The translations under genes were made by a program, and so were the position numbers. This document shows, one piece after another, positions 1 to 47,115 of a stretch of DNA of 47,115 bases. The stretch lies in the IMG/VR virus record IMGVR_UViG_3300020473_000047, positions 1-47,115 of that record; one strand, written 5' to 3'. The notes below the pieces were generated by a model that saw only the letters and a list, made by a program, of their open reading frames with translations, had not been told where the DNA came from and ran no database searches. The first letter of the stretch is position 1. The number at the start of each line of letters is the position of its first letter. The DNA comes from a virus.

Positions 1-86
1 TTAATGGTCGCCTAGCGATGATTGGTTTCTTTGCCGCAGTACATAACTACATCCTATTTGGAGCAGTTATACCAGGTATCTTTTAG
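1..86 (+). CDS. hli: high-light-inducible protein, 3' end only
   Basis: Only the last 27 codons lie in the window, read from base 3 to a TAG stop. They begin NGRLAMIGFFAA and end GAVIPGIF, the transmembrane helix and tail of cyanobacterial and cyanophage high-light-inducible (Hli) proteins. In cyanobacteria these single-helix chlorophyll-binding proteins protect photosystems from excess light, and phage copies are thought to do the same during infection. The N-terminus lies outside the window. More hli-type mini-genes follow directly. Confidence 0.85.
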   Translation, partial: NGRLAMIGFFAAVHNYILFGAVIPGIF

Positions 87-165
87 ATATCAAGGTCTCT
101 TACACCACTAGCACATGCTAGACACTTTCTAACCCTATTACAAATCAAACGAAAGGAGAAAAACA

Positions 166-273
166 ATGACACCAGAAGCAGAAAAGTTTAATGGCTGGAT
201 GGCCATGATCGGAGTAGTTGCAGCACTAGGTGCTTATGCTACAACAGGACAAATTATTCCAGGTATATTCTAA
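166..273 (+). CDS. hli: high-light-inducible protein (short form)
   Basis: A 35-residue protein with one transmembrane helix. The core FNGWMAMIGVVAALGAY carries the Hli chlorophyll-binding pattern (N-G-x-x-A-M-x-G) and the C-terminus TTGQIIPGIF is the usual signature of multicopy marine Hli proteins. A good ribosome binding site (AAAGGAGA) stands 6 to 8 bases before the ATG. The likely site of action is the host thylakoid membrane, stabilising photosystems under phage infection. The stop overlaps the next start as TAATG, so the two are probably translationally coupled. Confidence 0.88.
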   Translation: MTPEAEKFNGWMAMIGVVAALGAYATTGQIIPGIF

Positions 274-374
274 TGAGTAACGTAGCAATTTGGCAGAGAG
301 CCAATGGAAGGTTTGCAATGATTGCTTTTTGGGCAGTCGTAAGTGCATATACCCATTTTAAATACTTTACATAA
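273..374 (+). CDS. high-light-inducible-like mini protein
   Basis: A 33-residue protein whose core RANGRFAMIAFWAVVSAY matches the Hli helix pattern (N-G-R-x-A-M). It lacks the TGQIIPGIF tail of the gene before it. Its ATG overlaps the preceding TAA, so it is probably co-translated. The pigment-binding residues (N, R and the following helix) are kept, so membrane insertion and chlorophyll or carotenoid binding are plausible. The divergent tail makes its exact role uncertain. Confidence 0.72.
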   Translation: MSNVAIWQRANGRFAMIAFWAVVSAYTHFKYFT

Positions 375-412
375 CTAAATAATTACTCGTACATATCTCC
401 AATTCAAAACAA

Positions 413-610
413 ATGGGCGACTTAGTAGCCGCATCAAACGATATATCACCATTAGTAGCAGTCCTCTGGGTTTTTTATCCCATGGCTGCTTTAGTGTTGA
501 TTGAATTATTACTTCGTGCTTTCAATGACGATGATGATGATGACTTCCAAGGTGGTAAAGGTGCAAGAGTGCAACAAATGCAACCTGTAGCAGTACCATC
601 AGGAGCGTAA
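413..610 (+). CDS. small single-pass membrane protein with acidic linker
   Basis: A 65-residue protein not recognised by name. Residues about 14 to 36 form one hydrophobic helix (PLVAVLWVFYPMAALVLIEL), followed by a run of six aspartates and a Gly/Pro/Val-rich tail. A CTAAATA late-promoter-like motif lies at 375-381. No clear Shine-Dalgarno precedes the ATG. Its place between hli-type genes and the TAATG overlap with the next one suggest a thylakoid-directed accessory protein. That is inference from context only. Confidence 0.65.
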   Translation: MGDLVAASNDISPLVAVLWVFYPMAALVLIELLLRAFNDDDDDDFQGGKGARVQQMQPVAVPSGA

Positions 611-711
611 TGGATTTTTCTCACCCATATTGGAGATTTGCTGAACGATGGAATGGTCGTTTAGCAATGGTCGGTGTAATAAGTGTCATAATACTCTTGA
701 CTGTAAGGTAG
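610..711 (+). CDS. high-light-inducible-like mini protein
   Basis: A 33-residue protein with the Hli-type core AERWNGRLAMVGVISVIIL. The aromatic N-terminus (HPYWRFAERW) and the N-G-R-L-A-M helix are typical of phage Hli proteins, but the C-terminus is cut short after the helix. The start overlaps the preceding stop (TAATG). A sigma70-like promoter for the following genes is embedded in its 3' end. Confidence 0.72.
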   Translation: MDFSHPYWRFAERWNGRLAMVGVISVIILLTVR

Positions 712-726
712 AAATACCTATATAAT
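697..726 (+). promoter_or_regulatory. sigma70-type promoter, TTGACT-18-TATAAT
   Basis: TTGACT at 697-702 and TATAAT at 721-726 are separated by 18 bases. This is a near-consensus host-type early promoter. It would start transcription near 733, ahead of three tiny membrane-protein genes. Confidence 0.7.
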
Positions 727-751
727 ACAGAGAGTATTTTTACCTAGTCAC

Positions 752-832
752 ATGCCGCAAGCAATTTTCATAAGTCTCTTAGGAGCATATATCTATTTCA
801 ATGGAACCATCAGCTCTATCGTTTTTCAATAA
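752..832 (+). CDS. possible 26-residue hydrophobic peptide
   Basis: A short reading frame (MPQAIFISLLGAYIYFNG...) that would form a single short membrane helix. It starts about 20 bases downstream of the expected transcription start of the 697-726 promoter, but no Shine-Dalgarno is visible and it overlaps the next frame by 32 bases. Its size and hydrophobic character match the neighbouring mini-proteins. No family is recognised, and it may not be expressed. Confidence 0.35.
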   Translation: MPQAIFISLLGAYIYFNGTISSIVFQ

Positions 833-929
833 TATATTAATTAATACTCCAGCAGGTGCTCATGGTTTGTTGGAGTTTGGATTCTTTTTATCCGTGGGTA
901 TAACAGCAGGTTCATTGGGTATGATATGA
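801..929 (+). CDS. small hydrophobic protein, unknown
   Basis: A 42-residue frame with a hydrophobic C-terminal half (GLLEFGFFLSVGITAGSLGM) suited to one membrane helix. Its TGA overlaps the next ATG as ATGA, a coupling typical of real phage genes. No family is recognised. It belongs to the group of tiny membrane proteins downstream of the early-type promoter and hli genes, which hints at a role in host membranes. That is inference. Confidence 0.45.
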   Translation: MEPSALSFFNNILINTPAGAHGLLEFGFFLSVGITAGSLGMI

Positions 930-1024
930 ACCTCTTACATCATTGTACAATTGAATTATTTTTAACAATAGTAGTTGGAGTTACACTTGCTATTGTTATA
1001 ACAGTTTTAACTTTTGATAAGTAA
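926..1024 (+). CDS. small membrane protein, unknown
   Basis: A 32-residue frame starting inside an ATGA overlap with the previous gene. Residues about 9 to 28 (ELFLTIVVGVTLAIVITVL) form one strongly hydrophobic helix with a short basic/acidic end (FDK). No family is recognised. The stop is followed directly by a T4-type late promoter, so this is the last gene of the early-type mini-operon. Confidence 0.45.
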   Translation: MNLLHHCTIELFLTIVVGVTLAIVITVLTFDK

Positions 1025-1025
1025 A

Positions 1026-1033
1026 TATAAATA
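1026..1033 (+). promoter_or_regulatory. T4-type late promoter TATAAATA
   Basis: A perfect TATAAATA lies 18 bases before the next ATG. It is followed by an inverted repeat (ATATCTA 1031-1037, TAGATAT 1046-1052) that covers the start codon of the oxygenase-like gene and could limit its translation. Confidence 0.65.
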
Positions 1034-1050
1034 TCTAAAAAACATTAGAT

Positions 1051-1581
1051 ATGAGTACGGCAGCAATTGCTATAGATAATTTTTTAGATAGTAGTAAGTG
1101 GAATACTATTCAATCTGGTATAAGTTCTTATTTAACTGCATCTGATTATTCTGAAAATAGAACTTCTCTTCAGACTGATATTAATTCCTGGATAAAGGAT
1201 AAATTAACAGGACTTAGTTTGTGGCAGAATTCTTGGGATGATGATGTTAAGTTATTTTCTTCTCTTAATGTCTTACCTAAAGATATTAATGTAGAATCAT
1301 CTGATCCTACTAATGGTGGATATCATAGAGAGCAAGGTGGATATATCTATTACATACATCCTGCGTGGCAATCTTCTTGGGGTGGTAATTTAAAGTTTAA
1401 AGATTGTAGTGTTGATAAGATAGAACCGAAACCAAATAGATTTGTTTGGGTCAATCCAAATGTTTGGCATGGTATAGAAGTAGTAAATAATACAGCAAGC
1501 ACAAATCGTATAACTGTGGTAGCATGGCCTGCAGGTACAGTAGAATATTCTAGTGCCGATTTAATAATAAATACTTTATAA
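1051..1581 (+). CDS. 2OG-Fe(II) oxygenase-like protein
   Basis: A 176-residue protein resembling the small 2-oxoglutarate/Fe(II) oxygenases of marine phages (prolyl-4-hydroxylase superfamily). Candidate iron ligands are His92 and Glu94 (YHREQGGY) and His140 (NPNVWHGIEVV), with Arg153 placed to bind 2-oxoglutarate. The strands between them (IYYIHPAW, GGNLKF, FVWVNP) fit the double-stranded beta-helix. The metal motif is HxE rather than the usual HxD, so activity is not certain. It is preceded by a late promoter and followed after 16 bases by a virion protein gene, which suggests it modifies a structural protein or host component late in infection. Substrate unknown. Confidence 0.62.
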   Translation: MSTAAIAIDNFLDSSKWNTIQSGISSYLTASDYSENRTSLQTDINSWIKDKLTGLSLWQNSWDDDVKLFSSLNVLPKDINVESSDPTNGGYHREQGGYIYYIHPAWQSSWGGNLKFKDCSVDKIEPKPNRFVWVNPNVWHGIEVVNNTASTNRITVVAWPAGTVEYSSADLIINTL

Positions 1582-1597
1582 TAGGATTGTATTCTCA

Positions 1598-4500
1598 ATG
1601 AGTAGGAAAAGAAATACATTTTCAACAGCACTTAAACATCTAAAGACAGATGGGATTGTTGAGGCAGCACCTGTTAATAGTACGATGGGTATATATTCTA
1701 TTGTTCCTGGAACTTTAACAAGAACAAAAACTATTCCTGGTCCTACAATACCAGATGAGTCAACAATAGATTGGGATATTGATGGTGGTAGTGGTGGAGA
1801 TACTAGTGGATTATTTGATAGCGAAGGTAATAGTAAATTAATTGCACCACCAGGAGATAATAGTTATATTCTTGGTCCTATGTCTGCGATGTTTTATAAT
1901 TATGCTAGTTATGATTGGACTATGATTGGATATATACGAGAAGCTGATCGTAGGTTTGTTAATTTAGGTTATCTTTATCAGAATAAGGCTGTAGGATCAG
2001 AATTTAGTGGAAAACTTTCTGATTGGGATGGTGTTAATGATTTTAATAGTTATGGTCAGTTAACCTTAGAGCAAGCATTATGGTTTAGAGATACTAAAAA
2101 GAAGGATGATGCAGGTAATAATCCTGATAATTATAACTATAGAGCATTTTATCCTGGTCCTCCATCAAGTACTCCTGATGCTTTTGGTAGGTATCTATGT
2201 TGTATAACTGGAACACCTAAAGCAACAAAAGATACTACTTTTACTAGAACTACTGCTGATATGGATCTACAGGGTAGTGATAACCTTGCTGGAATATTAG
2301 ATCGTCTTATTAAAGGTAAGAAACTTTCTAAACAAGAAGAAGAATGGTTGGAAGATAATGCTGCTCAAGAGGAAGTTACAAACGCTCTTAAACAACAAAT
2401 AAAAAATCCTGATAGAGAAACTGCTAATTTGTTAGACAAACTTGGAAAGGCTGGTGAAACTTTTGCTAGGTATCTTACAAATACATTACCTGACGTTATA
2501 GACAATAAGTATTTGGGTGATAAGTATGTAAATAGTATGATTAAGAAGGCAGAGTATAGATCTGATGGTACTTTACTTTTTGGTGATAATATTTTAGGAA
2601 CAACTGGTAAACCAAGAAGAGAAGGTGATAATATAATTGTTCCTTTTAATTATGATTTTAATAATAACTCAAAAGAATTTGCAAAGAATAAAGATAATTT
2701 GAATTTTTTACAAAAAACACTTGGACGTGTGGTTCATGCTGGATTAGGTCCATATAGTATGGATGCTTCACCAAAACTCTTTGGTAATATTCCTATTGTT
2801 GGTGGTGCTGCTGATCTGGCACTTGGTGCTGTATTTTCTAAAGCAATAGAAACTGGAAAAGCATTTGGTGGATCTAAACACAAACCAGGTGAATTAAAAA
2901 TAAATGTTAAGCAGTTGGAGAAAGATAATTCAGCATTATATGATAGATTATTTGTTGATGGACTTATTACAGTTGATGATATGAATTTAAAAAGGAATCA
3001 AAATCAATCTTCAGGTGATGGAGATCAAGCTTCAGTATCTTTACCTGATGGTACACAAGTTGCAGGTGTTAATTATGATTTGATGAATTGGATTAATAAA
3101 ACATATGGAGGAGGGGCATCTAATTGGTATAACAAGTCTGGTGGTAAGATAGATGGTAATCCTTTTATTCCAAAAGGATCTTATATTCCAAAGGCACAGA
3201 AAGGTAGCAAGAGTAAGACTCAAGTTGCTCATTATAAACCAGAAGGAAAGGTTTTATCAGAGGATAAAAAGACTAGGATAATGAAGAGTCTTAAAGAACC
3301 AGTAGTTCTTCCAGAGACTAAAAAGAAGAGTTATAAAGTTAGTCCTGGTAAAAGGAATAAAACTAATTTCCAAGGAATGGATAAGTTAGTTACTGATGTT
3401 AGATCTCAAAAACCATTTAAAAGAACACAGGATATATGGTCTAAGGAATGGCAGGGATATAATTCAAAATTATCTCAAGCGAAAAAGAATGAGGTGCTTG
3501 AGATGATAGGTGATGGTAAGCTTGCTTTTAATTATATGCTTACTGATAGTAAGAAGATGAATGCTGATCAGTTAGATGAGTTCTGGGGATTGAATCCAGA
3601 TTTCTATTCTTATTTCTTTGGTGGTAAAAAATATAAGGCTACACGTAAAGAACAAGTTAAAGGGGATTATATTGTATTTTTAATTGATGAAGATGGTAAT
3701 AAAAGTTCGATGCTTCAATCTGAATTAAATATAAAGTTAGAGGAAGAAAATCAGAAAGAAATGTTGAATGAATATAATAAAATTCTTTCTGAACAAGAAC
3801 CTAATCCTTTCTTCAAAGATCCTTTAATGAAGAAAGTTGCTAAGAGATTAAAGAATGAAATAGAGTATGAAGATAAACCTGCTGTAAAGGGATATCCAAA
3901 TGAACCACCACCAGAGATAGATCCAACTACGGGAATGCATCCTAAGTATGGTAAGACATATAAGTATGATAAATTAGATCCAGTTAGTGCTGTTGTGATG
4001 AGAAATGCACCAACAGGAAATCCAGAGATTGATGTTAACGTTGAAAAGGCAAGTAGGAAATTAAAGATTAAGGAACAATATTCTAATTGGAAATCTGATT
4101 GGAGAAAAGATCTTCTTGATGAAGGAATGACCACCCAGATGTTAACTGGTGTTCTCCCATCAACTGGTAATACTGATTTAGAAGTTTTACAAACAGGATT
4201 AGATGGTGAGGGAGACATAGATTATGGTGAAGGAGGACTTGGTGACGAAGTAATGGCAGGTGAAGGTGAATATACTTGTTTTAGTAATCTTGATACATTA
4301 GATAATGTAGTTGAACCTAATAATACAGGAACTCATATAAGAATATTTGATCAAGATTCAAAAGAATTTAGAAATCAATTACATCATGGTGGTGCACACG
4401 GTTATCTATTAGCAATGCCTGGATATGTGGCTGGTATGATGAGAAATGTTAAACCATTAGGTGATTATAATGCTTATGATAAAAGTTATCGTACAAACAA

Positions 4501-5353
4501 AGGATTACCATTAACTCAAAATGGATCAGATTTATATTATCACATATATGGTCAAACAAATGATGAATTAGGAAAGGGATATGGAAGTTGGAATAGTAAT
4601 GATGGTTTGCTAGATAGTGGAATGGGTGTTGTTCTCAATTTTGATGGACCTGGTTCTCCTAGATTTGTTGCATTAAAAGCGATTGATTCAACTGAATTTG
4701 ATACAATTAAAATTCACGCTGCTGTTGCTAGTAATAGTATGGTTAGTGATTATAGAGATTCAGATGGCGTACTTCGTGATAAAAAAGTGCAAGTATATTA
4801 TTGGGCTGGCGATCATAAAGATTATGTAAAACATTCAAGTGCATCAAACATATATGATGGGAACAAAAATGTGTCGGGTGATGGTTGGAGACCAATTAAT
4901 ATGAAACCAAATGGAGAGTTGGATAATACTGTTGATCCATATATTATAAAACATGCAGCAGATAGAGAAATGAATGGAGTTGATGTAAATGGTGTTGCAT
5001 ACTCTGCTTCAAATAAATTACATGGATATTCAGTTCCCCTCCCTGAATATACAAGAAGTAAAAATGCAAGATATATTATAATCCAAACGGATAAAAATAA
5101 TAACAGTGATGATAATCGATTTGCACTTGCAAGCATAAGATTCCAAAGAAAAAATACACTTAGGGTTCCAAGTATATCAAAACCCTTAACTGATATTGAA
5201 GCAGCACCTTTCATAAGAGTAGGTCAAAGAGTTGATCAAAATGCAGAGCAGAGAAAGAAAAAAGTTCAAAATATGATTAAGGCATCATTAAAATATGGTA
5301 ATATTAAGTTTGGAAAGGGAATGTATAATTCTAGTAATATAGGTGATGAGTAA
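1598..5353 (+). CDS. large virion structural protein
   Basis: A 1251-residue protein of the kind annotated as virion structural protein in T4-like cyanophages. No catalytic motif was found. The N-terminal ~80 residues are Gly/Asp/Ser-rich, the middle (about 540-900) is Lys/Pro-rich with repeated lysine runs and likely extended, and the C-terminal third (about 900-1190) looks like a compact beta-rich domain, possibly discoidin or jelly-roll-like. The extreme C-terminus is basic and helical (NAEQRKKKVQNMIKASLK). It sits between an oxygenase-like gene and a fibre-like gene with an N-terminal coiled coil. A baseplate or fibre-connector role is inference. Confidence 0.7.
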   Translation: MSRKRNTFSTALKHLKTDGIVEAAPVNSTMGIYSIVPGTLTRTKTIPGPTIPDESTIDWDIDGGSGGDTSGLFDSEGNSKLIAPPGDNSYILGPMSAMFYNYASYDWTMIGYIREADRRFVNLGYLYQNKAVGSEFSGKLSDWDGVNDFNSYGQLTLEQALWFRDTKKKDDAGNNPDNYNYRAFYPGPPSSTPDAFGRYLCCITGTPKATKDTTFTRTTADMDLQGSDNLAGILDRLIKGKKLSKQEEEWLEDNAAQEEVTNALKQQIKNPDRETANLLDKLGKAGETFARYLTNTLPDVIDNKYLGDKYVNSMIKKAEYRSDGTLLFGDNILGTTGKPRREGDNIIVPFNYDFNNNSKEFAKNKDNLNFLQKTLGRVVHAGLGPYSMDASPKLFGNIPIVGGAADLALGAVFSKAIETGKAFGGSKHKPGELKINVKQLEKDNSALYDRLFVDGLITVDDMNLKRNQNQSSGDGDQASVSLPDGTQVAGVNYDLMNWINKTYGGGASNWYNKSGGKIDGNPFIPKGSYIPKAQKGSKSKTQVAHYKPEGKVLSEDKKTRIMKSLKEPVVLPETKKKSYKVSPGKRNKTNFQGMDKLVTDVRSQKPFKRTQDIWSKEWQGYNSKLSQAKKNEVLEMIGDGKLAFNYMLTDSKKMNADQLDEFWGLNPDFYSYFFGGKKYKATRKEQVKGDYIVFLIDEDGNKSSMLQSELNIKLEEENQKEMLNEYNKILSEQEPNPFFKDPLMKKVAKRLKNEIEYEDKPAVKGYPNEPPPEIDPTTGMHPKYGKTYKYDKLDPVSAVVMRNAPTGNPEIDVNVEKASRKLKIKEQYSNWKSDWRKDLLDEGMTTQMLTGVLPSTGNTDLEVLQTGLDGEGDIDYGEGGLGDEVMAGEGEYTCFSNLDTLDNVVEPNNTGTHIRIFDQDSKEFRNQLHHGGAHGYLLAMPGYVAGMMRNVKPLGDYNAYDKSYRTNKGLPLTQNGSDLYYHIYGQTNDELGKGYGSWNSNDGLLDSGMGVVLNFDGPGSPRFVALKAIDSTEFDTIKIHAAVASNSMVSDYRDSDGVLRDKKVQVYYWAGDHKDYVKHSSASNIYDGNKNVSGDGWRPINMKPNGELDNTVDPYIIKHAADREMNGVDVNGVAYSASNKLHGYSVPLPEYTRSKNARYIIIQTDKNNNSDDNRFALASIRFQRKNTLRVPSISKPLTDIEAAPFIRVGQRVDQNAEQRKKKVQNMIKASLKYGNIKFGKGMYNSSNIGDE

Positions 5354-5409
5354 CAATGAGAAATGCACCAATCCGATTGGAGAGAAGATGTGCTATACTA
5401 AGCATTAAG

Positions 5410-5417
5410 AATAAATA
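5410..5417 (+). promoter_or_regulatory. T4-type late promoter, AATAAATA variant
   Basis: AATAAATA lies 33 bases before the GTG start of the next structural gene, in a 96-base gap between two virion genes. One mismatch to TATAAATA. Confidence 0.5.
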
Positions 5418-5449
5418 GAATAGTATCTGCATTATAATAGAAGAAAGAA

Positions 5450-7762
5450 GTGGATTTAAAGAAACCAGGTGAATTATTTGATGGGAGAATTCCCGAAAAG
5501 CCTACTATTAATGTGGGCAATTCTCATATTAGAGAAGAGTTTAATAAAGTAGAAGAACTTAGAAAACAACTTAATAATGTTTCTAGTTCTCTAGATAATT
5601 CTTTGACGGAAGTAGTAGATAAGAATTTAAATTTTTTAACTGATGAGTATTCTAATTTATTAGAGAAAGTTAATAATAAAATTAATATCTTCAAAGAAGA
5701 AATTAATGATAAAGTAATTGATATTAAAAAATCTAATCATAATTTAAAGGCAGAAATTGCAATAGTTGAACAACGTCAAAATAGAATTAATATTAGTACG
5801 ATAAAGGAAGAAGTTATAGCAGATGTACAGAATCTTCTTTCTGGTGATGTAGCAAATAATATTCAAAAACTTGAAGAGAAGATTGAAGTTGTAAGAGAAT
5901 CATATCAACAAACTCTTAATGAAGGTCTTCTTGATGAACCACCATCAACTAAGAATAGTGATCCTTTAACTCCTACAGATCAAAAGTTTGCTACTATTGA
6001 GGATCTGAATAAGCATTATAATTTATTTCTTAATAGGATTCAGCAACAGTTAACCACTCTTGGTGGCGGTGGTGCTGTTAATATTAGAGATTTAGATGAC
6101 GTTGATCTCTCAACAGCACAGGTTAATAATAAGTTTTTAAAATATGATTCTGCTACTTCTAAGTGGGTAGGTGCTGATGCTTCTGGTGGTGGATATACAT
6201 TACCTGTTGGATCTGGTACTACTCTTGGTGGGGTTAAAGTTGGTACTGGTTTGACTATTACTGCTACAGGTATTTTAAGTACAACTTCTGGTGGTGGATC
6301 TGGTATTAGCACACAATTTGTAGCTGCTGAAACGTTAACGGTTACTGGTGTTACCACACATTATCAGGACGTACAATTCCCTGGTGCTGCATATAACATT
6401 CTATGGGATCAAGCAACCAGTAAGATTAAGTTTGACGATAGTGCTCAATGTGTATTTGGTAGTGCATCAGGTGGGGATATGAAACTATTCCACGCTAGTG
6501 GAAATAGTACTATAAGGAATGAGACAGGACAATTTAGAATTGCTGGTAATGATATAAGATTACAATCTCAGAATCATAGCGAAGATTATATTATTTGTAC
6601 TGATGGTGGGGATGTAAAATTATTCTTTAATGATAATCAGAAATTTGCTACTACTAATCATGGAGTTGTTATAACTGGTATTGCTACTGCTACAAGTTTT
6701 GTTGGTGATGGTTCTGGATTAACTGGTATTACTGGATCAGGATCTGGTGTTGTTGTTAAGGATAGTGGTACACTTGTTGGTACTGCTGGAACTATTGACT
6801 TTGCAACTAATCTATCAGTAACACCTATACATTTAGGAATAGTTACTGTTACTTCTTCTGGTGGTGGAGGATCTTTAGCATTAAATGATCTTAGTAATGT
6901 AGATGCAACAACTGGAGTATCAAATGGTAAGATACTTAAGTATAATGGTTCTTCATGGGAAACAGCAGATGATGATAAATTAAGTACAGAAGAAGTTCAA
7001 GACATTGTTGGTGCAATGTTTAGTGGTAATACAGAGACAAACATTGCCGCAACCTATCAGGATTCAGATGGAACAATTGATTTAGTTGCTGATAATGATA
7101 ATACTCAGTTGTCAACAGAGCAAGTTCAAGACATTGTTGGTGCAATGTTTACTGGTAATACAGAAACAAATATTGCTGCAACCTATCAGGATTCAGATGG
7201 AACAATTGATTTAGTTGCTGATAATGATAACACGCAGTTATCAACTGAAGCAGTTCAAGATATTGTTGGAGCAATGTTCTCTGGTAATACGGAAACAAAT
7301 ATAACAGCAACATATCAGGATTCAGATGGAACAGTTGATTTAGTTGCTACTGCTGGTGGTGCTCTTGATACTAGGGGAGATACTTCTACTGCTACAGGAT
7401 CAATTGCTCAAAGTGCATCTGCTGATATAACAATTGCTACTAGAGGTAAATCATTCTCACTTCTCAAAGTTTCTATTAGTGCTCCTGCATGGGTAGTATT
7501 ATATATTGATACTGCATCTAGATCTTCTGATAGTAGTAGAACTGAAGGTACAGATCCAGCACCAGGATCAGGTGTTCTTACTGAAGTTAGTACAACTACT
7601 GCTGGTGCATCTACATTCTTAATGAGTCCTGCTGTTCTTGGATGGAATAATGATACTCCTTCACCATCAGCACAAATTTATGCAAAGGTAACAAATAAGA
7701 GAGCAACTAGTGGTAGTAATGCTATTACAGTTACATTAACTACTGTAAAACTTGAGGCATAA
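5450..7762 (+). CDS. tail-fibre-like virion protein with coiled coil and 43-residue repeats
   Basis: A 770-residue fibre-like protein. The start is GTG, since no in-frame ATG occurs in the first several hundred codons and a purine-rich AGAAGAAAGAA precedes it. Residues about 25-165 are predicted coiled coil (heptads such as FNKVEELRKQLNNV and LLEKVNNKINIF), fitting a trimeric shaft. The middle is Gly/Ser/Thr-rich beta structure with motifs shared with the fibres downstream (SFVGDGSGLTGI). Residues about 511-634 hold three 43-residue repeats. The C-terminus is a compact beta domain. It abuts the protease-like gene (stop and start overlap by one base), suggesting co-assembly. Confidence 0.75.
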   Translation: MDLKKPGELFDGRIPEKPTINVGNSHIREEFNKVEELRKQLNNVSSSLDNSLTEVVDKNLNFLTDEYSNLLEKVNNKINIFKEEINDKVIDIKKSNHNLKAEIAIVEQRQNRINISTIKEEVIADVQNLLSGDVANNIQKLEEKIEVVRESYQQTLNEGLLDEPPSTKNSDPLTPTDQKFATIEDLNKHYNLFLNRIQQQLTTLGGGGAVNIRDLDDVDLSTAQVNNKFLKYDSATSKWVGADASGGGYTLPVGSGTTLGGVKVGTGLTITATGILSTTSGGGSGISTQFVAAETLTVTGVTTHYQDVQFPGAAYNILWDQATSKIKFDDSAQCVFGSASGGDMKLFHASGNSTIRNETGQFRIAGNDIRLQSQNHSEDYIICTDGGDVKLFFNDNQKFATTNHGVVITGIATATSFVGDGSGLTGITGSGSGVVVKDSGTLVGTAGTIDFATNLSVTPIHLGIVTVTSSGGGGSLALNDLSNVDATTGVSNGKILKYNGSSWETADDDKLSTEEVQDIVGAMFSGNTETNIAATYQDSDGTIDLVADNDNTQLSTEQVQDIVGAMFTGNTETNIAATYQDSDGTIDLVADNDNTQLSTEAVQDIVGAMFSGNTETNITATYQDSDGTVDLVATAGGALDTRGDTSTATGSIAQSASADITIATRGKSFSLLKVSISAPAWVVLYIDTASRSSDSSRTEGTDPAPGSGVLTEVSTTTAGASTFLMSPAVLGWNNDTPSPSAQIYAKVTNKRATSGSNAITVTLTTVKLEA
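6980..7351 (+). repeat. three tandem 129-base (43-residue) coding repeats
   Basis: Units begin at 6980, 7109 and 7238, exactly 129 bases apart. The third is cut short after DLVA. Each encodes LSTExVQDIVGAMF followed by xGNTETNIxATYQDSDGT and DLVA, with only a few residue differences. The pattern occurs in other phage tail-fibre proteins and probably forms repeated shaft elements. Confidence 0.85.
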
Positions 7763-9636
7763 TGGCAAAAGTTATAACTGATATTACTTTAAAGGATGGA
7801 ACTGATGAAGCAGCATTTATTACTGATGTTACTAGTAATAGTGAAGTTGATTTAAAGAATAGAATGCCAAATACTCCAACTATTGTTGTTCTTAAAGTAG
7901 AGGAGTCATATCTTGATACACTTAGAAGTCATTCTTCAGTTTTAAATGTAGAAGTTCCACCACCTACAAAGTCTATAGTTACATATCCATCTATACCTAG
8001 TAAATATACAGTAACTGGTAGAAGAGTTACTGGATATGAATTTCCATCTGATCGTGCTAGTGTTGATGGGAGAACTTGTCTTTCATTACAACATTATTAT
8101 GATAGTGATTTAATGGTAACGGATGATTATATAGGAATGATGGGTACAGATGGTCAAGCTGATAAAGATGATCATTATAGGTTGACGAATCAAACTTATT
8201 CTAGTAACTATACTGGAAAGCATGTTGATATTATAATTCATGAATCTGGAGATACTGAGGCTTCTGAAAATGGATCGGAGTCGCATCCTGATTTTGATGA
8301 TCCAGATAATACTGGAACGAGTAGATGTATAAAAATGAATTGGCCAGATTTAGAATCTACTCATAATAATCAGGTTACTAACGGAAATATGTGGAATTAT
8401 CATGGGTTGAAGTCTGCTAGTGTTGCAGCTGGGTTAGTTGGTGGTTTGGCAAAAAAAGCAAAGATACGCACAGTTTATAGTAGTACTGAAGATACAGCCA
8501 TTGAAATCTATGATGCTATTAAAGGATGGCATAATGCTAAGGGAAATAATCCATCAACTGGTATTCCTGATCCAACTATTGTTGTTATTGAATGGAGTTA
8601 CTTCAGTACAAACCACGAATATGCAATTAAATGTGAAGATATTGATAGTATTACATATCCAGGAATGACAACTGCTAATCAACCAGGTGGAGGTTGGGGT
8701 AGTGATCTAACTCCATTTGTAGATAGAAATATGATTCCTTTTCAAATGAATGATCCAACGGATAGTTCTTGGCATTGGGTGATCACATTCCCTAGACAAG
8801 ATCAATATAGTTCTTTAAAAACTGCTGTAGATGGTGCAGTAGATGCAGGAGTTGTTTTTGTTACTAGTTATGGTAATGAAGGAGTATTAGGTTGTAAGGA
8901 AGGTCAGAGTGAGTATAATGGTGCTTATTGTACGACTAGTGGAACGACAACTAAGTATTCTTTAGATCCTACTGGAACTAATCTTGCTATAACTAAAACT
9001 ACTACAACAGACACTACTCATTATAAGTTTAGAGATTATGGAACAGGTGGACTTGATAAAACTATAACTTCTGCAGCAGGGCAAAATAGTGAGAAGCATC
9101 CCACTTTAGATAGCTATAGTGGTAGGGGACCAGGTATAGATGTTATAGGTCGTGGTGTTTATACATTTTGTGCTGGTAGGAATTCTGATTCAGTATATCA
9201 AGATGGAAATAAGTGGGGAACATTTGGTGGAAATAGTTGTGGTAATCCAACAACAGCAGGTAGAGCAGCAGTACATATGGAAAAATATTATGTTTTAAAT
9301 GGAGTATGGCCAACACCAGCACAAGTAAAGGATATGCTTAAACGAGAATCAAGACATGATGTAGAATATTATAGTAGTGTTCCAAATTGGGCTAGTGTTC
9401 CTGCTGCATCAGATACTGATATTATTCCAACACAACAAATTTATACTAGTACTGGACATGTTAAACTTAAGCATGGAGAACCACAAGATATTCACCTTAC
9501 AGATAAAGCAGGAACAACGGCTGGTCATGTTTTTTGGAATGCAAAAGGATTTAATAGAGAGAATACTTATAAAAAAAGACCTCTAGAAGGAGTTCTTTAT
9601 CCAAGACCTAGAAAATTTGATATTCCTCGTTCGTAA
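7762..9636 (+). CDS. virion protein with subtilisin-like (S8) peptidase fold
   Basis: A 624-residue protein with the main sequence blocks of peptidase family S8. His214 lies in YHGLKSASVAAG (kexin-type HGTxxAG), oxyanion Asn372 in VVFVTSYGNEG, and Ser492 in GGNSCGNPTTAG (usual GTSxAxP). The SYSGRGPGIDV block near 451-461 matches the conserved SSRGPG strand. The first block reads IIIHESGDTE, with Glu161 where S8 enzymes have Asp. Residues 1-150 may be a propeptide or virion anchor. Genes before it encode virion proteins, so it is probably particle-borne, cleaving itself, neighbours or host surface proteins. The altered triad makes activity uncertain. Confidence 0.75.
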   Translation: MAKVITDITLKDGTDEAAFITDVTSNSEVDLKNRMPNTPTIVVLKVEESYLDTLRSHSSVLNVEVPPPTKSIVTYPSIPSKYTVTGRRVTGYEFPSDRASVDGRTCLSLQHYYDSDLMVTDDYIGMMGTDGQADKDDHYRLTNQTYSSNYTGKHVDIIIHESGDTEASENGSESHPDFDDPDNTGTSRCIKMNWPDLESTHNNQVTNGNMWNYHGLKSASVAAGLVGGLAKKAKIRTVYSSTEDTAIEIYDAIKGWHNAKGNNPSTGIPDPTIVVIEWSYFSTNHEYAIKCEDIDSITYPGMTTANQPGGGWGSDLTPFVDRNMIPFQMNDPTDSSWHWVITFPRQDQYSSLKTAVDGAVDAGVVFVTSYGNEGVLGCKEGQSEYNGAYCTTSGTTTKYSLDPTGTNLAITKTTTTDTTHYKFRDYGTGGLDKTITSAAGQNSEKHPTLDSYSGRGPGIDVIGRGVYTFCAGRNSDSVYQDGNKWGTFGGNSCGNPTTAGRAAVHMEKYYVLNGVWPTPAQVKDMLKRESRHDVEYYSSVPNWASVPAASDTDIIPTQQIYTSTGHVKLKHGEPQDIHLTDKAGTTAGHVFWNAKGFNRENTYKKRPLEGVLYPRPRKFDIPRS

Positions 9637-9646
9637 CATTTGATAC

Positions 9647-9680
9647 TTGACTTTTGCTTAACAATCTGTTACTATAAATA
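9647..9680 (+). promoter_or_regulatory. psbA promoter: sigma70 type overlapping a late motif
   Basis: TTGACT (9647-9652), a 17-base spacer and TACTAT (9670-9675) form a good host-type promoter. TATAAATA (9673-9680), the T4-type late promoter, overlaps the -10 box. psbA could thus be read by host holoenzyme early and by gp55-type holoenzyme late. Confidence 0.7.
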
Positions 9681-9832
9681 AACTGAGATGAGGAATTCCT
9701 CATCTATTACTACTGCCGCTACCGAGACTAGGCAGAATAACAATCCGTCTCTCATCCTACCTGTAGATTTAAGGGTACTACAGGAAAATAAGTTTCGCTG
9801 ACTCCCTATCAGCCCTACTTAAAGTTGGACTA
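9681..9832 (+). promoter_or_regulatory. structured psbA 5' leader
   Basis: About 150 untranslated bases precede psbA. They contain a perfect 20-base palindrome centred on GGAATTCC (9686-9705), right at the expected transcript start, and a second stem-loop of CCTGTAG (9760-9766) with CTACAGG (9778-9784). No reading frame was seen. The leader may affect mRNA stability or light-dependent translation as in host psbA. That role is inference. Confidence 0.5.
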
Positions 9833-10915
9833 ATGACAACTCTTCAAAAAAGAGAGAGCTCATTACTTGCAGGATGGCCGCAGTTTTGTGAGTGGGTAAC
9901 ATCAACCGAGAATAGAATCTATGTTGGTTGGTTCGGGGTTTTAATGATCCCATGTTTACTTGCTGCAACAACTTGCTTCATCATAGCATTTATTGCTGCT
10001 CCTCCCGTCGATATTGACGGAATCCGTGAACCTGTTGCAGGTTCTTTCATGTATGGAAACAACATCATCTCTGGTGCTGTAGTTCCATCTTCCAATGCTA
10101 TTGGACTTCACTTCTATCCTATCTGGGAAGCTGCTTCCTTAGATGAATGGTTGTATAATGGAGGCCCATATCAGTTGGTAATCTTCCACTTCCTTATTGG
10201 AATCTCTGCTTACATGGGCAGACAGTGGGAACTATCATATCGCTTAGGTATGAGACCTTGGATCTGTGTTGCATATTCTGCACCTGTATCTGCTGCTTTT
10301 GCTGTATTCTTAGTTTATCCTTTCGGACAGGGATCTTTCTCTGACGGAATGCCACTTGGAATATCTGGTACGTTTAACTTCATGTTCGTATTCCAAGCAG
10401 AACATAATATCCTAATGCATCCATTCCATATGGCAGGTGTTGCAGGTATGTTCGGTGGTGCTTTATTCAGTGCTATGCACGGTTCACTTGTTACTTCTTC
10501 TCTAATTAGAGAAACAACAGAAAATGAATCACTTAACTATGGATATAAGTTCGGACAAGAAGAAGAGACATACAACATTGTGGCTGCTCATGGCTACTTT
10601 GGTCGTCTTATCTTCCAGTACGCTAGTTTCAACAACTCACGTTCACTGCACTTCTTCCTTGCCTCATGGCCTGTGGTCTGTGTGTGGTTAACTTCAATGG
10701 GTATCTGTACGATGGCATTCAACCTTAATGGTTTCAATTTCAACCAGTCAGTCGTAGACGCATCTGGTAAGGTTGTTCCTACTTGGGGTGATGTTCTTAA
10801 CAGAGCAAACTTGGGAATGGAGGTAATGCACGAGAGAAATGCTCACAACTTCCCTCTAGACTTAGCAGCTGCTGAGACTAGTGAAGTTGCACTCGTTGCT
10901 CCTTCTATCGGTTAA
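9833..10915 (+). CDS. psbA: photosystem II reaction centre protein D1
   Basis: A full-length 360-residue D1 protein. It is the core subunit of photosystem II in the thylakoid membrane and carries the electron-transfer cofactors and the manganese cluster. Numbering is one higher than usual. Tyr162 (YPFGQG) is TyrZ, Asp171 and the C-terminal Asp343/Ala345 (LDLA, the processing site) serve the Mn cluster, and His199 binds chlorophyll. Gln131 (GRQWELSY) marks the low-light D1:1 form. Five membrane helices are present. Phage copies are known to replace the rapidly lost host D1. The gene has its own promoter, leader and terminator, and its codon use looks more GC-rich than the neighbours, fitting a host-derived cassette. 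Confidence 0.99.
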
Positions 10916-10932
10916 TATCTAATCGTTTTATC

Positions 10933-10966
10933 AAAGACCTCTACATACTGTAGGGGTCTTTTTTTT
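10933..10966 (+). terminator. rho-independent terminator of psbA
   Basis: A 13-bp stem (10933-10945 with 10949-10961, one G-T wobble) and a 3-base loop are followed by a run of T to 10966. It stands 17 bases after the psbA stop, isolating psbA as a single-gene unit. Confidence 0.9.
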
Positions 10967-11299
10967 ATGGATTTAGATGACCAGTTAGAAACTCAACATT
11001 TATTTCTTGTTACTAGAATGTGTAGAGTTTGTGGTAAAGATAAAAATTTAATATCTGATTTTTACTTATCACGTAAAGATCGTACTCTTGCTTCATCATA
11101 TGCATATGAATGTAAGGAATGTACATCTAAGAGGGTGAAATCATATGAAAAAAGATATAGTTTAGGAACTTGTATTATCTGTAAGAAAAATAATATAAAA
11201 GTAAATGGAGATCTATGTAAGAAATGTGATAAATTAATTAAGTATGATATTGACACACTACATAATGCTATGATATACTTAAAAAAATCTAAATCATAA
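10967..11299 (+). CDS. four-CxxC zinc-ribbon protein, possible endonuclease VII relative
   Basis: A 110-residue protein with four CxxC pairs (Cys19/22, 49/52, 69/72, 84/87), enough for two zinc ribbons. The first half (CRVCGKDK...F...CKEC) resembles the zinc-binding part of T4 endonuclease VII/HNH-type phage proteins, but no catalytic HNH residues were found. The first ATG sits directly after the T-run of the psbA terminator, leaving no room for a separate leader. Met18 (11018), just before the first CxxC, is a reasonable alternative start. Its stop overlaps the next ATG (TAATG). Confidence 0.62.
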   Translation: MDLDDQLETQHLFLVTRMCRVCGKDKNLISDFYLSRKDRTLASSYAYECKECTSKRVKSYEKRYSLGTCIICKKNNIKVNGDLCKKCDKLIKYDIDTLHNAMIYLKKSKS

Positions 11300-11598
11300 T
11301 GTCTAAGATAGATACTCAAGGAATGAGTGGACCAGTTGATCCCAACTATAAGGGACCAATAAAGGTACAACCTCATAAACCTGCTGTGGTTACACCTCGT
11401 AGGATGTTTACTAATACAGAGGTTAAAGAGTTAAAGATACTTATTAATGAAGTATTAGATGAAAGAGAGCATAAGAAGAGATGTAAAGGAGCATACGATC
11501 ATATTAAAGAATTACCTCCATCATATTTTGATACAGAACATTTTAAATATTATGTTGGAGAGGAAGAACCAGCCTATAAAGATTGGAGTCAAGACTAA
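11299..11598 (+). CDS. conserved hypothetical protein
   Basis: A 99-residue protein of no recognised family. It has a Pro-rich N-terminus (GPVDPNYKGPIKVQPHKP), a central helix (FTNTEVKELKILINEVLDER) that may be amphipathic, and an aromatic/acidic C-terminus with one cysteine. No membrane segment. It overlaps the zinc-ribbon gene before and purC after by one base at each end, so it is probably co-translated with them. Confidence 0.6.
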   Translation: MSKIDTQGMSGPVDPNYKGPIKVQPHKPAVVTPRRMFTNTEVKELKILINEVLDEREHKKRCKGAYDHIKELPPSYFDTEHFKYYVGEEEPAYKDWSQD

Positions 11599-12359
11599 TG
11601 AGTGGGGATAGTAAAGAACAACCAAATCTTTTTTATACAAAAGTACCTCAGACTGAAGCACATGATCTTTTATTACTTCAAGGTAAAGTAAAATCTGTTT
11701 ATAGTATTGCTGATGAACCTGAGAGAGTATATGTACATTTCCATGATAAAGTAACTGCTGGTAATGGTAGAAGGATAGATTTTCCTGAAGATAAAGGTAA
11801 GACTTGTTGCCTTATATCAGCACTTCTTTTTGAACACATGGAGAAGAGAGGAATCAGAACACATTATATTGATTGTCCAAATTTGGATACATTACTTTGT
11901 AAAAAATTGACTATTGTACCAGTAGAAGTTATAATTAGAAATATCGCTGCTGGTAGTATAGTCAAGGACACTACTATTCCAGAGGGACAATTAATTAATC
12001 CTCCTATAGTTGAATACTTCTTAAAGGATGATGAAAAAGATGATCCATTACTTACACATGACCGTGTTAGATTAATGGGTATTGATCCTGAACCTATGAA
12101 GGAGGTAGCACTTGAAGTAAATTCATATCTTCAAATGTTATTCACACTTATGGGTATTGATCTTGTAGATTTTAAATTGGAATTTGGTTATGATTCTCAT
12201 GGCGATTTATTCTTGGCTGATGAACTATCACCTGACAACATGCGACTCTGGAAAAAGGGTACGAAGGAAAGATTTGATAAAGATCTGTTCCGAAAAGATG
12301 AGGGAGATATAGTGGAAGCCTATAAATATATTTTAACCAATCTAAGGAAATTTGTATAA
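11598..12359 (+). CDS. purC: SAICAR synthetase (purine biosynthesis)
   Basis: A 253-residue phosphoribosylaminoimidazole-succinocarboxamide synthase, joining CAIR and aspartate with ATP in purine synthesis. Recognisable blocks are the ATP-binding LLLQGKVKSVYSI near the N-terminus, VEVIIRNIAAGSIVK in the middle and LVDFKLEFG / LADELSPDNMR near the end. The length fits the bacterial enzyme. The ATG at the TAATG junction was chosen over an upstream TTG. Purine enzymes are common auxiliary genes in cyanophages and supply nucleotides for phage DNA. It acts in the host cytoplasm. Confidence 0.95.
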   Translation: MSGDSKEQPNLFYTKVPQTEAHDLLLLQGKVKSVYSIADEPERVYVHFHDKVTAGNGRRIDFPEDKGKTCCLISALLFEHMEKRGIRTHYIDCPNLDTLLCKKLTIVPVEVIIRNIAAGSIVKDTTIPEGQLINPPIVEYFLKDDEKDDPLLTHDRVRLMGIDPEPMKEVALEVNSYLQMLFTLMGIDLVDFKLEFGYDSHGDLFLADELSPDNMRLWKKGTKERFDKDLFRKDEGDIVEAYKYILTNLRKFV

Positions 12360-12529
12360 TGGAAGATAATCCTTTTTGGGGTGAACCAACTCCTACTGAT
12401 CTGTGGGATGATATGAAAAAACTTGATGCTCTTTATGAAAAACTTGATTGGGATCATAGAGATTACTTAGAGTTTGGAATTGAAGGTAATCATATTACTA
12501 TCAGGAATAGATCACGAGAAGGTAGATAA
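12359..12529 (+). CDS. small acidic hypothetical protein
   Basis: A 56-residue protein starting in a TAATG overlap with purC. It is rich in Asp, Glu and Trp (FWGEPTPTDLWDDMKKLDAL) and ends in a basic stretch (RNRSREGR). No family recognised and no membrane segment. The tight coupling supports it being a real gene. Confidence 0.55.
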   Translation: MEDNPFWGEPTPTDLWDDMKKLDALYEKLDWDHRDYLEFGIEGNHITIRNRSREGR

Positions 12530-12542
12530 CAATGATTCGTAT

Positions 12543-12550
12543 AATAAATA
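12543..12550 (+). promoter_or_regulatory. late promoter-like AATAAATA before ferredoxin
   Basis: AATAAATA stands 22 bases before the ferredoxin ATG in a 43-base gap. One mismatch to the T4 late consensus. Confidence 0.5.
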
Positions 12551-12572
12551 ACATCGCCTAGAGATATTAAAA

Positions 12573-12869
12573 ATGGCTTCTTATACCGTTACTGTTATAG
12601 ATGCAGAAGGAGAAAAGACTACCTTCCAATGTGATGAAGGTACTACAATTTTAGATCAAGCAGAGGAAGAAGGTGCTGATGCTCCTTACTCTTGTCGTGC
12701 TGGTGCTTGTTCTTCTTGTGCAGGTAAACTTTTAGAGGGTACTGTTAATCAGGAAGACCAATCATTCTTAGATGAAGATCAATTAGAAGCAGGTTATTGT
12801 TTGACTTGTGTTTCATACCCTACTTCTGATTGCGTGATACAATTAGGTGAAGAGGAGAATTTATATTGA
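12573..12869 (+). CDS. petF: plant-type [2Fe-2S] ferredoxin
   Basis: A 98-residue ferredoxin with the four cluster ligands Cys41, Cys46, Cys49 and Cys79 in [11 protein letters not shown] and YCLTCVSYP. The length and the acidic surface match photosynthetic PetF. It carries electrons from photosystem I to reductases in the host cytoplasm. In phages it may feed bilin synthesis, ribonucleotide reduction or other phage-directed reactions. No bilin reductase gene is in the window. It overlaps the next frame by four bases. Confidence 0.97.
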
Positions 12870-13102
12870 ACAAACCTTATGATGACTCCAATTGGAGAGA
12901 AGAATACAAGGCATATACTAGCAACAAAAAGTATCTTGAATTACTTGAGAATGGACCTAAGAGTCTATCTCAGTCATGGATACTAGGTGCATTGTATAAT
13001 CAATGGAAAAAGATGAAGGGATATAAAGATCCTGAACCACCTGATTGTTCATCTTCTCTTAAGGAATGGGAAGAAAGTGTGAAAAAATATGAGGAACAAT
13101 AA
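12866..13102 (+). CDS. conserved small hypothetical protein (TTG start)
   Basis: A 78-residue hydrophilic protein ([17 protein letters not shown]...) with helical character and the segment [20 protein letters not shown]. No in-frame ATG is near the start. TTG overlaps the ferredoxin stop (TTGA) and is preceded by AGAGGAGAA, a good ribosome site. Function unknown. The coupling to petF suggests joint expression but not necessarily a joint role. Confidence 0.6.
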
Positions 13103-13105
13103 ATA
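13098..13105 (+). promoter_or_regulatory. late promoter-like AATAAATA before HNH gene
   Basis: AATAAATA overlaps the stop codon of the preceding gene and stands 20 bases before the HNH start. One mismatch to consensus. Confidence 0.45.
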
Positions 13106-13125
13106 ATCGTAAGTCGCAAGCACTT

Positions 13126-13497
13126 ATGGAAATCTTATCTTCTCCTAAACAGTATCTGTTTAACCTTTACACAACAAGTTCAGCAGAAGCAACAAGATTA
13201 TGGAGGAGAACGATAAGAGAAAGATGGAATTATAAGTGTGCTTATTGTGGGTCGGAAGAAAATATTACGATAGATCATGTATTAGCGAGATCAAAAGGTG
13301 GGAAGGATACTACCAAAAATATGGTATGTTGTTGCCATTCTTGTAATCATAATAAAGGACATCAACCTTGGAAAGATTGGTATTTTTCACAGGAGTTTTT
13401 TGATATTGATAGGTATGAAAGGATAAAGGAATGGATGAAACCTGATCCACCAATCAATTTATTTGCTTATCGTCCAAATCGGAATAATGTTACTTGA
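13126..13497 (+). CDS. HNH endonuclease
   Basis: A 123-residue HNH nuclease. Zinc pairs are Cys38/Cys41 (CAYC) and Cys70/Cys73. Between them lie Asp50-His51 (ITIDHVLARSKGG), Asn65 and the closing HSCNHNKG (His75), so the full beta-beta-alpha metal motif is present. This class cuts DNA with a single metal ion. Free-standing HNH genes in T4-like phages are often homing endonucleases, while others take part in DNA packaging or repair. It lies at the left edge of the fibre array and may promote recombination there. That is inference. Confidence 0.85.
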   Translation: MEILSSPKQYLFNLYTTSSAEATRLWRRTIRERWNYKCAYCGSEENITIDHVLARSKGGKDTTKNMVCCCHSCNHNKGHQPWKDWYFSQEFFDIDRYERIKEWMKPDPPINLFAYRPNRNNVT

Positions 13498-13504
13498 ATA
13501 AATA
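13497..13504 (+). promoter_or_regulatory. late promoter-like AATAAATA before first fibre gene
   Basis: AATAAATA overlaps the HNH stop region, 51 bases before the fibre ATG. A perfect 16-base palindrome centred on GTATATAC (13512-13527) follows eight bases later and could be an operator or an early RNA hairpin. Confidence 0.45.
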
Positions 13505-13555
13505 AAGAATGAACAGTATATACTGTTTTCTTCTGGTACATACCGAATGAGATAA

Positions 13556-15460
13556 ATGGCGACACCATATAGATTTAAACGGTCTGCTATTGCGGGTAAG
13601 AGACCTGCATTATCAGACTTAGAGTTAGGAGAGATAGCTCTCAACACTTATGATGGAAAATTATATGCAGAAAGAGAAACTAATGGTGTTGGTATAGCTG
13701 ATACGGTTGCATTACTCAATCCTTGGGAAGAGACATATGGTGGAGGATCAATTGAATATGTTGGTACTGTAACTGCTACAACATATACAGGTGATCAAGT
13801 TATAGGAACTCCAGCAGGTGGATTTAAATCAGGAGCATTTACAATTAACGCTACTGATCATACGAAGGATAGTATAAATGATTTAAATAATATTCTTGGA
13901 AAGTTGGTTCCTGATCCACCAGATACTATTGATGGTGTAACTTTAGAAATTGATACTACTACTTTACCAGCAGTACCAAATGCTACAACTACTGTAAGAG
14001 GACTCTGTGCTGGATTTACCCCTGTAAATAATACAGGTGGTTCTGCACCATCAGCAGGAAGTGAATATTGGAGGAATAATGATAATACTATAACGACTGC
14101 ATGGTTAACAGAATATGGACCAGGAGATTCTGGAACTGTTAAGGGATTTATTAATGCTGTTGGTGTAGGAACAACTACTTTATCAACAGGAACTAATGAT
14201 GGAACATATGATACATTAGTAATAGCAAATAATGAAGATGCATCTAATTCCACAAGAAATACTGGAATTACATCTCAATTCTATCAGATTTATGATACTA
14301 GGTTATTAAATTCACCTTGTCTTGATGGATATAATAAAGTAAAGATTCAACAGGACTCTAGTAATACTACTGATCTATATTGGTATGAGGATCCAAGTAC
14401 GGTAGGTGTTCCTGATATAACCTTTGGTACTGTATCTGTACCTGGATCACCAACATTATCATATTCATCATATGTTCCTCATTACACTGAGGCAGCAGGT
14501 AATGCATTTAGTTACGTTGTAAGTGTAGAGAATGCTACTGGTGATATGTATTATCGTGCTACTGGAACTAGTGCTAATAAACTTCTTTGGTCTGAATCAC
14601 AGACAACGGGATTTACTGCTGGTGGTACTAAATTATTCAATCAGTTTAGTGGTGGTACTCATCCTCCTGCTAGAAATTTTGGTGTTGGTACTCCTGTAAC
14701 TTGTACTGTTTCACATACTCCTAGAAATATACACGCTACTATTACATCTAATCATTTTAATAGATGGGATGTTTGGACACCTTATGGTGCAGATCAGAAT
14801 GAGAGAGTAACACTAAGTGAAGCAGTCAACATTATGGGTACGACTGCTGACTATACTAATAATGTTGATGAAGATGCTATTGAGTGTACTGTTGGTAGTT
14901 TAACTGGTGGTTCTGCTACCAGAGTTAAAGCAGGAGCAACTGGTGATACACCGACTGCTACTTATGTTACTTGGGATGGTAATGCATCAGGAACCCCTGC
15001 TGTATATGAATCCATTGTAAGAGGTGGTGATCTACGTCACGATGAGACAAATTATTCTACTGGGTATCTACCAGCTGGACCTAATTTATCATCTGGTAGA
15101 AGTGGAAGTCAATATTTCCAATTCCAATTTATACAGGCATCTATTTCACAGTTTAATATTTCTTATACAGGAGCATTAGCAGGATGTTGGGTATGTATGC
15201 CTGATAATTCTACTTGGACTACTGGATTATCTGCTACTAATGGTTGGGCAAATATGTTTGCTTCATATGCTGGTGCTGGTGTTCCCAATAATGCCAATCC
15301 TGGATGTGCTACTGGTGGTGTAATGGATACTAATGGTGGTACATTCACTTGTACATTCGGTACTGAATCATCTTCTAATGATAGTAATAATAGAGTTTTG
15401 ATTAGATTCAAATTAACTAGTGGAAATTCCATTAGTGATATTTCATTATCAGATACATAA
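13556..15460 (+). CDS. tail-fibre-like virion protein with conserved N-terminal motif
   Basis: A 634-residue structural protein. The N-terminal 40 residues (RFKRSAIAGKRPALSDLELG, then EIALNTYDGKLY) match the short N-terminal motif of many phage tail fibres and the Mtd-type tropism proteins, which attaches the fibre to its partner. The rest is Gly/Ser/Thr-rich beta structure without catalytic motifs, with an aromatic-rich C-terminal domain likely to form the tip. It opens the fibre array. It lacks the 177-nt module shared by later fibres. Confidence 0.78.
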   Translation: MATPYRFKRSAIAGKRPALSDLELGEIALNTYDGKLYAERETNGVGIADTVALLNPWEETYGGGSIEYVGTVTATTYTGDQVIGTPAGGFKSGAFTINATDHTKDSINDLNNILGKLVPDPPDTIDGVTLEIDTTTLPAVPNATTTVRGLCAGFTPVNNTGGSAPSAGSEYWRNNDNTITTAWLTEYGPGDSGTVKGFINAVGVGTTTLSTGTNDGTYDTLVIANNEDASNSTRNTGITSQFYQIYDTRLLNSPCLDGYNKVKIQQDSSNTTDLYWYEDPSTVGVPDITFGTVSVPGSPTLSYSSYVPHYTEAAGNAFSYVVSVENATGDMYYRATGTSANKLLWSESQTTGFTAGGTKLFNQFSGGTHPPARNFGVGTPVTCTVSHTPRNIHATITSNHFNRWDVWTPYGADQNERVTLSEAVNIMGTTADYTNNVDEDAIECTVGSLTGGSATRVKAGATGDTPTATYVTWDGNASGTPAVYESIVRGGDLRHDETNYSTGYLPAGPNLSSGRSGSQYFQFQFIQASISQFNISYTGALAGCWVCMPDNSTWTTGLSATNGWANMFASYAGAGVPNNANPGCATGGVMDTNGGTFTCTFGTESSSNDSNNRVLIRFKLTSGNSISDISLSDT

Positions 15461-15479
15461 TATAGGAGAGGTAAATTAA

Positions 15480-18203
15480 GTGGGAAGACCGACTACCGAA
15501 CAAAAGGTTGACTTTCTATTAAAGAAAGTTGGTTACAGTTTATCTAAAACTGGATCTGTATCAGGAACTGGTGCAATAAGTGGTGGTACTACAAAAGAAC
15601 CTTTTAATGAATCACTTCCATCTCCGTTTGTCATACCAGACAGTAGTATTTGGACGCAGAGTTTAAGTATTCCAACTACTCCACCAGGATCTGATACATC
15701 TATTGTAAAGGTATATCTTGCTGGTACTTCTGGTCTTAGGATGACCGTAGATAGTACGGTTTCTGGAAGCCGTGCTTTTATTGCGTATACGACATATAAT
15801 AATACATCTTCTGCCCGTTTAACTGATTGGATTGATACTCAGTTTGGATCGGGATATGTTATTAAAGTTTATAAGGGAGATCCAAATTCTGGTGGTGTTT
15901 CTTTAGATGCTGCTGGTAGTAGTGGTAATGATGATACTTGGTTCTTTGATTATTCTTCTGGTGTTCTAAACTTTAATGGTGCAGATTTACCAAGTGGTGT
16001 AACTGATACTAATATTTACATTGTTGGTTACAGATATATTGGTAGTAAGGGTGTTTCATCTCCTAGTTCTATTAATCCCACCAATCTTTATGTTTCTGGT
16101 ATATCTACATTTGTTGGAGTAGGAACATTCCAAAGTGATTTATGGGCTGCTGGTCAGATTAAAGGTTATACAAATCTTTCAGCTCCATATAGTGCGACTG
16201 CAAAAACATTTACTGTTACTGTTGGGTCTAAGACAGCTACTCATAGGTATAATGGAACTGGAAGTGCTTCGGGTTATTTTATAGATGGAATTGAATCACC
16301 ATTCTTAACACTATTACCAGGAAGAACTTATAAGTTTGATCAGGCAGATAATACTAATAGTAATCATCAAATAAAATTCTATCTTGAAGCAGATAAGACT
16401 ACCTTATATGAAACTGGAGTAACTTATAATGGAAGTGCTGGTAGTGCTGGTGCATATACACAGATTGTTGTAGGAGATACTACACCCACAATATTACATT
16501 ATCAATGTGTGAACCACGGATATATGGGCAACAGTGCTCAGATGAATTCCAATGTTGTTGATACAAATCATGATGCATATCTTCGTGGTAATTTAAGTGT
16601 AACTGGTCTCTCTACTTTTACTGGTGCAATAGACGCTAATGGTGCATTGGATGTAGATGGTCAGACTGATCTAGATGTTCTTAATGTTTCTGATACTGCT
16701 ACCTTTAGTGGTCTTGTAGATATTAATCATAACTTAGATGTAGATGGTCATACTGAATTAGATTTTGTTAATGTATCTGCTGCTTCTACATTTGCTGGTA
16801 TAGTAGATGTTAATGGAACATTAAATGTTGATGGTCACGTTGAAGCAGATGATGTAAATGTATCTGGTATGACTTCTCTTGCTCAGGCAGAAGTCGGTGA
16901 TCTTGCACAAAATAGTGTTGTTTATGCTGGAAGTGGTGGTCGTTTAAAGGATAGTAGTAACTTAAAGTTTACTGATACTACATCAGAGTTTGAAGTTGTA
17001 GGACATAGTGTATTAGATACAGTAGTTGCTTCTGGTATTGTAACTGCTGGACAGTTCTCTACTGGTGCTAGTGGAGTAGGAATTAATATTAGTGGTAGTC
17101 AGATTACTGGTCCTGAGGAATTAATAATTGATCCTGCTGCTGTTGGTGTTAATACTGGTAAGGTTAGAATTAAAGGTGACTTATTCGTTGATGGTACATC
17201 ATTTGTAGTTCATGAAGGTGATATAGAGTTTGGTGATTTTGTTGTAGGTATAGCATCAACTGTTCCAACTAATGCATTATTAGATGGTGCAGGTATTGGT
17301 ATTGGTTCTACAGGTATAAGGAAGTTTATAAGATATAATCATGCATCAACATCATTACAATCTTCTATTGATTTCAGTGTGCTTGATGGTGGGGCATTTA
17401 AAGCTGGTACAAATTCTATATTAAACAAGACAACACTGGGTGCTACTGTTGTCAATTCTTCATTACAAAATCTTGGAACATTAACGGCACTTAATGTTAA
17501 TGGTACATCCACATTAACTAATGTTGTAGTTGGTAGTGCTGTAACTGCTAATAGTACAGGAGTCTTTGTAACTGGTGTTACTACTTCTACTAGTCTGGTT
17601 GCATCTTCTACTTTAGTTGCTGCAAGTGCTAAGGTATCTGACCTAACAGATAATCGTGTAGTAATTGCTGGTACTGGTGGTGAACTAGAAGATAGTAGTA
17701 ACTTAACATTTAATGGATCAACTTTAGGAGTTACTGGTGCTGTTACTGCTACCTCTTCTGTTGTAGGATCTGCTGTTACTTCTAATGCTACTGGTGTTAT
17801 TGTTACTGGTGTTACAACATCAAATAGTTTTGTTGGTGCGTTAACTGGTAATGTAACTGGTAATTCTACTACTGCTACTGATTTAGCAATCAATGCAACT
17901 AATAGAGTAGTTTTACAAACTGGAAATAATGCTACTGATGTTTTAGCAGCAGGTACTGCTGGATATGTACTCCAATCAAATGGTTCAGGCAATGCACCGA
18001 CTTGGGTTGCTAGTGCTGCTTCTGGTGCTATTGAAGGTATTACTGTTCGTGAAGAAGGTAATCTTGTTGGAACAGCAGGTAGTATTAGTACATTAAACTT
18101 TGTTGGAAGTGCAGTTCTTGCTGATGCTGCTGCTCTTGCAGGTATTGCTACTATTACTGTTACAGCAGAAGATCCAGTTGCTATGGCAATTGCACTGGGA
18201 TAA
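15480..18203 (+). CDS. long tail-fibre protein with cupredoxin-like domain
   Basis: A 907-residue fibre protein starting at GTG after TAGGAGAGG. Residues about 243-360 form a cupredoxin-like insert with spaced His296 (NSNHQIKFYLE) and Cys343, His346, Met349 (YQCVNHGYMGN), matching the ligand set of a type-1 copper site. Then come repeats of the form LDVDGxTELD / NVSxxxTFAGIVDVNG, predicted as beta-solenoid shaft, and a Ser/Thr/Val-rich distal half. The C-terminus (VLADAAALAGIATITVTAED) resembles the ends of other cyanophage structural proteins. Virion location is inferred from neighbours and composition. Confidence 0.78.
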   Translation: MGRPTTEQKVDFLLKKVGYSLSKTGSVSGTGAISGGTTKEPFNESLPSPFVIPDSSIWTQSLSIPTTPPGSDTSIVKVYLAGTSGLRMTVDSTVSGSRAFIAYTTYNNTSSARLTDWIDTQFGSGYVIKVYKGDPNSGGVSLDAAGSSGNDDTWFFDYSSGVLNFNGADLPSGVTDTNIYIVGYRYIGSKGVSSPSSINPTNLYVSGISTFVGVGTFQSDLWAAGQIKGYTNLSAPYSATAKTFTVTVGSKTATHRYNGTGSASGYFIDGIESPFLTLLPGRTYKFDQADNTNSNHQIKFYLEADKTTLYETGVTYNGSAGSAGAYTQIVVGDTTPTILHYQCVNHGYMGNSAQMNSNVVDTNHDAYLRGNLSVTGLSTFTGAIDANGALDVDGQTDLDVLNVSDTATFSGLVDINHNLDVDGHTELDFVNVSAASTFAGIVDVNGTLNVDGHVEADDVNVSGMTSLAQAEVGDLAQNSVVYAGSGGRLKDSSNLKFTDTTSEFEVVGHSVLDTVVASGIVTAGQFSTGASGVGINISGSQITGPEELIIDPAAVGVNTGKVRIKGDLFVDGTSFVVHEGDIEFGDFVVGIASTVPTNALLDGAGIGIGSTGIRKFIRYNHASTSLQSSIDFSVLDGGAFKAGTNSILNKTTLGATVVNSSLQNLGTLTALNVNGTSTLTNVVVGSAVTANSTGVFVTGVTTSTSLVASSTLVAASAKVSDLTDNRVVIAGTGGELEDSSNLTFNGSTLGVTGAVTATSSVVGSAVTSNATGVIVTGVTTSNSFVGALTGNVTGNSTTATDLAINATNRVVLQTGNNATDVLAAGTAGYVLQSNGSGNAPTWVASAASGAIEGITVREEGNLVGTAGSISTLNFVGSAVLADAAALAGIATITVTAEDPVAMAIALG

Positions 18204-18208
18204 TACAT

Positions 18209-18216
18209 TATAAATA
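18209..18216 (+). promoter_or_regulatory. T4-type late promoter TATAAATA
   Basis: A perfect TATAAATA in the 51-base gap before the small structural gene, 38 bases upstream of its ATG. Confidence 0.65.
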
Positions 18217-18254
18217 CCATCAGTAGGTTGTTACGCCTTATAGAATAATAAAAA

Positions 18255-18584
18255 ATGGCAAATACGTTTAAATTAAAATCGAAAGCGAACGTGGGTGTAA
18301 CCACAGTTGGAATATATACTGCTCCTTCTTCAACCACGACAGTTGTTATTGGAATAACATGTGCTAATGTTTCTGGTGGAAGTATTAATGTAGGGGTTGG
18401 AGTTTCAAGAGGATCGAATGGAGATGATATTAGTTTATTAAAGAATGTTCCTATACCACAGGGATCATCATTAGAAGTTATGTCTGGAAATAAGGTAGTA
18501 ATACAAACAGCAGACACAGTAACAGCAAAGAGTGATGTTGCTAGTAGTCTTGATGTAGCATTAACGATAATGGAAATAACATAA
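18255..18584 (+). CDS. small virion-type protein
   Basis: A 109-residue Ser/Thr/Val-rich all-beta protein (FKLKSKANVGVTTVGIYTAP...). It resembles short structural proteins found among cyanophage tail genes, with no cysteine-based or catalytic motif. Strand pattern and size suggest a collar, joint or fibre-attachment piece. That role is inference. It has its own late promoter and is followed closely by a modular fibre gene. Confidence 0.6.
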   Translation: MANTFKLKSKANVGVTTVGIYTAPSSTTTVVIGITCANVSGGSINVGVGVSRGSNGDDISLLKNVPIPQGSSLEVMSGNKVVIQTADTVTAKSDVASSLDVALTIMEIT

Positions 18585-18588
18585 TACT

Positions 18589-19596
18589 ATGACTATAATC
18601 AGACCCAATAGTATAGCTGGTATTAACAGTATTACTGCAAAGAATACTGATCAAATGAAGTTGTATGATTCCAATGGAGATTGGTCTCATGTAAGAGCAG
18701 GAGTTATAACTGCTACGAAATTTGTTGGACCTTTTGATGGTACAACAGTATCAGGATCTACTGGTGCTTTTAGTGGTGATGTAACTATATCTGGAAACTT
18801 AGGTGTAGCAGGAACTGTTACTTATGAAGATGTAGCACGGGTAGACGCAACAGGAATAAGTACTTTTAGAGAAGGGTTTAAACTTGGTCCTCTTGCTGGT
18901 ATTGCACTTACTGCTTATAAAGATGGAAGTATAAGAACAAGTGGAGTTATAACTGCAACAACTTATTATGGATCAGGAGCACAGTTAACTGGTATTACAG
19001 GAACAACAATAAACAATAACGCAGATAATAGATTAATAACTGGATCTGGAACCGCAAACACATTAGAAGGGGAATCTACTCTTACTTATGATGGTGCAGG
19101 ACAACTTAATATTACAGGAAATGGTTCTGGAGATGGTGTAAGTATTACTAATAATGGTAATCATTACACACAAATTACTATGGATGCAGATAGAACTTCT
19201 GCAAATAATGCTTTAGGAATTATTCAAGGTAAATGGAATAATACTTCTGTCTGTAGTATTTACTTAAGGTCTGGTTCAGATACTACTAATAAGGATGATG
19301 GAGAGATAGTTTTTAATACATCAGAGACTGGATCTGAAGTTACTAGATGTAAAATTAATAATTCAGGACATCTTCAACCAGGAGCAACTAATACTTATGA
19401 TTTAGGTGGACCTGGTGATCGTTGGAGAGATTTATATACACAAGATTTACAACTCTCTAATGAAGCAGTAGAAGGTGGTAATGATGTTGATGGAACTTGG
19501 GGTGACTATACTATTCAGGAGGGTGAAAATGATCTTTTCTTAATAAATAATCGTAATGGTAAAAAGTATAAGTTTAATTTGACGGAGGTAAACTAA
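18589..19596 (+). CDS. modular tail-fibre protein (177-nt module)
   Basis: A 335-residue fibre protein. After a unique N-terminus (MTIIRPNSIAGINSITAKN) it carries the shared 59-residue module (NLGVAGTVTYEDVARVDATG ... DGSIRTSGVITA) at residues 65-123, then TTINNNADNRLITGSGTANT, a block found almost unchanged in the fibre at 24471. The C-terminal part (DLGGPGDRWRDLYTQDLQLS) is the common phage motif that often precedes a chaperone or peptidase domain, here absent. It overlaps the next gene by one base, and that gene may encode the tip. Confidence 0.8.
   Translation: MTIIRPNSIAGINSITAKNTDQMKLYDSNGDWSHVRAGVITATKFVGPFDGTTVSGSTGAFSGDVTISGNLGVAGTVTYEDVARVDATGISTFREGFKLGPLAGIALTAYKDGSIRTSGVITATTYYGSGAQLTGITGTTINNNADNRLITGSGTANTLEGESTLTYDGAGQLNITGNGSGDGVSITNNGNHYTQITMDADRTSANNALGIIQGKWNNTSVCSIYLRSGSDTTNKDDGEIVFNTSETGSEVTRCKINNSGHLQPGATNTYDLGGPGDRWRDLYTQDLQLSNEAVEGGNDVDGTWGDYTIQEGENDLFLINNRNGKKYKFNLTEVN
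18781..18957 (+). repeat. fibre module copy 1 (177 nt)
   Basis: In-frame 59-codon block. The first 62 bases are identical to copy 7 at 38022, 19 kb away. Confidence 0.9.
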
Positions 19597-20093
19597 TGGG
19601 TATTAATTTTAGTACCAATGGAGATCAAGCTAAGGCATGTAGAACTTATAATCGTGGAGAAGGTTCTAGGGCTTGGTCAGTAGTAACTTCTACAACATCA
19701 AGTAATAGTAAAACTGATTGTGGTGTATCGTGTACAGTAACTCCAACAGCAGCTGCTAGTAGATTTCAGATTAATGTTTATATGCCATATACTGTTCATA
19801 ATAGTACATCTTGGGCTAGAATGGCTGCACTTCAACTTTTCTTTAATCATTCAGGTATTTCAGAAACTCAAATTATCTGGGGAGAAAGAGATGGTCACGG
19901 TGTTTATCAGATAGGATCTGAAGGTGGACGAACAAGAGGAATCTATGCTCTTTGTATGGTTCATCATCCAAACACTACTAATGAAGTTACATATAGTATG
20001 AAACAAACCAGTGTTAATGGTGCTACTATTACAACTACTTCGGTTGCTAATGATACTGTTAGATCACGTATATCCGCTATAGAGTTAGACTAA
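19596..20093 (+). CDS. fibre tip-like beta protein
   Basis: A 165-residue protein starting at the TAATG junction with the modular fibre. The strand-rich sequence (SRFQINVYMPYTV, MAALQLFFNHSG, ending RSRISAIELD) resembles the C1q/TNF-like distal domains seen on marine phage fibres. It lacks a shaft of its own, so it probably assembles with the protein before it, as T4 gp38-type adhesins do. A small chaperone-like gene follows two bases later. Confidence 0.6.
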   Translation: MGINFSTNGDQAKACRTYNRGEGSRAWSVVTSTTSSNSKTDCGVSCTVTPTAAASRFQINVYMPYTVHNSTSWARMAALQLFFNHSGISETQIIWGERDGHGVYQIGSEGGRTRGIYALCMVHHPNTTNEVTYSMKQTSVNGATITTTSVANDTVRSRISAIELD

Positions 20094-20095
20094 TT

Positions 20096-20485
20096 ATGAA
20101 ATACGAACTTCCAGATGTATTACCAATACTTAGACCAGGAGCAGAATGGGAAGCCCGTGCTACTCAGGAAGATGGTTATCTTTATAGTAACCTAGTTTGG
20201 GTTGATAAGGACCAATCAAAACCAACAGAATCAGAAATTAATAATAAAATTGCAGATATGGATGCTGCTGAACCTGTAAGACAGTTGCGTGAACATAGAG
20301 ATAGACTTCTTGCAGAGTGTGACTGGGTTGCAGTAAAAGCACAAGAAACTGGCAGTGAAGTTCCTACTAATTGGAAAGAATATCGTCAAGATTTAAGAGA
20401 TCTTCCTGCTAACTCTACACCAAAGTTAGATTCTAGTTATTATTTGGATCCAACTTCAGTTACTTGGCCGACAAAACCTTCTTGA
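20096..20485 (+). CDS. tail-fibre assembly chaperone-like protein
   Basis: A 129-residue protein of the phage tail assembly chaperone type. The core LREHRDRLLAECDWVAVKAQ followed by NWKEYRQDLRDLP is the hallmark (RD-x-x-L-x-x-x-D-W ... YRQxLRDLP). The N-terminal part shares LxILRPGAxW with the adaptor gene at 34727, though their C-termini differ. Such proteins are encoded just after fibre genes and help trimerisation or attach to the tip. Here it follows a fibre/tip pair. Confidence 0.78.
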   Translation: MKYELPDVLPILRPGAEWEARATQEDGYLYSNLVWVDKDQSKPTESEINNKIADMDAAEPVRQLREHRDRLLAECDWVAVKAQETGSEVPTNWKEYRQDLRDLPANSTPKLDSSYYLDPTSVTWPTKPS

Positions 20486-20489
20486 TTGA

Positions 20490-21164
20490 ATGAGTAGTGA
20501 GAGAATTATACATTATAACAGTTTAGGATTTATAGAAGATACATTAACAAGACAAATTGATCTTGTAGATTCAAATTTTGTTCAATACAAATGTCCTGCT
20601 TTTCATCATAAGAATAGCAGAACTTTTGTAGCTCATTCTTCTATGGATTTTTCCATATCAATACAAAACAAAGACGGTCATTTTAATATAGAATGTAGTG
20701 ATACCTCGATTGTAGTTCTTGATAATGATCATCTCAATTCACCAAAACCAGTTATTCAATTGAGTGATCCTAAATTTTTATTTTGGACAGAGGATGATGA
20801 TATTTGGATTGAAATGATGGATCATCCTATGACTGCATATAATAATAATTTTATTACTACTAATGGTTGGTGGAATTTATCTAATTGGTCAAGATCAAAT
20901 AGTATTGGAATGACTATAGTAGATGAAGATAAACCTATTATTATTAAAGAAGGTGATCCTCTTTTTAGAATATGTTTTTATTCTTCAAATTTGGATGATA
21001 CTTATGTTTTGAGAAAGGAAGAAGATATATCTAAACAAGAAAGAATAGTTAATAATTATATACCACGTCATTTAAAATCAGTTGAGGATGGTGATTGGAA
21101 ACCTAAATTATTTTCTAAGACTACTTCAGAAAGTAAATGTCCATTTAAGTTCTTATTTAAGTGA
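20490..21164 (+). CDS. hypothetical protein in fibre region
   Basis: A 224-residue protein not recognised. It is soluble and rich in Trp, Asp and Asn (FLFWTEDDDIWIEMMDHP, NGWWNLSNWSRSN), with a lysine-rich C-terminus and two Cys near the ends. No 2OG-oxygenase His/Asp motif is convincing. The Trp-rich central segment could bind sugars. It lies between a chaperone-like gene and a modular fibre, so it may modify or decorate fibres, which is inference. Confidence 0.5.
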   Translation: MSSERIIHYNSLGFIEDTLTRQIDLVDSNFVQYKCPAFHHKNSRTFVAHSSMDFSISIQNKDGHFNIECSDTSIVVLDNDHLNSPKPVIQLSDPKFLFWTEDDDIWIEMMDHPMTAYNNNFITTNGWWNLSNWSRSNSIGMTIVDEDKPIIIKEGDPLFRICFYSSNLDDTYVLRKEEDISKQERIVNNYIPRHLKSVEDGDWKPKLFSKTTSESKCPFKFLFK

Positions 21165-21170
21165 GTAGAT

Positions 21171-21178
21171 TATAAATA
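21171..21178 (+). promoter_or_regulatory. T4-type late promoter TATAAATA
   Basis: A perfect TATAAATA followed by ACTAAAAAG, 16 bases before the fibre ATG. The same promoter-plus-leader pattern recurs before other fibre genes. Confidence 0.7.
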
Positions 21179-21194
21179 ACTAAAAAGTATATAA

Positions 21195-22976
21195 ATGTCT
21201 TTCACTAGAATCACTGGACCTGGTATTAGTAGTTATCCTGTTATAAGTGGTATTATAACAGCACTTAATTTTAAGACAGGTACTACTAATGTTCATAGTG
21301 TAGGTGTAGAAGCTGCAGGAATTAATGTATTAGGTGGTGATACTCCTATAGGTACTGGTGCGACAATTTATAAAGATGGTGGAGCAAGATTTAGTGGTAT
21401 TGTAACTGCAACCACTATAAATGCTACTTCATTCAGTGGTGATGGTTCTAATTTAACATCACTACCAGCAGGATTAGGAACTGCATTAAGTAGTACGCAG
21501 ACTAGTCCATTAAATAAATTATATTATACAGATAATGTATTAAGTATTGGTGCAACAATTACAGTTGATCCACCTCCAAGTGCCTCTGCTGCTTATACTC
21601 AATACACAGATATTGTTGTAGAAGATACAGCAGATTTAATTATGGGAGATGGTGATGACCTTGTTCCCGATGTATTAGGTCTATCTACTGAAACTGCTAC
21701 AGTATATTCAGCAACGGGTGGAAGAATTCGTGCTGGTACATTTACAAATGCAGGAGCAAATGGAGCACCTACTGCAACCAATGGATGGATTGTAACTGGT
21801 GTTTCAACTGCTACTACTTTTAAAGGTGCTATTGATGCATCAACTGGTGCTTTTAGTAGTAATGTAACTATATCAGGTAACTTAGGTGTTGCAGGAACTA
21901 TAACTTATGAAGACGTAGCACGGGTTGATGCTACTGGTATTAGTACTTTTAGAGAAGGATTTGGTGTTGGACCATTAGCAGGTATTGCTTTAACTGCTTA
22001 TAAAGATGGTAGTATAAGAACAAGTGGTATTATAACAGCTAATACTTATTATGGATCTGGTGCAAACTTAACTGGTATAGATGCTACTCAAATAGTTACA
22101 GGAAATACTAGTGTTCAAACAGTAGATACTGGATCTGATGGACATGTTAAAGTAACAACAGAAGGAACAGAAAGATTTCGCATCGCATCTGATGGCAAGG
22201 TTGGAGTCAATACCACAGCAGGTGGTGCAAAATTAACAGTTGATGCATCTTCTGGTTACTCAATCATAGCAAATGGTAACTCAAATGCTATCGCATTGGG
22301 TAGTAATGGAGTTATTCTTTTCGGAAATAAAAATGCAGCTGCATATGCGGCAGGTGGTTATGATGCAACAGAACATATTTTTAAAGCAAGTGGTTCTGAA
22401 AAAATTCGCATCGGATCTGCTGGACAATTTGGTATTGGTGGTGCTAACTACGGATCATCAGGTCAAGTATTAACTAGTGGAGGTGCTAGTGCTGCTCCTT
22501 CATGGGCAGCTGCTGGTGGAGTAACATATATTGATCAGTGGCATTATACTACTAATCAAGATTTAAGTAGTCAAGATCCTTTAACGGGTTGGACTCATTC
22601 TACCCATGCAGCAAATGCAAGGTTGGGAACTGCGATGACAGAAAGTTCTGGAACTTGGTCGTTTCCAGCGACAGGAATGTGGTTAGTTTCTTTCAGTTGT
22701 TGGTATTATGCAAATGCTCGTTCAAGTAGATGGATGCAATCACGAATAAACACAACCGAAGATAATTCGTCTTATAACCAAGCAAGTGCCGCAAGTAATG
22801 CGATATATAACACTGGTTCTAATGGTTATAACAGTGCTTATTCTCAGTTCATATTTGATGTTACTAACACAACAAATTGTAAGGTTAGATTCTCAGTTGA
22901 TTCTCAAGCTACACTACAATACATGGGTGGAAGAAACTTTACTTCTGTTAAATTTATTAGACTCTGTGGTACATAA
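21195..22976 (+). CDS. modular tail-fibre protein with C1q-like tip
   Basis: A 593-residue fibre. Residues about 27-75 (FKTGTTNVHSVGVEAAGINV...GGARFSGIVTAT) are nearly identical to a block in the short fibre at 27199. The 59-residue module follows at 224-282. Then come shaft repeats with RIGSAGQFGIGG-type motifs, and from about 445 a C1q/TNF-like domain (SGTWSFPATGMWLVSFSCWY, ending FTSVKFIRLCGT) that probably forms the trimeric tip. No chaperone-like gene follows directly. Confidence 0.78.
   Translation: MSFTRITGPGISSYPVISGIITALNFKTGTTNVHSVGVEAAGINVLGGDTPIGTGATIYKDGGARFSGIVTATTINATSFSGDGSNLTSLPAGLGTALSSTQTSPLNKLYYTDNVLSIGATITVDPPPSASAAYTQYTDIVVEDTADLIMGDGDDLVPDVLGLSTETATVYSATGGRIRAGTFTNAGANGAPTATNGWIVTGVSTATTFKGAIDASTGAFSSNVTISGNLGVAGTITYEDVARVDATGISTFREGFGVGPLAGIALTAYKDGSIRTSGIITANTYYGSGANLTGIDATQIVTGNTSVQTVDTGSDGHVKVTTEGTERFRIASDGKVGVNTTAGGAKLTVDASSGYSIIANGNSNAIALGSNGVILFGNKNAAAYAAGGYDATEHIFKASGSEKIRIGSAGQFGIGGANYGSSGQVLTSGGASAAPSWAAAGGVTYIDQWHYTTNQDLSSQDPLTGWTHSTHAANARLGTAMTESSGTWSFPATGMWLVSFSCWYYANARSSRWMQSRINTTEDNSSYNQASAASNAIYNTGSNGYNSAYSQFIFDVTNTTNCKVRFSVDSQATLQYMGGRNFTSVKFIRLCGT
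21864..22040 (+). repeat. fibre module copy 2 (177 nt)
   Basis: In-frame 59-codon block, same length as the other full copies. Differs from copy 1 mostly at third codon positions. Confidence 0.9.
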
Positions 22977-23027
22977 TCCATTAAATGACTAACAACGCAC
23001 TTAGATTTTCAATTACCTATCAAACAG

Positions 23028-23035
23028 CATAAATA
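23028..23035 (+). promoter_or_regulatory. late promoter-like CATAAATA
   Basis: CATAAATA followed by ACTAAAAAT, 15 bases before the fibre ATG. One mismatch to consensus, same leader as at 21171. Confidence 0.6.
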
Positions 23036-23049
23036 ACTAAAAATATCAG

Positions 23050-24450
23050 ATGAGTATACTGAACGTTAATAAACTTGCTCCAATTGGTAGTGGTAGTACT
23101 ATCACGGTTGCTGCTGGTATTGCAAGTTATACTGGGAAAATAAATTGTGCAGAGTTTGATAATAACCCTTCATTTACTGGTAATGTAACTATTGGTGGTA
23201 ATTTAGGTGTTGCTGGAACTATAACTTACGAGGATGTTGCTAGAGTTGATGCTACTGGTATTAGTACATTTAGAGAAGGATATCAGGTAGGACCATTAAC
23301 TGGTATTGCACTAACTGCTTATAAGGATGGAAGTATAAGAACAACAGGTATTATAACTGCTTCAAGTTTTGTTGGTGATGGTTCTGGTCTAACTGGAATT
23401 AATACAGCATTTGGTAATTCAAGTGTAAACTCTACTGGTATCATAACTGCAACTGCTTTAGTTCCCACTACAGGTCAACTTTCTCATCGCAATCTTGTGA
23501 TGAATGGCCAGTTCGACATTTGGCAAAGGGGTACTGATTCTGGATCACAAACTGCAAGTGGTTATTTTAGTGCAGATCGTTGGAAATCAAACGATTCTGG
23601 TGGAACTTATCAAATAACAAGACAAGCTTTTACTGTTGGTCAAACTGATGTTCCAAGTAATCCAAAATATTACATGAGGTTTGCTGTTACTACAGGAAAC
23701 AATAATGTTAGTTTAGGTCAAAGGATAGAAGGTGTTGATAAAGTACAAGGTCAGGTTACTTTAAGTTTCTGGGCAAAAGGAACAAATCCTAATGGAGGAA
23801 CTTTTGATATTATTAACAGACAAGATTTTGGATCAGGTGGTAGTGTTTCAAGTGTTGTTGATACAAGTGTCGGGAGTTTTTCTGTAACTGCAAGTTGGGT
23901 AAAGAAAACATTTACATTTACACCACCAAGTATTTCTGGAAAAACATTAGGAACAACTCATTCTGGTTTTTATGAATGTCAAATTTTTAGACAACCAGCA
24001 GGTGACTCTGGAACAGCAGCATATACAATAGATATTGCAAATGTTCAACTTGAATTTGGACCAGTGGCTACTCCGTTCGAGCAACGTAGTTATGGAGACG
24101 AACTTGCTCGTTGTCAACGTTATTTTTATGCTATTACAGGTGATGAATATGATTTACCTGGTATACCTACTTATGCTAATAACGCTACAACCGTTAGAGC
24201 TATGGTTCAAGTACCAGTTCCTATGAGAACCGCACCTAGCTTTACAGGTAGTGCAACCTCCATGAAGGTAGATTCTTCGGATGATAGCAATTCATTTAAT
24301 GTCAGTAATCTTGCTATTTCTCAACCTGGCACAGGTAATCCTTGTGGATTTGTTCTCCAATATGACGCAGGTGGAATGACTGCTGGTCAAGCTGGTATGT
24401 TGGAATTTACAGCAAATAGTGGATATATGCATTTTTCAGCCGAGTTATAA
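23050..24450 (+). CDS. modular tail-fibre protein with NG...QRYF-type tip domain
   Basis: A 466-residue fibre with a short N-terminus, the 59-residue module at 46-104, a GDGSGLTGI linker, and from about 145 a distal domain beginning HRNLVMNGQFDIWQRG and closing EQRSYGDELARCQRYFY. That domain recurs in three other fibres here and is widespread in phage tail fibres, with jelly-roll-like strands between the ends (TLSFWAKG, FTFTPP). Probable sugar-binding receptor domain. The protein ends in SAEL, as do its relatives. It has its own late promoter. Confidence 0.8.
   Translation: MSILNVNKLAPIGSGSTITVAAGIASYTGKINCAEFDNNPSFTGNVTIGGNLGVAGTITYEDVARVDATGISTFREGYQVGPLTGIALTAYKDGSIRTTGIITASSFVGDGSGLTGINTAFGNSSVNSTGIITATALVPTTGQLSHRNLVMNGQFDIWQRGTDSGSQTASGYFSADRWKSNDSGGTYQITRQAFTVGQTDVPSNPKYYMRFAVTTGNNNVSLGQRIEGVDKVQGQVTLSFWAKGTNPNGGTFDIINRQDFGSGGSVSSVVDTSVGSFSVTASWVKKTFTFTPPSISGKTLGTTHSGFYECQIFRQPAGDSGTAAYTIDIANVQLEFGPVATPFEQRSYGDELARCQRYFYAITGDEYDLPGIPTYANNATTVRAMVQVPVPMRTAPSFTGSATSMKVDSSDDSNSFNVSNLAISQPGTGNPCGFVLQYDAGGMTAGQAGMLEFTANSGYMHFSAEL
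23185..23361 (+). repeat. fibre module copy 3 (177 nt)
   Basis: In-frame 59-codon block beginning VTIGGNLGVAGT. Close to copies 2 and 5. Confidence 0.9.
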
Positions 24451-24453
24451 ATA
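24446..24453 (+). promoter_or_regulatory. T4-type late promoter TATAAATA
   Basis: A perfect TATAAATA overlaps the stop of the preceding fibre gene, 17 bases before the next ATG, followed by GTTAAAAAAG. Confidence 0.7.
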
Positions 24454-24470
24454 GTTAAAAAAGTAATACA

Positions 24471-25739
24471 ATGTCTAGAATTAGAGCTAACCAAATTACT
24501 AATAAAGGTGCAAACGGTGCTCCTAATTTTCCTAATGGATTAACTGTTACTGGTATTGTAACTGCTACAGTATCAAATTCAACAATTGGTACTCTTGCTG
24601 TAACGGGTAATGCAACCATTGACGGTAACTTGGGTGTTGGTGGAACCATAACTTATGAAGATGTAGCACGGGTAGATGCGACAGGAATAAGTACTTTTAG
24701 AGAAGGTTTTAAAGTTGGTCCTCTTTCTGGTATAGGATTAACTGCCTATAAAGATGGAAGTATAAGAACAAGTGGAATTGTAACTGCAACAAGTTTTAGT
24801 GGTAGTGGTGCAAACCTAACTGCATTAAATGCAAATAATATTTCTGCTGGTATTGTAACTGCTGCTAGATTGGGTGGTGGTACAGCAGCCAATACTAAGT
24901 ATCTAAGAGGTGATGGAATATGGGATACGGTGACTGGTACTACAATAAACAATAATGCAGATAATAGATTAATAACTGGATCTGGAACCGCAAACACATT
25001 AGAAGGTGAGGCAAATCTTACTTGGAATGCTCAAACCTTACTTGTTAAAAGTGGTGGCGATACATATACAAGAATTACTGGTGATAGAGGTAATTCAGAT
25101 AATTTAACCATCGGAAGTATTGAATTTGCAAACGACAATGGTAGTAATGGTGTAATTGCTGAAATAAAGGCAATAACTGGTGACAGTGGTACTCAAAATA
25201 CCAAAGGTCAAATTGTTTTTCGTACAGATAATGGTTCTGCTATAGCAGAAAGACTCCGCATCACATCTGATGGATATGTAACAAAACCAAATCATCCAGC
25301 TTTCAAGGCTGGAAGAAGTACTGATTATACTTGTAATGCTGGAGATGCAATCATCTTTAATGACCTTACTGCTTCTGCTGGTCATTTCAATACAGGTAAT
25401 CATTATAATACTAGTAATGGAAAATTTACAGCACCAGTAACTGGAATTTACTTTTTCTATACTTTGGTTATCTATCGGAGCATTTCTGATAATTCAGATC
25501 AAACAGACTGTTTCGATCTTTATAGAGACCGTTCGGGGAGTAGTGATCATATAGCTTTCTCATCCAGAAGAGCAAAATATAGGGACAATTATACTGGTAC
25601 TGCTGCATACTATACTGATCATTCTACTGGTCTAGTTCCTCTAACTGCAGGTGATGAGTTATATGTGAAAAATAAAAGACAACAACAGGTACATGGTAAT
25701 ACTAGATATAGTTATTACTGTGTTCATTTAATAGGATAA
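24471..25739 (+). CDS. modular tail-fibre protein with C1q-like tip
   Basis: A 422-residue fibre. The 59-residue module lies at 48-106, followed by TTINNNADNRLITGSGTANT, shared nearly base for base with the fibre at 18589. The shaft ends with RLRITSDGYV. The C-terminal ~140 residues form a recognisable C1q domain (SNGKFTAPVTGIYFFYT ... LTAGDELYVKNK ... YYCVHLIG), a trimeric adhesion fold. Likely role is host lipopolysaccharide or surface-protein recognition. Confidence 0.82.
   Translation: MSRIRANQITNKGANGAPNFPNGLTVTGIVTATVSNSTIGTLAVTGNATIDGNLGVGGTITYEDVARVDATGISTFREGFKVGPLSGIGLTAYKDGSIRTSGIVTATSFSGSGANLTALNANNISAGIVTAARLGGGTAANTKYLRGDGIWDTVTGTTINNNADNRLITGSGTANTLEGEANLTWNAQTLLVKSGGDTYTRITGDRGNSDNLTIGSIEFANDNGSNGVIAEIKAITGDSGTQNTKGQIVFRTDNGSAIAERLRITSDGYVTKPNHPAFKAGRSTDYTCNAGDAIIFNDLTASAGHFNTGNHYNTSNGKFTAPVTGIYFFYTLVIYRSISDNSDQTDCFDLYRDRSGSSDHIAFSSRRAKYRDNYTGTAAYYTDHSTGLVPLTAGDELYVKNKRQQQVHGNTRYSYYCVHLIG
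24612..24788 (+). repeat. fibre module copy 4 (177 nt)
   Basis: In-frame 59-codon block beginning ATIDGNLGVGGT. Confidence 0.9.
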
Positions 25740-25743
25740 AAAT

Positions 25744-27105
25744 ATGGGATATATTGGTCAAAAACCAGCGACTGGAGAGAATAATAGTTTTAAGATATTA
25801 GATGATATTTCATCTTATACCTTAACTTTTAATCCAGCTAATGTTGATCTAACTGCTGATACATTAACTCATAATGACCATAGGTTTGTACAAGGACAGA
25901 GAGTAAAATATGGTAATGGGGGTGGTTCAGACCTTGGAGGTCTTACTAATAATAGTTTTTATTATGTTATTAAGAACGATAAGAATAGTATAAAACTTGC
26001 TACCAATGCTTCTAATGCTGCTGCTGGAACAGCAATTAATATAACTGGTAGAGGATCTGGAACTGCTCATACATTAAATATTGCATTTGATGGTATTAAT
26101 ACAAAATTTGTAGCATCTTATGATGATGGTACAAAGGCACAGATGACAAGATCTGCTCAGTTGATGGTGTCAATCAACGGAGTAATCCAAAGACCTCATG
26201 ATACTGCAACACCAGCAAATGGATATGGATATGATATAGAATCTATTATTGTATTTGCAACTGCACCATCATCATCTGATGTATTTTTTGGTAATCTTGT
26301 AGCGAATAATTTTCCAACATTTGATATATCAGATAATAAGGTTGATAATTTTACTGGTGATGGAAGTACAACAGCATTTACATTATCAAAAGCAGCACTT
26401 AATAATGAAAATCTATTAGTTACAATAGATGGTGTTGTACAATATCCATCTGATGGGCAGAATACGAGAGCATATGGTGTTACTGGTACTAATTCAGCAA
26501 CAATAACATTTACATCTGCACCTGGTAATGGATCTATAATTCAAGTAAGACATATTGGATTTGCTGGTTCTACTACTTCTGGTGTTACTGGATTTTATGG
26601 AAGAACTGGTAATGTATCATTAAAATCTACGGATAATATTGTTGTTGGAGATGTTACTTCTTCTGGTACTATAATTGGTAACGTTAGAGGTACAGTAACA
26701 GGTACGGCACAGATTGGTATTCAATCAGGTGGTACTTCTATCGGTCTTGGTGTTACCCAACTTAATTTTGTTGGAGCAGGTAATACATTACAATTAAATG
26801 GTAGTGGAACAACTGTTGATATTAGTATTGCTGGTGGAGGTGGTGCAAGTACTTGGACTACATCTATAACAGGTATTCAAACAGCATCTACAATTGTTGG
26901 TGTTGGAACTACAAGTACTGATGATGCAGATCTTCAAGGAGTTGGTAATACTGCAAAAGGACTTTATATAAGTAATGGTATGGTAATTGTTGATAATGAA
27001 TTAAATGGTAGTCATTATATTGGAACAAATTTTAATGGTTTAATGGCAGGACCAGTAACAATCAATGGTGTTCTAAGTGTGGATGGTAACTATGTTGTTG
27101 TCTAA
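25744..27105 (+). CDS. virion structural protein, MGYIGQKPA type
   Basis: A 453-residue Gly/Ser/Thr-rich protein opening MGYIGQKPATGENNSF. Two similar beta domains follow (LMVSINGVIQRP near 145 and LLVTIDGVVQYP near 222), each with an AFTLSKAAL- or FVASYD-type lead-in, a pair common in marine myovirus structural proteins. It ends GLMAGPVTINGVLSVDGNYVVV-like, parallel to the protein at 32171. No enzyme motif. It probably forms part of the baseplate-proximal fibre or a whisker-like element. A terminator-like element follows. Confidence 0.75.
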   Translation: MGYIGQKPATGENNSFKILDDISSYTLTFNPANVDLTADTLTHNDHRFVQGQRVKYGNGGGSDLGGLTNNSFYYVIKNDKNSIKLATNASNAAAGTAINITGRGSGTAHTLNIAFDGINTKFVASYDDGTKAQMTRSAQLMVSINGVIQRPHDTATPANGYGYDIESIIVFATAPSSSDVFFGNLVANNFPTFDISDNKVDNFTGDGSTTAFTLSKAALNNENLLVTIDGVVQYPSDGQNTRAYGVTGTNSATITFTSAPGNGSIIQVRHIGFAGSTTSGVTGFYGRTGNVSLKSTDNIVVGDVTSSGTIIGNVRGTVTGTAQIGIQSGGTSIGLGVTQLNFVGAGNTLQLNGSGTTVDISIAGGGGASTWTTSITGIQTASTIVGVGTTSTDDADLQGVGNTAKGLYISNGMVIVDNELNGSHYIGTNFNGLMAGPVTINGVLSVDGNYVVV

Positions 27106-27112
27106 ACCAAAA

Positions 27113-27177
27113 TCGAACTTTTTTCCCAAAATATCGGGCAAAAAAATCGGGGTATTTTTTTCGTCTGTAGGGTTTTT
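27113..27177 (+). terminator. terminator-like element, degenerate copy
   Basis: About 60 bases align with the terminator at 42947-42980 (shared ATCGGGGTATTTTTTT, then GTCTGTA). Here the left arm reads TATCGGGC instead of TATCCCGAT, so the long stem cannot form. A weaker TTTTTTCCC/GGGcAAAAAA stem is possible. Efficiency uncertain. Confidence 0.5.
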
Positions 27178-27185
27178 AATAAATA
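27178..27185 (+). promoter_or_regulatory. late promoter-like AATAAATA
   Basis: AATAAATA followed by ATCAAAAAG, 13 bases before the next fibre ATG. Confidence 0.55.
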
Positions 27186-27198
27186 ATCAAAAAGCATA

Positions 27199-27666
27199 AT
27201 GGCATCTGAGATTAGAGTAAATTCAATAACTAACAGATCTGGGTTAACTACGACAACTTGGAATGATCAAGGTCTTGATGTTGTTGGTGTTGCTACTGCA
27301 TTTAATTTTAAGACAGGTACTACTAATGTTCATAATGTAGGTGTAGAAGCTGCAGGTATAAACGTTCTTGGTGCTGATACTCCTATAGGTACTGGTGCAA
27401 CAATATATGATGATGGTGGAGCAAGATTTAGTGGTATTGTAACTGCTACAAGTTTTGTTGGTAGTGGTGCAAATCTAACTGGATTATCAAGTGCAGAAAT
27501 GTATGGTTTTACTGGTATTGGTAGTCATTTAGAAGTGAGAACTACGAATTCAGGTGCTGATAATATAACTAATGCCCAGTATGTTGCATTTGAGCAAGTA
27601 ATGTTTGCTGCATCTGGTATTAGTTGGAGTATAAATAATGATGGGAATCTAATAGCAACTATTTAA
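27199..27666 (+). CDS. short modular fibre protein
   Basis: A 155-residue protein opening MASEIRVNSITNRSG, a start used by many cyanophage fibre genes. Residues about 35-90 (FNFKTGTTNVHNVGVEAAGI...IYDDGGARFSGIVTAT) are nearly identical to the fibre at 21195, also at nucleotide level. The end (ISWSINNDGNLIATI) is the common phage shaft motif. There is no tip domain. It is followed after four bases by a gene with a carbohydrate-binding-type N-terminus, which may supply the tip. Confidence 0.72.
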   Translation: MASEIRVNSITNRSGLTTTTWNDQGLDVVGVATAFNFKTGTTNVHNVGVEAAGINVLGADTPIGTGATIYDDGGARFSGIVTATSFVGSGANLTGLSSAEMYGFTGIGSHLEVRTTNSGADNITNAQYVAFEQVMFAASGISWSINNDGNLIATI

Positions 27667-27670
27667 TAAT

Positions 27671-28534
27671 ATGGCAACTATTGATCTAGGAAAAATTAAA
27701 ATGGTGTGGCGAGGAACCTATGCAGGAGGAACTGCATATGTTCCAGACGATGTTGTTGAGTATACAGATACTGGAATAACATCTACCTATATTTGTACAA
27801 CTGCATCAACAGGTAATGCTCCTTCATCTGGAGGAACAGCACATGGCTCTTGGGCATACATGGCAAAAGGTGCTGCTGGAACACCAACAACAACAAGAGG
27901 AGATATAATTTATAGGGGTGCATCTGCTGATCAAAGATTAGCAAAAGGATCATCAGGTCAAGTATTGACGATGGGTGCTAATGACCCTGCATGGGCTGCT
28001 GGTTTTGCAGGTACTCATTATCTTGCATATAATAATAAACATCGACATGGCACTGAAGTACAAGTAAATGGTTCTCAACATGCTGGTGGAAATGCTGATG
28101 GCAATAGAGATTGTATTGTAATAAACAATGGAAATTACCACACAATTACTCCAGCACATGCTGATGATATTATTGTAATGTATGTACAGACACAAGTATA
28201 CTCCAACTGGAATACTACTGGAAGTTATTGGGGATTAGGTATGATGCATTCAACTGCTACAAACTTTGGTGCTAACAGAAATATCTTTTACCAGGTAGGA
28301 CAACATGCTTGGGGTAATGGAGACTCATCAAATGGAGACCATTATGAGGTATGTTCGATTAATCAACAATGGGATGTAAGTGATCTATCAATGACTGTTG
28401 GTACTACATACTATTTGAGGGGAATAGCTCAAGTCCATTCAACCAATAAAACTGTAGAATTTAACAACGGTTCTGGAACATCTAATAATTCTGGATATTA
28501 TAGTTGGATTAGACACTACAAGAGGAACGCATAG
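27671..28534 (+). CDS. fibre tip protein with CBM-like N-terminus
   Basis: A 287-residue protein. The first 60 residues (MVWRGTYAGGTAYVPDDVVE then YICTTAST) follow the W-x-G-x-Y...Y-x-x-D-V-V pattern of small carbohydrate-binding modules (CBM5/12 type) found on phage fibres. A Gly-rich linker (KGSSGQVLTMGANDPAW) leads to a beta-rich His/Asn/Trp-rich C-terminal domain with a C1q-like end. It probably works with the short fibre before it and the adaptor gene after it. Virion location is inferred. Confidence 0.65.
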   Translation: MATIDLGKIKMVWRGTYAGGTAYVPDDVVEYTDTGITSTYICTTASTGNAPSSGGTAHGSWAYMAKGAAGTPTTTRGDIIYRGASADQRLAKGSSGQVLTMGANDPAWAAGFAGTHYLAYNNKHRHGTEVQVNGSQHAGGNADGNRDCIVINNGNYHTITPAHADDIIVMYVQTQVYSNWNTTGSYWGLGMMHSTATNFGANRNIFYQVGQHAWGNGDSSNGDHYEVCSINQQWDVSDLSMTVGTTYYLRGIAQVHSTNKTVEFNNGSGTSNNSGYYSWIRHYKRNA

Positions 28535-28536
28535 TC

Positions 28537-28914
28537 ATGAAAAGAACAATAAAAATACTGGAAACAATTTATTCTTTAAAACCAGAATATACAGGTTCAA
28601 ATGGTTTTCCTATTATAGTTTATACAGAAGATAATGATCCTGATTCATCAGGAACTACAATTGATTGGGGTGGTGCTTCACCTATCAGTAATTCTGATAT
28701 AAAAGCAGAGCAAACTAGATTACAAAATCTTGAAAATAATTGCTATCATTCAAGAAGAGTTGGAACAGCAACAACATCTGGATATATTCCAATATCAGAC
28801 CAATTAGATCAACTTTATCGTGATGTAAATGCTGGTAAGTTTGGAAATGATGCTAAAACAGGAGAGTGGTTTGTTGGAATTTCAAGTGTAAAAACTAAGT
28901 TTCCTAAATCTTAA
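28537..28914 (+). CDS. small fibre-associated protein, DQLDxLY type
   Basis: A 125-residue protein with the C-terminal signature ISDQLDQLYRDVNAGKF ... WFVGISSVKTKFPKS. The same signature ends the genes at 34727 and 39154, and all three lie directly after or between fibre genes. The N-terminal half differs between family members. A fibre chaperone or adaptor role is inferred from position. The motif itself is known only as a recurring marine-phage feature. Confidence 0.65.
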   Translation: MKRTIKILETIYSLKPEYTGSNGFPIIVYTEDNDPDSSGTTIDWGGASPISNSDIKAEQTRLQNLENNCYHSRRVGTATTSGYIPISDQLDQLYRDVNAGKFGNDAKTGEWFVGISSVKTKFPKS

Positions 28915-28935
28915 TGGCTGCTGAAATTAGAGTCT

Positions 28936-29091
28936 ATGGCTGATTACAAATTTTTTAAAAACATTCCAGGTACAGAAAATGTAGGAGTTATTTGGAAAGG
29001 AAAAAAATGGATTCCAATGAATTCGGAAAATTCAGATTATCAAGAATACTTGGAGTGGGCAAAGACTAATACTACCGATCCTGCAGACTAA
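28936..29091 (+). CDS. tiny fibre-associated protein
   Basis: A 51-residue protein ending WIPMNSENSDYQEYLEWAK plus a Thr/Pro/Asp tail. The pattern IP-x(5)-N-x-DYQ-x-YL-x-W is common in small proteins encoded with phage tail fibres. Just before it, at 28914, a nine-codon frame reads MAAEIRVYG, like the start of a fibre gene (MASEIRVNS), suggesting a deletion joined a lost fibre's start to this adaptor. Confidence 0.6.
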   Translation: MADYKFFKNIPGTENVGVIWKGKKWIPMNSENSDYQEYLEWAKTNTTDPAD

Positions 29092-29104
29092 ATGATTAAA
29101 AAAA

Positions 29105-30703
29105 ATGGCCAGTAATTTAAGAGTCGATACTATTTTACCATCACAAGGAACTACTCTTGGGATAGGAACTGCTGGCGGCACCATAAATTTTTTAGGTAAT
29201 TCTAATTTAACTACTAGTGGTGATGTAACTATTGGTGGTAACTTAGGTGTTGGTGGTACGATTACTTATGAGGATGTTGCTAGAATAGATGCAACTGGTA
29301 TTAGTACATTTAGAGAAGGATTTGGTGTAGGACCACTCACTGGTATTGCACTGACGGCATATAAAGACGGAAGTATAAGAACAAGTGGTATTATAACTGC
29401 TACAAGTTACTATGGTTCTGGTGCAAACTTAACTGGTATTGATGCCACTGCAATTCAGACAGGTAATACTGTTGTTCAAACTAATACCTCTAGAATTGAT
29501 GCTAAGATTGCTAATGTAGGTATTCTTACATTAACTTCATCTGGAATAGATGTTACTGGTGTTGTAACTGCTACTACCTTTAAAGGAGCATTCTCTGGTG
29601 ATGGATCAGCACTGACAGGTGTTGGTGTTGGAACTGCTGATAGTATTAATACTAGTGGTATTATAACTGCGACTGCATTTATCCCATCAGTAGGAAACTT
29701 AGGTGGTAGAAATCTCTTGATAAATGGAGATTGTCAAATCAATCAGAGGCATGGAGTAGGTGGAAATGTAACAGGGTTAACGAATGGTGCTGGTGAATTT
29801 GGTGCTGATAGATGGGAGTTAAAGATTACCAATCCATCGGGAGGAACCTGGGCTTTTAACCATACTGATACTTCTTATGAGCCAGGTGGATTTAGAAGAA
29901 GCATTCAATGTGCTTTGACTGGAACAGCACAAGCGACTCCTCATGCGGATACATTCATTTATATAAGGCAGAAAATAGAAGCTAGAAATGTTGTTCGTTT
30001 AGCTTACGGTAATGCTGCTAAGAAATCAGTTACTTTAAGTTTTTGGATGAACTGTAACGTTGCAGGAAATGGGCAAGTAAACCTTATCCACGGAGATGCG
30101 AACGAATGGGTTAGTGGTGTTTACACATATTCCAATGCAGGTTCTTGGCAAAAGCAAACTATTACTTTCCCTGGAAGTGATAGTGAAATAAACAACGATA
30201 ATGGACTTGGTTTTTGGGTTGAGTTTGTAATTGTTGCTGGGGCTAATGCAAAGACTGGAGCTGTAAGAACAACTTGGACAACAACTTCTACAGGAGATAG
30301 AGGAGCTGGTCAAACAATGAATATTGGTGCAACCGTTGGTCATAAATGTGCGTTTACAGGCATTCAACTTGAAGAGGGCTCAGTAGCTACACCGTATGAG
30401 CACCATAGTTATGGTGAGGAATTAGCTAGATGTCAGAGGTATTATGAAGGGATGTATATGAACGCTGGTACAGCTATGTTTCAAGGTTCTTCAAGTATAA
30501 ATGGTAAAACTGAGAACGTAATTTTTGCTGTTGAAAAAAGAGCACAAGCTACTTGGTCTTTAGAAGGTAATTCTTCATGGACTGGAACTACTCCTAATGT
30601 TTTTACGTCTAAAAATTCTGCTTTATTTCATCACGGAAGTACAGAATTTAGCTTGGGTGATAGTTCTCAAGACTTATGTGGTTCATTTAGTGCGGAGATT
30701 TAA
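29105..30703 (+). CDS. modular tail-fibre protein with NG...QRYY-type tip domain
   Basis: A 532-residue fibre opening MASNLRVDTILPSQGTT. The 59-residue module lies at 41-99, then further shaft motifs (GTADSINTSGIITATAF), and from about 200 the distal domain GGRNLLINGDCQINQR ... YEHHSYGEELARCQRYYEG. It is a relative of the tip domains at 23050, 30707 and 40117, with its own loops, and ends CGSFSAEI. Likely receptor-binding trimer. The gene has no clear late promoter of its own, so it may be read through from 27178. Confidence 0.8.
   Translation: MASNLRVDTILPSQGTTLGIGTAGGTINFLGNSNLTTSGDVTIGGNLGVGGTITYEDVARIDATGISTFREGFGVGPLTGIALTAYKDGSIRTSGIITATSYYGSGANLTGIDATAIQTGNTVVQTNTSRIDAKIANVGILTLTSSGIDVTGVVTATTFKGAFSGDGSALTGVGVGTADSINTSGIITATAFIPSVGNLGGRNLLINGDCQINQRHGVGGNVTGLTNGAGEFGADRWELKITNPSGGTWAFNHTDTSYEPGGFRRSIQCALTGTAQATPHADTFIYIRQKIEARNVVRLAYGNAAKKSVTLSFWMNCNVAGNGQVNLIHGDANEWVSGVYTYSNAGSWQKQTITFPGSDSEINNDNGLGFWVEFVIVAGANAKTGAVRTTWTTTSTGDRGAGQTMNIGATVGHKCAFTGIQLEEGSVATPYEHHSYGEELARCQRYYEGMYMNAGTAMFQGSSSINGKTENVIFAVEKRAQATWSLEGNSSWTGTTPNVFTSKNSALFHHGSTEFSLGDSSQDLCGSFSAEI
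29225..29401 (+). repeat. fibre module copy 5 (177 nt)
   Basis: In-frame 59-codon block beginning VTIGGNLGVGGT. Confidence 0.9.
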
Positions 30704-30706
30704 CTA

Positions 30707-32137
30707 ATGGGAATCCAGATAAACGGAACAAATGATACCATTACAACCAATGATGGTACTATAAGTATAGATGGTAGTACTACTTTAACGGGTTCGTTAA
30801 CTGGTACTACTGGTACTTTTAGTGGAGATGTTGGTGTCGCTGGTACATTAACCAGTGAAGATAAGACTAATATAGATTCGGTTGGATTAATAACTGCAAG
30901 AACTGGAATTAAAGTTGGACCTATTACAGGTGTAGCAGCAACTCATTATGCAGATGGAAGCATAAGAACAACAGGTATTGTAACTGCAACAACTTTTGTG
31001 GGTAACTTGACTGGTAATCCAACTGGTAGTGGTGCAAACTTAACCAGTATACCTGCAGGTCAATTAACTGGTGCATTACCAGCTATTAGTGGTGCAAGTT
31101 TAACTGGTATTAATACTGCATTTGGTAACTCAAGTGTTAATACTACTGGTATTATAACTGCAACGGCATTTATTCCATCAACAGGACAATTAAGCCATCG
31201 AAATTTGATAATTAATGGAGCCATGTCAGTGGCCCAACGTGGGACCGCTGAAGTTACTGCTGCAAATGATACAAATACCTATAGAGCAGATAGGTTTAAA
31301 TTCGCTGAAAATACTTCTGGTTCTGTCGGTATGAGTATTCAAGATGGTACTGGTGAATTTTCAAAATGTGTTAAAGTACGTGTTCTCTCAACCGACACAA
31401 GTGTCGGTAGCAATGACCGTGCCTCTATACAAACTATTATTGAAGACCTTGATGTTAAACATTTACAGTGGGGAACAGCAAATGCTAAAACAGTAACATT
31501 AAGTTTCTGGGTAAAAAGTAATGTAGCAGGACAAACTTTCTGTCTTAATGTATATAATTCAGGTACAAATAATAGAACTTATATTGCAGAATATACATTA
31601 CCAGGTGGGACTGCAAATACCTGGCAGAAAAAAACATTAACTATCCCTGGAGATACAACAGGTACATGGGGGCATATTGGTGTTAGATGGGTATTAATGG
31701 GTGGTTCTGATAAAGTAGGTAGTCTAGGTTGGCAAGCTTGGAGTGGTAGTGGTGGATTAGAAATGCAAACAAGTAATCAATATAATTGGATGGGTGATAG
31801 TAATGATTTTCATTTAACAGGCGTTCAGTTAGAAGTTGGCTCAGTAGCCACACCATTTGAGCACCGCAGCTATGGAGAAGAACTTAGTCGTTGCCAACGT
31901 TATTATCAAGTAGGTTCTAGCATCGGTGCTGGTTACGGAAGTGCGAATGGCTATGCTAGAGCAGGTTCCACATTTGCAACGCAAATGAGAACAACACCAA
32001 CATTCACCGCAACTAACACAGGTAGTGGTTCTATTATCGCTACTGGTAGGAGTAATACTGGTTTTTATGTAACTTATGGTAGTTTAGGTGGAACTAGTGC
32101 AGGAATTTTTAATTTTACAGCAGAATCGGAACTTTAA
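30707..32137 (+). CDS. modular tail-fibre protein with NG...QRYY-type tip domain
   Basis: A 476-residue fibre (MGIQINGTNDTITTNDGT). It carries a divergent module (GVAGTLTSEDKTNIDSVGLI ... DGSIRTTGIVTA), a linker GQLTGALPAISGASLTG shared with 37554 and 38444, and a join FGNSSVNTTGIITATAFIP close to that in 23050. The distal domain runs from HRNLIINGAMSVAQRG to EHRSYGEELSRCQRYYQ. Its DNA start (GGAGCCATG...GTGGCCCAACG) is more GC-rich than the shaft, as is that of 40117, suggesting the tip moved as a cassette. Confidence 0.8.
   Translation: MGIQINGTNDTITTNDGTISIDGSTTLTGSLTGTTGTFSGDVGVAGTLTSEDKTNIDSVGLITARTGIKVGPITGVAATHYADGSIRTTGIVTATTFVGNLTGNPTGSGANLTSIPAGQLTGALPAISGASLTGINTAFGNSSVNTTGIITATAFIPSTGQLSHRNLIINGAMSVAQRGTAEVTAANDTNTYRADRFKFAENTSGSVGMSIQDGTGEFSKCVKVRVLSTDTSVGSNDRASIQTIIEDLDVKHLQWGTANAKTVTLSFWVKSNVAGQTFCLNVYNSGTNNRTYIAEYTLPGGTANTWQKKTLTIPGDTTGTWGHIGVRWVLMGGSDKVGSLGWQAWSGSGGLEMQTSNQYNWMGDSNDFHLTGVQLEVGSVATPFEHRSYGEELSRCQRYYQVGSSIGAGYGSANGYARAGSTFATQMRTTPTFTATNTGSGSIIATGRSNTGFYVTYGSLGGTSAGIFNFTAESEL
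30827..30988 (+). repeat. fibre module, divergent copy
   Basis: A diverged, slightly shorter version of the 177-nt block. It keeps GVAGTLTSEDKTNIDS in place of GVAGTxTYEDVARVDA and ends DGSIRTTGIVTA. Confidence 0.7.
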
Positions 32138-32145
32138 TCATGAGA

Positions 32146-32153
32146 TATAAATA
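32146..32153 (+). promoter_or_regulatory. T4-type late promoter TATAAATA
   Basis: A perfect TATAAATA followed by ACTAAAAAAGTAAT, 17 bases before the next ATG. Same leader as before other fibre genes. Confidence 0.7.
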
Positions 32154-32170
32154 ACTAAAAAAGTAATAAT

Positions 32171-33073
32171 ATGCCTTATCTTGGTCGAGAACTTACTTCT
32201 GGGACTTATTTAAAACTTGATTCTATTCAGTCTCAGTTTAATGGTTCTTTAACTACATTTAATTTAAAGTCTGGTGGATCGGATTTTTATCCTGGTTCAT
32301 CATATTCCCTTATGGTATCTCTTGCTGGTATTGTGCAAGAGGCAGAATCTGCATATGAAATTAATAATAATCAAATAATATTCCAAGCACCACCAGCAAG
32401 TACAGATGATTGTTTTATAATTGTTTTGGGTCTTGCATTAGGTATTGGTGTGCCTGGTGATGGAACTGTTGGACTTGCACAATTAAATGAAACTGCTAAA
32501 CTTGATGTTCGTAAGAATAGTACATTAGTTGGTAGTGGTGTAACTGAAATAGATTTTAAAGGTACTGGTATATCAACAACACAATATAATACTACTGCTG
32601 GTATTGCTACAATATATGTTGATCAAGGTTCAAGTTTAGGTGTTACTACTTCAATTGGATTAGGTGCTGGTACAACTATATCAACTGGTAATTTACAAAC
32701 AATAAATTTTGCAGGACCAGGTGTTAGTACTGGATATTATAATTCTGGTGTTGGTATTGCTACTATTTTCTTTGAAGGTGGTGGTGGATCAGTAGGTGCT
32801 GCTGGAACTTGGAAGTCTGATTCAGTTGGTGTTGCTACAAGTAAAGTTGTTGGTGTTGGAACAGCACAAGCAGTTGGTACAGCAAATTCAGAAGGTGCAT
32901 TACAAGCATACGGTAATGTTGCGATTGTTGATGGAGTTTTAGCAACCGATCAAGTATTAGATACAAATGTTTTTGTACCAACAGGTCGAAATGGATTATT
33001 AGTTGGACCTGTTACAGTAGGTGTAGGAATTACACTTGATGTTGCTACAGGATCCACCCTAGTGGTAGTCTAA
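32171..33073 (+). CDS. virion structural protein, MPYLGRELTSG type
   Basis: A 300-residue Gly/Thr/Val-rich protein opening MPYLGRELTSGTYLKLDSIQ, a typical N-terminus of cyanophage structural proteins. One LMVSLAGIVQEAESAYEI domain is followed by a repeat-rich beta region (STLVGSGVTEIDFKGTGIS, NLQTINFAGPGVS). The C-terminus (GLLVGPVTVGVGITLDV, then LVVV) parallels that of 25744, so the two are probably paralogues with different N-terminal domains. No enzymatic motif. Confidence 0.72.
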   Translation: MPYLGRELTSGTYLKLDSIQSQFNGSLTTFNLKSGGSDFYPGSSYSLMVSLAGIVQEAESAYEINNNQIIFQAPPASTDDCFIIVLGLALGIGVPGDGTVGLAQLNETAKLDVRKNSTLVGSGVTEIDFKGTGISTTQYNTTAGIATIYVDQGSSLGVTTSIGLGAGTTISTGNLQTINFAGPGVSTGYYNSGVGIATIFFEGGGGSVGAAGTWKSDSVGVATSKVVGVGTAQAVGTANSEGALQAYGNVAIVDGVLATDQVLDTNVFVPTGRNGLLVGPVTVGVGITLDVATGSTLVVV

Positions 33074-33076
33074 ATA
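33070..33076 (+). promoter_or_regulatory. late promoter-like CTAAATA
   Basis: CTAAATA overlaps the preceding stop, 18 bases before the Gly-rich fibre gene. A weaker match to the late consensus, seen also at 37527, 43534 and 44791. Confidence 0.4.
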
Positions 33077-33094
33077 CAAGAAAAGATTATATAA

Positions 33095-34711
33095 ATGTCT
33101 GATATTCGTTTTAATAATTGGAAGCATCAATCTGGAACAGGAGGAGTATATCAGGATTCTCTTGGTCAGGTTGGTATTGGTTCGACTATTCCTAATGCGA
33201 CTTTAGATATTGGTGGGGATGGATATTTTACAGGTATTGTAACTGCTACTACTTTTAAAGGTGCTGTTGATGCATCAACTGGTGCTTTTACTAGTAATGT
33301 AACTATTGATGGTAACTTAGGTGTTGCTGGTACTATAACTTATGAGGATGTAGCAAGAGTAGACGCAACAGGAATAAGTACTTTTAGAGAAGGTTTTGGT
33401 GTTGGACCACTAACTGGAATAGCATTAACTGCTTATAAAGATGGAAGTATAAGATCAACAGGTATTATAACTGCATCAAGTTTTAGTGGTGATGTTGCTG
33501 CTGGTGATATTGCTTCTGGCACAGTTCCAACAGCAAGATTAGGTTCTGGTACTGCTAATAATACAGTATTTTTAAGAGGAGATAGTTCTTGGCAAGTAGT
33601 TGATTCATCATCTATCAAGAATGGTAGTGATGTAAAAGTACAGGCAAATGCATCTGGTGCAACTGTAACTGGTATTTTAACTGCTGTTGGTGGCAATTCA
33701 ACTGAAGGTTCATTTATATCTGGGACTGCTGTGGGTGTAGGAACTACTACAACTGCAGGAAGAAATGCAGGTGTTGGTACTGCTACAGGAACTTTAATTT
33801 ATAATAGTACTAGTAACGAATTACAATGTTGGCACGGTACTCAGTGGGTTGCTGCGTCAGTTCAACCATTTACTGCTACTGGTGGAACAAAAAATACATC
33901 TAGTAGATCTGGTTGGGCAGTTCATACATTTACTGGACCAGGAACATTTACTGTCAGTGGACAATCTAAGACAGGTGCAGAATATTTAATAGTCGGCGGC
34001 GGCGGTGGCGGCGGCAAAGGTGGTCTGGGTGGTACTGGATTTGAAGTAGGTGCTGGTGGTGCTGGAGGACATAGATCGTTTAGTGGACATACATTAACTC
34101 CTGGATCTTATACTGTAGTTGTAGGTGCTGGTGGACCTGGTAATGGAACAGGTGACGGACCTCCATCTTCAGTATTTGGACAAACCTCTGCTGGTGGTGG
34201 CGGTGGTGCAGGAAATAGTTATGGTAGTAATGTTGGTAGAAATGGTGGATCTGGTGGTGGAGGAGCACATCCAAATACAGCAGGAGGAAATGGAAATACT
34301 CCACCTGTAAGTCCATCTCAAGGAAATAATGGTGGTAATGGAGGAGTTAGTACTGGCGGCGGCGGTGGTGGTGCTGGTGCTGGTGGACAAAATGGAATTA
34401 ATAACCCCAATAACCCTGGCGGTGGTAGTGGTGGAAATGGAACAGCTAATTCAATAACTGGTTCTAGTGTAACTCGTGCTGGTGGTGGTGGCGGTGGTCA
34501 TCATCACCAACCATATAGACCACCAGGAGGATCTGGTGGTGGAGGTGCTGGTGGTAGCACTCATGGAACTCCACAAGCAGGTGGACCACCGTCAAGTGGA
34601 GATCCTGGAACTGCCAATACAGGTGGTGGTGGTGGAGGAGCAGGATTCGCTGGCGTTAATGGTGGAGATGGTGGATCTGGTATTGTTATTATTGCTTACC
34701 CAACTTCTTAA
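33095..34711 (+). CDS. modular tail fibre with glycine-rich adhesin tip
   Basis: A 538-residue fibre opening MSDIRFNNWKHQSGTGGVYQ. The 59-residue module lies at 69-127. A TGVGTATGTLIYNSTSNELQ-type linker leads to a tip from about 265 (FTGPGTFTVSGQ, YLIVGGGGGGG) made of long Gly runs split by loops with Asn, His and Pro, closing GGSGIVIIAYP. Gly-rich tips of this sort are known in phage adhesins, where polyglycine-II helices present variable loops to receptors. The loops are the likely specificity determinants. Prolyl-hydroxylase-like genes lie shortly downstream. Confidence 0.82.
   Translation: MSDIRFNNWKHQSGTGGVYQDSLGQVGIGSTIPNATLDIGGDGYFTGIVTATTFKGAVDASTGAFTSNVTIDGNLGVAGTITYEDVARVDATGISTFREGFGVGPLTGIALTAYKDGSIRSTGIITASSFSGDVAAGDIASGTVPTARLGSGTANNTVFLRGDSSWQVVDSSSIKNGSDVKVQANASGATVTGILTAVGGNSTEGSFISGTAVGVGTTTTAGRNAGVGTATGTLIYNSTSNELQCWHGTQWVAASVQPFTATGGTKNTSSRSGWAVHTFTGPGTFTVSGQSKTGAEYLIVGGGGGGGKGGLGGTGFEVGAGGAGGHRSFSGHTLTPGSYTVVVGAGGPGNGTGDGPPSSVFGQTSAGGGGGAGNSYGSNVGRNGGSGGGGAHPNTAGGNGNTPPVSPSQGNNGGNGGVSTGGGGGGAGAGGQNGINNPNNPGGGSGGNGTANSITGSSVTRAGGGGGGHHHQPYRPPGGSGGGGAGGSTHGTPQAGGPPSSGDPGTANTGGGGGGAGFAGVNGGDGGSGIVIIAYPTS
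33299..33475 (+). repeat. fibre module copy 6 (177 nt)
   Basis: In-frame 59-codon block beginning VTIDGNLGVAGT. Confidence 0.9.
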
Positions 34712-34726
34712 TTATTAAAAATTATT

Positions 34727-35077
34727 ATGGCTTTTAGAAAATTTAATGGTACTGAATATCCAGTGCCTGGTGTAGATACTGCGATTCAAGTACTAAGACC
34801 AGGAGCACGTTGGGATTTAGAAAATAGAAAATTTAATGCATTTGAATGTGATGATGGATCTGAACCTCCAACTTGGGAGGAGATTGAAGAAGAAATTAAA
34901 AGAGAAGTAGAGATATATAATCACTATCTTTATGAAAGAAATCGTGAAAAAGAATATCCAGAATTAAAAGATCAACTGGATATGTTATATCACGATATTA
35001 AGAATGGAAATCTTGAGAATGGATCGTGGATTCAAGCAATAGATAGTATAAAGGAGAAATATCCTAAACCTGATTGA
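34727..35077 (+). CDS. small fibre-associated protein, DQLDxLY type
   Basis: A 116-residue protein directly after the Gly-rich fibre. The N-terminal part IQVLRPGARWDLEN resembles the chaperone-like protein at 20096. The C-terminal part YPELKDQLDMLYHDIKNG ... SIKEKYPKP matches 28537 and 39154. It thus looks like a hybrid of two adaptor types. Likely role is folding or capping of the neighbouring fibre, inferred from position. A consensus sigma70 promoter overlaps its stop codon. Confidence 0.68.
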   Translation: MAFRKFNGTEYPVPGVDTAIQVLRPGARWDLENRKFNAFECDDGSEPPTWEEIEEEIKREVEIYNHYLYERNREKEYPELKDQLDMLYHDIKNGNLENGSWIQAIDSIKEKYPKPD

Positions 35078-35102
35078 CACATATAGTAGAATCCTGTATA
35101 AT
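35074..35102 (+). promoter_or_regulatory. perfect sigma70 promoter, TTGACA-17-TATAAT
   Basis: TTGACA (35074-35079) and TATAAT (35097-35102) match the host consensus exactly with a 17-base spacer. It drives the three oxygenase genes, so these may be expressed early although they sit among late fibre genes. Confidence 0.85.
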
Positions 35103-35123
35103 GTTTTTGATGATATAATTTTT

Positions 35124-35762
35124 ATGGCATATCAATTTGTTTGGCACTTTACAGATCTTCCTGAGAAGGTTGTTGATATTATTGAAGACGACTTAAAAGA
35201 TAAATTTGATACTAAGATGAAAGATTCTCTTCTTTATGGAGCATCTATTGATAAGGATATAAGAAATTCACAAAGTACTTGGGTTCCTACTAGTCATTGG
35301 GTAGCAGGATTTATTTGGCATTATGTACAAAAAGCAAATAGGGAGAACTTTTTATATGATTTGAGTCATATTGATGGTGAAAATATGCAATATACAAGAT
35401 ATAGTGAAGGACAATATTATGGTTGGCATAATGATTCAGCGTTACCAACTCATTATAAACCATCATCTACTGCTATAAATGGAGAGGACTCTGTAAATAA
35501 TGAAGATCTTCGTAACGATTTTTTAAATAAATCTTGTGAGCAAATTAGAAAGTTATCATTTACATTACAACTTTCTCATCCTGATGACTATGAAGGTGGG
35601 AATATTGAATTTATGGGTGTAGATGATGCCAAGTACATTGCACCTAGGCAAAGAGGATCAATTGTTTTCTTTGATTCACGTATGAAGCATAGAGTTTGTG
35701 AAGTTACTAAAGGTGTTAGAAAATCTATAGTCGGATGGGTTATTGGTCCAAGATGGAAATGA
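35124..35762 (+). CDS. 2OG-Fe(II) oxygenase, prolyl 4-hydroxylase type
   Basis: A 212-residue oxygenase of the prolyl 4-hydroxylase superfamily. Iron ligands His102 and Asp104 (YGWHNDSAL) and His189 (MKHRVCEV), with Arg199 for 2-oxoglutarate, give the complete HxD...H...R set. The core strands KLSFTLQLS and GSIVFFDS support the fold. Such enzymes hydroxylate protein prolines or other substrates using oxygen and 2-oxoglutarate. It is first of three oxygenase-type genes behind a consensus promoter and next to a Pro/Gly-rich fibre, making fibre modification a possible but untested role. Confidence 0.85.
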   Translation: MAYQFVWHFTDLPEKVVDIIEDDLKDKFDTKMKDSLLYGASIDKDIRNSQSTWVPTSHWVAGFIWHYVQKANRENFLYDLSHIDGENMQYTRYSEGQYYGWHNDSALPTHYKPSSTAINGEDSVNNEDLRNDFLNKSCEQIRKLSFTLQLSHPDDYEGGNIEFMGVDDAKYIAPRQRGSIVFFDSRMKHRVCEVTKGVRKSIVGWVIGPRWK

Positions 35763-36418
35763 TTGAAGAAGATTTAATTAAAAGTGAGTTAGAAAATTCT
35801 GGTACTTCTTGGACTAAGAATGAGTTTTTTGATGCAAATGGATACTTAATAATTAAAAAGATATGTGATCCAAAATTACTTCATTGTTCTGTTCCAACAG
35901 ATAGAGGTTTATTTAAATGGTGGGGTATGAGAGAGGAGCAATTTATATCTTTTGATGATCAACAAGTAGAAGATTCAATTGAACGTTATTGGTATCCTCA
36001 ATATAGAGATATTCATATTAATATAAAAGATATAGTAGAAACAGCAATTGGTCGTGGACTTTATGAGACTTATTATTATGATAGGTTTTATTTTCCTGGA
36101 CAAGAATTAAAGAAACATGTAGATAGACCTGCTTGTGAAATATCAGTTACTGTTCATATTGATACTAATATTAAAGAAAACTGGCCTATATGGGTTAAAG
36201 ATGTTAATGGTGAGAATGTTCCTGTAGTATTAGAACCAGGTGATGCAATGATATATAAAGGTTGTGAAAGACCTCATTGGAGAGAACCAATGCCAGGTCT
36301 TTTAGAAAGTATAAGGGATGGACTAGATAAGCATTCATTATATTATCATCAAATATTTTTTCATTATGTGTTACAAGATGGAATAAGAGCACATTATGCA
36401 TGGGATAAAGGTCAGTAA
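35759..36418 (+). CDS. 2OG-Fe(II) oxygenase-like protein
   Basis: A 219-residue protein with an HxD...H set. Candidate ligands are His120 and Asp122 (LKKHVDRPACEISVTVHID) and His173 (CERPHWREP) after LEPGDAMIYKG, a typical turn before the distal histidine. The C-terminal YYHQIFFHYVLQDG fits the last strands. It resembles marine-phage dioxygenases with an N-terminal ~100-residue extension. The ATG in the ATGA overlap was chosen. In-frame ATGs at 35735 and 35753 are alternatives. Second gene of the oxygenase trio. Substrate unknown. Confidence 0.75.
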   Translation: MIEEDLIKSELENSGTSWTKNEFFDANGYLIIKKICDPKLLHCSVPTDRGLFKWWGMREEQFISFDDQQVEDSIERYWYPQYRDIHINIKDIVETAIGRGLYETYYYDRFYFPGQELKKHVDRPACEISVTVHIDTNIKENWPIWVKDVNGENVPVVLEPGDAMIYKGCERPHWREPMPGLLESIRDGLDKHSLYYHQIFFHYVLQDGIRAHYAWDKGQ

Positions 36419-37020
36419 TGGACATTATACAAAAACAGACTGATATAGATTGTAATGTATTAACTAATTTAATTCTTAAAAAAGAACCTCAGATTATAAA
36501 AAAGTATCCTCCCACTGGATTTGATGGTGAATATACTGATGGTCAAACTCAATTAGGATCTAATTCTTTAACTTCTAGATTTTATCATTTTAATGTTTTG
36601 GATTGGGATGGTACTGATTTAGTTAAAAAAACAATTAGATCTGGTTATGAAGCATATACTGGATTAATAGATACTCCAATTTATGTTAAGTGTTGGGCTA
36701 ATGTAATGAGAAAAGGAGATCAAATAAAATCCCATAAACATGCTGAACAATATAAGTATAGGGAAGAGGATTATTTGTGTGGACATATAAGTGTTAAAGT
36801 GGATGGTACAACTTCTACCTATTATCAAAGTAGTTCAGATATTCATTCATTTTTAAATATTAATGGTATGATTACTATATTTCCTTGTTATCTTTATCAT
36901 TGGACTGATCAATATAATGGAGATTCTGAAAGAATAACTTTGGCATTTGATATTAAATCAAAAAAATTATTTGATGTAGATATACATCCAGATGCTAAAT
37001 GGTCTTGGGTTGAAATTTAG
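36418..37020 (+). CDS. putative 2OG-Fe(II) oxygenase
   Basis: A 200-residue protein similar to the small phage family of putative 2OG-Fe(II) oxygenases. Blocks are YVKCWANVMRKGD, then His106 and His108 (KSHKHAEQ), GHISVKVDG, and ITIFPCYLYHWTDQ (His161) followed by SERITLAFDI (Arg172). The first motif is HxH rather than HxD, as in that family. It overlaps the gene before by one base and ends the trio. A late promoter-like motif follows. Confidence 0.72.
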   Translation: MDIIQKQTDIDCNVLTNLILKKEPQIIKKYPPTGFDGEYTDGQTQLGSNSLTSRFYHFNVLDWDGTDLVKKTIRSGYEAYTGLIDTPIYVKCWANVMRKGDQIKSHKHAEQYKYREEDYLCGHISVKVDGTTSTYYQSSSDIHSFLNINGMITIFPCYLYHWTDQYNGDSERITLAFDIKSKKLFDVDIHPDAKWSWVEI

Positions 37021-37023
37021 TAA

Positions 37024-37031
37024 CATAAATA
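37024..37031 (+). promoter_or_regulatory. late promoter-like CATAAATA
   Basis: CATAAATA starts three bases after the oxygenase stop and 21 bases before the next ATG. It would return the region to late control. Confidence 0.5.
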
Positions 37032-37052
37032 GTTGGAAACATAGTTGATATA

Positions 37053-37490
37053 ATGGCACATTACGCACAATTAGGGGTCGATAATATTGTTACTAGTGTA
37101 TGGACACTTGATAATATAAATTCTATGACTGTTGGTGGTATAGAAAAAGATGAGATTGGACAAGCATATCTTAAAAAACATCATGGCGATCTTACACTAG
37201 TTAAATGTTCATATAATACTGTTGAAGGAAAGCACCGCAAAGGAGGAACACCCTTTAGAGCAAATTATCCTGGGGTAGGTTGGTATTATAATTCTACACA
37301 CGATATATTTCATGAACCTCGTCCAAAAGATAAGAATGGAGAGTCTTGTGCTTCATGGACTTTAAATAATACAACTGGTATATATGAACCTCCTATACCA
37401 AGACCAGCTGGATCAGTAGGATCATACTGGGTATGGGATGAAACTGTATATAATGCAGATAATACTAAAGGATGGGTTATTTTAAGTTGA
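37053..37490 (+). CDS. conserved marine-phage protein, MAHYAQL type
   Basis: A 145-residue protein of a type seen in many marine myoviruses (opening MAHYAQLGVDNIVTSVWTLD, middle SYNTVEGKHRKGGTPFRANY then PGVGWYY, end CASWTLNN...YEPPIPRP). Aromatic and Pro-rich, no membrane helix or catalytic motif. Family members usually sit among tail and structural genes, so a virion-associated role is likely. The biochemical function is not known. Confidence 0.68.
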   Translation: MAHYAQLGVDNIVTSVWTLDNINSMTVGGIEKDEIGQAYLKKHHGDLTLVKCSYNTVEGKHRKGGTPFRANYPGVGWYYNSTHDIFHEPRPKDKNGESCASWTLNNTTGIYEPPIPRPAGSVGSYWVWDETVYNADNTKGWVILS

Positions 37491-37526
37491 CAAATAACTA
37501 CAAAATAGACTTCATAATGCTGCAGA

Positions 37527-37533
37527 CTAAATA
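37527..37533 (+). promoter_or_regulatory. late promoter-like CTAAATA
   Basis: CTAAATA in a 63-base gap, 20 bases before the modular fibre gene. Weak match. Confidence 0.4.
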
Positions 37534-37553
37534 GAAGTAAAACTGAAAGTATA

Positions 37554-38417
37554 ATGGCGTTAGGTAGTACTATAACTCAAGTTACAGAGTCTGGTATTAA
37601 ACCAGGAATTACTTGGCCTAGTTTTGTATCTAGTGGTGTTGCAACTGCTACAAATTTTAAGACAGGAACTACTGATGTTCATAGTACAGGTGTCACTGCT
37701 GCAACAGTTGTTGTTGGTTCTGCTGTAACAGGTAATTCTACTGGTTTGGATATAACTGGTATTGTAACTGCAACAAGTTTTAGTGGTAGTGGTGCAAACT
37801 TAACCAGCATTCCTGCTGGACAATTAACAGGTACTGTTGCTGACGCAAGAATATCAACATTAACATCATCAAAATTAAGTGGTGCATTACCTGCAATAGA
37901 TGGTTCAGCATTAATTGGTGTTGCTTCAACAGAATATATACATTCTTCAACAAATGCAGTATTAAGTGGAATAGTTACAACTGGACCTCTTAATTCTTCA
38001 ACAGGAAATTTTAGTAGTAATGTAACTATATCTGGAAACTTAGGTGTAGCAGGAACTGTTACTTATGAAGATGTAGCACGGGTTGATGCTACTGGATTAA
38101 GTACATTTAGAGAAGGATTTGGTGTTGGACCATTAGCAGGTCTAGCACTTACTGCTTATAAGGATGGTAGTATAAGAACATCTGGTATTGTAACTGCTGG
38201 TAGTTATTATGGTGATGGTGCTAACTTATCAAATCTTCCTGCTACTGCTCCTGTTGGTGGTGCAACAACAAATAAAGTATTTTTTAATAATGATCAGACA
38301 GTTTCAGTAACATATTCAATACCTGCAAATACAAATTCAGGAAGTTTTGGTCCGATCACAGTGGCAGCTGGACAAACGGTCACGATACCATCAGGATCTT
38401 ATTGGACTATTGTATAA
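37554..38417 (+). CDS. modular tail-fibre protein, short
   Basis: A 287-residue fibre protein. It contains NFKTGTTDVHSTGV, related to 21195 and 27199, a linker GANLTSIPAGQLTGTVADAR, and the 59-residue module at 157-215. It ends in a compact strand region (YSIPANTNSGSFGPITVAAG, then SYWTIV) in place of a large tip. The module's first 62 bases are identical to those in 18589. The next gene, after a late promoter, encodes a tip-like protein. Confidence 0.78.
   Translation: MALGSTITQVTESGIKPGITWPSFVSSGVATATNFKTGTTDVHSTGVTAATVVVGSAVTGNSTGLDITGIVTATSFSGSGANLTSIPAGQLTGTVADARISTLTSSKLSGALPAIDGSALIGVASTEYIHSSTNAVLSGIVTTGPLNSSTGNFSSNVTISGNLGVAGTVTYEDVARVDATGLSTFREGFGVGPLAGLALTAYKDGSIRTSGIVTAGSYYGDGANLSNLPATAPVGGATTNKVFFNNDQTVSVTYSIPANTNSGSFGPITVAAGQTVTIPSGSYWTIV
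38022..38198 (+). repeat. fibre module copy 7 (177 nt)
   Basis: In-frame 59-codon block. The first 62 bases are identical to copy 1 (18781), pointing to recent exchange. Confidence 0.9.
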
Positions 38418-38420
38418 ATA
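38413..38420 (+). promoter_or_regulatory. T4-type late promoter TATAAATA
   Basis: A perfect TATAAATA overlaps the preceding stop, 23 bases before the next ATG, followed by a strong ribosome site AGGAGG. Confidence 0.65.
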
Positions 38421-38443
38421 TTAGGAAGTAGGAGGTCGAATTA

Positions 38444-39154
38444 ATGCCAGTAACTATTAGTGGAGCAGGAACAATAGCAGGAATCACCACAGGTGGTTTA
38501 CCAGATGCAATTGTTGATACGGATATGATTAAGGCAGGTGTTGTCCAGAATGCTCATATGAATACAATGGATGCCAGTAAACTAACTGGAACATTGGGAG
38601 CTTTAGCAGCCACTAATTTAACAGGTCTACCTGCTGCTCGTTTAACTGGTGCATTACCTGCACTTGATGGATCTAATTTAACTGGTGTTGGTAGTAATAT
38701 TCTTAAGCAACAATACTTTAATGTTGAGTGGTTAAGATCTTCTTCTAATAGTTGGTCAAATGGACCTACGATGACATATACTACAGTTGATCCAGACTCA
38801 AAGATAAATATTCAATTGTATGGTACTGGTATGGGTCATTTTTGGGGTAGTAGTGATGATGATGCTGCATATCATATGAGAATCTATAGAATTTCACCAT
38901 CTGCTGCGGAATTAAAGAGATCTGGATTCTATGTTGAATATCCTAATGATCGTATTGGTGGTGGTGGTGATTTTAGTGAGTGGTCTGGTGCTCCTCGTGT
39001 CTATTGGCTTCCCAATACTATTGGACATTGTTTTGATAATCCCTGTACTAGTGCAGGAGATGATATTACATTTCGTTTTGATATATTAAGATGTTCCGCA
39101 TCTGTTTATGATATGGATGGTTCATCTTATTGGATGGTTACGGAGTTTACCTAA
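38444..39154 (+). CDS. fibre protein with beta-rich tip domain
   Basis: A 236-residue protein. The N-terminus MPVTISGAGTIAGITTGGLP is common in cyanophage fibres, followed by shaft motifs AARLTGALPALDGSNLTGV shared with 30707 and 37554. From about 85 a distinct aromatic beta domain (YFNVEWLRSSSNSW, SKINIQLYGTGMGHFWG, ending SSYWMVTEFT) probably forms the tip. AGGAGGTCG gives a strong ribosome site. An adaptor gene overlaps its stop by one base. Confidence 0.72.
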   Translation: MPVTISGAGTIAGITTGGLPDAIVDTDMIKAGVVQNAHMNTMDASKLTGTLGALAATNLTGLPAARLTGALPALDGSNLTGVGSNILKQQYFNVEWLRSSSNSWSNGPTMTYTTVDPDSKINIQLYGTGMGHFWGSSDDDAAYHMRIYRISPSAAELKRSGFYVEYPNDRIGGGGDFSEWSGAPRVYWLPNTIGHCFDNPCTSAGDDITFRFDILRCSASVYDMDGSSYWMVTEFT

Positions 39155-39492
39155 TGGCTTATAACAATGAAACGCAAACTGAAGATGAAGGTAGAGCTTT
39201 ATTTTTACTATCTGTAGAGGGCAGAAATGCTGATGATTGGATTCCTTGGAGTGTCGATCATCGTGGTCTTATATGGAATAATGGTAAAACAGATCCACCT
39301 ACTCAAGCAGAAGTAGATGCCAAGATTGCAGAATTTAAAGCAGCTGATCTTGCAAATGCTTATAAAGAACTTAGACGTAAAGAATATCCTCAGATAGGAG
39401 ATCAATTAGATGATCTATATAAAAAAGGTGCTTTTTCTGATGAGATGGCAGCGAAAATTAAAAAAGTAAAAGATGATATTCCAAAACCATGA
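39154..39492 (+). CDS. small fibre-associated protein, DQLDxLY type
   Basis: A 112-residue protein starting at TAATG with the preceding fibre. The ATG was chosen over an upstream TTG. The C-terminal signature YPQIGDQLDDLYKKGAF ... KKVKDDIPKP matches 28537 and 34727. The N-terminal half (FLLSVEGRNADDWIPWSVDH, PPTQAEVDAKIAEF) resembles the PT-x-x-E-I helix of the other adaptors. Probably a chaperone or adaptor for the fibre before it. Overlaps the next gene as ATGA. Confidence 0.65.
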   Translation: MAYNNETQTEDEGRALFLLSVEGRNADDWIPWSVDHRGLIWNNGKTDPPTQAEVDAKIAEFKAADLANAYKELRRKEYPQIGDQLDDLYKKGAFSDEMAAKIKKVKDDIPKP

Positions 39493-40112
39493 CATTAAAA
39501 TTATTAGGATCTAGTTCAGGACATACAGCATTAGATGCTCCAGCATCAGCAGGGAGTAATACTCTTGTCCTTCCTCCAAATAACGGGACGGCAGGTCAGG
39601 TTTTGCAGACTGATGGAAATGGAAATTTGACATGGATTACTCCAAACTCACCAGCATTTTTTGCATATTGGAATGCTAATACTACTCAGACAATATCAAA
39701 CACTACTAATACAGCAGCAAGTTGGTTGACTTCTGAAATGTTTGATACAGATAGTGCTTATGATACATCAAATCAAAGATTTACAGTTCCTGCTGGAAAG
39801 GGTGGAAAATATGTAATTAATGCAGGATGTAATCTTTATTCTAATGGTAATTCCCTAAGATCAGCAATAATAAGAATAAAACTAAATGGATCGGGAACTT
39901 GGGCTGCATCTCAATACAGCTTAATTATGAATAATGATGAAAATAGAGTTCGACACGCTCAAATTAACCTTAATACTATGTTAAATCTTGCTGCTGGCGA
40001 CTATATTGAACTTGTTGTTTATGGAGAAGTTCTTAATAATACATTGTATATTAGTAATGATGCAAGTGGAGTAAAATCTAATTTCCTTTCAGGTTATAAA
40101 TTAATGGTATAG
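39489..40112 (+). CDS. tail-fibre protein with C1q-like tip
   Basis: A 207-residue protein. The N-terminal 55 residues (GHTALDAPASAGSNTLVLPP, then NNGTAGQVLQTDGNGNLTW) are the common phage fibre lead-in. The rest is a C1q/TNF-like domain (AYWNANTTQTIS, DTSNQRFTVPAGKGGKYVI, LAAGDYIELVVYG). The whole protein is lead-in plus tip with almost no shaft. It overlaps the adaptor gene before and precedes another fibre after four bases. Confidence 0.75.
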   Translation: MTLKLLGSSSGHTALDAPASAGSNTLVLPPNNGTAGQVLQTDGNGNLTWITPNSPAFFAYWNANTTQTISNTTNTAASWLTSEMFDTDSAYDTSNQRFTVPAGKGGKYVINAGCNLYSNGNSLRSAIIRIKLNGSGTWAASQYSLIMNNDENRVRHAQINLNTMLNLAAGDYIELVVYGEVLNNTLYISNDASGVKSNFLSGYKLMV

Positions 40113-40116
40113 AATT

Positions 40117-41280
40117 ATGAGTACATTAAACGTAGAAGGAATTAAGAATACCGCAGCAACAAGTGATGCAATTTCGTTTGCTACGGATGGAACGTGTACG
40201 GCACGACTTACTAATCCAAGAAGTCATCGCAATTTGATAGTTAATGGGGCCATGAGAGTGGCCCAGAGAGGGACCTCATCCACATCTAGTGGTTATTACA
40301 CAGTTGATAGATTTAAATATACTTATAGTGGAACTGACAATGCACCTACACAGGCACAAGTTGATGTTGCTTCTGGTACAACACCTTATACTTTAGGGTT
40401 TAGAAAAGCTTATAAAATTACAAATGCAAATCAAACAGGTGGTGCTGGTGCTGGTGATCATATTCGATTAGAAGTTAATATTGAAGCACAGGATATAGCA
40501 AATAGTGGTTGGAATTATAAATCTAGTTCAAGTTATATAACTTTATCTTTCTGGTGTAAATCAAGTGTTGCACAAAATTTCTATGCTGGTATAAGAACAC
40601 CAGATGGAACATCACAAGGATATTCTTTTGAGACAGGTTCTTTAACTGCCGATACTTGGACAAAAATTACAAAAACAATTCCTGGCAACAGTAATTTAAC
40701 TTTTGATAATGATGCTGAACTAGGGTGGAACATGGATATTGCTATGTTTATGGGAACAAATAATACTACTTCTGGAAACACAATGAATCAATGGGCTGCA
40801 TACTCTGGTTCTAATGAAATGCCAGATAATACATCAACTTGGTACACAACAAACGGTGCTACTTGGGAAATTACAGGAGTTCAGTTAGAAGTAGGAGATA
40901 CGGCAACAGATTTTGAGCATAGAACATATGCTGATGAAATATTACGCTGTTATCGTTATTTCTATAAAGCTCCTGGATATAATAGTCATGCAATGTTCTC
41001 AAGAGGTAATACTGCAGTCGGGGCTACTGTTAACACGCCCGTTCCTATGAGGACAGCACCAACGAGTGGACCAACAAATTGGGTAAGAGTTCAAAGACCA
41101 GGTGTTGATTATGGAGATTCTTCTGCTGGTAGCTGGACAGTAGGAGGTGCTGCTCCTGCAGTTACAGTAACAGGAAGTTATATTTTCTTTCAATATGGTT
41201 CTATGTCAAATGTAACAAACACATCAAATACTGTTTATGGGTTTCTTACTTACGATCTTGAATTAAATGCTGAATTATAA
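40117..41280 (+). CDS. tail-fibre protein with NG...YRYF-type tip domain
   Basis: A 387-residue protein made almost wholly of the distal domain HRNLIVNGAMRVAQRG ... EHRTYADEILRCYRYFY with a 35-residue lead-in (MSTLNVEGIKNTAATSDAIS). It is the fourth relative of the tips at 23050, 29105 and 30707. Inner strands include YITLSFWCKSSVAQNF and TWEITGVQLEVGD, and it ends YDLELNAEL. It has no 177-nt module. It closes the fibre array, and a strong early-type promoter follows. Confidence 0.8.
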   Translation: MSTLNVEGIKNTAATSDAISFATDGTCTARLTNPRSHRNLIVNGAMRVAQRGTSSTSSGYYTVDRFKYTYSGTDNAPTQAQVDVASGTTPYTLGFRKAYKITNANQTGGAGAGDHIRLEVNIEAQDIANSGWNYKSSSSYITLSFWCKSSVAQNFYAGIRTPDGTSQGYSFETGSLTADTWTKITKTIPGNSNLTFDNDAELGWNMDIAMFMGTNNTTSGNTMNQWAAYSGSNEMPDNTSTWYTTNGATWEITGVQLEVGDTATDFEHRTYADEILRCYRYFYKAPGYNSHAMFSRGNTAVGATVNTPVPMRTAPTSGPTNWVRVQRPGVDYGDSSAGSWTVGGAAPAVTVTGSYIFFQYGSMSNVTNTSNTVYGFLTYDLELNAEL

Positions 41281-41284
41281 AGAG

Positions 41285-41313
41285 TTGACAGATATATAAA
41301 ATTAATTTATAAT
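41285..41313 (+). promoter_or_regulatory. perfect sigma70 promoter, TTGACA-17-TATAAT
   Basis: TTGACA (41285-41290) and TATAAT (41308-41313) with a 17-base spacer, an exact consensus. Transcription would begin near 41320, at the foot of three hairpins with no reading frame. Confidence 0.88.
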
Positions 41314-41319
41314 ATTTAC

Positions 41320-41426
41320 ATCTTCAACTTCCTTGCAGTTTTTTCGGAATTGAAGTACACTTCTCTGTGGTGGGAGGAGTGTGTTGGTGAGAAGACAAGG
41401 GGGAGTTAGTCCCCCTTTCTTTTTAT
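41320..41426 (+). ncRNA. candidate small structured RNA
   Basis: About 105 bases between a consensus promoter and a rho-independent terminator hold no convincing reading frame. They fold into three successive hairpins: CTTCAAcTTCC/GGAATTGAAG (41322-41332 with 41346-41355), CTTCTC/GAGAAG (41360-41365 with 41389-41394), and the terminator stem. A purine-rich GGTGGGAGGAG lies in the loop of the second. It could be a trans-acting RNA or a leader for the glutaredoxin operon. No known family was recognised. Confidence 0.55.
41397..41424 (+). terminator. rho-independent terminator
   Basis: An 8-bp stem AAGGGGGA/TCCCCCTT with a 5-base loop, followed by TCTTTTT. It ends the candidate small RNA 34 bases before the glutaredoxin start, so the gene either relies on read-through or on another promoter. 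Confidence 0.88.
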
Positions 41427-41457
41427 ATAAATTACTTTGTAAGCAATTATACAGAAC

Positions 41458-41694
41458 ATGAATTTCACAATTTTTTCCAAAGATGGTTGCCCATATTGCG
41501 ATAAGGTAAAGCAGGTATTAGAGTTGACAGAAAGTAAGTTTGTAGTGTATACTTTGGATAAGCAATTTGATAAAAAAGCATTTTATGGTGAATTTGGAGA
41601 AGGGTCTACGTTCCCACAGGTTGTTGTTGATGGTAAAAAGTTAGGAGGATCAGTTGAAACAATTAAATTCCTCAAAGAAAACAAAATCGTCTAG
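41458..41694 (+). CDS. nrdC: glutaredoxin
   Basis: A 78-residue glutaredoxin with the dithiol active site Cys11-Pro-Tyr-Cys14 (DGCPYCDKVK) and the cis-proline loop STFPQVVVDG. It reduces disulfides, most likely donating electrons to ribonucleotide reductase as T4 NrdC does, supporting deoxynucleotide supply in the host cytoplasm. A possible internal promoter (TTGACA at 41524, TATACT at 41548, 18-base spacer) lies inside the gene. The symbol rests on T4 analogy. Confidence 0.88.
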   Translation: MNFTIFSKDGCPYCDKVKQVLELTESKFVVYTLDKQFDKKAFYGEFGEGSTFPQVVVDGKKLGGSVETIKFLKENKIV

Positions 41695-41803
41695 GAAGGA
41701 GATAAATAAAGTCAACGACCATATAGATCGTGGATTTGAATTTATTCTTAAAGGAGGAAAGAAAAAGCAGAACGACAACCAATTACCTGAAGGAGATAGA
41801 AAA

Positions 41804-42031
41804 ATGTCTACAGATATAGTATTAACTTTATTTTTACCAGTATCTTTATTATTCTTTTTTGTAGGAACTCTATTTGGGTGGGCTGCACGAGACTATATGA
41901 TGAACTATCGGGAAGTACCAAGACCTCACCCCGAAATGTTAGATATAAATGGGAATATAATTCCCGATGAGGTTATAGCATTCAGATTTGAAAACAATTA
42001 TGACAACGACGACGACGAAGAAGACGACTAA
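41804..42031 (+). CDS. small membrane protein, conserved in cyanophages
   Basis: A 75-residue protein. Residues about 4-24 (DIVLTLFLPVSLLFFFVGTL) form one membrane helix, followed by GWAARDYMMNYREVPRPHPE and an acidic tail. The ATG behind GAAGGAGA was chosen. The frame stays open upstream to 41654 and its codons look protein-like (HIDRGFEFILKGGKKK), yet no good start is seen there, only a TTG inside the glutaredoxin gene. GATAAATA at 41701-41708 may be a late promoter. Function unknown. Confidence 0.6.
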   Translation: MSTDIVLTLFLPVSLLFFFVGTLFGWAARDYMMNYREVPRPHPEMLDINGNIIPDEVIAFRFENNYDNDDDEEDD

Positions 42032-42584
42032 AAAAGTCTCTAAACCTATTGAAAAATTACCACATAATCCATTTGTTTTTGAGGTATTGGATTTAGTATC
42101 TCGACAAAGAACTAAAGGTAATAAAGTAAAGGTACTTCAGGAGCATAGAGATCCTTCATTAGAAGCAATTCTTATTTGGAATTTTGATGATACTTGTATA
42201 TCATTACTTCCAGCAGGTGAGGTTCCTTATGATGGTTATGATGAACAAACCAGTTATAGTGGAACATTATCTACTAAAATTTCACATGAAGTTCGTAAGA
42301 TGCACGAAGCTGGAAGCTTTTCTCTAGGTGCAAGTGATACTCAGGGACGTACTTCAATTCGTAGAGAATTTAAGAATTTTTATAATTTTCTAAAAGGTGG
42401 TAATGATGAGATGAATAATATTCGTCGTGAGGCAATGTTTATTAATATACTAGAAGGTCTTCATCCATTAGAAGCAGAGATTCTTATTCTTACTAAAGAT
42501 CATGATTTAGAGTCTAAGTATAAGATTACAAAGGAAGTAGTAGCACAGGCATATCCTGAAATAACTTGGGGTGGTCGATCATGA
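42000..42584 (+). CDS. conserved T4-like cyanophage protein (DUF6433-like)
   Basis: A 194-residue soluble protein with a Thr/Lys-rich start followed by PHNPFVFEVLDLVSRQRTKG, IWNFDDTCISLLPAGEVPY and LHPLEAEILILTKDHDLESK. It matches my memory of a protein family of unknown function found in T4-like phages near the thyX/phoH region. The ATG at 42000 was chosen over a TTG. It overlaps the membrane protein gene by 32 bases and the next gene by four (ATGA). No catalytic motif is evident. Confidence 0.7.
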   Translation: MTTTTTKKTTKKVSKPIEKLPHNPFVFEVLDLVSRQRTKGNKVKVLQEHRDPSLEAILIWNFDDTCISLLPAGEVPYDGYDEQTSYSGTLSTKISHEVRKMHEAGSFSLGASDTQGRTSIRREFKNFYNFLKGGNDEMNNIRREAMFINILEGLHPLEAEILILTKDHDLESKYKITKEVVAQAYPEITWGGRS

Positions 42585-42925
42585 CAACTACCGTAAAAGA
42601 AAAGCAAAAAGCGGAAGAGAAGCAAGAAGAGGAAAGTATTAAACCTTCTGATTATTCTTGTGAACTTCTTTTAGAAAAAACTACTATGGAGAAGGCAAGA
42701 GATCCTAAGTTTCCTACTGATGCTTTTAATGTGACTTATGTTGTTGATGGTAAGCAGCATCTTGATGTTATTCGTTCTGGTAAACAAGTAAATGTGTTTG
42801 ATTACTATTATGATAAGTACGGGAAAGATTCTGTAAAAGGGATTGATTGGGGATATGGTAATGTAAATCCAAATTCATATGGATATAAAAAACCAGTACC
42901 ACCTAAGAAAAGAAGGAAGGGATAA
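42581..42925 (+). CDS. conserved hypothetical protein
   Basis: A 114-residue protein with a charged N-terminus (KEKQKAEEKQEEE) that may be disordered, a central soluble domain (FNVTYVVDGKQHLDVIRSGK, VFDYYYDKYG) and a basic Pro/Lys-rich end (KPVPPKKRRKG), which could bind nucleic acid. The ATG at the ATGA overlap was chosen over an upstream TTG. A strong terminator follows 22 bases after its stop. Family not recognised. Confidence 0.62.
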   Translation: MTTTVKEKQKAEEKQEEESIKPSDYSCELLLEKTTMEKARDPKFPTDAFNVTYVVDGKQHLDVIRSGKQVNVFDYYYDKYGKDSVKGIDWGYGNVNPNSYGYKKPVPPKKRRKG

Positions 42926-42946
42926 ACTAAATTCAACTTTTTTTCC

Positions 42947-42980
42947 AAAATATCCCGATAAAAAATCGGGGTATTTTTTT
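42947..42980 (+). terminator. rho-independent terminator
   Basis: A 13-bp stem AAAATATCCCGAT / ATCGGGGTATTTT (one wobble), a 5-base A loop and a T-run. It closes the nrdC operon. A degenerate relative lies at 27113-27177. Confidence 0.85.
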
Positions 42981-43061
42981 GTCTGTAAGGTTTTTTAAGA
43001 ATTGTATCAGAGAATACACATTTACTTGCCTATATACTATAACTGTGTTAGTATTAACACA

Positions 43062-43107
43062 ATCGTTCATCCCGAAAGGGACGCAAGTAAGCCGACTCGG
43101 AACGGAT
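43062..43107 (+). promoter_or_regulatory. glutamine-II riboswitch (Downstream-peptide RNA)
   Basis: The sequence has the conserved core of the Downstream-peptide RNA, a glutamine riboswitch known from marine cyanobacteria and their phages: ATCGTTCAtccc, a GAAA-capped TCCC/GGGA hairpin (70-73 with 78-81 of 43000), GACGCAAGTAAGCCGACT and GGAACGG. P1 is CGTTC (43064-43068) with GAACG (43100-43104). It directly precedes a short peptide gene, the arrangement that named the motif. A second copy of ATCGTTCATCCC (43106-43117) abuts the start codon and could pair with the same GAACG strand. Recognition is from memory of the consensus. Confidence 0.8.
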
Positions 43108-43117
43108 CGTTCATCCC

Positions 43118-43285
43118 ATGTTTCACTTACAATCTATTCTTATAGCTGCTTCTCTAACTTGTTCTGAAGCATATGAACTTGTCGATAAGATGAGGGAGTA
43201 TAAAGTTGATGAGGAGATACGAACTGAAATGATTCAGATCGTTAAGGAAGAGAGTAGGGAATGTTGGGACGCAAAAGCCGACTAA
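43118..43285 (+). CDS. riboswitch-controlled small peptide
   Basis: A 55-residue protein (MFHLQSILIAASLTCSEAYE...), helical, with a mildly hydrophobic N-terminus and a charged C-terminal helix. It starts right after the glutamine-type riboswitch, so glutamine, a signal of nitrogen status, probably controls it. Downstream peptides of this RNA are known in cyanobacteria but poorly understood. Some are thought to act on glutamine synthetase-related regulation. Whether this one does is inference. The only ribosome-site-like sequence (CGGAACGGA) lies inside the aptamer. Confidence 0.72.
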   Translation: MFHLQSILIAASLTCSEAYELVDKMREYKVDEEIRTEMIQIVKEESRECWDAKAD

Positions 43286-43294
43286 AGGAACGGG
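43266..43294 (+). promoter_or_regulatory. second, degenerate Downstream-peptide-like element
   Basis: GGGACGCAA and AAGCCGACT plus GGAACGG repeat the 3' half of the upstream aptamer, spanning the peptide's stop codon. A CGTT at 43240-43243 could supply P1, but no strand for the TCCC/GGGA hairpin is seen. Possibly a decayed second riboswitch before the next small gene. Confidence 0.5.
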
Positions 43295-43324
43295 TTAAAA
43301 TCCAACTACTTTAGGAGTAATCCA

Positions 43325-43468
43325 ATGGCAAAAGTCACATACAGAGGTGTCGAATATGATACCGAAGAGTACAATAAAAAAGTACTCGCTGAAGAAGCTC
43401 AAAAAAGAAATCATGATTTAATGTATCGTGGTATTAGACATGAACGTAAGTTCGCATCTAAGAGCTAG
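43325..43468 (+). CDS. DUF4278-like small protein
   Basis: A 47-residue basic protein. The paired motifs VTYRGVEYDTEEY and MYRGIRHERKF match the cyanobacterial DUF4278 pattern (a short YRG repeat). It has a good ribosome site (TTAGGAGTAA) and follows the degenerate riboswitch-like element, so it may respond to nitrogen signals with the gene before. Function unknown. A strong terminator follows. Confidence 0.7.
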   Translation: MAKVTYRGVEYDTEEYNKKVLAEEAQKRNHDLMYRGIRHERKFASKS

Positions 43469-43493
43469 ATTCACACTTGCATATACGTTTAAA

Positions 43494-43522
43494 GAAGACC
43501 TATTGACAGGTCTTCTTTTTTT
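43494..43522 (+). terminator. rho-independent terminator
   Basis: A perfect 8-bp stem GAAGACCT/AGGTCTTC with a 6-base loop, followed by seven T. It ends the riboswitch-peptide unit. Confidence 0.93.
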
Positions 43523-43533
43523 GTGTAAAATAA

Positions 43534-43540
43534 CTAAATA
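43534..43540 (+). promoter_or_regulatory. late promoter-like CTAAATA
   Basis: CTAAATA just after the terminator and 13 bases before the next ATG. Weak match, but well placed to start the following transcript. Confidence 0.4.
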
Positions 43541-43553
43541 CCATATAAAATTT

Positions 43554-43727
43554 ATGGAACCTGAAAGAGAAAAATTAAAATTAATAGTTCGGAATCTAGA
43601 ATTATTAGTTGATGCTCTTAAAGCAGAGGTGTATTCCGATGTCGATGCATACAAAAATTCTACTGCTTTTGAAAGACCAGTAGATTATGATGAACTTTAT
43701 GATGATGACGATGGCTACACAGACTAG
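43554..43727 (+). CDS. small acidic protein
   Basis: A 57-residue protein with an N-terminal amphipathic helix (REKLKLIVRNLELLVDALKA) that may form a coiled coil, and an Asp/Tyr-rich tail (VDYDELYDDDDGYTD). An upstream GTG in frame would run back through the terminator and was rejected. It overlaps the next gene by 17 bases. Function unknown. Confidence 0.6.
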   Translation: MEPEREKLKLIVRNLELLVDALKAEVYSDVDAYKNSTAFERPVDYDELYDDDDGYTD

Positions 43728-43881
43728 AGCAAAAAAGTTAATCAAAATGATGAAGAGACTTATGAAAAATGAGTTTCTATATACTGACGAGGAACTGAAA
43801 GATATGAGAGCACAGTTACGAGTCTTAGAAGAAGAACTTGCTCTCCAAGAATCAAAAAATTCAAAAGGATTTGGTAAATGA
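43711..43881 (+). CDS. small helical basic protein
   Basis: A 56-residue protein (MATQTRAKKLIKMMKRLMKN ...) with a Lys/Met-rich first helix and a Glu/Leu-rich second (EELKDMRAQLRVLEEELALQ), suggesting a helical hairpin or coiled coil. The ATG at 43711 was preferred to one at 43687, which would add a run of methionines inside the previous gene. Overlaps the next gene as ATGA. Function unknown. Confidence 0.6.
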   Translation: MATQTRAKKLIKMMKRLMKNEFLYTDEELKDMRAQLRVLEEELALQESKNSKGFGK

Positions 43882-44162
43882 CTGTAAAATTAATTCGTAT
43901 GTGGTCTGGTGAAGATGTAATCGCTGATCTTATTGAAGATGAGGGAAATTATATTACAATTGAAAATCCAATTGTTGCTGTTCCTTCACCTCAACAAGGA
44001 CAAATTGCATTTGCTCCTTGGTCTCCTTTACTTAAAAAAGATAAAATTGAAGTTACTAGAAAGTATCTTGTATACATTGGAGATCCACAAGAAGAAATTA
44101 TCGAACAATATAATTCAATGTTTGGTAAACTATCAAAACCTACAAAACAATTAATTCTCTGA
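43878..44162 (+). CDS. conserved marine-phage protein, MTVKLIRMWSGE type
   Basis: A 94-residue beta-rich protein. Conserved-looking blocks are MTVKLIRMWSGEDVIADLIE, IENPIVAVPSP and IAFAPWSPLL, followed by KYLVYIGDP. The strand spacing is reminiscent of Sm-like folds, which is only an impression. Relatives occur upstream of thyX in other marine myoviruses as far as I recall. It overlaps thyX by one base (TGATG). Function unknown. Confidence 0.65.
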   Translation: MTVKLIRMWSGEDVIADLIEDEGNYITIENPIVAVPSPQQGQIAFAPWSPLLKKDKIEVTRKYLVYIGDPQEEIIEQYNSMFGKLSKPTKQLIL

Positions 44163-44794
44163 TGACTGTAAAACTTATAAGCATTACTCCTGATGCGGAA
44201 CAAACTATGGCATATATTGCTAGAGTTTCTAATCCATCTAATCAGGGAAATGAAAAATATGCAGGACTATTAAAGTACTGTATCAAACATAATCATTGGA
44301 GTGTCTTTGAACAATCTTCTATGACTTTAGAGATTGAGACTACTCGTGCTATTGCTGCACAGATACTAAGACATCGTAGTTTCACATTCCAAGAGTTCTC
44401 TCAAAGGTATGCTGCTAGTACTGCACTTGGTGATATCCCATTACCAGAATTGAGAAGACAGGATACAAAGAACCGTCAGAATTCCACTGATGATTTAGAT
44501 CCTAAGATGGTAGAAACATTGAACAAACAAATGGAAACATTATTTGGTTCTGCAACTGCATTGTATAATCAGATGCTAGAGGATGGTGTTGCTAAAGAGT
44601 GTGCTAGAATGGTATTACCTTTATGTACTCCTACCAGAATATACATGACTGGTTCTTGTCGTTCTTGGGCTCATTATATCAATTTAAGATCAGCACATGG
44701 AACACAAAAAGAGCATATGGAAATTGCAGAACAATGTAGAAAAATCTTTGTTGAACAGTTTCCTTCAGTCTCAGAAGCCCTTGAATGGGTCTAA
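44162..44794 (+). CDS. thyX: flavin-dependent thymidylate synthase
   Basis: A 210-residue ThyX, which makes dTMP from dUMP using FAD, NADPH and methylene-tetrahydrofolate. The signature RHRxxxxxxxS is present at Arg70-His71-Arg72 to Ser80 (LRHRSFTFQEFSQRY). Further support comes from WSVFEQSSMTLEIETTRAIA before it and LCTPTRIYMTGSCRSW after. The length fits the family. It supplies thymidine nucleotides for phage replication, together with the glutaredoxin that can support ribonucleotide reductase. Confidence 0.97.
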   Translation: MTVKLISITPDAEQTMAYIARVSNPSNQGNEKYAGLLKYCIKHNHWSVFEQSSMTLEIETTRAIAAQILRHRSFTFQEFSQRYAASTALGDIPLPELRRQDTKNRQNSTDDLDPKMVETLNKQMETLFGSATALYNQMLEDGVAKECARMVLPLCTPTRIYMTGSCRSWAHYINLRSAHGTQKEHMEIAEQCRKIFVEQFPSVSEALEWV

Positions 44795-44797
44795 ATA
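44791..44797 (+). promoter_or_regulatory. late promoter-like CTAAATA
   Basis: CTAAATA overlaps the thyX stop, 21 bases before the next ATG. A TATAAT also lies close to that ATG but has no -35 at a proper distance. Confidence 0.35.
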
Positions 44798-44818
44798 CCT
44801 TTACACATCATTATAATT

Positions 44819-45070
44819 ATGGCAACTTATCCTGTAGTTAATACTAAAACTGGCGATCAAAAAGAAGTCGTGATGAGCGTTCACGATTGGGATCAATGGT
44901 GTAAAGATAACCCTGATTGGACTAGAGATTATTCTGATCCTTCTACAATGCCTGGTGTTGGAGAAGTTGGTGATTGGAAAGCAAAACTTGTTAGAGGAAA
45001 ACCAGGTTGGAATGAAGTATTAGAAAGAGCTCAGAAGCAGCCAGGTGCTAATAAGTTAAAGATTGATTGA
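44819..45070 (+). CDS. conserved small cyanophage protein
   Basis: An 83-residue soluble protein (TYPVVNTKTGDQKEVVMSVH, WDQWCKDNPDWTRDY, GEVGDWKAKLVRGKPGWNEV). The N-terminal layout resembles FmdB-like regulatory proteins, but the zinc cysteines are lacking. It sits between thyX and phoH, an order I recall from other T4-like cyanophages. Overlaps phoH by one base. Function unknown. Confidence 0.66.
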   Translation: MATYPVVNTKTGDQKEVVMSVHDWDQWCKDNPDWTRDYSDPSTMPGVGEVGDWKAKLVRGKPGWNEVLERAQKQPGANKLKID

Positions 45071-45789
45071 TGTCTAAAAGAAAATCTAGACAAATGAAAA
45101 GAAAAAAACCAATAAATTCTGAGTTTTTAGTTGATATAGAACCTATCACTGATAATCAGAGAGTATTATGCAATTCATATGCTGAAGGAAAGCATATTAT
45201 TGCATATGGTGTAGCAGGAACAGGTAAAACATTTATTACTCTTTATAACGCACTTAAAGAAGTTTTAGATGAAAATACCCCTTATGAAAAAATCTATATG
45301 GTTCGATCTCTTGTTGCTACGAGAGAAATTGGATTCCTTCCTGGTGACCATGAAGATAAATCTGATATTTATCAAGTACCATATAAGCATATGGTGAAGT
45401 ATATGTTTCAGATGTCTTCTGATGCAGAATTTGAAATGTTATATGGAAATCTTAGAGCACAAGATACAATTAAGTTTTGGAGTACTTCATTCTTAAGAGG
45501 AACAACGTTAGATAATGCTATTATTATCGTTGATGAATTTCAAAACTTGAATTTTCACGAACTTGATAGTATAATAACAAGAGTAGGTCAAAATAGTAAA
45601 ATCTTCTTTTGTGGAGATGCTAGTCAGACTGACTTACAGAAAACAAACGAACGAAATGGAATTATTGACTTTATGAAAATAATTCGTTCTATGCCTTCCT
45701 TTGATTTAATTGAATTTGGTATAGATGATATAGTTCGTTCTGGACTTGTTAAAGAGTACCTTATTGCTAAACTTGAACAAAATATGTAA
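45070..45789 (+). CDS. phoH: PhoH-like P-loop ATPase
   Basis: A 239-residue PhoH-family ATPase. Walker A is GVAGTGKT at 47-54 and Walker B IIIVDEFQN at 151-159, followed by the FFCGDASQTD motif near 182-191 typical of the family. A basic N-terminus (KRKSRQMKRKK) may bind RNA. PhoH is very common in marine phages. Its role is unsettled, with phosphate stress and RNA metabolism both proposed. The ATG at the TGATG junction was chosen over the TTG one codon earlier. No pho-box was recognised. Confidence 0.95.
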   Translation: MSKRKSRQMKRKKPINSEFLVDIEPITDNQRVLCNSYAEGKHIIAYGVAGTGKTFITLYNALKEVLDENTPYEKIYMVRSLVATREIGFLPGDHEDKSDIYQVPYKHMVKYMFQMSSDAEFEMLYGNLRAQDTIKFWSTSFLRGTTLDNAIIIVDEFQNLNFHELDSIITRVGQNSKIFFCGDASQTDLQKTNERNGIIDFMKIIRSMPSFDLIEFGIDDIVRSGLVKEYLIAKLEQNM

Positions 45790-46475
45790 TGTTTAATCAC
45801 ATTGATTTGAATCTACAGCCTCTTGAAAGAGAGCATATAGATGGAGTTCGTTATTATAAAGTTCCAGATGAAGATGAACTTATTAAAATGGTTTCTATTA
45901 CTTCGGTAACTAGTCATTTTAATAAAGAGATCTTTGTCAATTGGAGAAAAAAAGTTGGTAATGAGACAGCAGATAAAATCACGAAGGCAGCAACCAAACG
46001 TGGTACTGATATGCATACTCTTACTGAACATTATCTAAAGAATGATGAAGAACTTCCTAAAGTTCCTCCTATTTCTGATATGTTATTCAAGATTGCTAAG
46101 GATAATCTTAATAAAATAGATAATATCTATGCTCTCGAAGGTCCCCTATATAGTAAAGAATTAGGTATTGCTGGAACAGTTGATTGTATTGCAGAATATA
46201 ATGGCGAGTTAGCGATAATAGACTTTAAAACATCTAAAAAACCTAAACCACGAGAGTGGATAGAACATTACTTTGTTCAGGCAATGGCATATGGATGTAT
46301 GCTATATGAAATGAAAAATATTTCAATTAAAAAACTTGTAATTATTATGGCTTGTGAAAATGGAGAATGTGTTGTCTATGAAGAAACTGACAAAGCAAAG
46401 TACATCAAACTTCTCGGTGAGTACATTAGAAAGTTTGTTGGAGATAAATTGGAACTCTATGGAACCGAAAAATGA
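45789..46475 (+). CDS. PD-(D/E)XK exonuclease, Cas4/MGME1-like
   Basis: A 228-residue nuclease of the PD-(D/E)XK superfamily, closest in layout to Cas4/RecB-type and MGME1 exonucleases. Active-site residues are Glu117 (ALEGPLYS), Asp132 (IAGTVDCI) and Asp145/Lys147 (AIIDFKTSKK), with the leading RGTDMHTLTE helix at 71-80 and a QAMAYG motif after. No iron-sulfur cysteine cluster is present, unlike Cas4. Likely acts on single-stranded DNA ends in recombination or processing. It overlaps phoH by one base and gp33 by 17. Confidence 0.85.
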   Translation: MFNHIDLNLQPLEREHIDGVRYYKVPDEDELIKMVSITSVTSHFNKEIFVNWRKKVGNETADKITKAATKRGTDMHTLTEHYLKNDEELPKVPPISDMLFKIAKDNLNKIDNIYALEGPLYSKELGIAGTVDCIAEYNGELAIIDFKTSKKPKPREWIEHYFVQAMAYGCMLYEMKNISIKKLVIIMACENGECVVYEETDKAKYIKLLGEYIRKFVGDKLELYGTEK

Positions 46476-46719
46476 ATTAGAGAAGGTAATAGAGAGTAAA
46501 TTTCTAACACCTCAAAAATTTGCTATCGAAATAGAAAAGATTGTTTCGGAAGAAGAACTTAACTATATTGATGCTATAGTACACTATTGCGAAATTAACA
46601 GTCTTGAGGTAGAATCAGTAACGAAACTGATATCTAAGCCTTTAAAGGAAAAACTAAAGTGGGATGCAACCCGTCTTAACTTTATGAAACCTACATCAAG
46701 GGCGAAACTTCCTATCTAA
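46459..46719 (+). CDS. 33: late transcription coactivator gp33-like
   Basis: An 86-residue protein similar to T4 gp33, which bridges RNA polymerase and the sliding clamp to activate late promoters. Typical are FAIEIEKIVSEEELNYIDAI in the first half and the end KEKLKWDATRLNFMKPTSRA before KLPI. The ATG at 46459 (MEPKNELEK) was chosen. Frames starting further upstream would lie within the exonuclease gene. Its presence fits the many TATAAATA late promoters upstream. The matching sigma factor gp55 is not in the window. Confidence 0.82.
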   Translation: MEPKNELEKVIESKFLTPQKFAIEIEKIVSEEELNYIDAIVHYCEINSLEVESVTKLISKPLKEKLKWDATRLNFMKPTSRAKLPI

Positions 46720-47096
46720 TGTACGATACAGATTATGACCACATTTGGCGTAATGCTTTTTTAAGAGCAACTCCAGTTGTTTTTAATATGGTTTGTGTTC
46801 TTCTTATTGGACTTGCTCCTCTTTATTTAATTCTTAGGACAAGACAAGAGATGACTCAAATTTTGACTACATCAACTACTGATATAATGCCTACATCAAC
46901 GGAATTACTACACTATCGTCTTCAAGCGATTTTGCGTGATTATAATATGCCTGATCTTGAGTATATTGGTGAACGTCCCAGTTATAAAACTGGTGATAAT
47001 GTTCCTTGGTATCGTATAGGAAAAGCAGAAGTTCCTATTGATGCTATAACAGAATTAGATACTGAGGAAGATGAAGACGAAAGTGACTCCCTTTGA
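46719..47096 (+). CDS. single-pass membrane protein between gp33 and gp59
   Basis: A 125-residue protein with one membrane helix at about 18-40 (TPVVFNMVCVLLIGLAPLYL), a Thr-rich linker, a soluble middle (LHYRLQAILRDYNMPDLEYI) and a very acidic C-terminus (DTEEDEDESDS). It starts at TAATG after gp33. No family recognised. Position in the gp33-gp59 block is the only clue. It overlaps the next frame by 26 bases. Confidence 0.65.
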   Translation: MYDTDYDHIWRNAFLRATPVVFNMVCVLLIGLAPLYLILRTRQEMTQILTTSTTDIMPTSTELLHYRLQAILRDYNMPDLEYIGERPSYKTGDNVPWYRIGKAEVPIDAITELDTEEDEDESDSL

Positions 47097-47115
47097 AACT
47101 TATCAAACTTATCTT
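47071..47115 (+). CDS. 59: start of probable helicase loader gp59
   Basis: Fifteen codons (MKTKVTPFETYQTYL) run off the window edge. The VTPFxTYxTYL start and the position after gp33 match T4-like gp59, which loads the gp41 helicase on forked DNA. A GTG at 47083 is an alternative start. The partial length limits certainty. Confidence 0.6.
   Translation, partial: MKTKVTPFETYQTYL

Follow-up and report, generated by a model that had tools for sequence, protein, structure and literature searches.

Introduction

The swapping of phage tail-fibre tips is already classical, and receptor-binding proteins in general undergo domain shuffling. In T-even phages, recombination between conserved motifs swaps the specificity of the distal tail-fibre adhesin (Tetart, Desplats and Krisch 1998, as presented in PMC3797505), and domains common to otherwise unrelated receptor-binding proteins, with ongoing shuffling, have been reported (Smug 2023, PMC10684548). 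Cyanomyophages and pelagimyophages are described as having a host recognition cluster, a hypervariable region of low synteny that contains several genes for fibres and carbohydrate binding and averages 34 kb in cyanomyophages (Zaragoza-Solas 2020, PMC7029224). In cyanophage S-TIM4 grown alone, clustered polymorphisms were found in a YadA-domain tail-fibre/structural gene and were explained by the authors through recombination with matching sequences at other genomic sites (Enav 2018, PMC6224464).

The stretch of DNA analyzed here (the window) comprises 47,115 bases and is an entire virus record, IMGVR_UViG_3300020473_000047. It contains an array of fibre genes in which one internal module recurs, and a comparison with the described systems reveals likenesses as well as differences. 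Conserved motifs are involved both in T-even swapping and in the tip exchange of the relatives analyzed below, but the T-even motifs are placed, in the account available to us, in the gene-37/38 locus encoding the adhesin of the long tail fibre, whereas a single internal module is found here in up to eight different fibre genes of one genome, which could allow exchange between positions. The ten array proteins that were searched matched other tail-fibre families, none of them labelled gp37/gp38. The window resembles the host recognition cluster as a large variable region of fibre genes with low synteny to the loci L049 and L015. That cluster is reported to sit between VrlC and gp14, neither of which was located in the 47-kb window contig, where the array lies between psbA/purC and thyX/phoH. 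The cluster is characterized by gene content and variability, and the portion of PMC7029224 consulted names no recurrent junction. The account of Smug 2023, as far as its text was available, is a general phage survey and does not describe the window module, its copy number or its crossover points. In S-TIM4, mostly synonymous patches were exchanged within repeats and no tip was swapped, whereas tips were swapped in the relatives analyzed below. A multi-copy internal module acting as a junction throughout a cyanophage fibre array appears to be undescribed in the limited literature searched, in which the string TYEDV did not occur (subscription journals were outside its scope).

Results and Discussion

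The fibre array

By its sequence, the window is a piece of a T4-like marine cyanophage (a cyanomyovirus contig). The fibre array spans approximately 28 kb (13556-41280, plus strand) and consists of module-bearing fibres, fibre and tip genes without the module, fibre-assembly genes and 2OG oxygenase genes. All fibre genes of the array lie on the same strand, between psbA (9833-10915) and the SAICAR synthetase gene purC (11583-12359) on one side and the thymidylate synthase gene thyX (at 44162) and a phoH-like gene (at 45067) on the other; the fibre genes of P-SSM2 likewise come after psbA. The 5' edge of the array is marked by an HNH endonuclease gene (13126-13497, plus strand), which has counterparts of 64-72% identity in P-SSM2, L049 and L012 and precedes the fibres in the window, P-SSM2 and L049. 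The tips belong to unrelated families, including C1q-like (gene 24471), glycine-rich (33095) and phrog_892-type (18589) tips, and phrog_4492-type tips are found in genes 23050, 29105, 30707 and 40117. A tail-fibre assembly chaperone gene (PF16778; 20096-20485, plus strand) is located 3' of a tip gene, and shorter genes resembling it in size and position are present at 28537-28914, 34727-35077 and 39130-39492 (phrog_1787/8886/9114, function unknown). The array also contains three adjacent genes at 35124-37020, the first and third of which match 2OG-Fe(II) oxygenase families, while relatives of the middle gene adjoin fibres in L020 and L068. Outside the array, the protein encoded at 1051-1581 is labelled endonuclease V by PHROGs and matches a 2OG-Fe(II) oxygenase family of Pfam above the curated cut-off, which makes the PHROGs label look doubtful.

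Several genes are common to the window, L049 and L015, and their order is not fixed: gene 32171 lies ahead of gene 25744 in L049 and L015, opposite to the window. A single fixed fibre order across related phages, which the initial annotation had named as an argument against ongoing exchange, was thus not found.

A 59-codon module in seven fibre genes

A gapless block of 59 codons is found in seven fibre genes of the window, all on the plus strand: copy 1 at 18778-18954 (gene 18589-19596), copy 2 at 21861-22037 (gene 21195-22976), copy 3 at 23182-23358 (gene 23050-24450), copy 4 at 24609-24785 (gene 24471-25739, with the C1q-like tip), copy 5 at 29222-29398 (gene 29105-30703), copy 6 at 33296-33472 (gene 33095-34711, with the glycine-rich tip, PF21722) and copy 7 at 38019-38195 (gene 37554-38417). 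The length and reading frame of the block agree with the initial annotation, which had called the module exact; the copies are not identical and share 77-89% of their DNA and 83-93% of their protein sequence. The seven copies have the VARVDATGISTFREG residues in common. A diverged eighth copy (LTSEDKTNIDSVGLITAR), also proposed earlier, is present in gene 30707-32137 at about 30809-30985 (plus strand), its limits being fixed by register with copy 4, and is nearer to the common cyanophage version.

Averaged over pairs of copies, nucleotide identity amounts to 0.78-0.88 across the block and drops to chance level (0.24-0.37) within approximately 60-90 nt on both sides. This bears out the earlier observation that the N-termini before the module and the tips after it differ, as they come from unrelated families. 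Among the seven copies, mean dS is 0.78 (0.33-1.40) and dN is 0.04-0.13; the block is under strong protein constraint (purifying selection). Synonymous divergence equal to that of the flanks, which had been suggested as evidence against exchange, was not observed, and the flanks are non-homologous so that no flank dS exists.

Only three exact repeats of at least 40 nt occur in the window. The longest (64 nt) links copies 1 and 7 at 18779-18842 and 38020-38083 (plus strand), approximately 19 kb apart; the long identical run claimed for this pair is real and slightly longer than the 62 bases originally given. The second (50 nt) links genes 18589 and 24471 at 19021-19070 and 24957-25006 (plus strand), approximately 6 kb apart, and lies 3' of the module at unequal distances from it. 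It forms the exact core of a patch noted before, 19006-19072 with 24942-25008, in which 65 of 67 bases match. The third is a local direct repeat of 53 nt (7049-7101 and 7178-7230) in gene 5450-7762, which encodes a tail-fibre-like protein outside the array. An N-terminal patch at 21246-21416 recurs at 27283-27453 (plus strand) with 87% identity and partly also at 37632-37714; for the section 21279-21420 the reported repeat was confirmed (124 of 142 bases), and its partner was relocated to 27316-27457, approximately 16 nt from the position first proposed.

The core of the module in other phages

The block in the window is a local variant of a module that many marine cyanophage fibres contain. 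Its first half, termed the core, reads GGTLTYEDVTN(V/I)DS(V/I)GIITAR and was found in 181 copies in 128 of 261 loci, some of which carry several; the sample of loci was partly gathered by the core motif, and this proportion is not a frequency. A search of a phage collection with a query containing the core matched 38 records, in up to five places per record, and those records are named as Synechococcus or Prochlorococcus phages, a cyanophage, or marine single-cell viruses. The window version with VARVDATGISTFREG had a single partial match outside the window among the loci collected, in L020, which was also the one other contig detected with a degenerate DNA pattern for the VARVDATG version.

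Across 58 homologues from many phages, the residues T30, D33, D38, G41 and T44 are invariant. A structure prediction of the module with these homologues, taking window and viral-contig sequences as input, returned a pLDDT of 78 and a pTM of 0.39 with almost no secondary structure and no interpretable fold; perhaps the module folds only as a trimer. A Foldseek comparison of the predicted module with the PDB gave no match, and a sequence search of solved structures with the module gave nothing below an E value of 0.26.

Tip exchange at the core in related phages

The cultured Synechococcus phages RN05-S (L149) and RB11-B (L151) are 97-99% identical upstream, and their homology ends at the core in two fibres. 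In fibre 1, 99.3% identity over 13.8 kb extends to 16 nt past the core, where the sequences become unrelated until similarity resumes near the gene end. In S-B05, the fibre-1 N-terminus is the same but is followed by a third, different tip. In fibre 2, the two phages are identical just 5' of the core and show background identity 3' of it. The RB11-B gene follows the fibre-2 backbone of RN05-S to core position +49 and the fibre-1 sequence of RN05-S/S-B43 from core +27 to +91, with one base excepted in each match. The overlap of these two parental matches places the crossover inside 23 nt within the core. The exchange replaced a Peptidase_S74 tip with a phrog_4492-type tip of the carbohydrate-binding type, which is a relative of the tip of another array fibre. 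Beyond approximately +91, the match to the donor falls to 85-87% over the next stretch, which indicates that the donor was a relative of fibre 1 and not the RN05-S gene itself. The swap would fit exchange within one genome and exchange between co-infecting phages alike.

A third fibre of these phages (33796-35052 in RN05-S and 27336-28637 in RB11-B) switches its tip at another recurring motif, GPLSNRN. This motif and its variant GQLSHRN represent a second recurring junction 5' of phrog_4492 tips, seen in fibre 3 of RN05-S/RB11-B and, as GQLSHRN, in the window.

The combination of the same N-terminal part, unrelated tips and a break at the conserved motif is seen in RN05-S/RB11-B/S-B05, in L009/L010 and in others. 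L009 and L010 are IMG/VR contigs from one metagenome, in which three fibres are 91-94% identical through the N-terminus and the core; similarity is lost 1-3 nt before the core end and unrelated tips follow. Core-bearing genes were grouped by their common N-terminal part into 21 families. The alignments break before the gene end in 15 of these, and in 10 of the 15 the break falls at the core or up to 50 nt after it, whereas 1.97 would be expected if break positions were uniform (P = 7.6e-7, in a test that takes only alignments reaching the core). The remaining five families break later or uncertainly, and six of the 21 show the core without a tip change. Without the requirement to reach the core, 22 N-anchored pairs end before it, 17 at the core or up to 50 nt after it and 46 later, so that junctions favour the core but are not confined to it. 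As the donor cores are alike, alignments extend to the core end irrespective of the actual crossover site, and break positions are inexact for most pairs. Apparent breaks in L009_9983/L010_9977 and in L032/L034 were dropped as artefacts of the alignment, because the sequences remain similar further downstream. In the fibre region, P-SSM2 and P-SSM5 have almost the same gene layout, with no tip change by gene coordinates. Taken together, the proposal that tips are swapped by homologous recombination at the module is supported in the relatives, where it draws on RN05-S/RB11-B, on L009/L010 and on the enrichment of breaks at the core.

The module could instead be a required shaft or trimer-registration domain that recurs as each fibre of this kind depends on it, with selection acting on the protein only and exchange being incidental at the sole conserved stretch, and we give this view roughly an even chance of being correct. 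Low dN relative to dS among the copies, the five residues invariant in all 58 homologues and the six families that have the core without a tip change agree with it. On its own, it leaves unexplained why pairs with 91-100% upstream identity lose homology so sharply at the core, and why breaks are enriched at this position. It is compatible with exchange at the module, and such a requirement may be the reason why the junction persists.

Mosaic module copies in the window

Where two copies have a residue in common, they use the same codon in 65% of cases, compared with 50% expected from the fibres' own codon usage, and in three copy pairs silent-site agreement is random or close to it. The copies are old: given the high silent divergence, they are not being homogenised now, and no recent whole-module exchange is seen in the window. 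The module copies are nevertheless mosaic inside the block. A PHI-type test on neighbouring informative sites yielded p = 0.0005-0.0015, depending on neighbourhood size, while a Sawyer-type gene-conversion test on the silent codons of the copies was not significant (p = 0.11; p = 0.053 for the longest run). Tip swapping at the module is accordingly less well supported for the window phage than for its relatives: the mosaic signal and the 64-nt and 50-nt repeats are in favour, but mean dS is high.

This divergence would also be expected if the seven copies were tandem duplications of fibre genes whose ends then diverged, with no exchange in this genome. The occurrence of the VARVDATGISTFREG residues, in near form, elsewhere only in L020 among the loci collected is in line with such a history, and tandem pairs do exist, as two neighbouring fibre genes in L014 (7591-9060) look like a tandem duplication and are 83-91% alike to the gene end. 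Duplication is an unlikely explanation for the window, where the ends come from unrelated families and are not diverged homologues, the PHI signal indicates mosaicism, and long exact repeats lie 19 kb and 6 kb apart.

Less likely still is that the module serves as a docking site for one common virion or chaperone partner, with the copies co-evolving within each genome. The window version is far more alike within its genome than to other phages, and the fibre-assembly gene and related small genes lie inside the array. However, the copies in L009 and L010 resemble their positional counterparts more than other copies of their own genome, which argues against a general within-genome coupling. A dedicated system for tip variation (site-specific inversion, a diversity-generating retroelement or homing driven by the HNH endonuclease next to the array) is highly improbable, as the fibre genes all face one way and a scan of the larger window ORFs gave no reverse transcriptase, invertase or integrase, even though the HNH endonuclease gene holds a conserved position at the array edge.

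A proposed shaft module as probable junction for tip exchange

Homologous tip exchange at a shaft module is considered the probable overall explanation. The block would be a conserved stretch inside the fibre shaft, a location that is itself a prediction, and selection on the protein would keep it alike across fibres with unrelated N-termini and tips. The common in-frame DNA would offer general homologous recombination, presumably performed by a phage recombinase, a place for crossovers between fibre genes, either in one genome or between co-infecting relatives. With each crossover, a fibre would keep its N-terminal half and receive, in frame, the linker and tip of a different fibre, and over time such events could build arrays of mixed tip types. 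We infer that the same exchange built the array of the window and that receptor binding would be altered as a result. A multi-receptor or bet-hedging function, as suggested in the initial annotation, would be a hypothetical role of such an array. A more tentative thought, which is rather doubtful at present, is that the array acts as a standing library from which tips are moved between positions during the infection of a single cell, providing switchable adhesion without a dedicated enzyme.

On the question of how marine cyanophages change their host range, accounts of the fibre region mostly go no further than calling it hypervariable. Short reads may mis-assemble fibre arrays of this kind. 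With a named junction module and a crossover mapped in cultured phages, fibre-tip exchange can be counted in metagenomes and put to the test in isolates. Tip exchange at the module is a likely route by which such viruses alter their adhesion targets.

Follow-up and report, generated by a model that had tools for sequence, protein, structure and literature searches.

Introduction

Among the closest described counterparts of the RNA considered in this study is CfrI of cyanophage S-PM2, a non-coding RNA of ~225 nt that is antisense to psbA (PMC12197685, PMC9602691). Both are non-coding RNAs of T4-like cyanophages; the present RNA is set apart by its position between fibre genes and nrdC and by its own promoter and terminator. 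The PhotoRC-II, wcaG, and manA RNAs as well as the glutamine riboswitch are likewise structured RNAs of marine T4-like cyanophages that were found through conservation (PMC2864571, PMC9964418). They are cis-regulatory leaders, whereas the RNA examined here has no Rfam match. Among host RNAs, Yfr1, Yfr2, and Yfr10 are similarly short and, besides a hairpin and a terminator, have a conserved word that stays unpaired. The word of Yfr1 lies single-stranded between two hairpins and that of Yfr10 in a loop, an arrangement comparable to the two UGGU copies reported below (PMC6778093, PMC2190773). However, these are host RNAs with the word ACUCCUCACAC, whereas the present RNA is phage-encoded and its word is UGGU. 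The portions of the cyanophage literature covered by our search, which mention CfrI, PhotoRC-II, wcaG, manA, the glutamine riboswitch, and an abiF sRNA predicted with Rfam in S-CREM1, contain nothing placed before nrdC; infection transcriptomes were outside the scope of that search.

Results

The window, i.e. the entire 47,115-nt stretch of viral DNA that was analysed, carries the arrangement compiled in Table 1 at the junction between its fibre genes and nrdC, a location which has proved typical for relatives of the RNA as well. A sequence-only reading had described an exact promoter followed by three hairpins, the last of them a terminator, at this junction. Both the scan and the fold bear this out, and the predicted start (~41319-41321) and end (~41422-41426) agree with the ~105-nt transcript that it had expected. 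Two 12/12 TTGACA-17-TATAAT promoters are present in the 47-kb window, and 3 of 30 dinucleotide shuffles had one each; the other one, at 35074-35102, lies directly 5' of a 2OG-Fe(II) oxygenase gene. The terminator stem at 41397-41417 was the best-scoring site of the terminator scan, 18 terminator-like sites were found within 30000-47115 vs 7.0 expected, and in the predicted fold the terminator hairpin begins at ~41390. The transcript 41320-41426 folds at -44.4 kcal/mol vs -28.0 +/- 3.1 for shuffled sequences (z -5.3; 0/200 as good). On its 5' side, the RNA gene adjoins a frame of 387 aa for which Pfam gave no match, and the TATAAAT that follows it is what we take to be the late-promoter-like site of nrdC. 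An antisense placement relative to psbA, as in CfrI, was not found, with psbA at 9833-10915 and the RNA at 41319-41424 of the window. A separate terminator-like hairpin at 43491-43531 contains in its loop and 3' arm the TTGACA of a promoter-like TTGACA-17-TAAAAT, which creates an overlap of terminator and promoter.

Table 1. Features of the candidate small RNA gene and its downstream neighbour in the window
Feature	Position	Strand	Evidence
Promoter, sigma-70-type, TTGACA-17-TATAAT	41285-41313	+	Matches consensus exactly; kept at the equivalent spot in relatives
Predicted small RNA, ~105 nt	41319-41424	+	Fold and family; 5' and 3' ends predicted
Hairpin 1, interrupted stem with U-rich apical loop	41322-41355	+	Fold; two-sided changes in 6/9 modelled pairs
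Hairpin 2, with hexaloop GUGGUG at 41367-41372	41356-41383	+	Fold; two-sided changes in 6/8 modelled pairs
First UGGU site, hairpin 2 loop	41368-41371	+	61/61 distinct elements; unpaired probability 1.0
Second UGGU site, linker	41385-41388	+	60/61 distinct elements; unpaired probability 0.93-0.96
Intrinsic terminator hairpin and T run	41397-41424	+	Terminator scan; kept in 106/109 distinct copies among the matches listed
TATAAAT site	41426-41432	+	Within 75 nt downstream in 98/109 distinct copies among the matches listed
nrdC, glutaredoxin (neighbour, outside the RNA gene)	41458-41694	+	Pfam PF00462, E 4e-13

A search of viral contigs with the NrdC protein yielded 80 loci, and a near-identical promoter-hairpins-terminator block was present 5' of nrdC in L001, L003, L004, L007, L008, L009, L014, and L054, with cut copies in L002 and L037. 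From a covariance model of 15 members, pattern scans, and repeated model searches, we assembled a family of at least 194 matches, one of which is a weak chance match (the second L192 match, 22 bits), leaving at least 193 genuine matches and at least 89 distinct sequences. The L001, L083, and L087 contigs were omitted from the hit list, as they were already counted under other locus ids, and L324, which is cut within hairpin 2, is not part of the at least 193; other identical sequences stay in this figure and are collapsed in the distinct sets. A pattern scan selected on GTGGTG contributed at least 117 new loci, with model matches in 114 and none in L139, L145, and L153. In whole-record scans of 18 IMG/VR contigs, 13 had one copy and five had two, one of the second matches being weak (22.8 bits).

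The element occurs in marine and freshwater viruses alike. The only isolate found to carry it is Synechococcus phage S-SRM01, which came from a reservoir in Singapore and has the element at record position 10976. Our second model, R2, scores this copy at 63 bits and did not find the element in the other 15 of the 16 phage records searched; the first model, R1, matched strongly in one of 13 phage records. A second, weak S-SRM01 match was discarded, as it overlaps an annotated endonuclease gene. The same phage encodes a gene annotated as a porin (34931-36391), an unusual cargo for a phage. Searches by blastn with the window region, the S-SRM01 element, and L121 returned no member beyond S-SRM01 itself, plasmids gave terminator-like matches only, and three terminator-like matches that were examined had ordinary surroundings. 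In picocyanobacterial genomes, R1 matched in 0/300 at E 0.01 under strict filters, a result that is uninformative without a genome known to match, and in 2/15 at E up to 1, while R2 matched in 3/39 at E up to 0.05, where ~2 are expected, none of which, when inspected, combined a promoter and a terminator with a GUGGUG hairpin. These scans, the large one run under strict filters, point to no convincing host relative in picocyanobacterial genomes. The earlier impression that the RNA belongs to no known family also holds, as none of the Rfam 15 families matched it near gathering scores. The two gathering matches of the window lie elsewhere: a PhotoRC-II RNA (RF01717) at 9700-9797, upstream of the phage psbA, and a glutamine riboswitch aptamer (RF01739) at 43062-43108, which scores 35.1 vs a gathering score of 35 and precedes a short frame at 43118.

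Within the family, it is the paired architecture that is maintained. Among 89 aligned distinct sequences from the matches listed, two-sided changes occur in 12 of the 17 modelled pairs (shuffled mean 7.4), the covariation score is 0.279 vs 0.145 for shuffles (0/500 as high) with slid structures scoring 0.068-0.118, and 91.8% of paired cells are maintained as pairs vs 84.2% in shuffles. This alignment (A3) was fitted to the model structure and leans towards it, but a MAFFT alignment of 15 sequences that was not structure-fitted (A2) agrees, with two-sided changes in 6/17 pairs and 0/500 shuffles. The sequence-only reading had staked its small-RNA proposal beforehand in part upon conservation or covariation of the stems in relatives, and this is what they exhibit, along with conservation of both the promoter and the terminator. 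The pattern is most easily seen in hairpin 2, where a constant GUGGUG is enclosed by arms of CUUCUC/GAGAAG, CCUCUC/GAGAGG, CCUUUC/GAAAGG, or CCUCUUC/GAAGAGG and the closing pair is U-G, U-A, G-U, or A-U in nearly all members. The apical loop of hairpin 1 is of the UUGUAnCUUU type in relatives.

These arms also decide the fate of a ribosome-binding-site role suggested earlier. GGGAGGAG had been placed in the second loop and GGTGGGAGGAG had been thought able to pair with, or mimic, ribosome-binding sequences. This reading fails because GGGAGGAG is the variable 3' stem arm of hairpin 2, whose loop is GUGGUG: the AGGAG is part of the stem and is replaced in relatives by AGAAG, AGAGG, AAAGG, or GAAGAGG, each matched by changes on the opposite arm, and the only part that is kept is GUGGUG/UGGU.

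The promoter is a 12/12 match in 71 and an 11/12 match in 14 of 86 distinct copies among the matches listed, and the one remaining copy, of the L136 type, lacks it; these 86 have sufficient upstream DNA, were not selected on the promoter, and include no loci from the promoter-plus-hairpin-1 scan. Its -10 box ends 5 nt 5' of the modelled core in nearly all copies; therefore, transcription likely starts at the base of hairpin 1. The resulting RNA would be 95-124 nt long (mean 103) in the distinct copies among the matches listed. The earlier observation that no reading frame lies within the element extends to its relatives: no frame is kept across members, all three frames occur, and the start codon is missing in several. 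A leader peptide or attenuator with tandem Trp codons (UGGUGG) was considered and rejected, since the frames are not conserved; the UGG of the loop is readable as Trp in 16/89 sequences, and WW occurs in 38/75 frames starting from hairpin 1, both among the matches listed. The element has several marks of a phage small-RNA gene, namely its own promoter and terminator, compensatory changes, and no conserved frame.

To assess the loop, we excluded matches selected on GTGGTG and used only elements found through promoter and hairpin 1 or through nrdC. In this loop-blind set, UGGU is present in the hairpin 2 loop of 61/61 elements and in the single-stranded linker of 60/61 vs 42% of shuffled linkers, the exception being a fused copy. 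The entire loop is GTGGTG in 40 of 44, GTGGTT or ATGGTG in three, and cut by the contig end in one. A pseudoknot between loop 1 and the linker received no support (37/300 shuffles equally good). As far as sequence can tell, the two conserved unpaired UGGU words are the strongest functional hint available and form the basis for the mechanism proposed below. The target search with the loop that had been recommended earlier did not succeed among phage mRNAs: in the start regions of 178 orthologous gene trios from three carrier phages, no target stood out beyond shuffles, with shuffled segments as good in 20/40 cases for loop 2, 28/40 for the linker, and a marginal 3/40 for loop 1. Six loop bases make a weak seed, which leaves room for a protein partner.

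Discussion

The cyanophage small-RNA family described here is, judging from its sequences, real and, as far as searched, previously undescribed. The anatomy of the gene, its family, the covarying structure, both conserved UGGU sites, and the independence from nrdC can all be read from the DNA, and we infer from these the expression, timing, trans action, and partner of the RNA. The element probably constitutes a phage gene in its own right, encoding a ~105-nt trans-acting small RNA that is made early and acts via its two UGGU sites upon a host partner. Presumably, the host RNA polymerase with its housekeeping sigma factor would transcribe the near-perfect promoter early in infection and the two stable hairpins together with the terminator would protect the product. 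Two unpaired copies of UGGU would then be on display, one in the hairpin 2 hexaloop and the other in the linker that leads to the terminator. They would pair with host RNA bearing sequence of the ACCA/CACCA type or, with lower likelihood, bind an RNA-binding protein of the host, such that host RNA use would be redirected as infection starts. Of these two modes, base-pairing to host RNA is slightly preferred over protein capture. A more specific version, which we offer only tentatively as it is itself improbable, is an early two-site decoy, in which UGGU captures ACCA-bearing host RNAs, such as a class of host mRNAs or the CACCA 3' ends of A73 tRNAs, those with A as discriminator; such ends would match UGGUG.

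The usual location of the RNA invites a different interpretation, namely that it serves the nrdC operon in cis, as a leader or attenuator. Hairpins 1 and 2 would then respond to a ligand or protein and determine whether transcription continues past the terminator into nrdC. Among the matches listed, nrdC begins 60-79 nt past the modelled core in 172 of 193 copies, and both hairpins have conserved loops, as an aptamer might. The element is not always upstream of nrdC, however: the gene is ~700 nt past the core in two of these 193 copies, the flank is too short in another two, and no nrdC occurs within up to 1.5 kb downstream in 17. Complete elements with their own promoter and terminator lie away from nrdC in L133 and L155, and L322 has one with promoter, hairpins, and terminator whose next gene is other than nrdC. 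In the L136 group, the element is located between two frames, the downstream one collagen-like by eye, and retains hairpins and terminator with no recognisable promoter. Furthermore, a separate late-promoter-like TATAAAT follows the terminator in 98 of the 109 distinct copies among the matches listed, several loci that lack the RNA have a similar TATAAAT-type site 5' of nrdC, and many phages have nrdC and lack the RNA. An unsystematic look revealed no antiterminator. Because copies complete with promoter and terminator also occur at other sites, the RNA is not simply an nrdC leader, a reading that we regard as unlikely overall; an autonomous RNA gene fits better, with a cis role at the usual site possible. 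At L133 7055-7120 (+) and L155 3353-3418 (-), the element is followed by a promoter-like site and then two small frames, the second being antitoxin-like by eye.

CsrB-type RNAs sequester CsrA, with CsrB offering many GGA sites. By analogy, the RNA could be a decoy that uses its two UGGU sites to titrate away an RNA-binding protein of the host. It shares with CsrB a short word that is repeated in loops and single strands, here one hairpin loop and one single strand, and the word and shape are conserved whereas the flanks are not. On the other hand, it has just two UGGU sites per molecule rather than many GGA, no candidate protein presents itself, and we judge this possibility improbable. Far more doubtful is the idea that the RNA acts as a sponge for Yfr1; the conserved word of this host small RNA, ACUCCUCACAC, comes close to complementing hairpin 2 of the window. 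Such pairing has a precedent in Prochlorococcus Yfr2, which binds Yfr1 via complementary regions (PMC6778093), and the window RNA reaches -14.4 kcal/mol with the Yfr1 word (11/300 shuffles equally good). The family mean of -10.5 is nevertheless about the shuffled mean of -9.9, so complementarity to ACUCCUCACAC is not conserved, and the bases that would pair with it belong to the stem, where they change together with their partners. We give equally little credence to the idea that the element, rather than being a regulator, serves recombination or marks a transcription boundary at the junction with the fibre genes. It does adjoin fibre genes, and two contigs (L119 and L326) hold a second copy that is joined to a Gly-rich frame at hairpin 2, but a boundary element needs no covarying hairpin pair, early promoter, or invariant unpaired UGGU sites. 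These second copies of the RNA gene, at L119 12584-12650 (-) and L326 6436-6502 (-), count among the copies away from the usual site before nrdC, are broken within hairpin 2, and retain the promoter and first half of the element, the fusions having apparently arisen by recombination near fibre genes.

For the autonomous trans-acting RNA that we favour, S-SRM01 is an isolate phage with a host, which makes the target of the RNA testable. It is also evident that Rfam-based annotation of cyanophage genomes overlooks a structured RNA family. Few trans-acting RNAs of phages are known, and for cyanophages the portions of the papers we searched name only CfrI and the abiF sRNA. Should the tentative two-site decoy be borne out, a step of host RNA use would pass, as infection begins, under the control of a phage RNA and not of a protein.

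Follow-up and report, generated by a model that had tools for sequence, protein, structure and literature searches.

A probable glutamine-I-type riboswitch folded around a complete 55-aa gene in T4-like cyanophages

A leader in an mRNA of a T4-like cyanophage probably forms one composite aptamer of the glutamine-I type, which would be folded around a complete 55-aa gene and gated by glutamine. Comparison of related loci showed how the strands pair, that the nested ORF is coding and has its stop codon within the core of the aptamer, and that a hairpin lies at the downstream Shine-Dalgarno sequence. The window, i.e. the whole stretch of 47,115 nucleotides that was analysed (IMG/VR record IMGVR_UViG_3300020473_000047), is T4-like cyanophage DNA with glutaredoxin-like, ThyX-like and PhoH-like neighbouring genes, and P-SSM2 has the same gene order; all features described below lie on the + strand. 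Two intrinsic terminators, that of the upstream gene (42947-42977) as the 5' border and a second one (43491-43518) as the 3' border, bound a self-contained unit of a putative promoter, the riboswitch element, the 55-aa ORF and a 47-aa DUF4278 gene. The putative promoter (43026-43054; -35 TTGCCT at 43026-43031, a 17-nt spacer and -10 TAGTAT at 43049-43054) was under the scan threshold in the window and was placed by position from relatives, in which TTGACT-N17-TATAAT stands immediately 5' of the first aptamer strand, S1.

In the proposed fold, P1 would be formed by S1 (CGUUC, 43064-43068) as the 5' strand and S4 (GAACG, 43288-43292, 3' of the 55-aa ORF) as the 3' strand. P2 is the hairpin UCCC-GAAA-GGGA (43070-43081; strands 43070-43073 and 43078-43081), which is without an ORF in the window and holds one, ORF1, in 51 relatives. 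It is followed by the J2/3 core CGCAAGUA (43082-43089), the AGUA strand of a presumed loop-E motif according to the Rfam alignment, and by the 5' strand of a long-range P3 (AGCCGACU, 43090-43097), whose partner (again AGCCGACU, 43276-43283) was assigned from covariation across loci. The P3 arm would end in an inner hairpin, with S2 (GAACG, 43100-43104) as the 5' strand and S3 (CGUUC, 43108-43112) as the 3' strand, and in a second P2-like hairpin, P2', the loop of which is the 55-aa gene (ORF2, PHROG 504, 43118-43285). The strands of P2' are 43114-43118 (UCCC and the A of the start codon) and 43265-43269 (UGGGA, pair probability 0.95); the latter lies within ORF2, as do the inner junction CGCAAA (43270-43275) and the 3' strand of P3. 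The stop codon UAA (43283-43285) falls in P3/J3-1, and the J3/1 core AAAG (43284-43287; GAAG in many relatives) leads to S4.

The first-pass annotation had drawn attention to a repeat, and the 12-mer ATCGTTCATCCC at 43062-43073 does recur exactly at 43106-43117, abutting the ATG at 43118, with S3 as the first half of the copy; the positions that it gave for GAACG and for the TCCC and GGGA strands of P2 were likewise correct. A chance repeat was rejected by the conservation of the copy across related loci. CGTTC(A) or CGTTG(A) directly 3' of GAACGG/CAACGG was parsed in 228 of them, and in 2.24 Mb of fetched loci the S2-S3 block was found upstream of 272 of the 282 matching 3' cores, most of the remaining 10 being near a contig end. 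The glutamine-riboswitch type assigned to the aptamer stood, with RF01739 (glutamine-I) scoring 35.1 bits, a marginal match against the gathering cut-off of 35, which covers the 5' half only in the S1:S2 register. The class did not: glutamine-II (Downstream-peptide, RF01704), also a marine-cyanobacterial glutamine aptamer near short ORFs, was rejected by the covariance-model check that had itself been proposed, at 24.4 bits versus a cut-off of 33, no RF01704 pseudoknot was identified, and a three-way junction model fits better. The core in the window consists of CGCAAGUA and AAAG, and that of RF01739 of CGSAAGUA and GAAG beside P1. The annotated interval, 43062-43117, contains the aptamer part, but most of the element is outside it, including a matching 3' half at 43266-43292, where a second, similar core GGGACGCAAAAGCCGACUAAAGGAACGG begins at 43266 at the 3' end of the 55-aa ORF. 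Judged by sequence, the element falls into the glutamine-I class (RF01739), of which it would be a new form.

IMG/VR was scanned for sequence patterns, in one run with both the copy and the last P1 strand left free, and 155 distinct 3' cores were obtained, with GAACG in 155/155 and CGUUCA no more than 260 nt upstream in 153. The distance from CGUUCA to the core was bimodal (16-31 nt in 24 loci and 142-230 nt in 129), the short-distance loci having a plain hairpin in place of the ORF of the long-distance ones. In the 228 parsed cyanophage loci, for which the permitted letters of S1-S4 were fixed, S1 was complementary to S4 and S2 to S3 in 228/228, respectively. The parser also demanded at least three P2 pairs, so that P2 pairs 1-3 carry no independent weight. 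The variable S2:S3 pair was G-C in 153 loci and C-G in 75 with zero exceptions, counts that are inflated by block transfer through recombination because S2 and S3 are only 3 nt apart; recombination and shared descent lower the number of independent changes, and a tree-based test found only 4 independent S2/S3 switches on supported branches and no significance, the supported pairs being too few. A scan in which S2 began with a base other than G and S3 could end in any base gave 111 loci, all parsed ones having CAACG with CGUUG, and a scan for GAACG with a last S3 base other than C gave zero loci. In S1/S4, C-G was replaced by U-A (CGUUU/AAACG) in 7 loci, which represent one group of similar loci.

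These counts bear on an arrangement of two independent tandem glutamine aptamers, one closed by S1:S2 and the other, whose P2 loop would hold the ORF, by S3:S4. Tandem glnA aptamers have been described (PMC2864571), with 157 doublets in PMC9481103, all four strands of the window are mutually complementary, and in several ORF-less relatives Rfam aligns each half separately. The tandem pairing was nevertheless complete in just 153/228 loci, against 228/228 for both S1:S4 and S2:S3, by which an independent P1 for each aptamer was rejected; in the other 75 loci the joint change of S2 and S3 costs both tandem P1 helices a pair and leaves S2:S3 and S1:S4 intact, and S1 and S4 covary in the 7 loci given above. 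Furthermore, AGUA is supplied by the first half only and GAAG/AAAG by the second only, so that neither half alone has the whole Rfam core, which the two make complete together. With P3 pairing the first half to the second, two independent aptamers are unlikely.

The composite fold was further supported by P3 and P2'. In relatives P3 links both halves as AGUCG:CGACU or AGUCA:UGACU, with pairing beyond that in all 2000 shuffles, and within the class of the window AGCCGACU pairs with AGCCGACU, AGCCGACA with UGCCGACU, and others likewise. The three-way junction P1/P2/P3 was recognised through covariation in relatives, the P3 of the window itself having standard pairs at 6/8 positions and two A.C mismatches. 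Across the ORF, the first four pairs of P2' were standard in 201, 201, 199 and 197 of the 201 loci with ORF2, respectively, the fourth pair being CG in 146, UA in 36, UG in 11 and AU in 4. The element was read as one composite aptamer because S1:S4, S2:S3 and P2' across the ORF covary. For ORF-less members (loci L021 and L057) the best Rfam alignment was a single composite aptamer, with scores of 43.6 and 40.3 bits, in which the inner part was treated as 38-46 nt inserted into P3. Among 17 ORF-less members, 97.4% of the cells of the composite structure were paired, versus 32-61% when the structure was slid, and covariation exceeded that in all 500 shuffles. R1, a covariance model trained on ORF-less members, scored 94.8 bits on S-PM2, which was outside the training set; on the window it gave no match spanning the ORF, with 44 bits for the 5' half and a weak 14.8 bits (E 0.09) for the 3' half.

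The first-pass annotation leads to a model of a single aptamer at 43062-43108, in which the copy would be an expression platform that acts by strand exchange on the 55-aa ORF only. The pairing of GAACG (43100-43104) with the copy, which is part of that reading, is conserved (the 153 and 75 loci above) and predicted, with a mean pair probability of 0.89 in the unliganded fold, and the RF01739 match covers only the 43062-43108 part. The likeliest partner of the CGTTC of the aptamer is however not this GAACG but S4; rather than forming a simple expression platform for the adjacent ATG, the copy supplies with its CGUUC the 3' strand of the inner hairpin, and its UCCC, which had been read as an alternative partner of the P2 strand GGGA, pairs with GGGA 150 nt downstream across the ORF. 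The second core at 43266-43292, the covariation of P2' and P3 across the ORF and the stop codon in the core are left unexplained by a single aptamer at 43062-43108, which is very improbable.

The nested ORF2 was shown by its substitution pattern to be coding and under purifying selection, with a median dN/dS of 0.22-0.29 in the four largest length groups and out-of-frame values of 0.74 and 2.28 for the same region. Its ATG stands after or within the 5' strand of P2' in 200/201 loci, and its stop codon in P3/J3-1 of the aptamer core in 192/201. The 228 loci comprise 18 with no ORF, 159 with ORF2 only (the type of the window), 42 with both ORFs and 9 with ORF1 only. ORF1, in the outer P2 loop, belongs to a family other than that of ORF2 (mostly PHROG 6471, 63-76 aa); in many cases its AUG takes part in the stem, and it ends with a stop codon either in P2 or in the AAGUAA of the core. 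It is carried by the isolates P-HM1, P-SSM3 and S-TIM5 (loci L287, L289 and L290, respectively) and by L001-L004 and others. Neither ORF is present in the isolates S-PM2, P-TIM68 and S-CREM1, and in the record of S-CREM1 a 99-nt glnA riboswitch is annotated at the composite. The nested proteins of PHROG 6471, 504 and 13397 look unrelated and often have a hydrophobic N-terminus and two cysteines, traits that might be those of small exported or membrane proteins.

The gene 3' of the element (ATG at 43325, 43325-43468, 47 aa) matched PF14105 (DUF4278) at 25.5 bits, versus a cut-off of 25.3, and PHROG 5049 at 5e-25. Through PF14105 it is of the kind looked for downstream of RF01739, i.e. a nitrogen-metabolism or DUF4278 gene, and the association of glutamine-I riboswitches with DUF4278 genes has been reported (PMC6316151). 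A strand CUAAAG/CUGAAG, which ends in J3/1 and includes the nested stop codon, is complementary to CUUUAG/CUUCAG at the Shine-Dalgarno sequence of this gene. In the window the resulting hairpin (43282-43314; CUAAAG at 43282-43287 and CUUUAG at 43309-43314; pair probability 0.93) competes with the core and covers the Shine-Dalgarno AGGAG (43313-43317) as read from the sequence. Among the relatives UAAAG was accompanied by U in 60 loci and by C in 0, and UGAAG by U in 59 and by C in 59 (Fisher p 4e-14). On this comparative evidence the covarying expression platform is the CUAAAG/CUUUAG hairpin over the Shine-Dalgarno sequence, and the regulated output is likely the DUF4278 gene. In the predicted unliganded fold of the window, P2, S2:S3, P2' and the Shine-Dalgarno hairpin had pair probabilities of 0.89-0.95 and P1 one of 0.02, the composite being 3.6-7.6 kcal/mol above the optimum; the folding energy of the whole leader was ordinary versus shuffles (z -0.99), so that thermodynamics alone is no proof of structure. 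From the covariation of CUAAAG/CUUUAG and from this fold, with the hairpin formed and P1 open, we infer a translational ON switch for the DUF4278 gene, in agreement with reported glutamine riboswitches before such genes (PMC6316151, PMC6698751).

The same fold can be read as a real structure that is no longer glutamine-dependent and whose main role is to hold back translation of the nested ORF and of DUF4278 or to set its timing, e.g. by ribosome-driven refolding. P2, S2:S3, P2' and the Shine-Dalgarno hairpin are already present in it, J3/1 is AAAG in the window, and a ribosome halted at 43283-43285 would cover the anti-Shine-Dalgarno strand. Such a loss of sensing is quite improbable, given that hundreds of divergent loci retain the glutamine-I core nucleotides, with either GAAG or AAAG, and have an outer P1 that is fully complementary in 228/228.

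In the glutamine-gated composite, glutamine would close P1, P3 and the core, and the closed core would remove CUAAAG from the Shine-Dalgarno sequence and thereby activate the DUF4278 gene. Since a ribosome that translates the nested ORF would melt P2' and P3 and halt on the core, ORF translation would compete with the sensing of glutamine; passage of the ribosome might either turn DUF4278 on through coupling or merely block sensing. A broader reading, with about an even chance of being right, is that of a gene-bearing riboswitch: the phages would carry small protein genes as cassettes that can be exchanged in either of two hairpin loops of a single ligand-binding aptamer, each gene starting at a helix and most of them ending within or next to the core, and ribosome traffic and metabolite sensing would gate each other and thereby the downstream gene. 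Within the gene-bearing reading, a second glutamine site in rearranged form might be present at the inner junction, sharing P3 with the outer one.

A protein gene in a loop of a structured RNA is known from group I and II introns, which carry ORFs in peripheral loops and, unlike the composite, are not ligand-sensing regulatory leaders. With glutamine-I (glnA, RF01739) the composite shares the P1/P2/P3 three-way junction, the core CGSAAGUA...RAAGGAACG and the DUF4278 gene downstream; it differs in P1 partners about 230 nt apart and in a long-range P3 that ends in the inner hairpin and the gene-bearing P2'. Tandem glutamine riboswitches (PMC2864571, PMC9481103) likewise have two CGUUC...GAACG modules per leader, whereas by covariation the strands of the composite are interleaved as S1:S4/S2:S3, with an ORF in the loop. 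The metE B12 riboswitch of M. tuberculosis has a translated short ORF, uMetE2, in an aptamer extension (PMC11260477), and there translation and folding are presumably exclusive, as proposed for the composite. uMetE2 (+123 to +170 nt) is poorly conserved; by contrast, the nested cyanophage ORFs, up to two per element, encode 49-76 aa under purifying selection, with the AUG beside or in a stem and the stop codon usually in the core. A literature search found no nested gene in a glutamine riboswitch, an earlier description in Ames and Breaker 2011 or Klaehn 2018 being possible.

If the composite is real, an entire conserved gene can interrupt a metabolite aptamer that folds around it, contrary to the common view in which a compact leader precedes its gene. 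The insert defeats standard covariance models, and similar cases may therefore have been overlooked or catalogued as single or tandem aptamers. Infection of marine cyanobacteria by these phages would be tied to the nitrogen signal of the host, and the element would offer a system for direct testing of translation versus ligand-induced folding.

In bacterial genomes the exact tandem pattern was found on only 5 contigs, mostly of unlikely hosts, which may be phage contamination. A contig with the tandem pattern, L181 (QCLS01000003.1, 189106 bases), is labelled Prochlorococcus AG-418-C09 but has roughly the length of a cyanomyovirus genome, and the single-cell assembly may thus include a phage. 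Four loci (L182, L200, L208 and L217) have a common stretch (GGAACGACTGAAGGAAACACTTTTATAAATAAAAGTGTACGTTCATCCCATCAG...) directly 3' of S4, which runs into a zinc-finger or HNH-like frame and holds another CGTTCATCCC; by its sequence it is perhaps a homing element targeting the riboswitch. Elsewhere in the window, a PhotoRC-II RNA (RF01717), a known cyanophage cis-regulatory element, was matched at 9700-9797 on the + strand with 44.9 bits.
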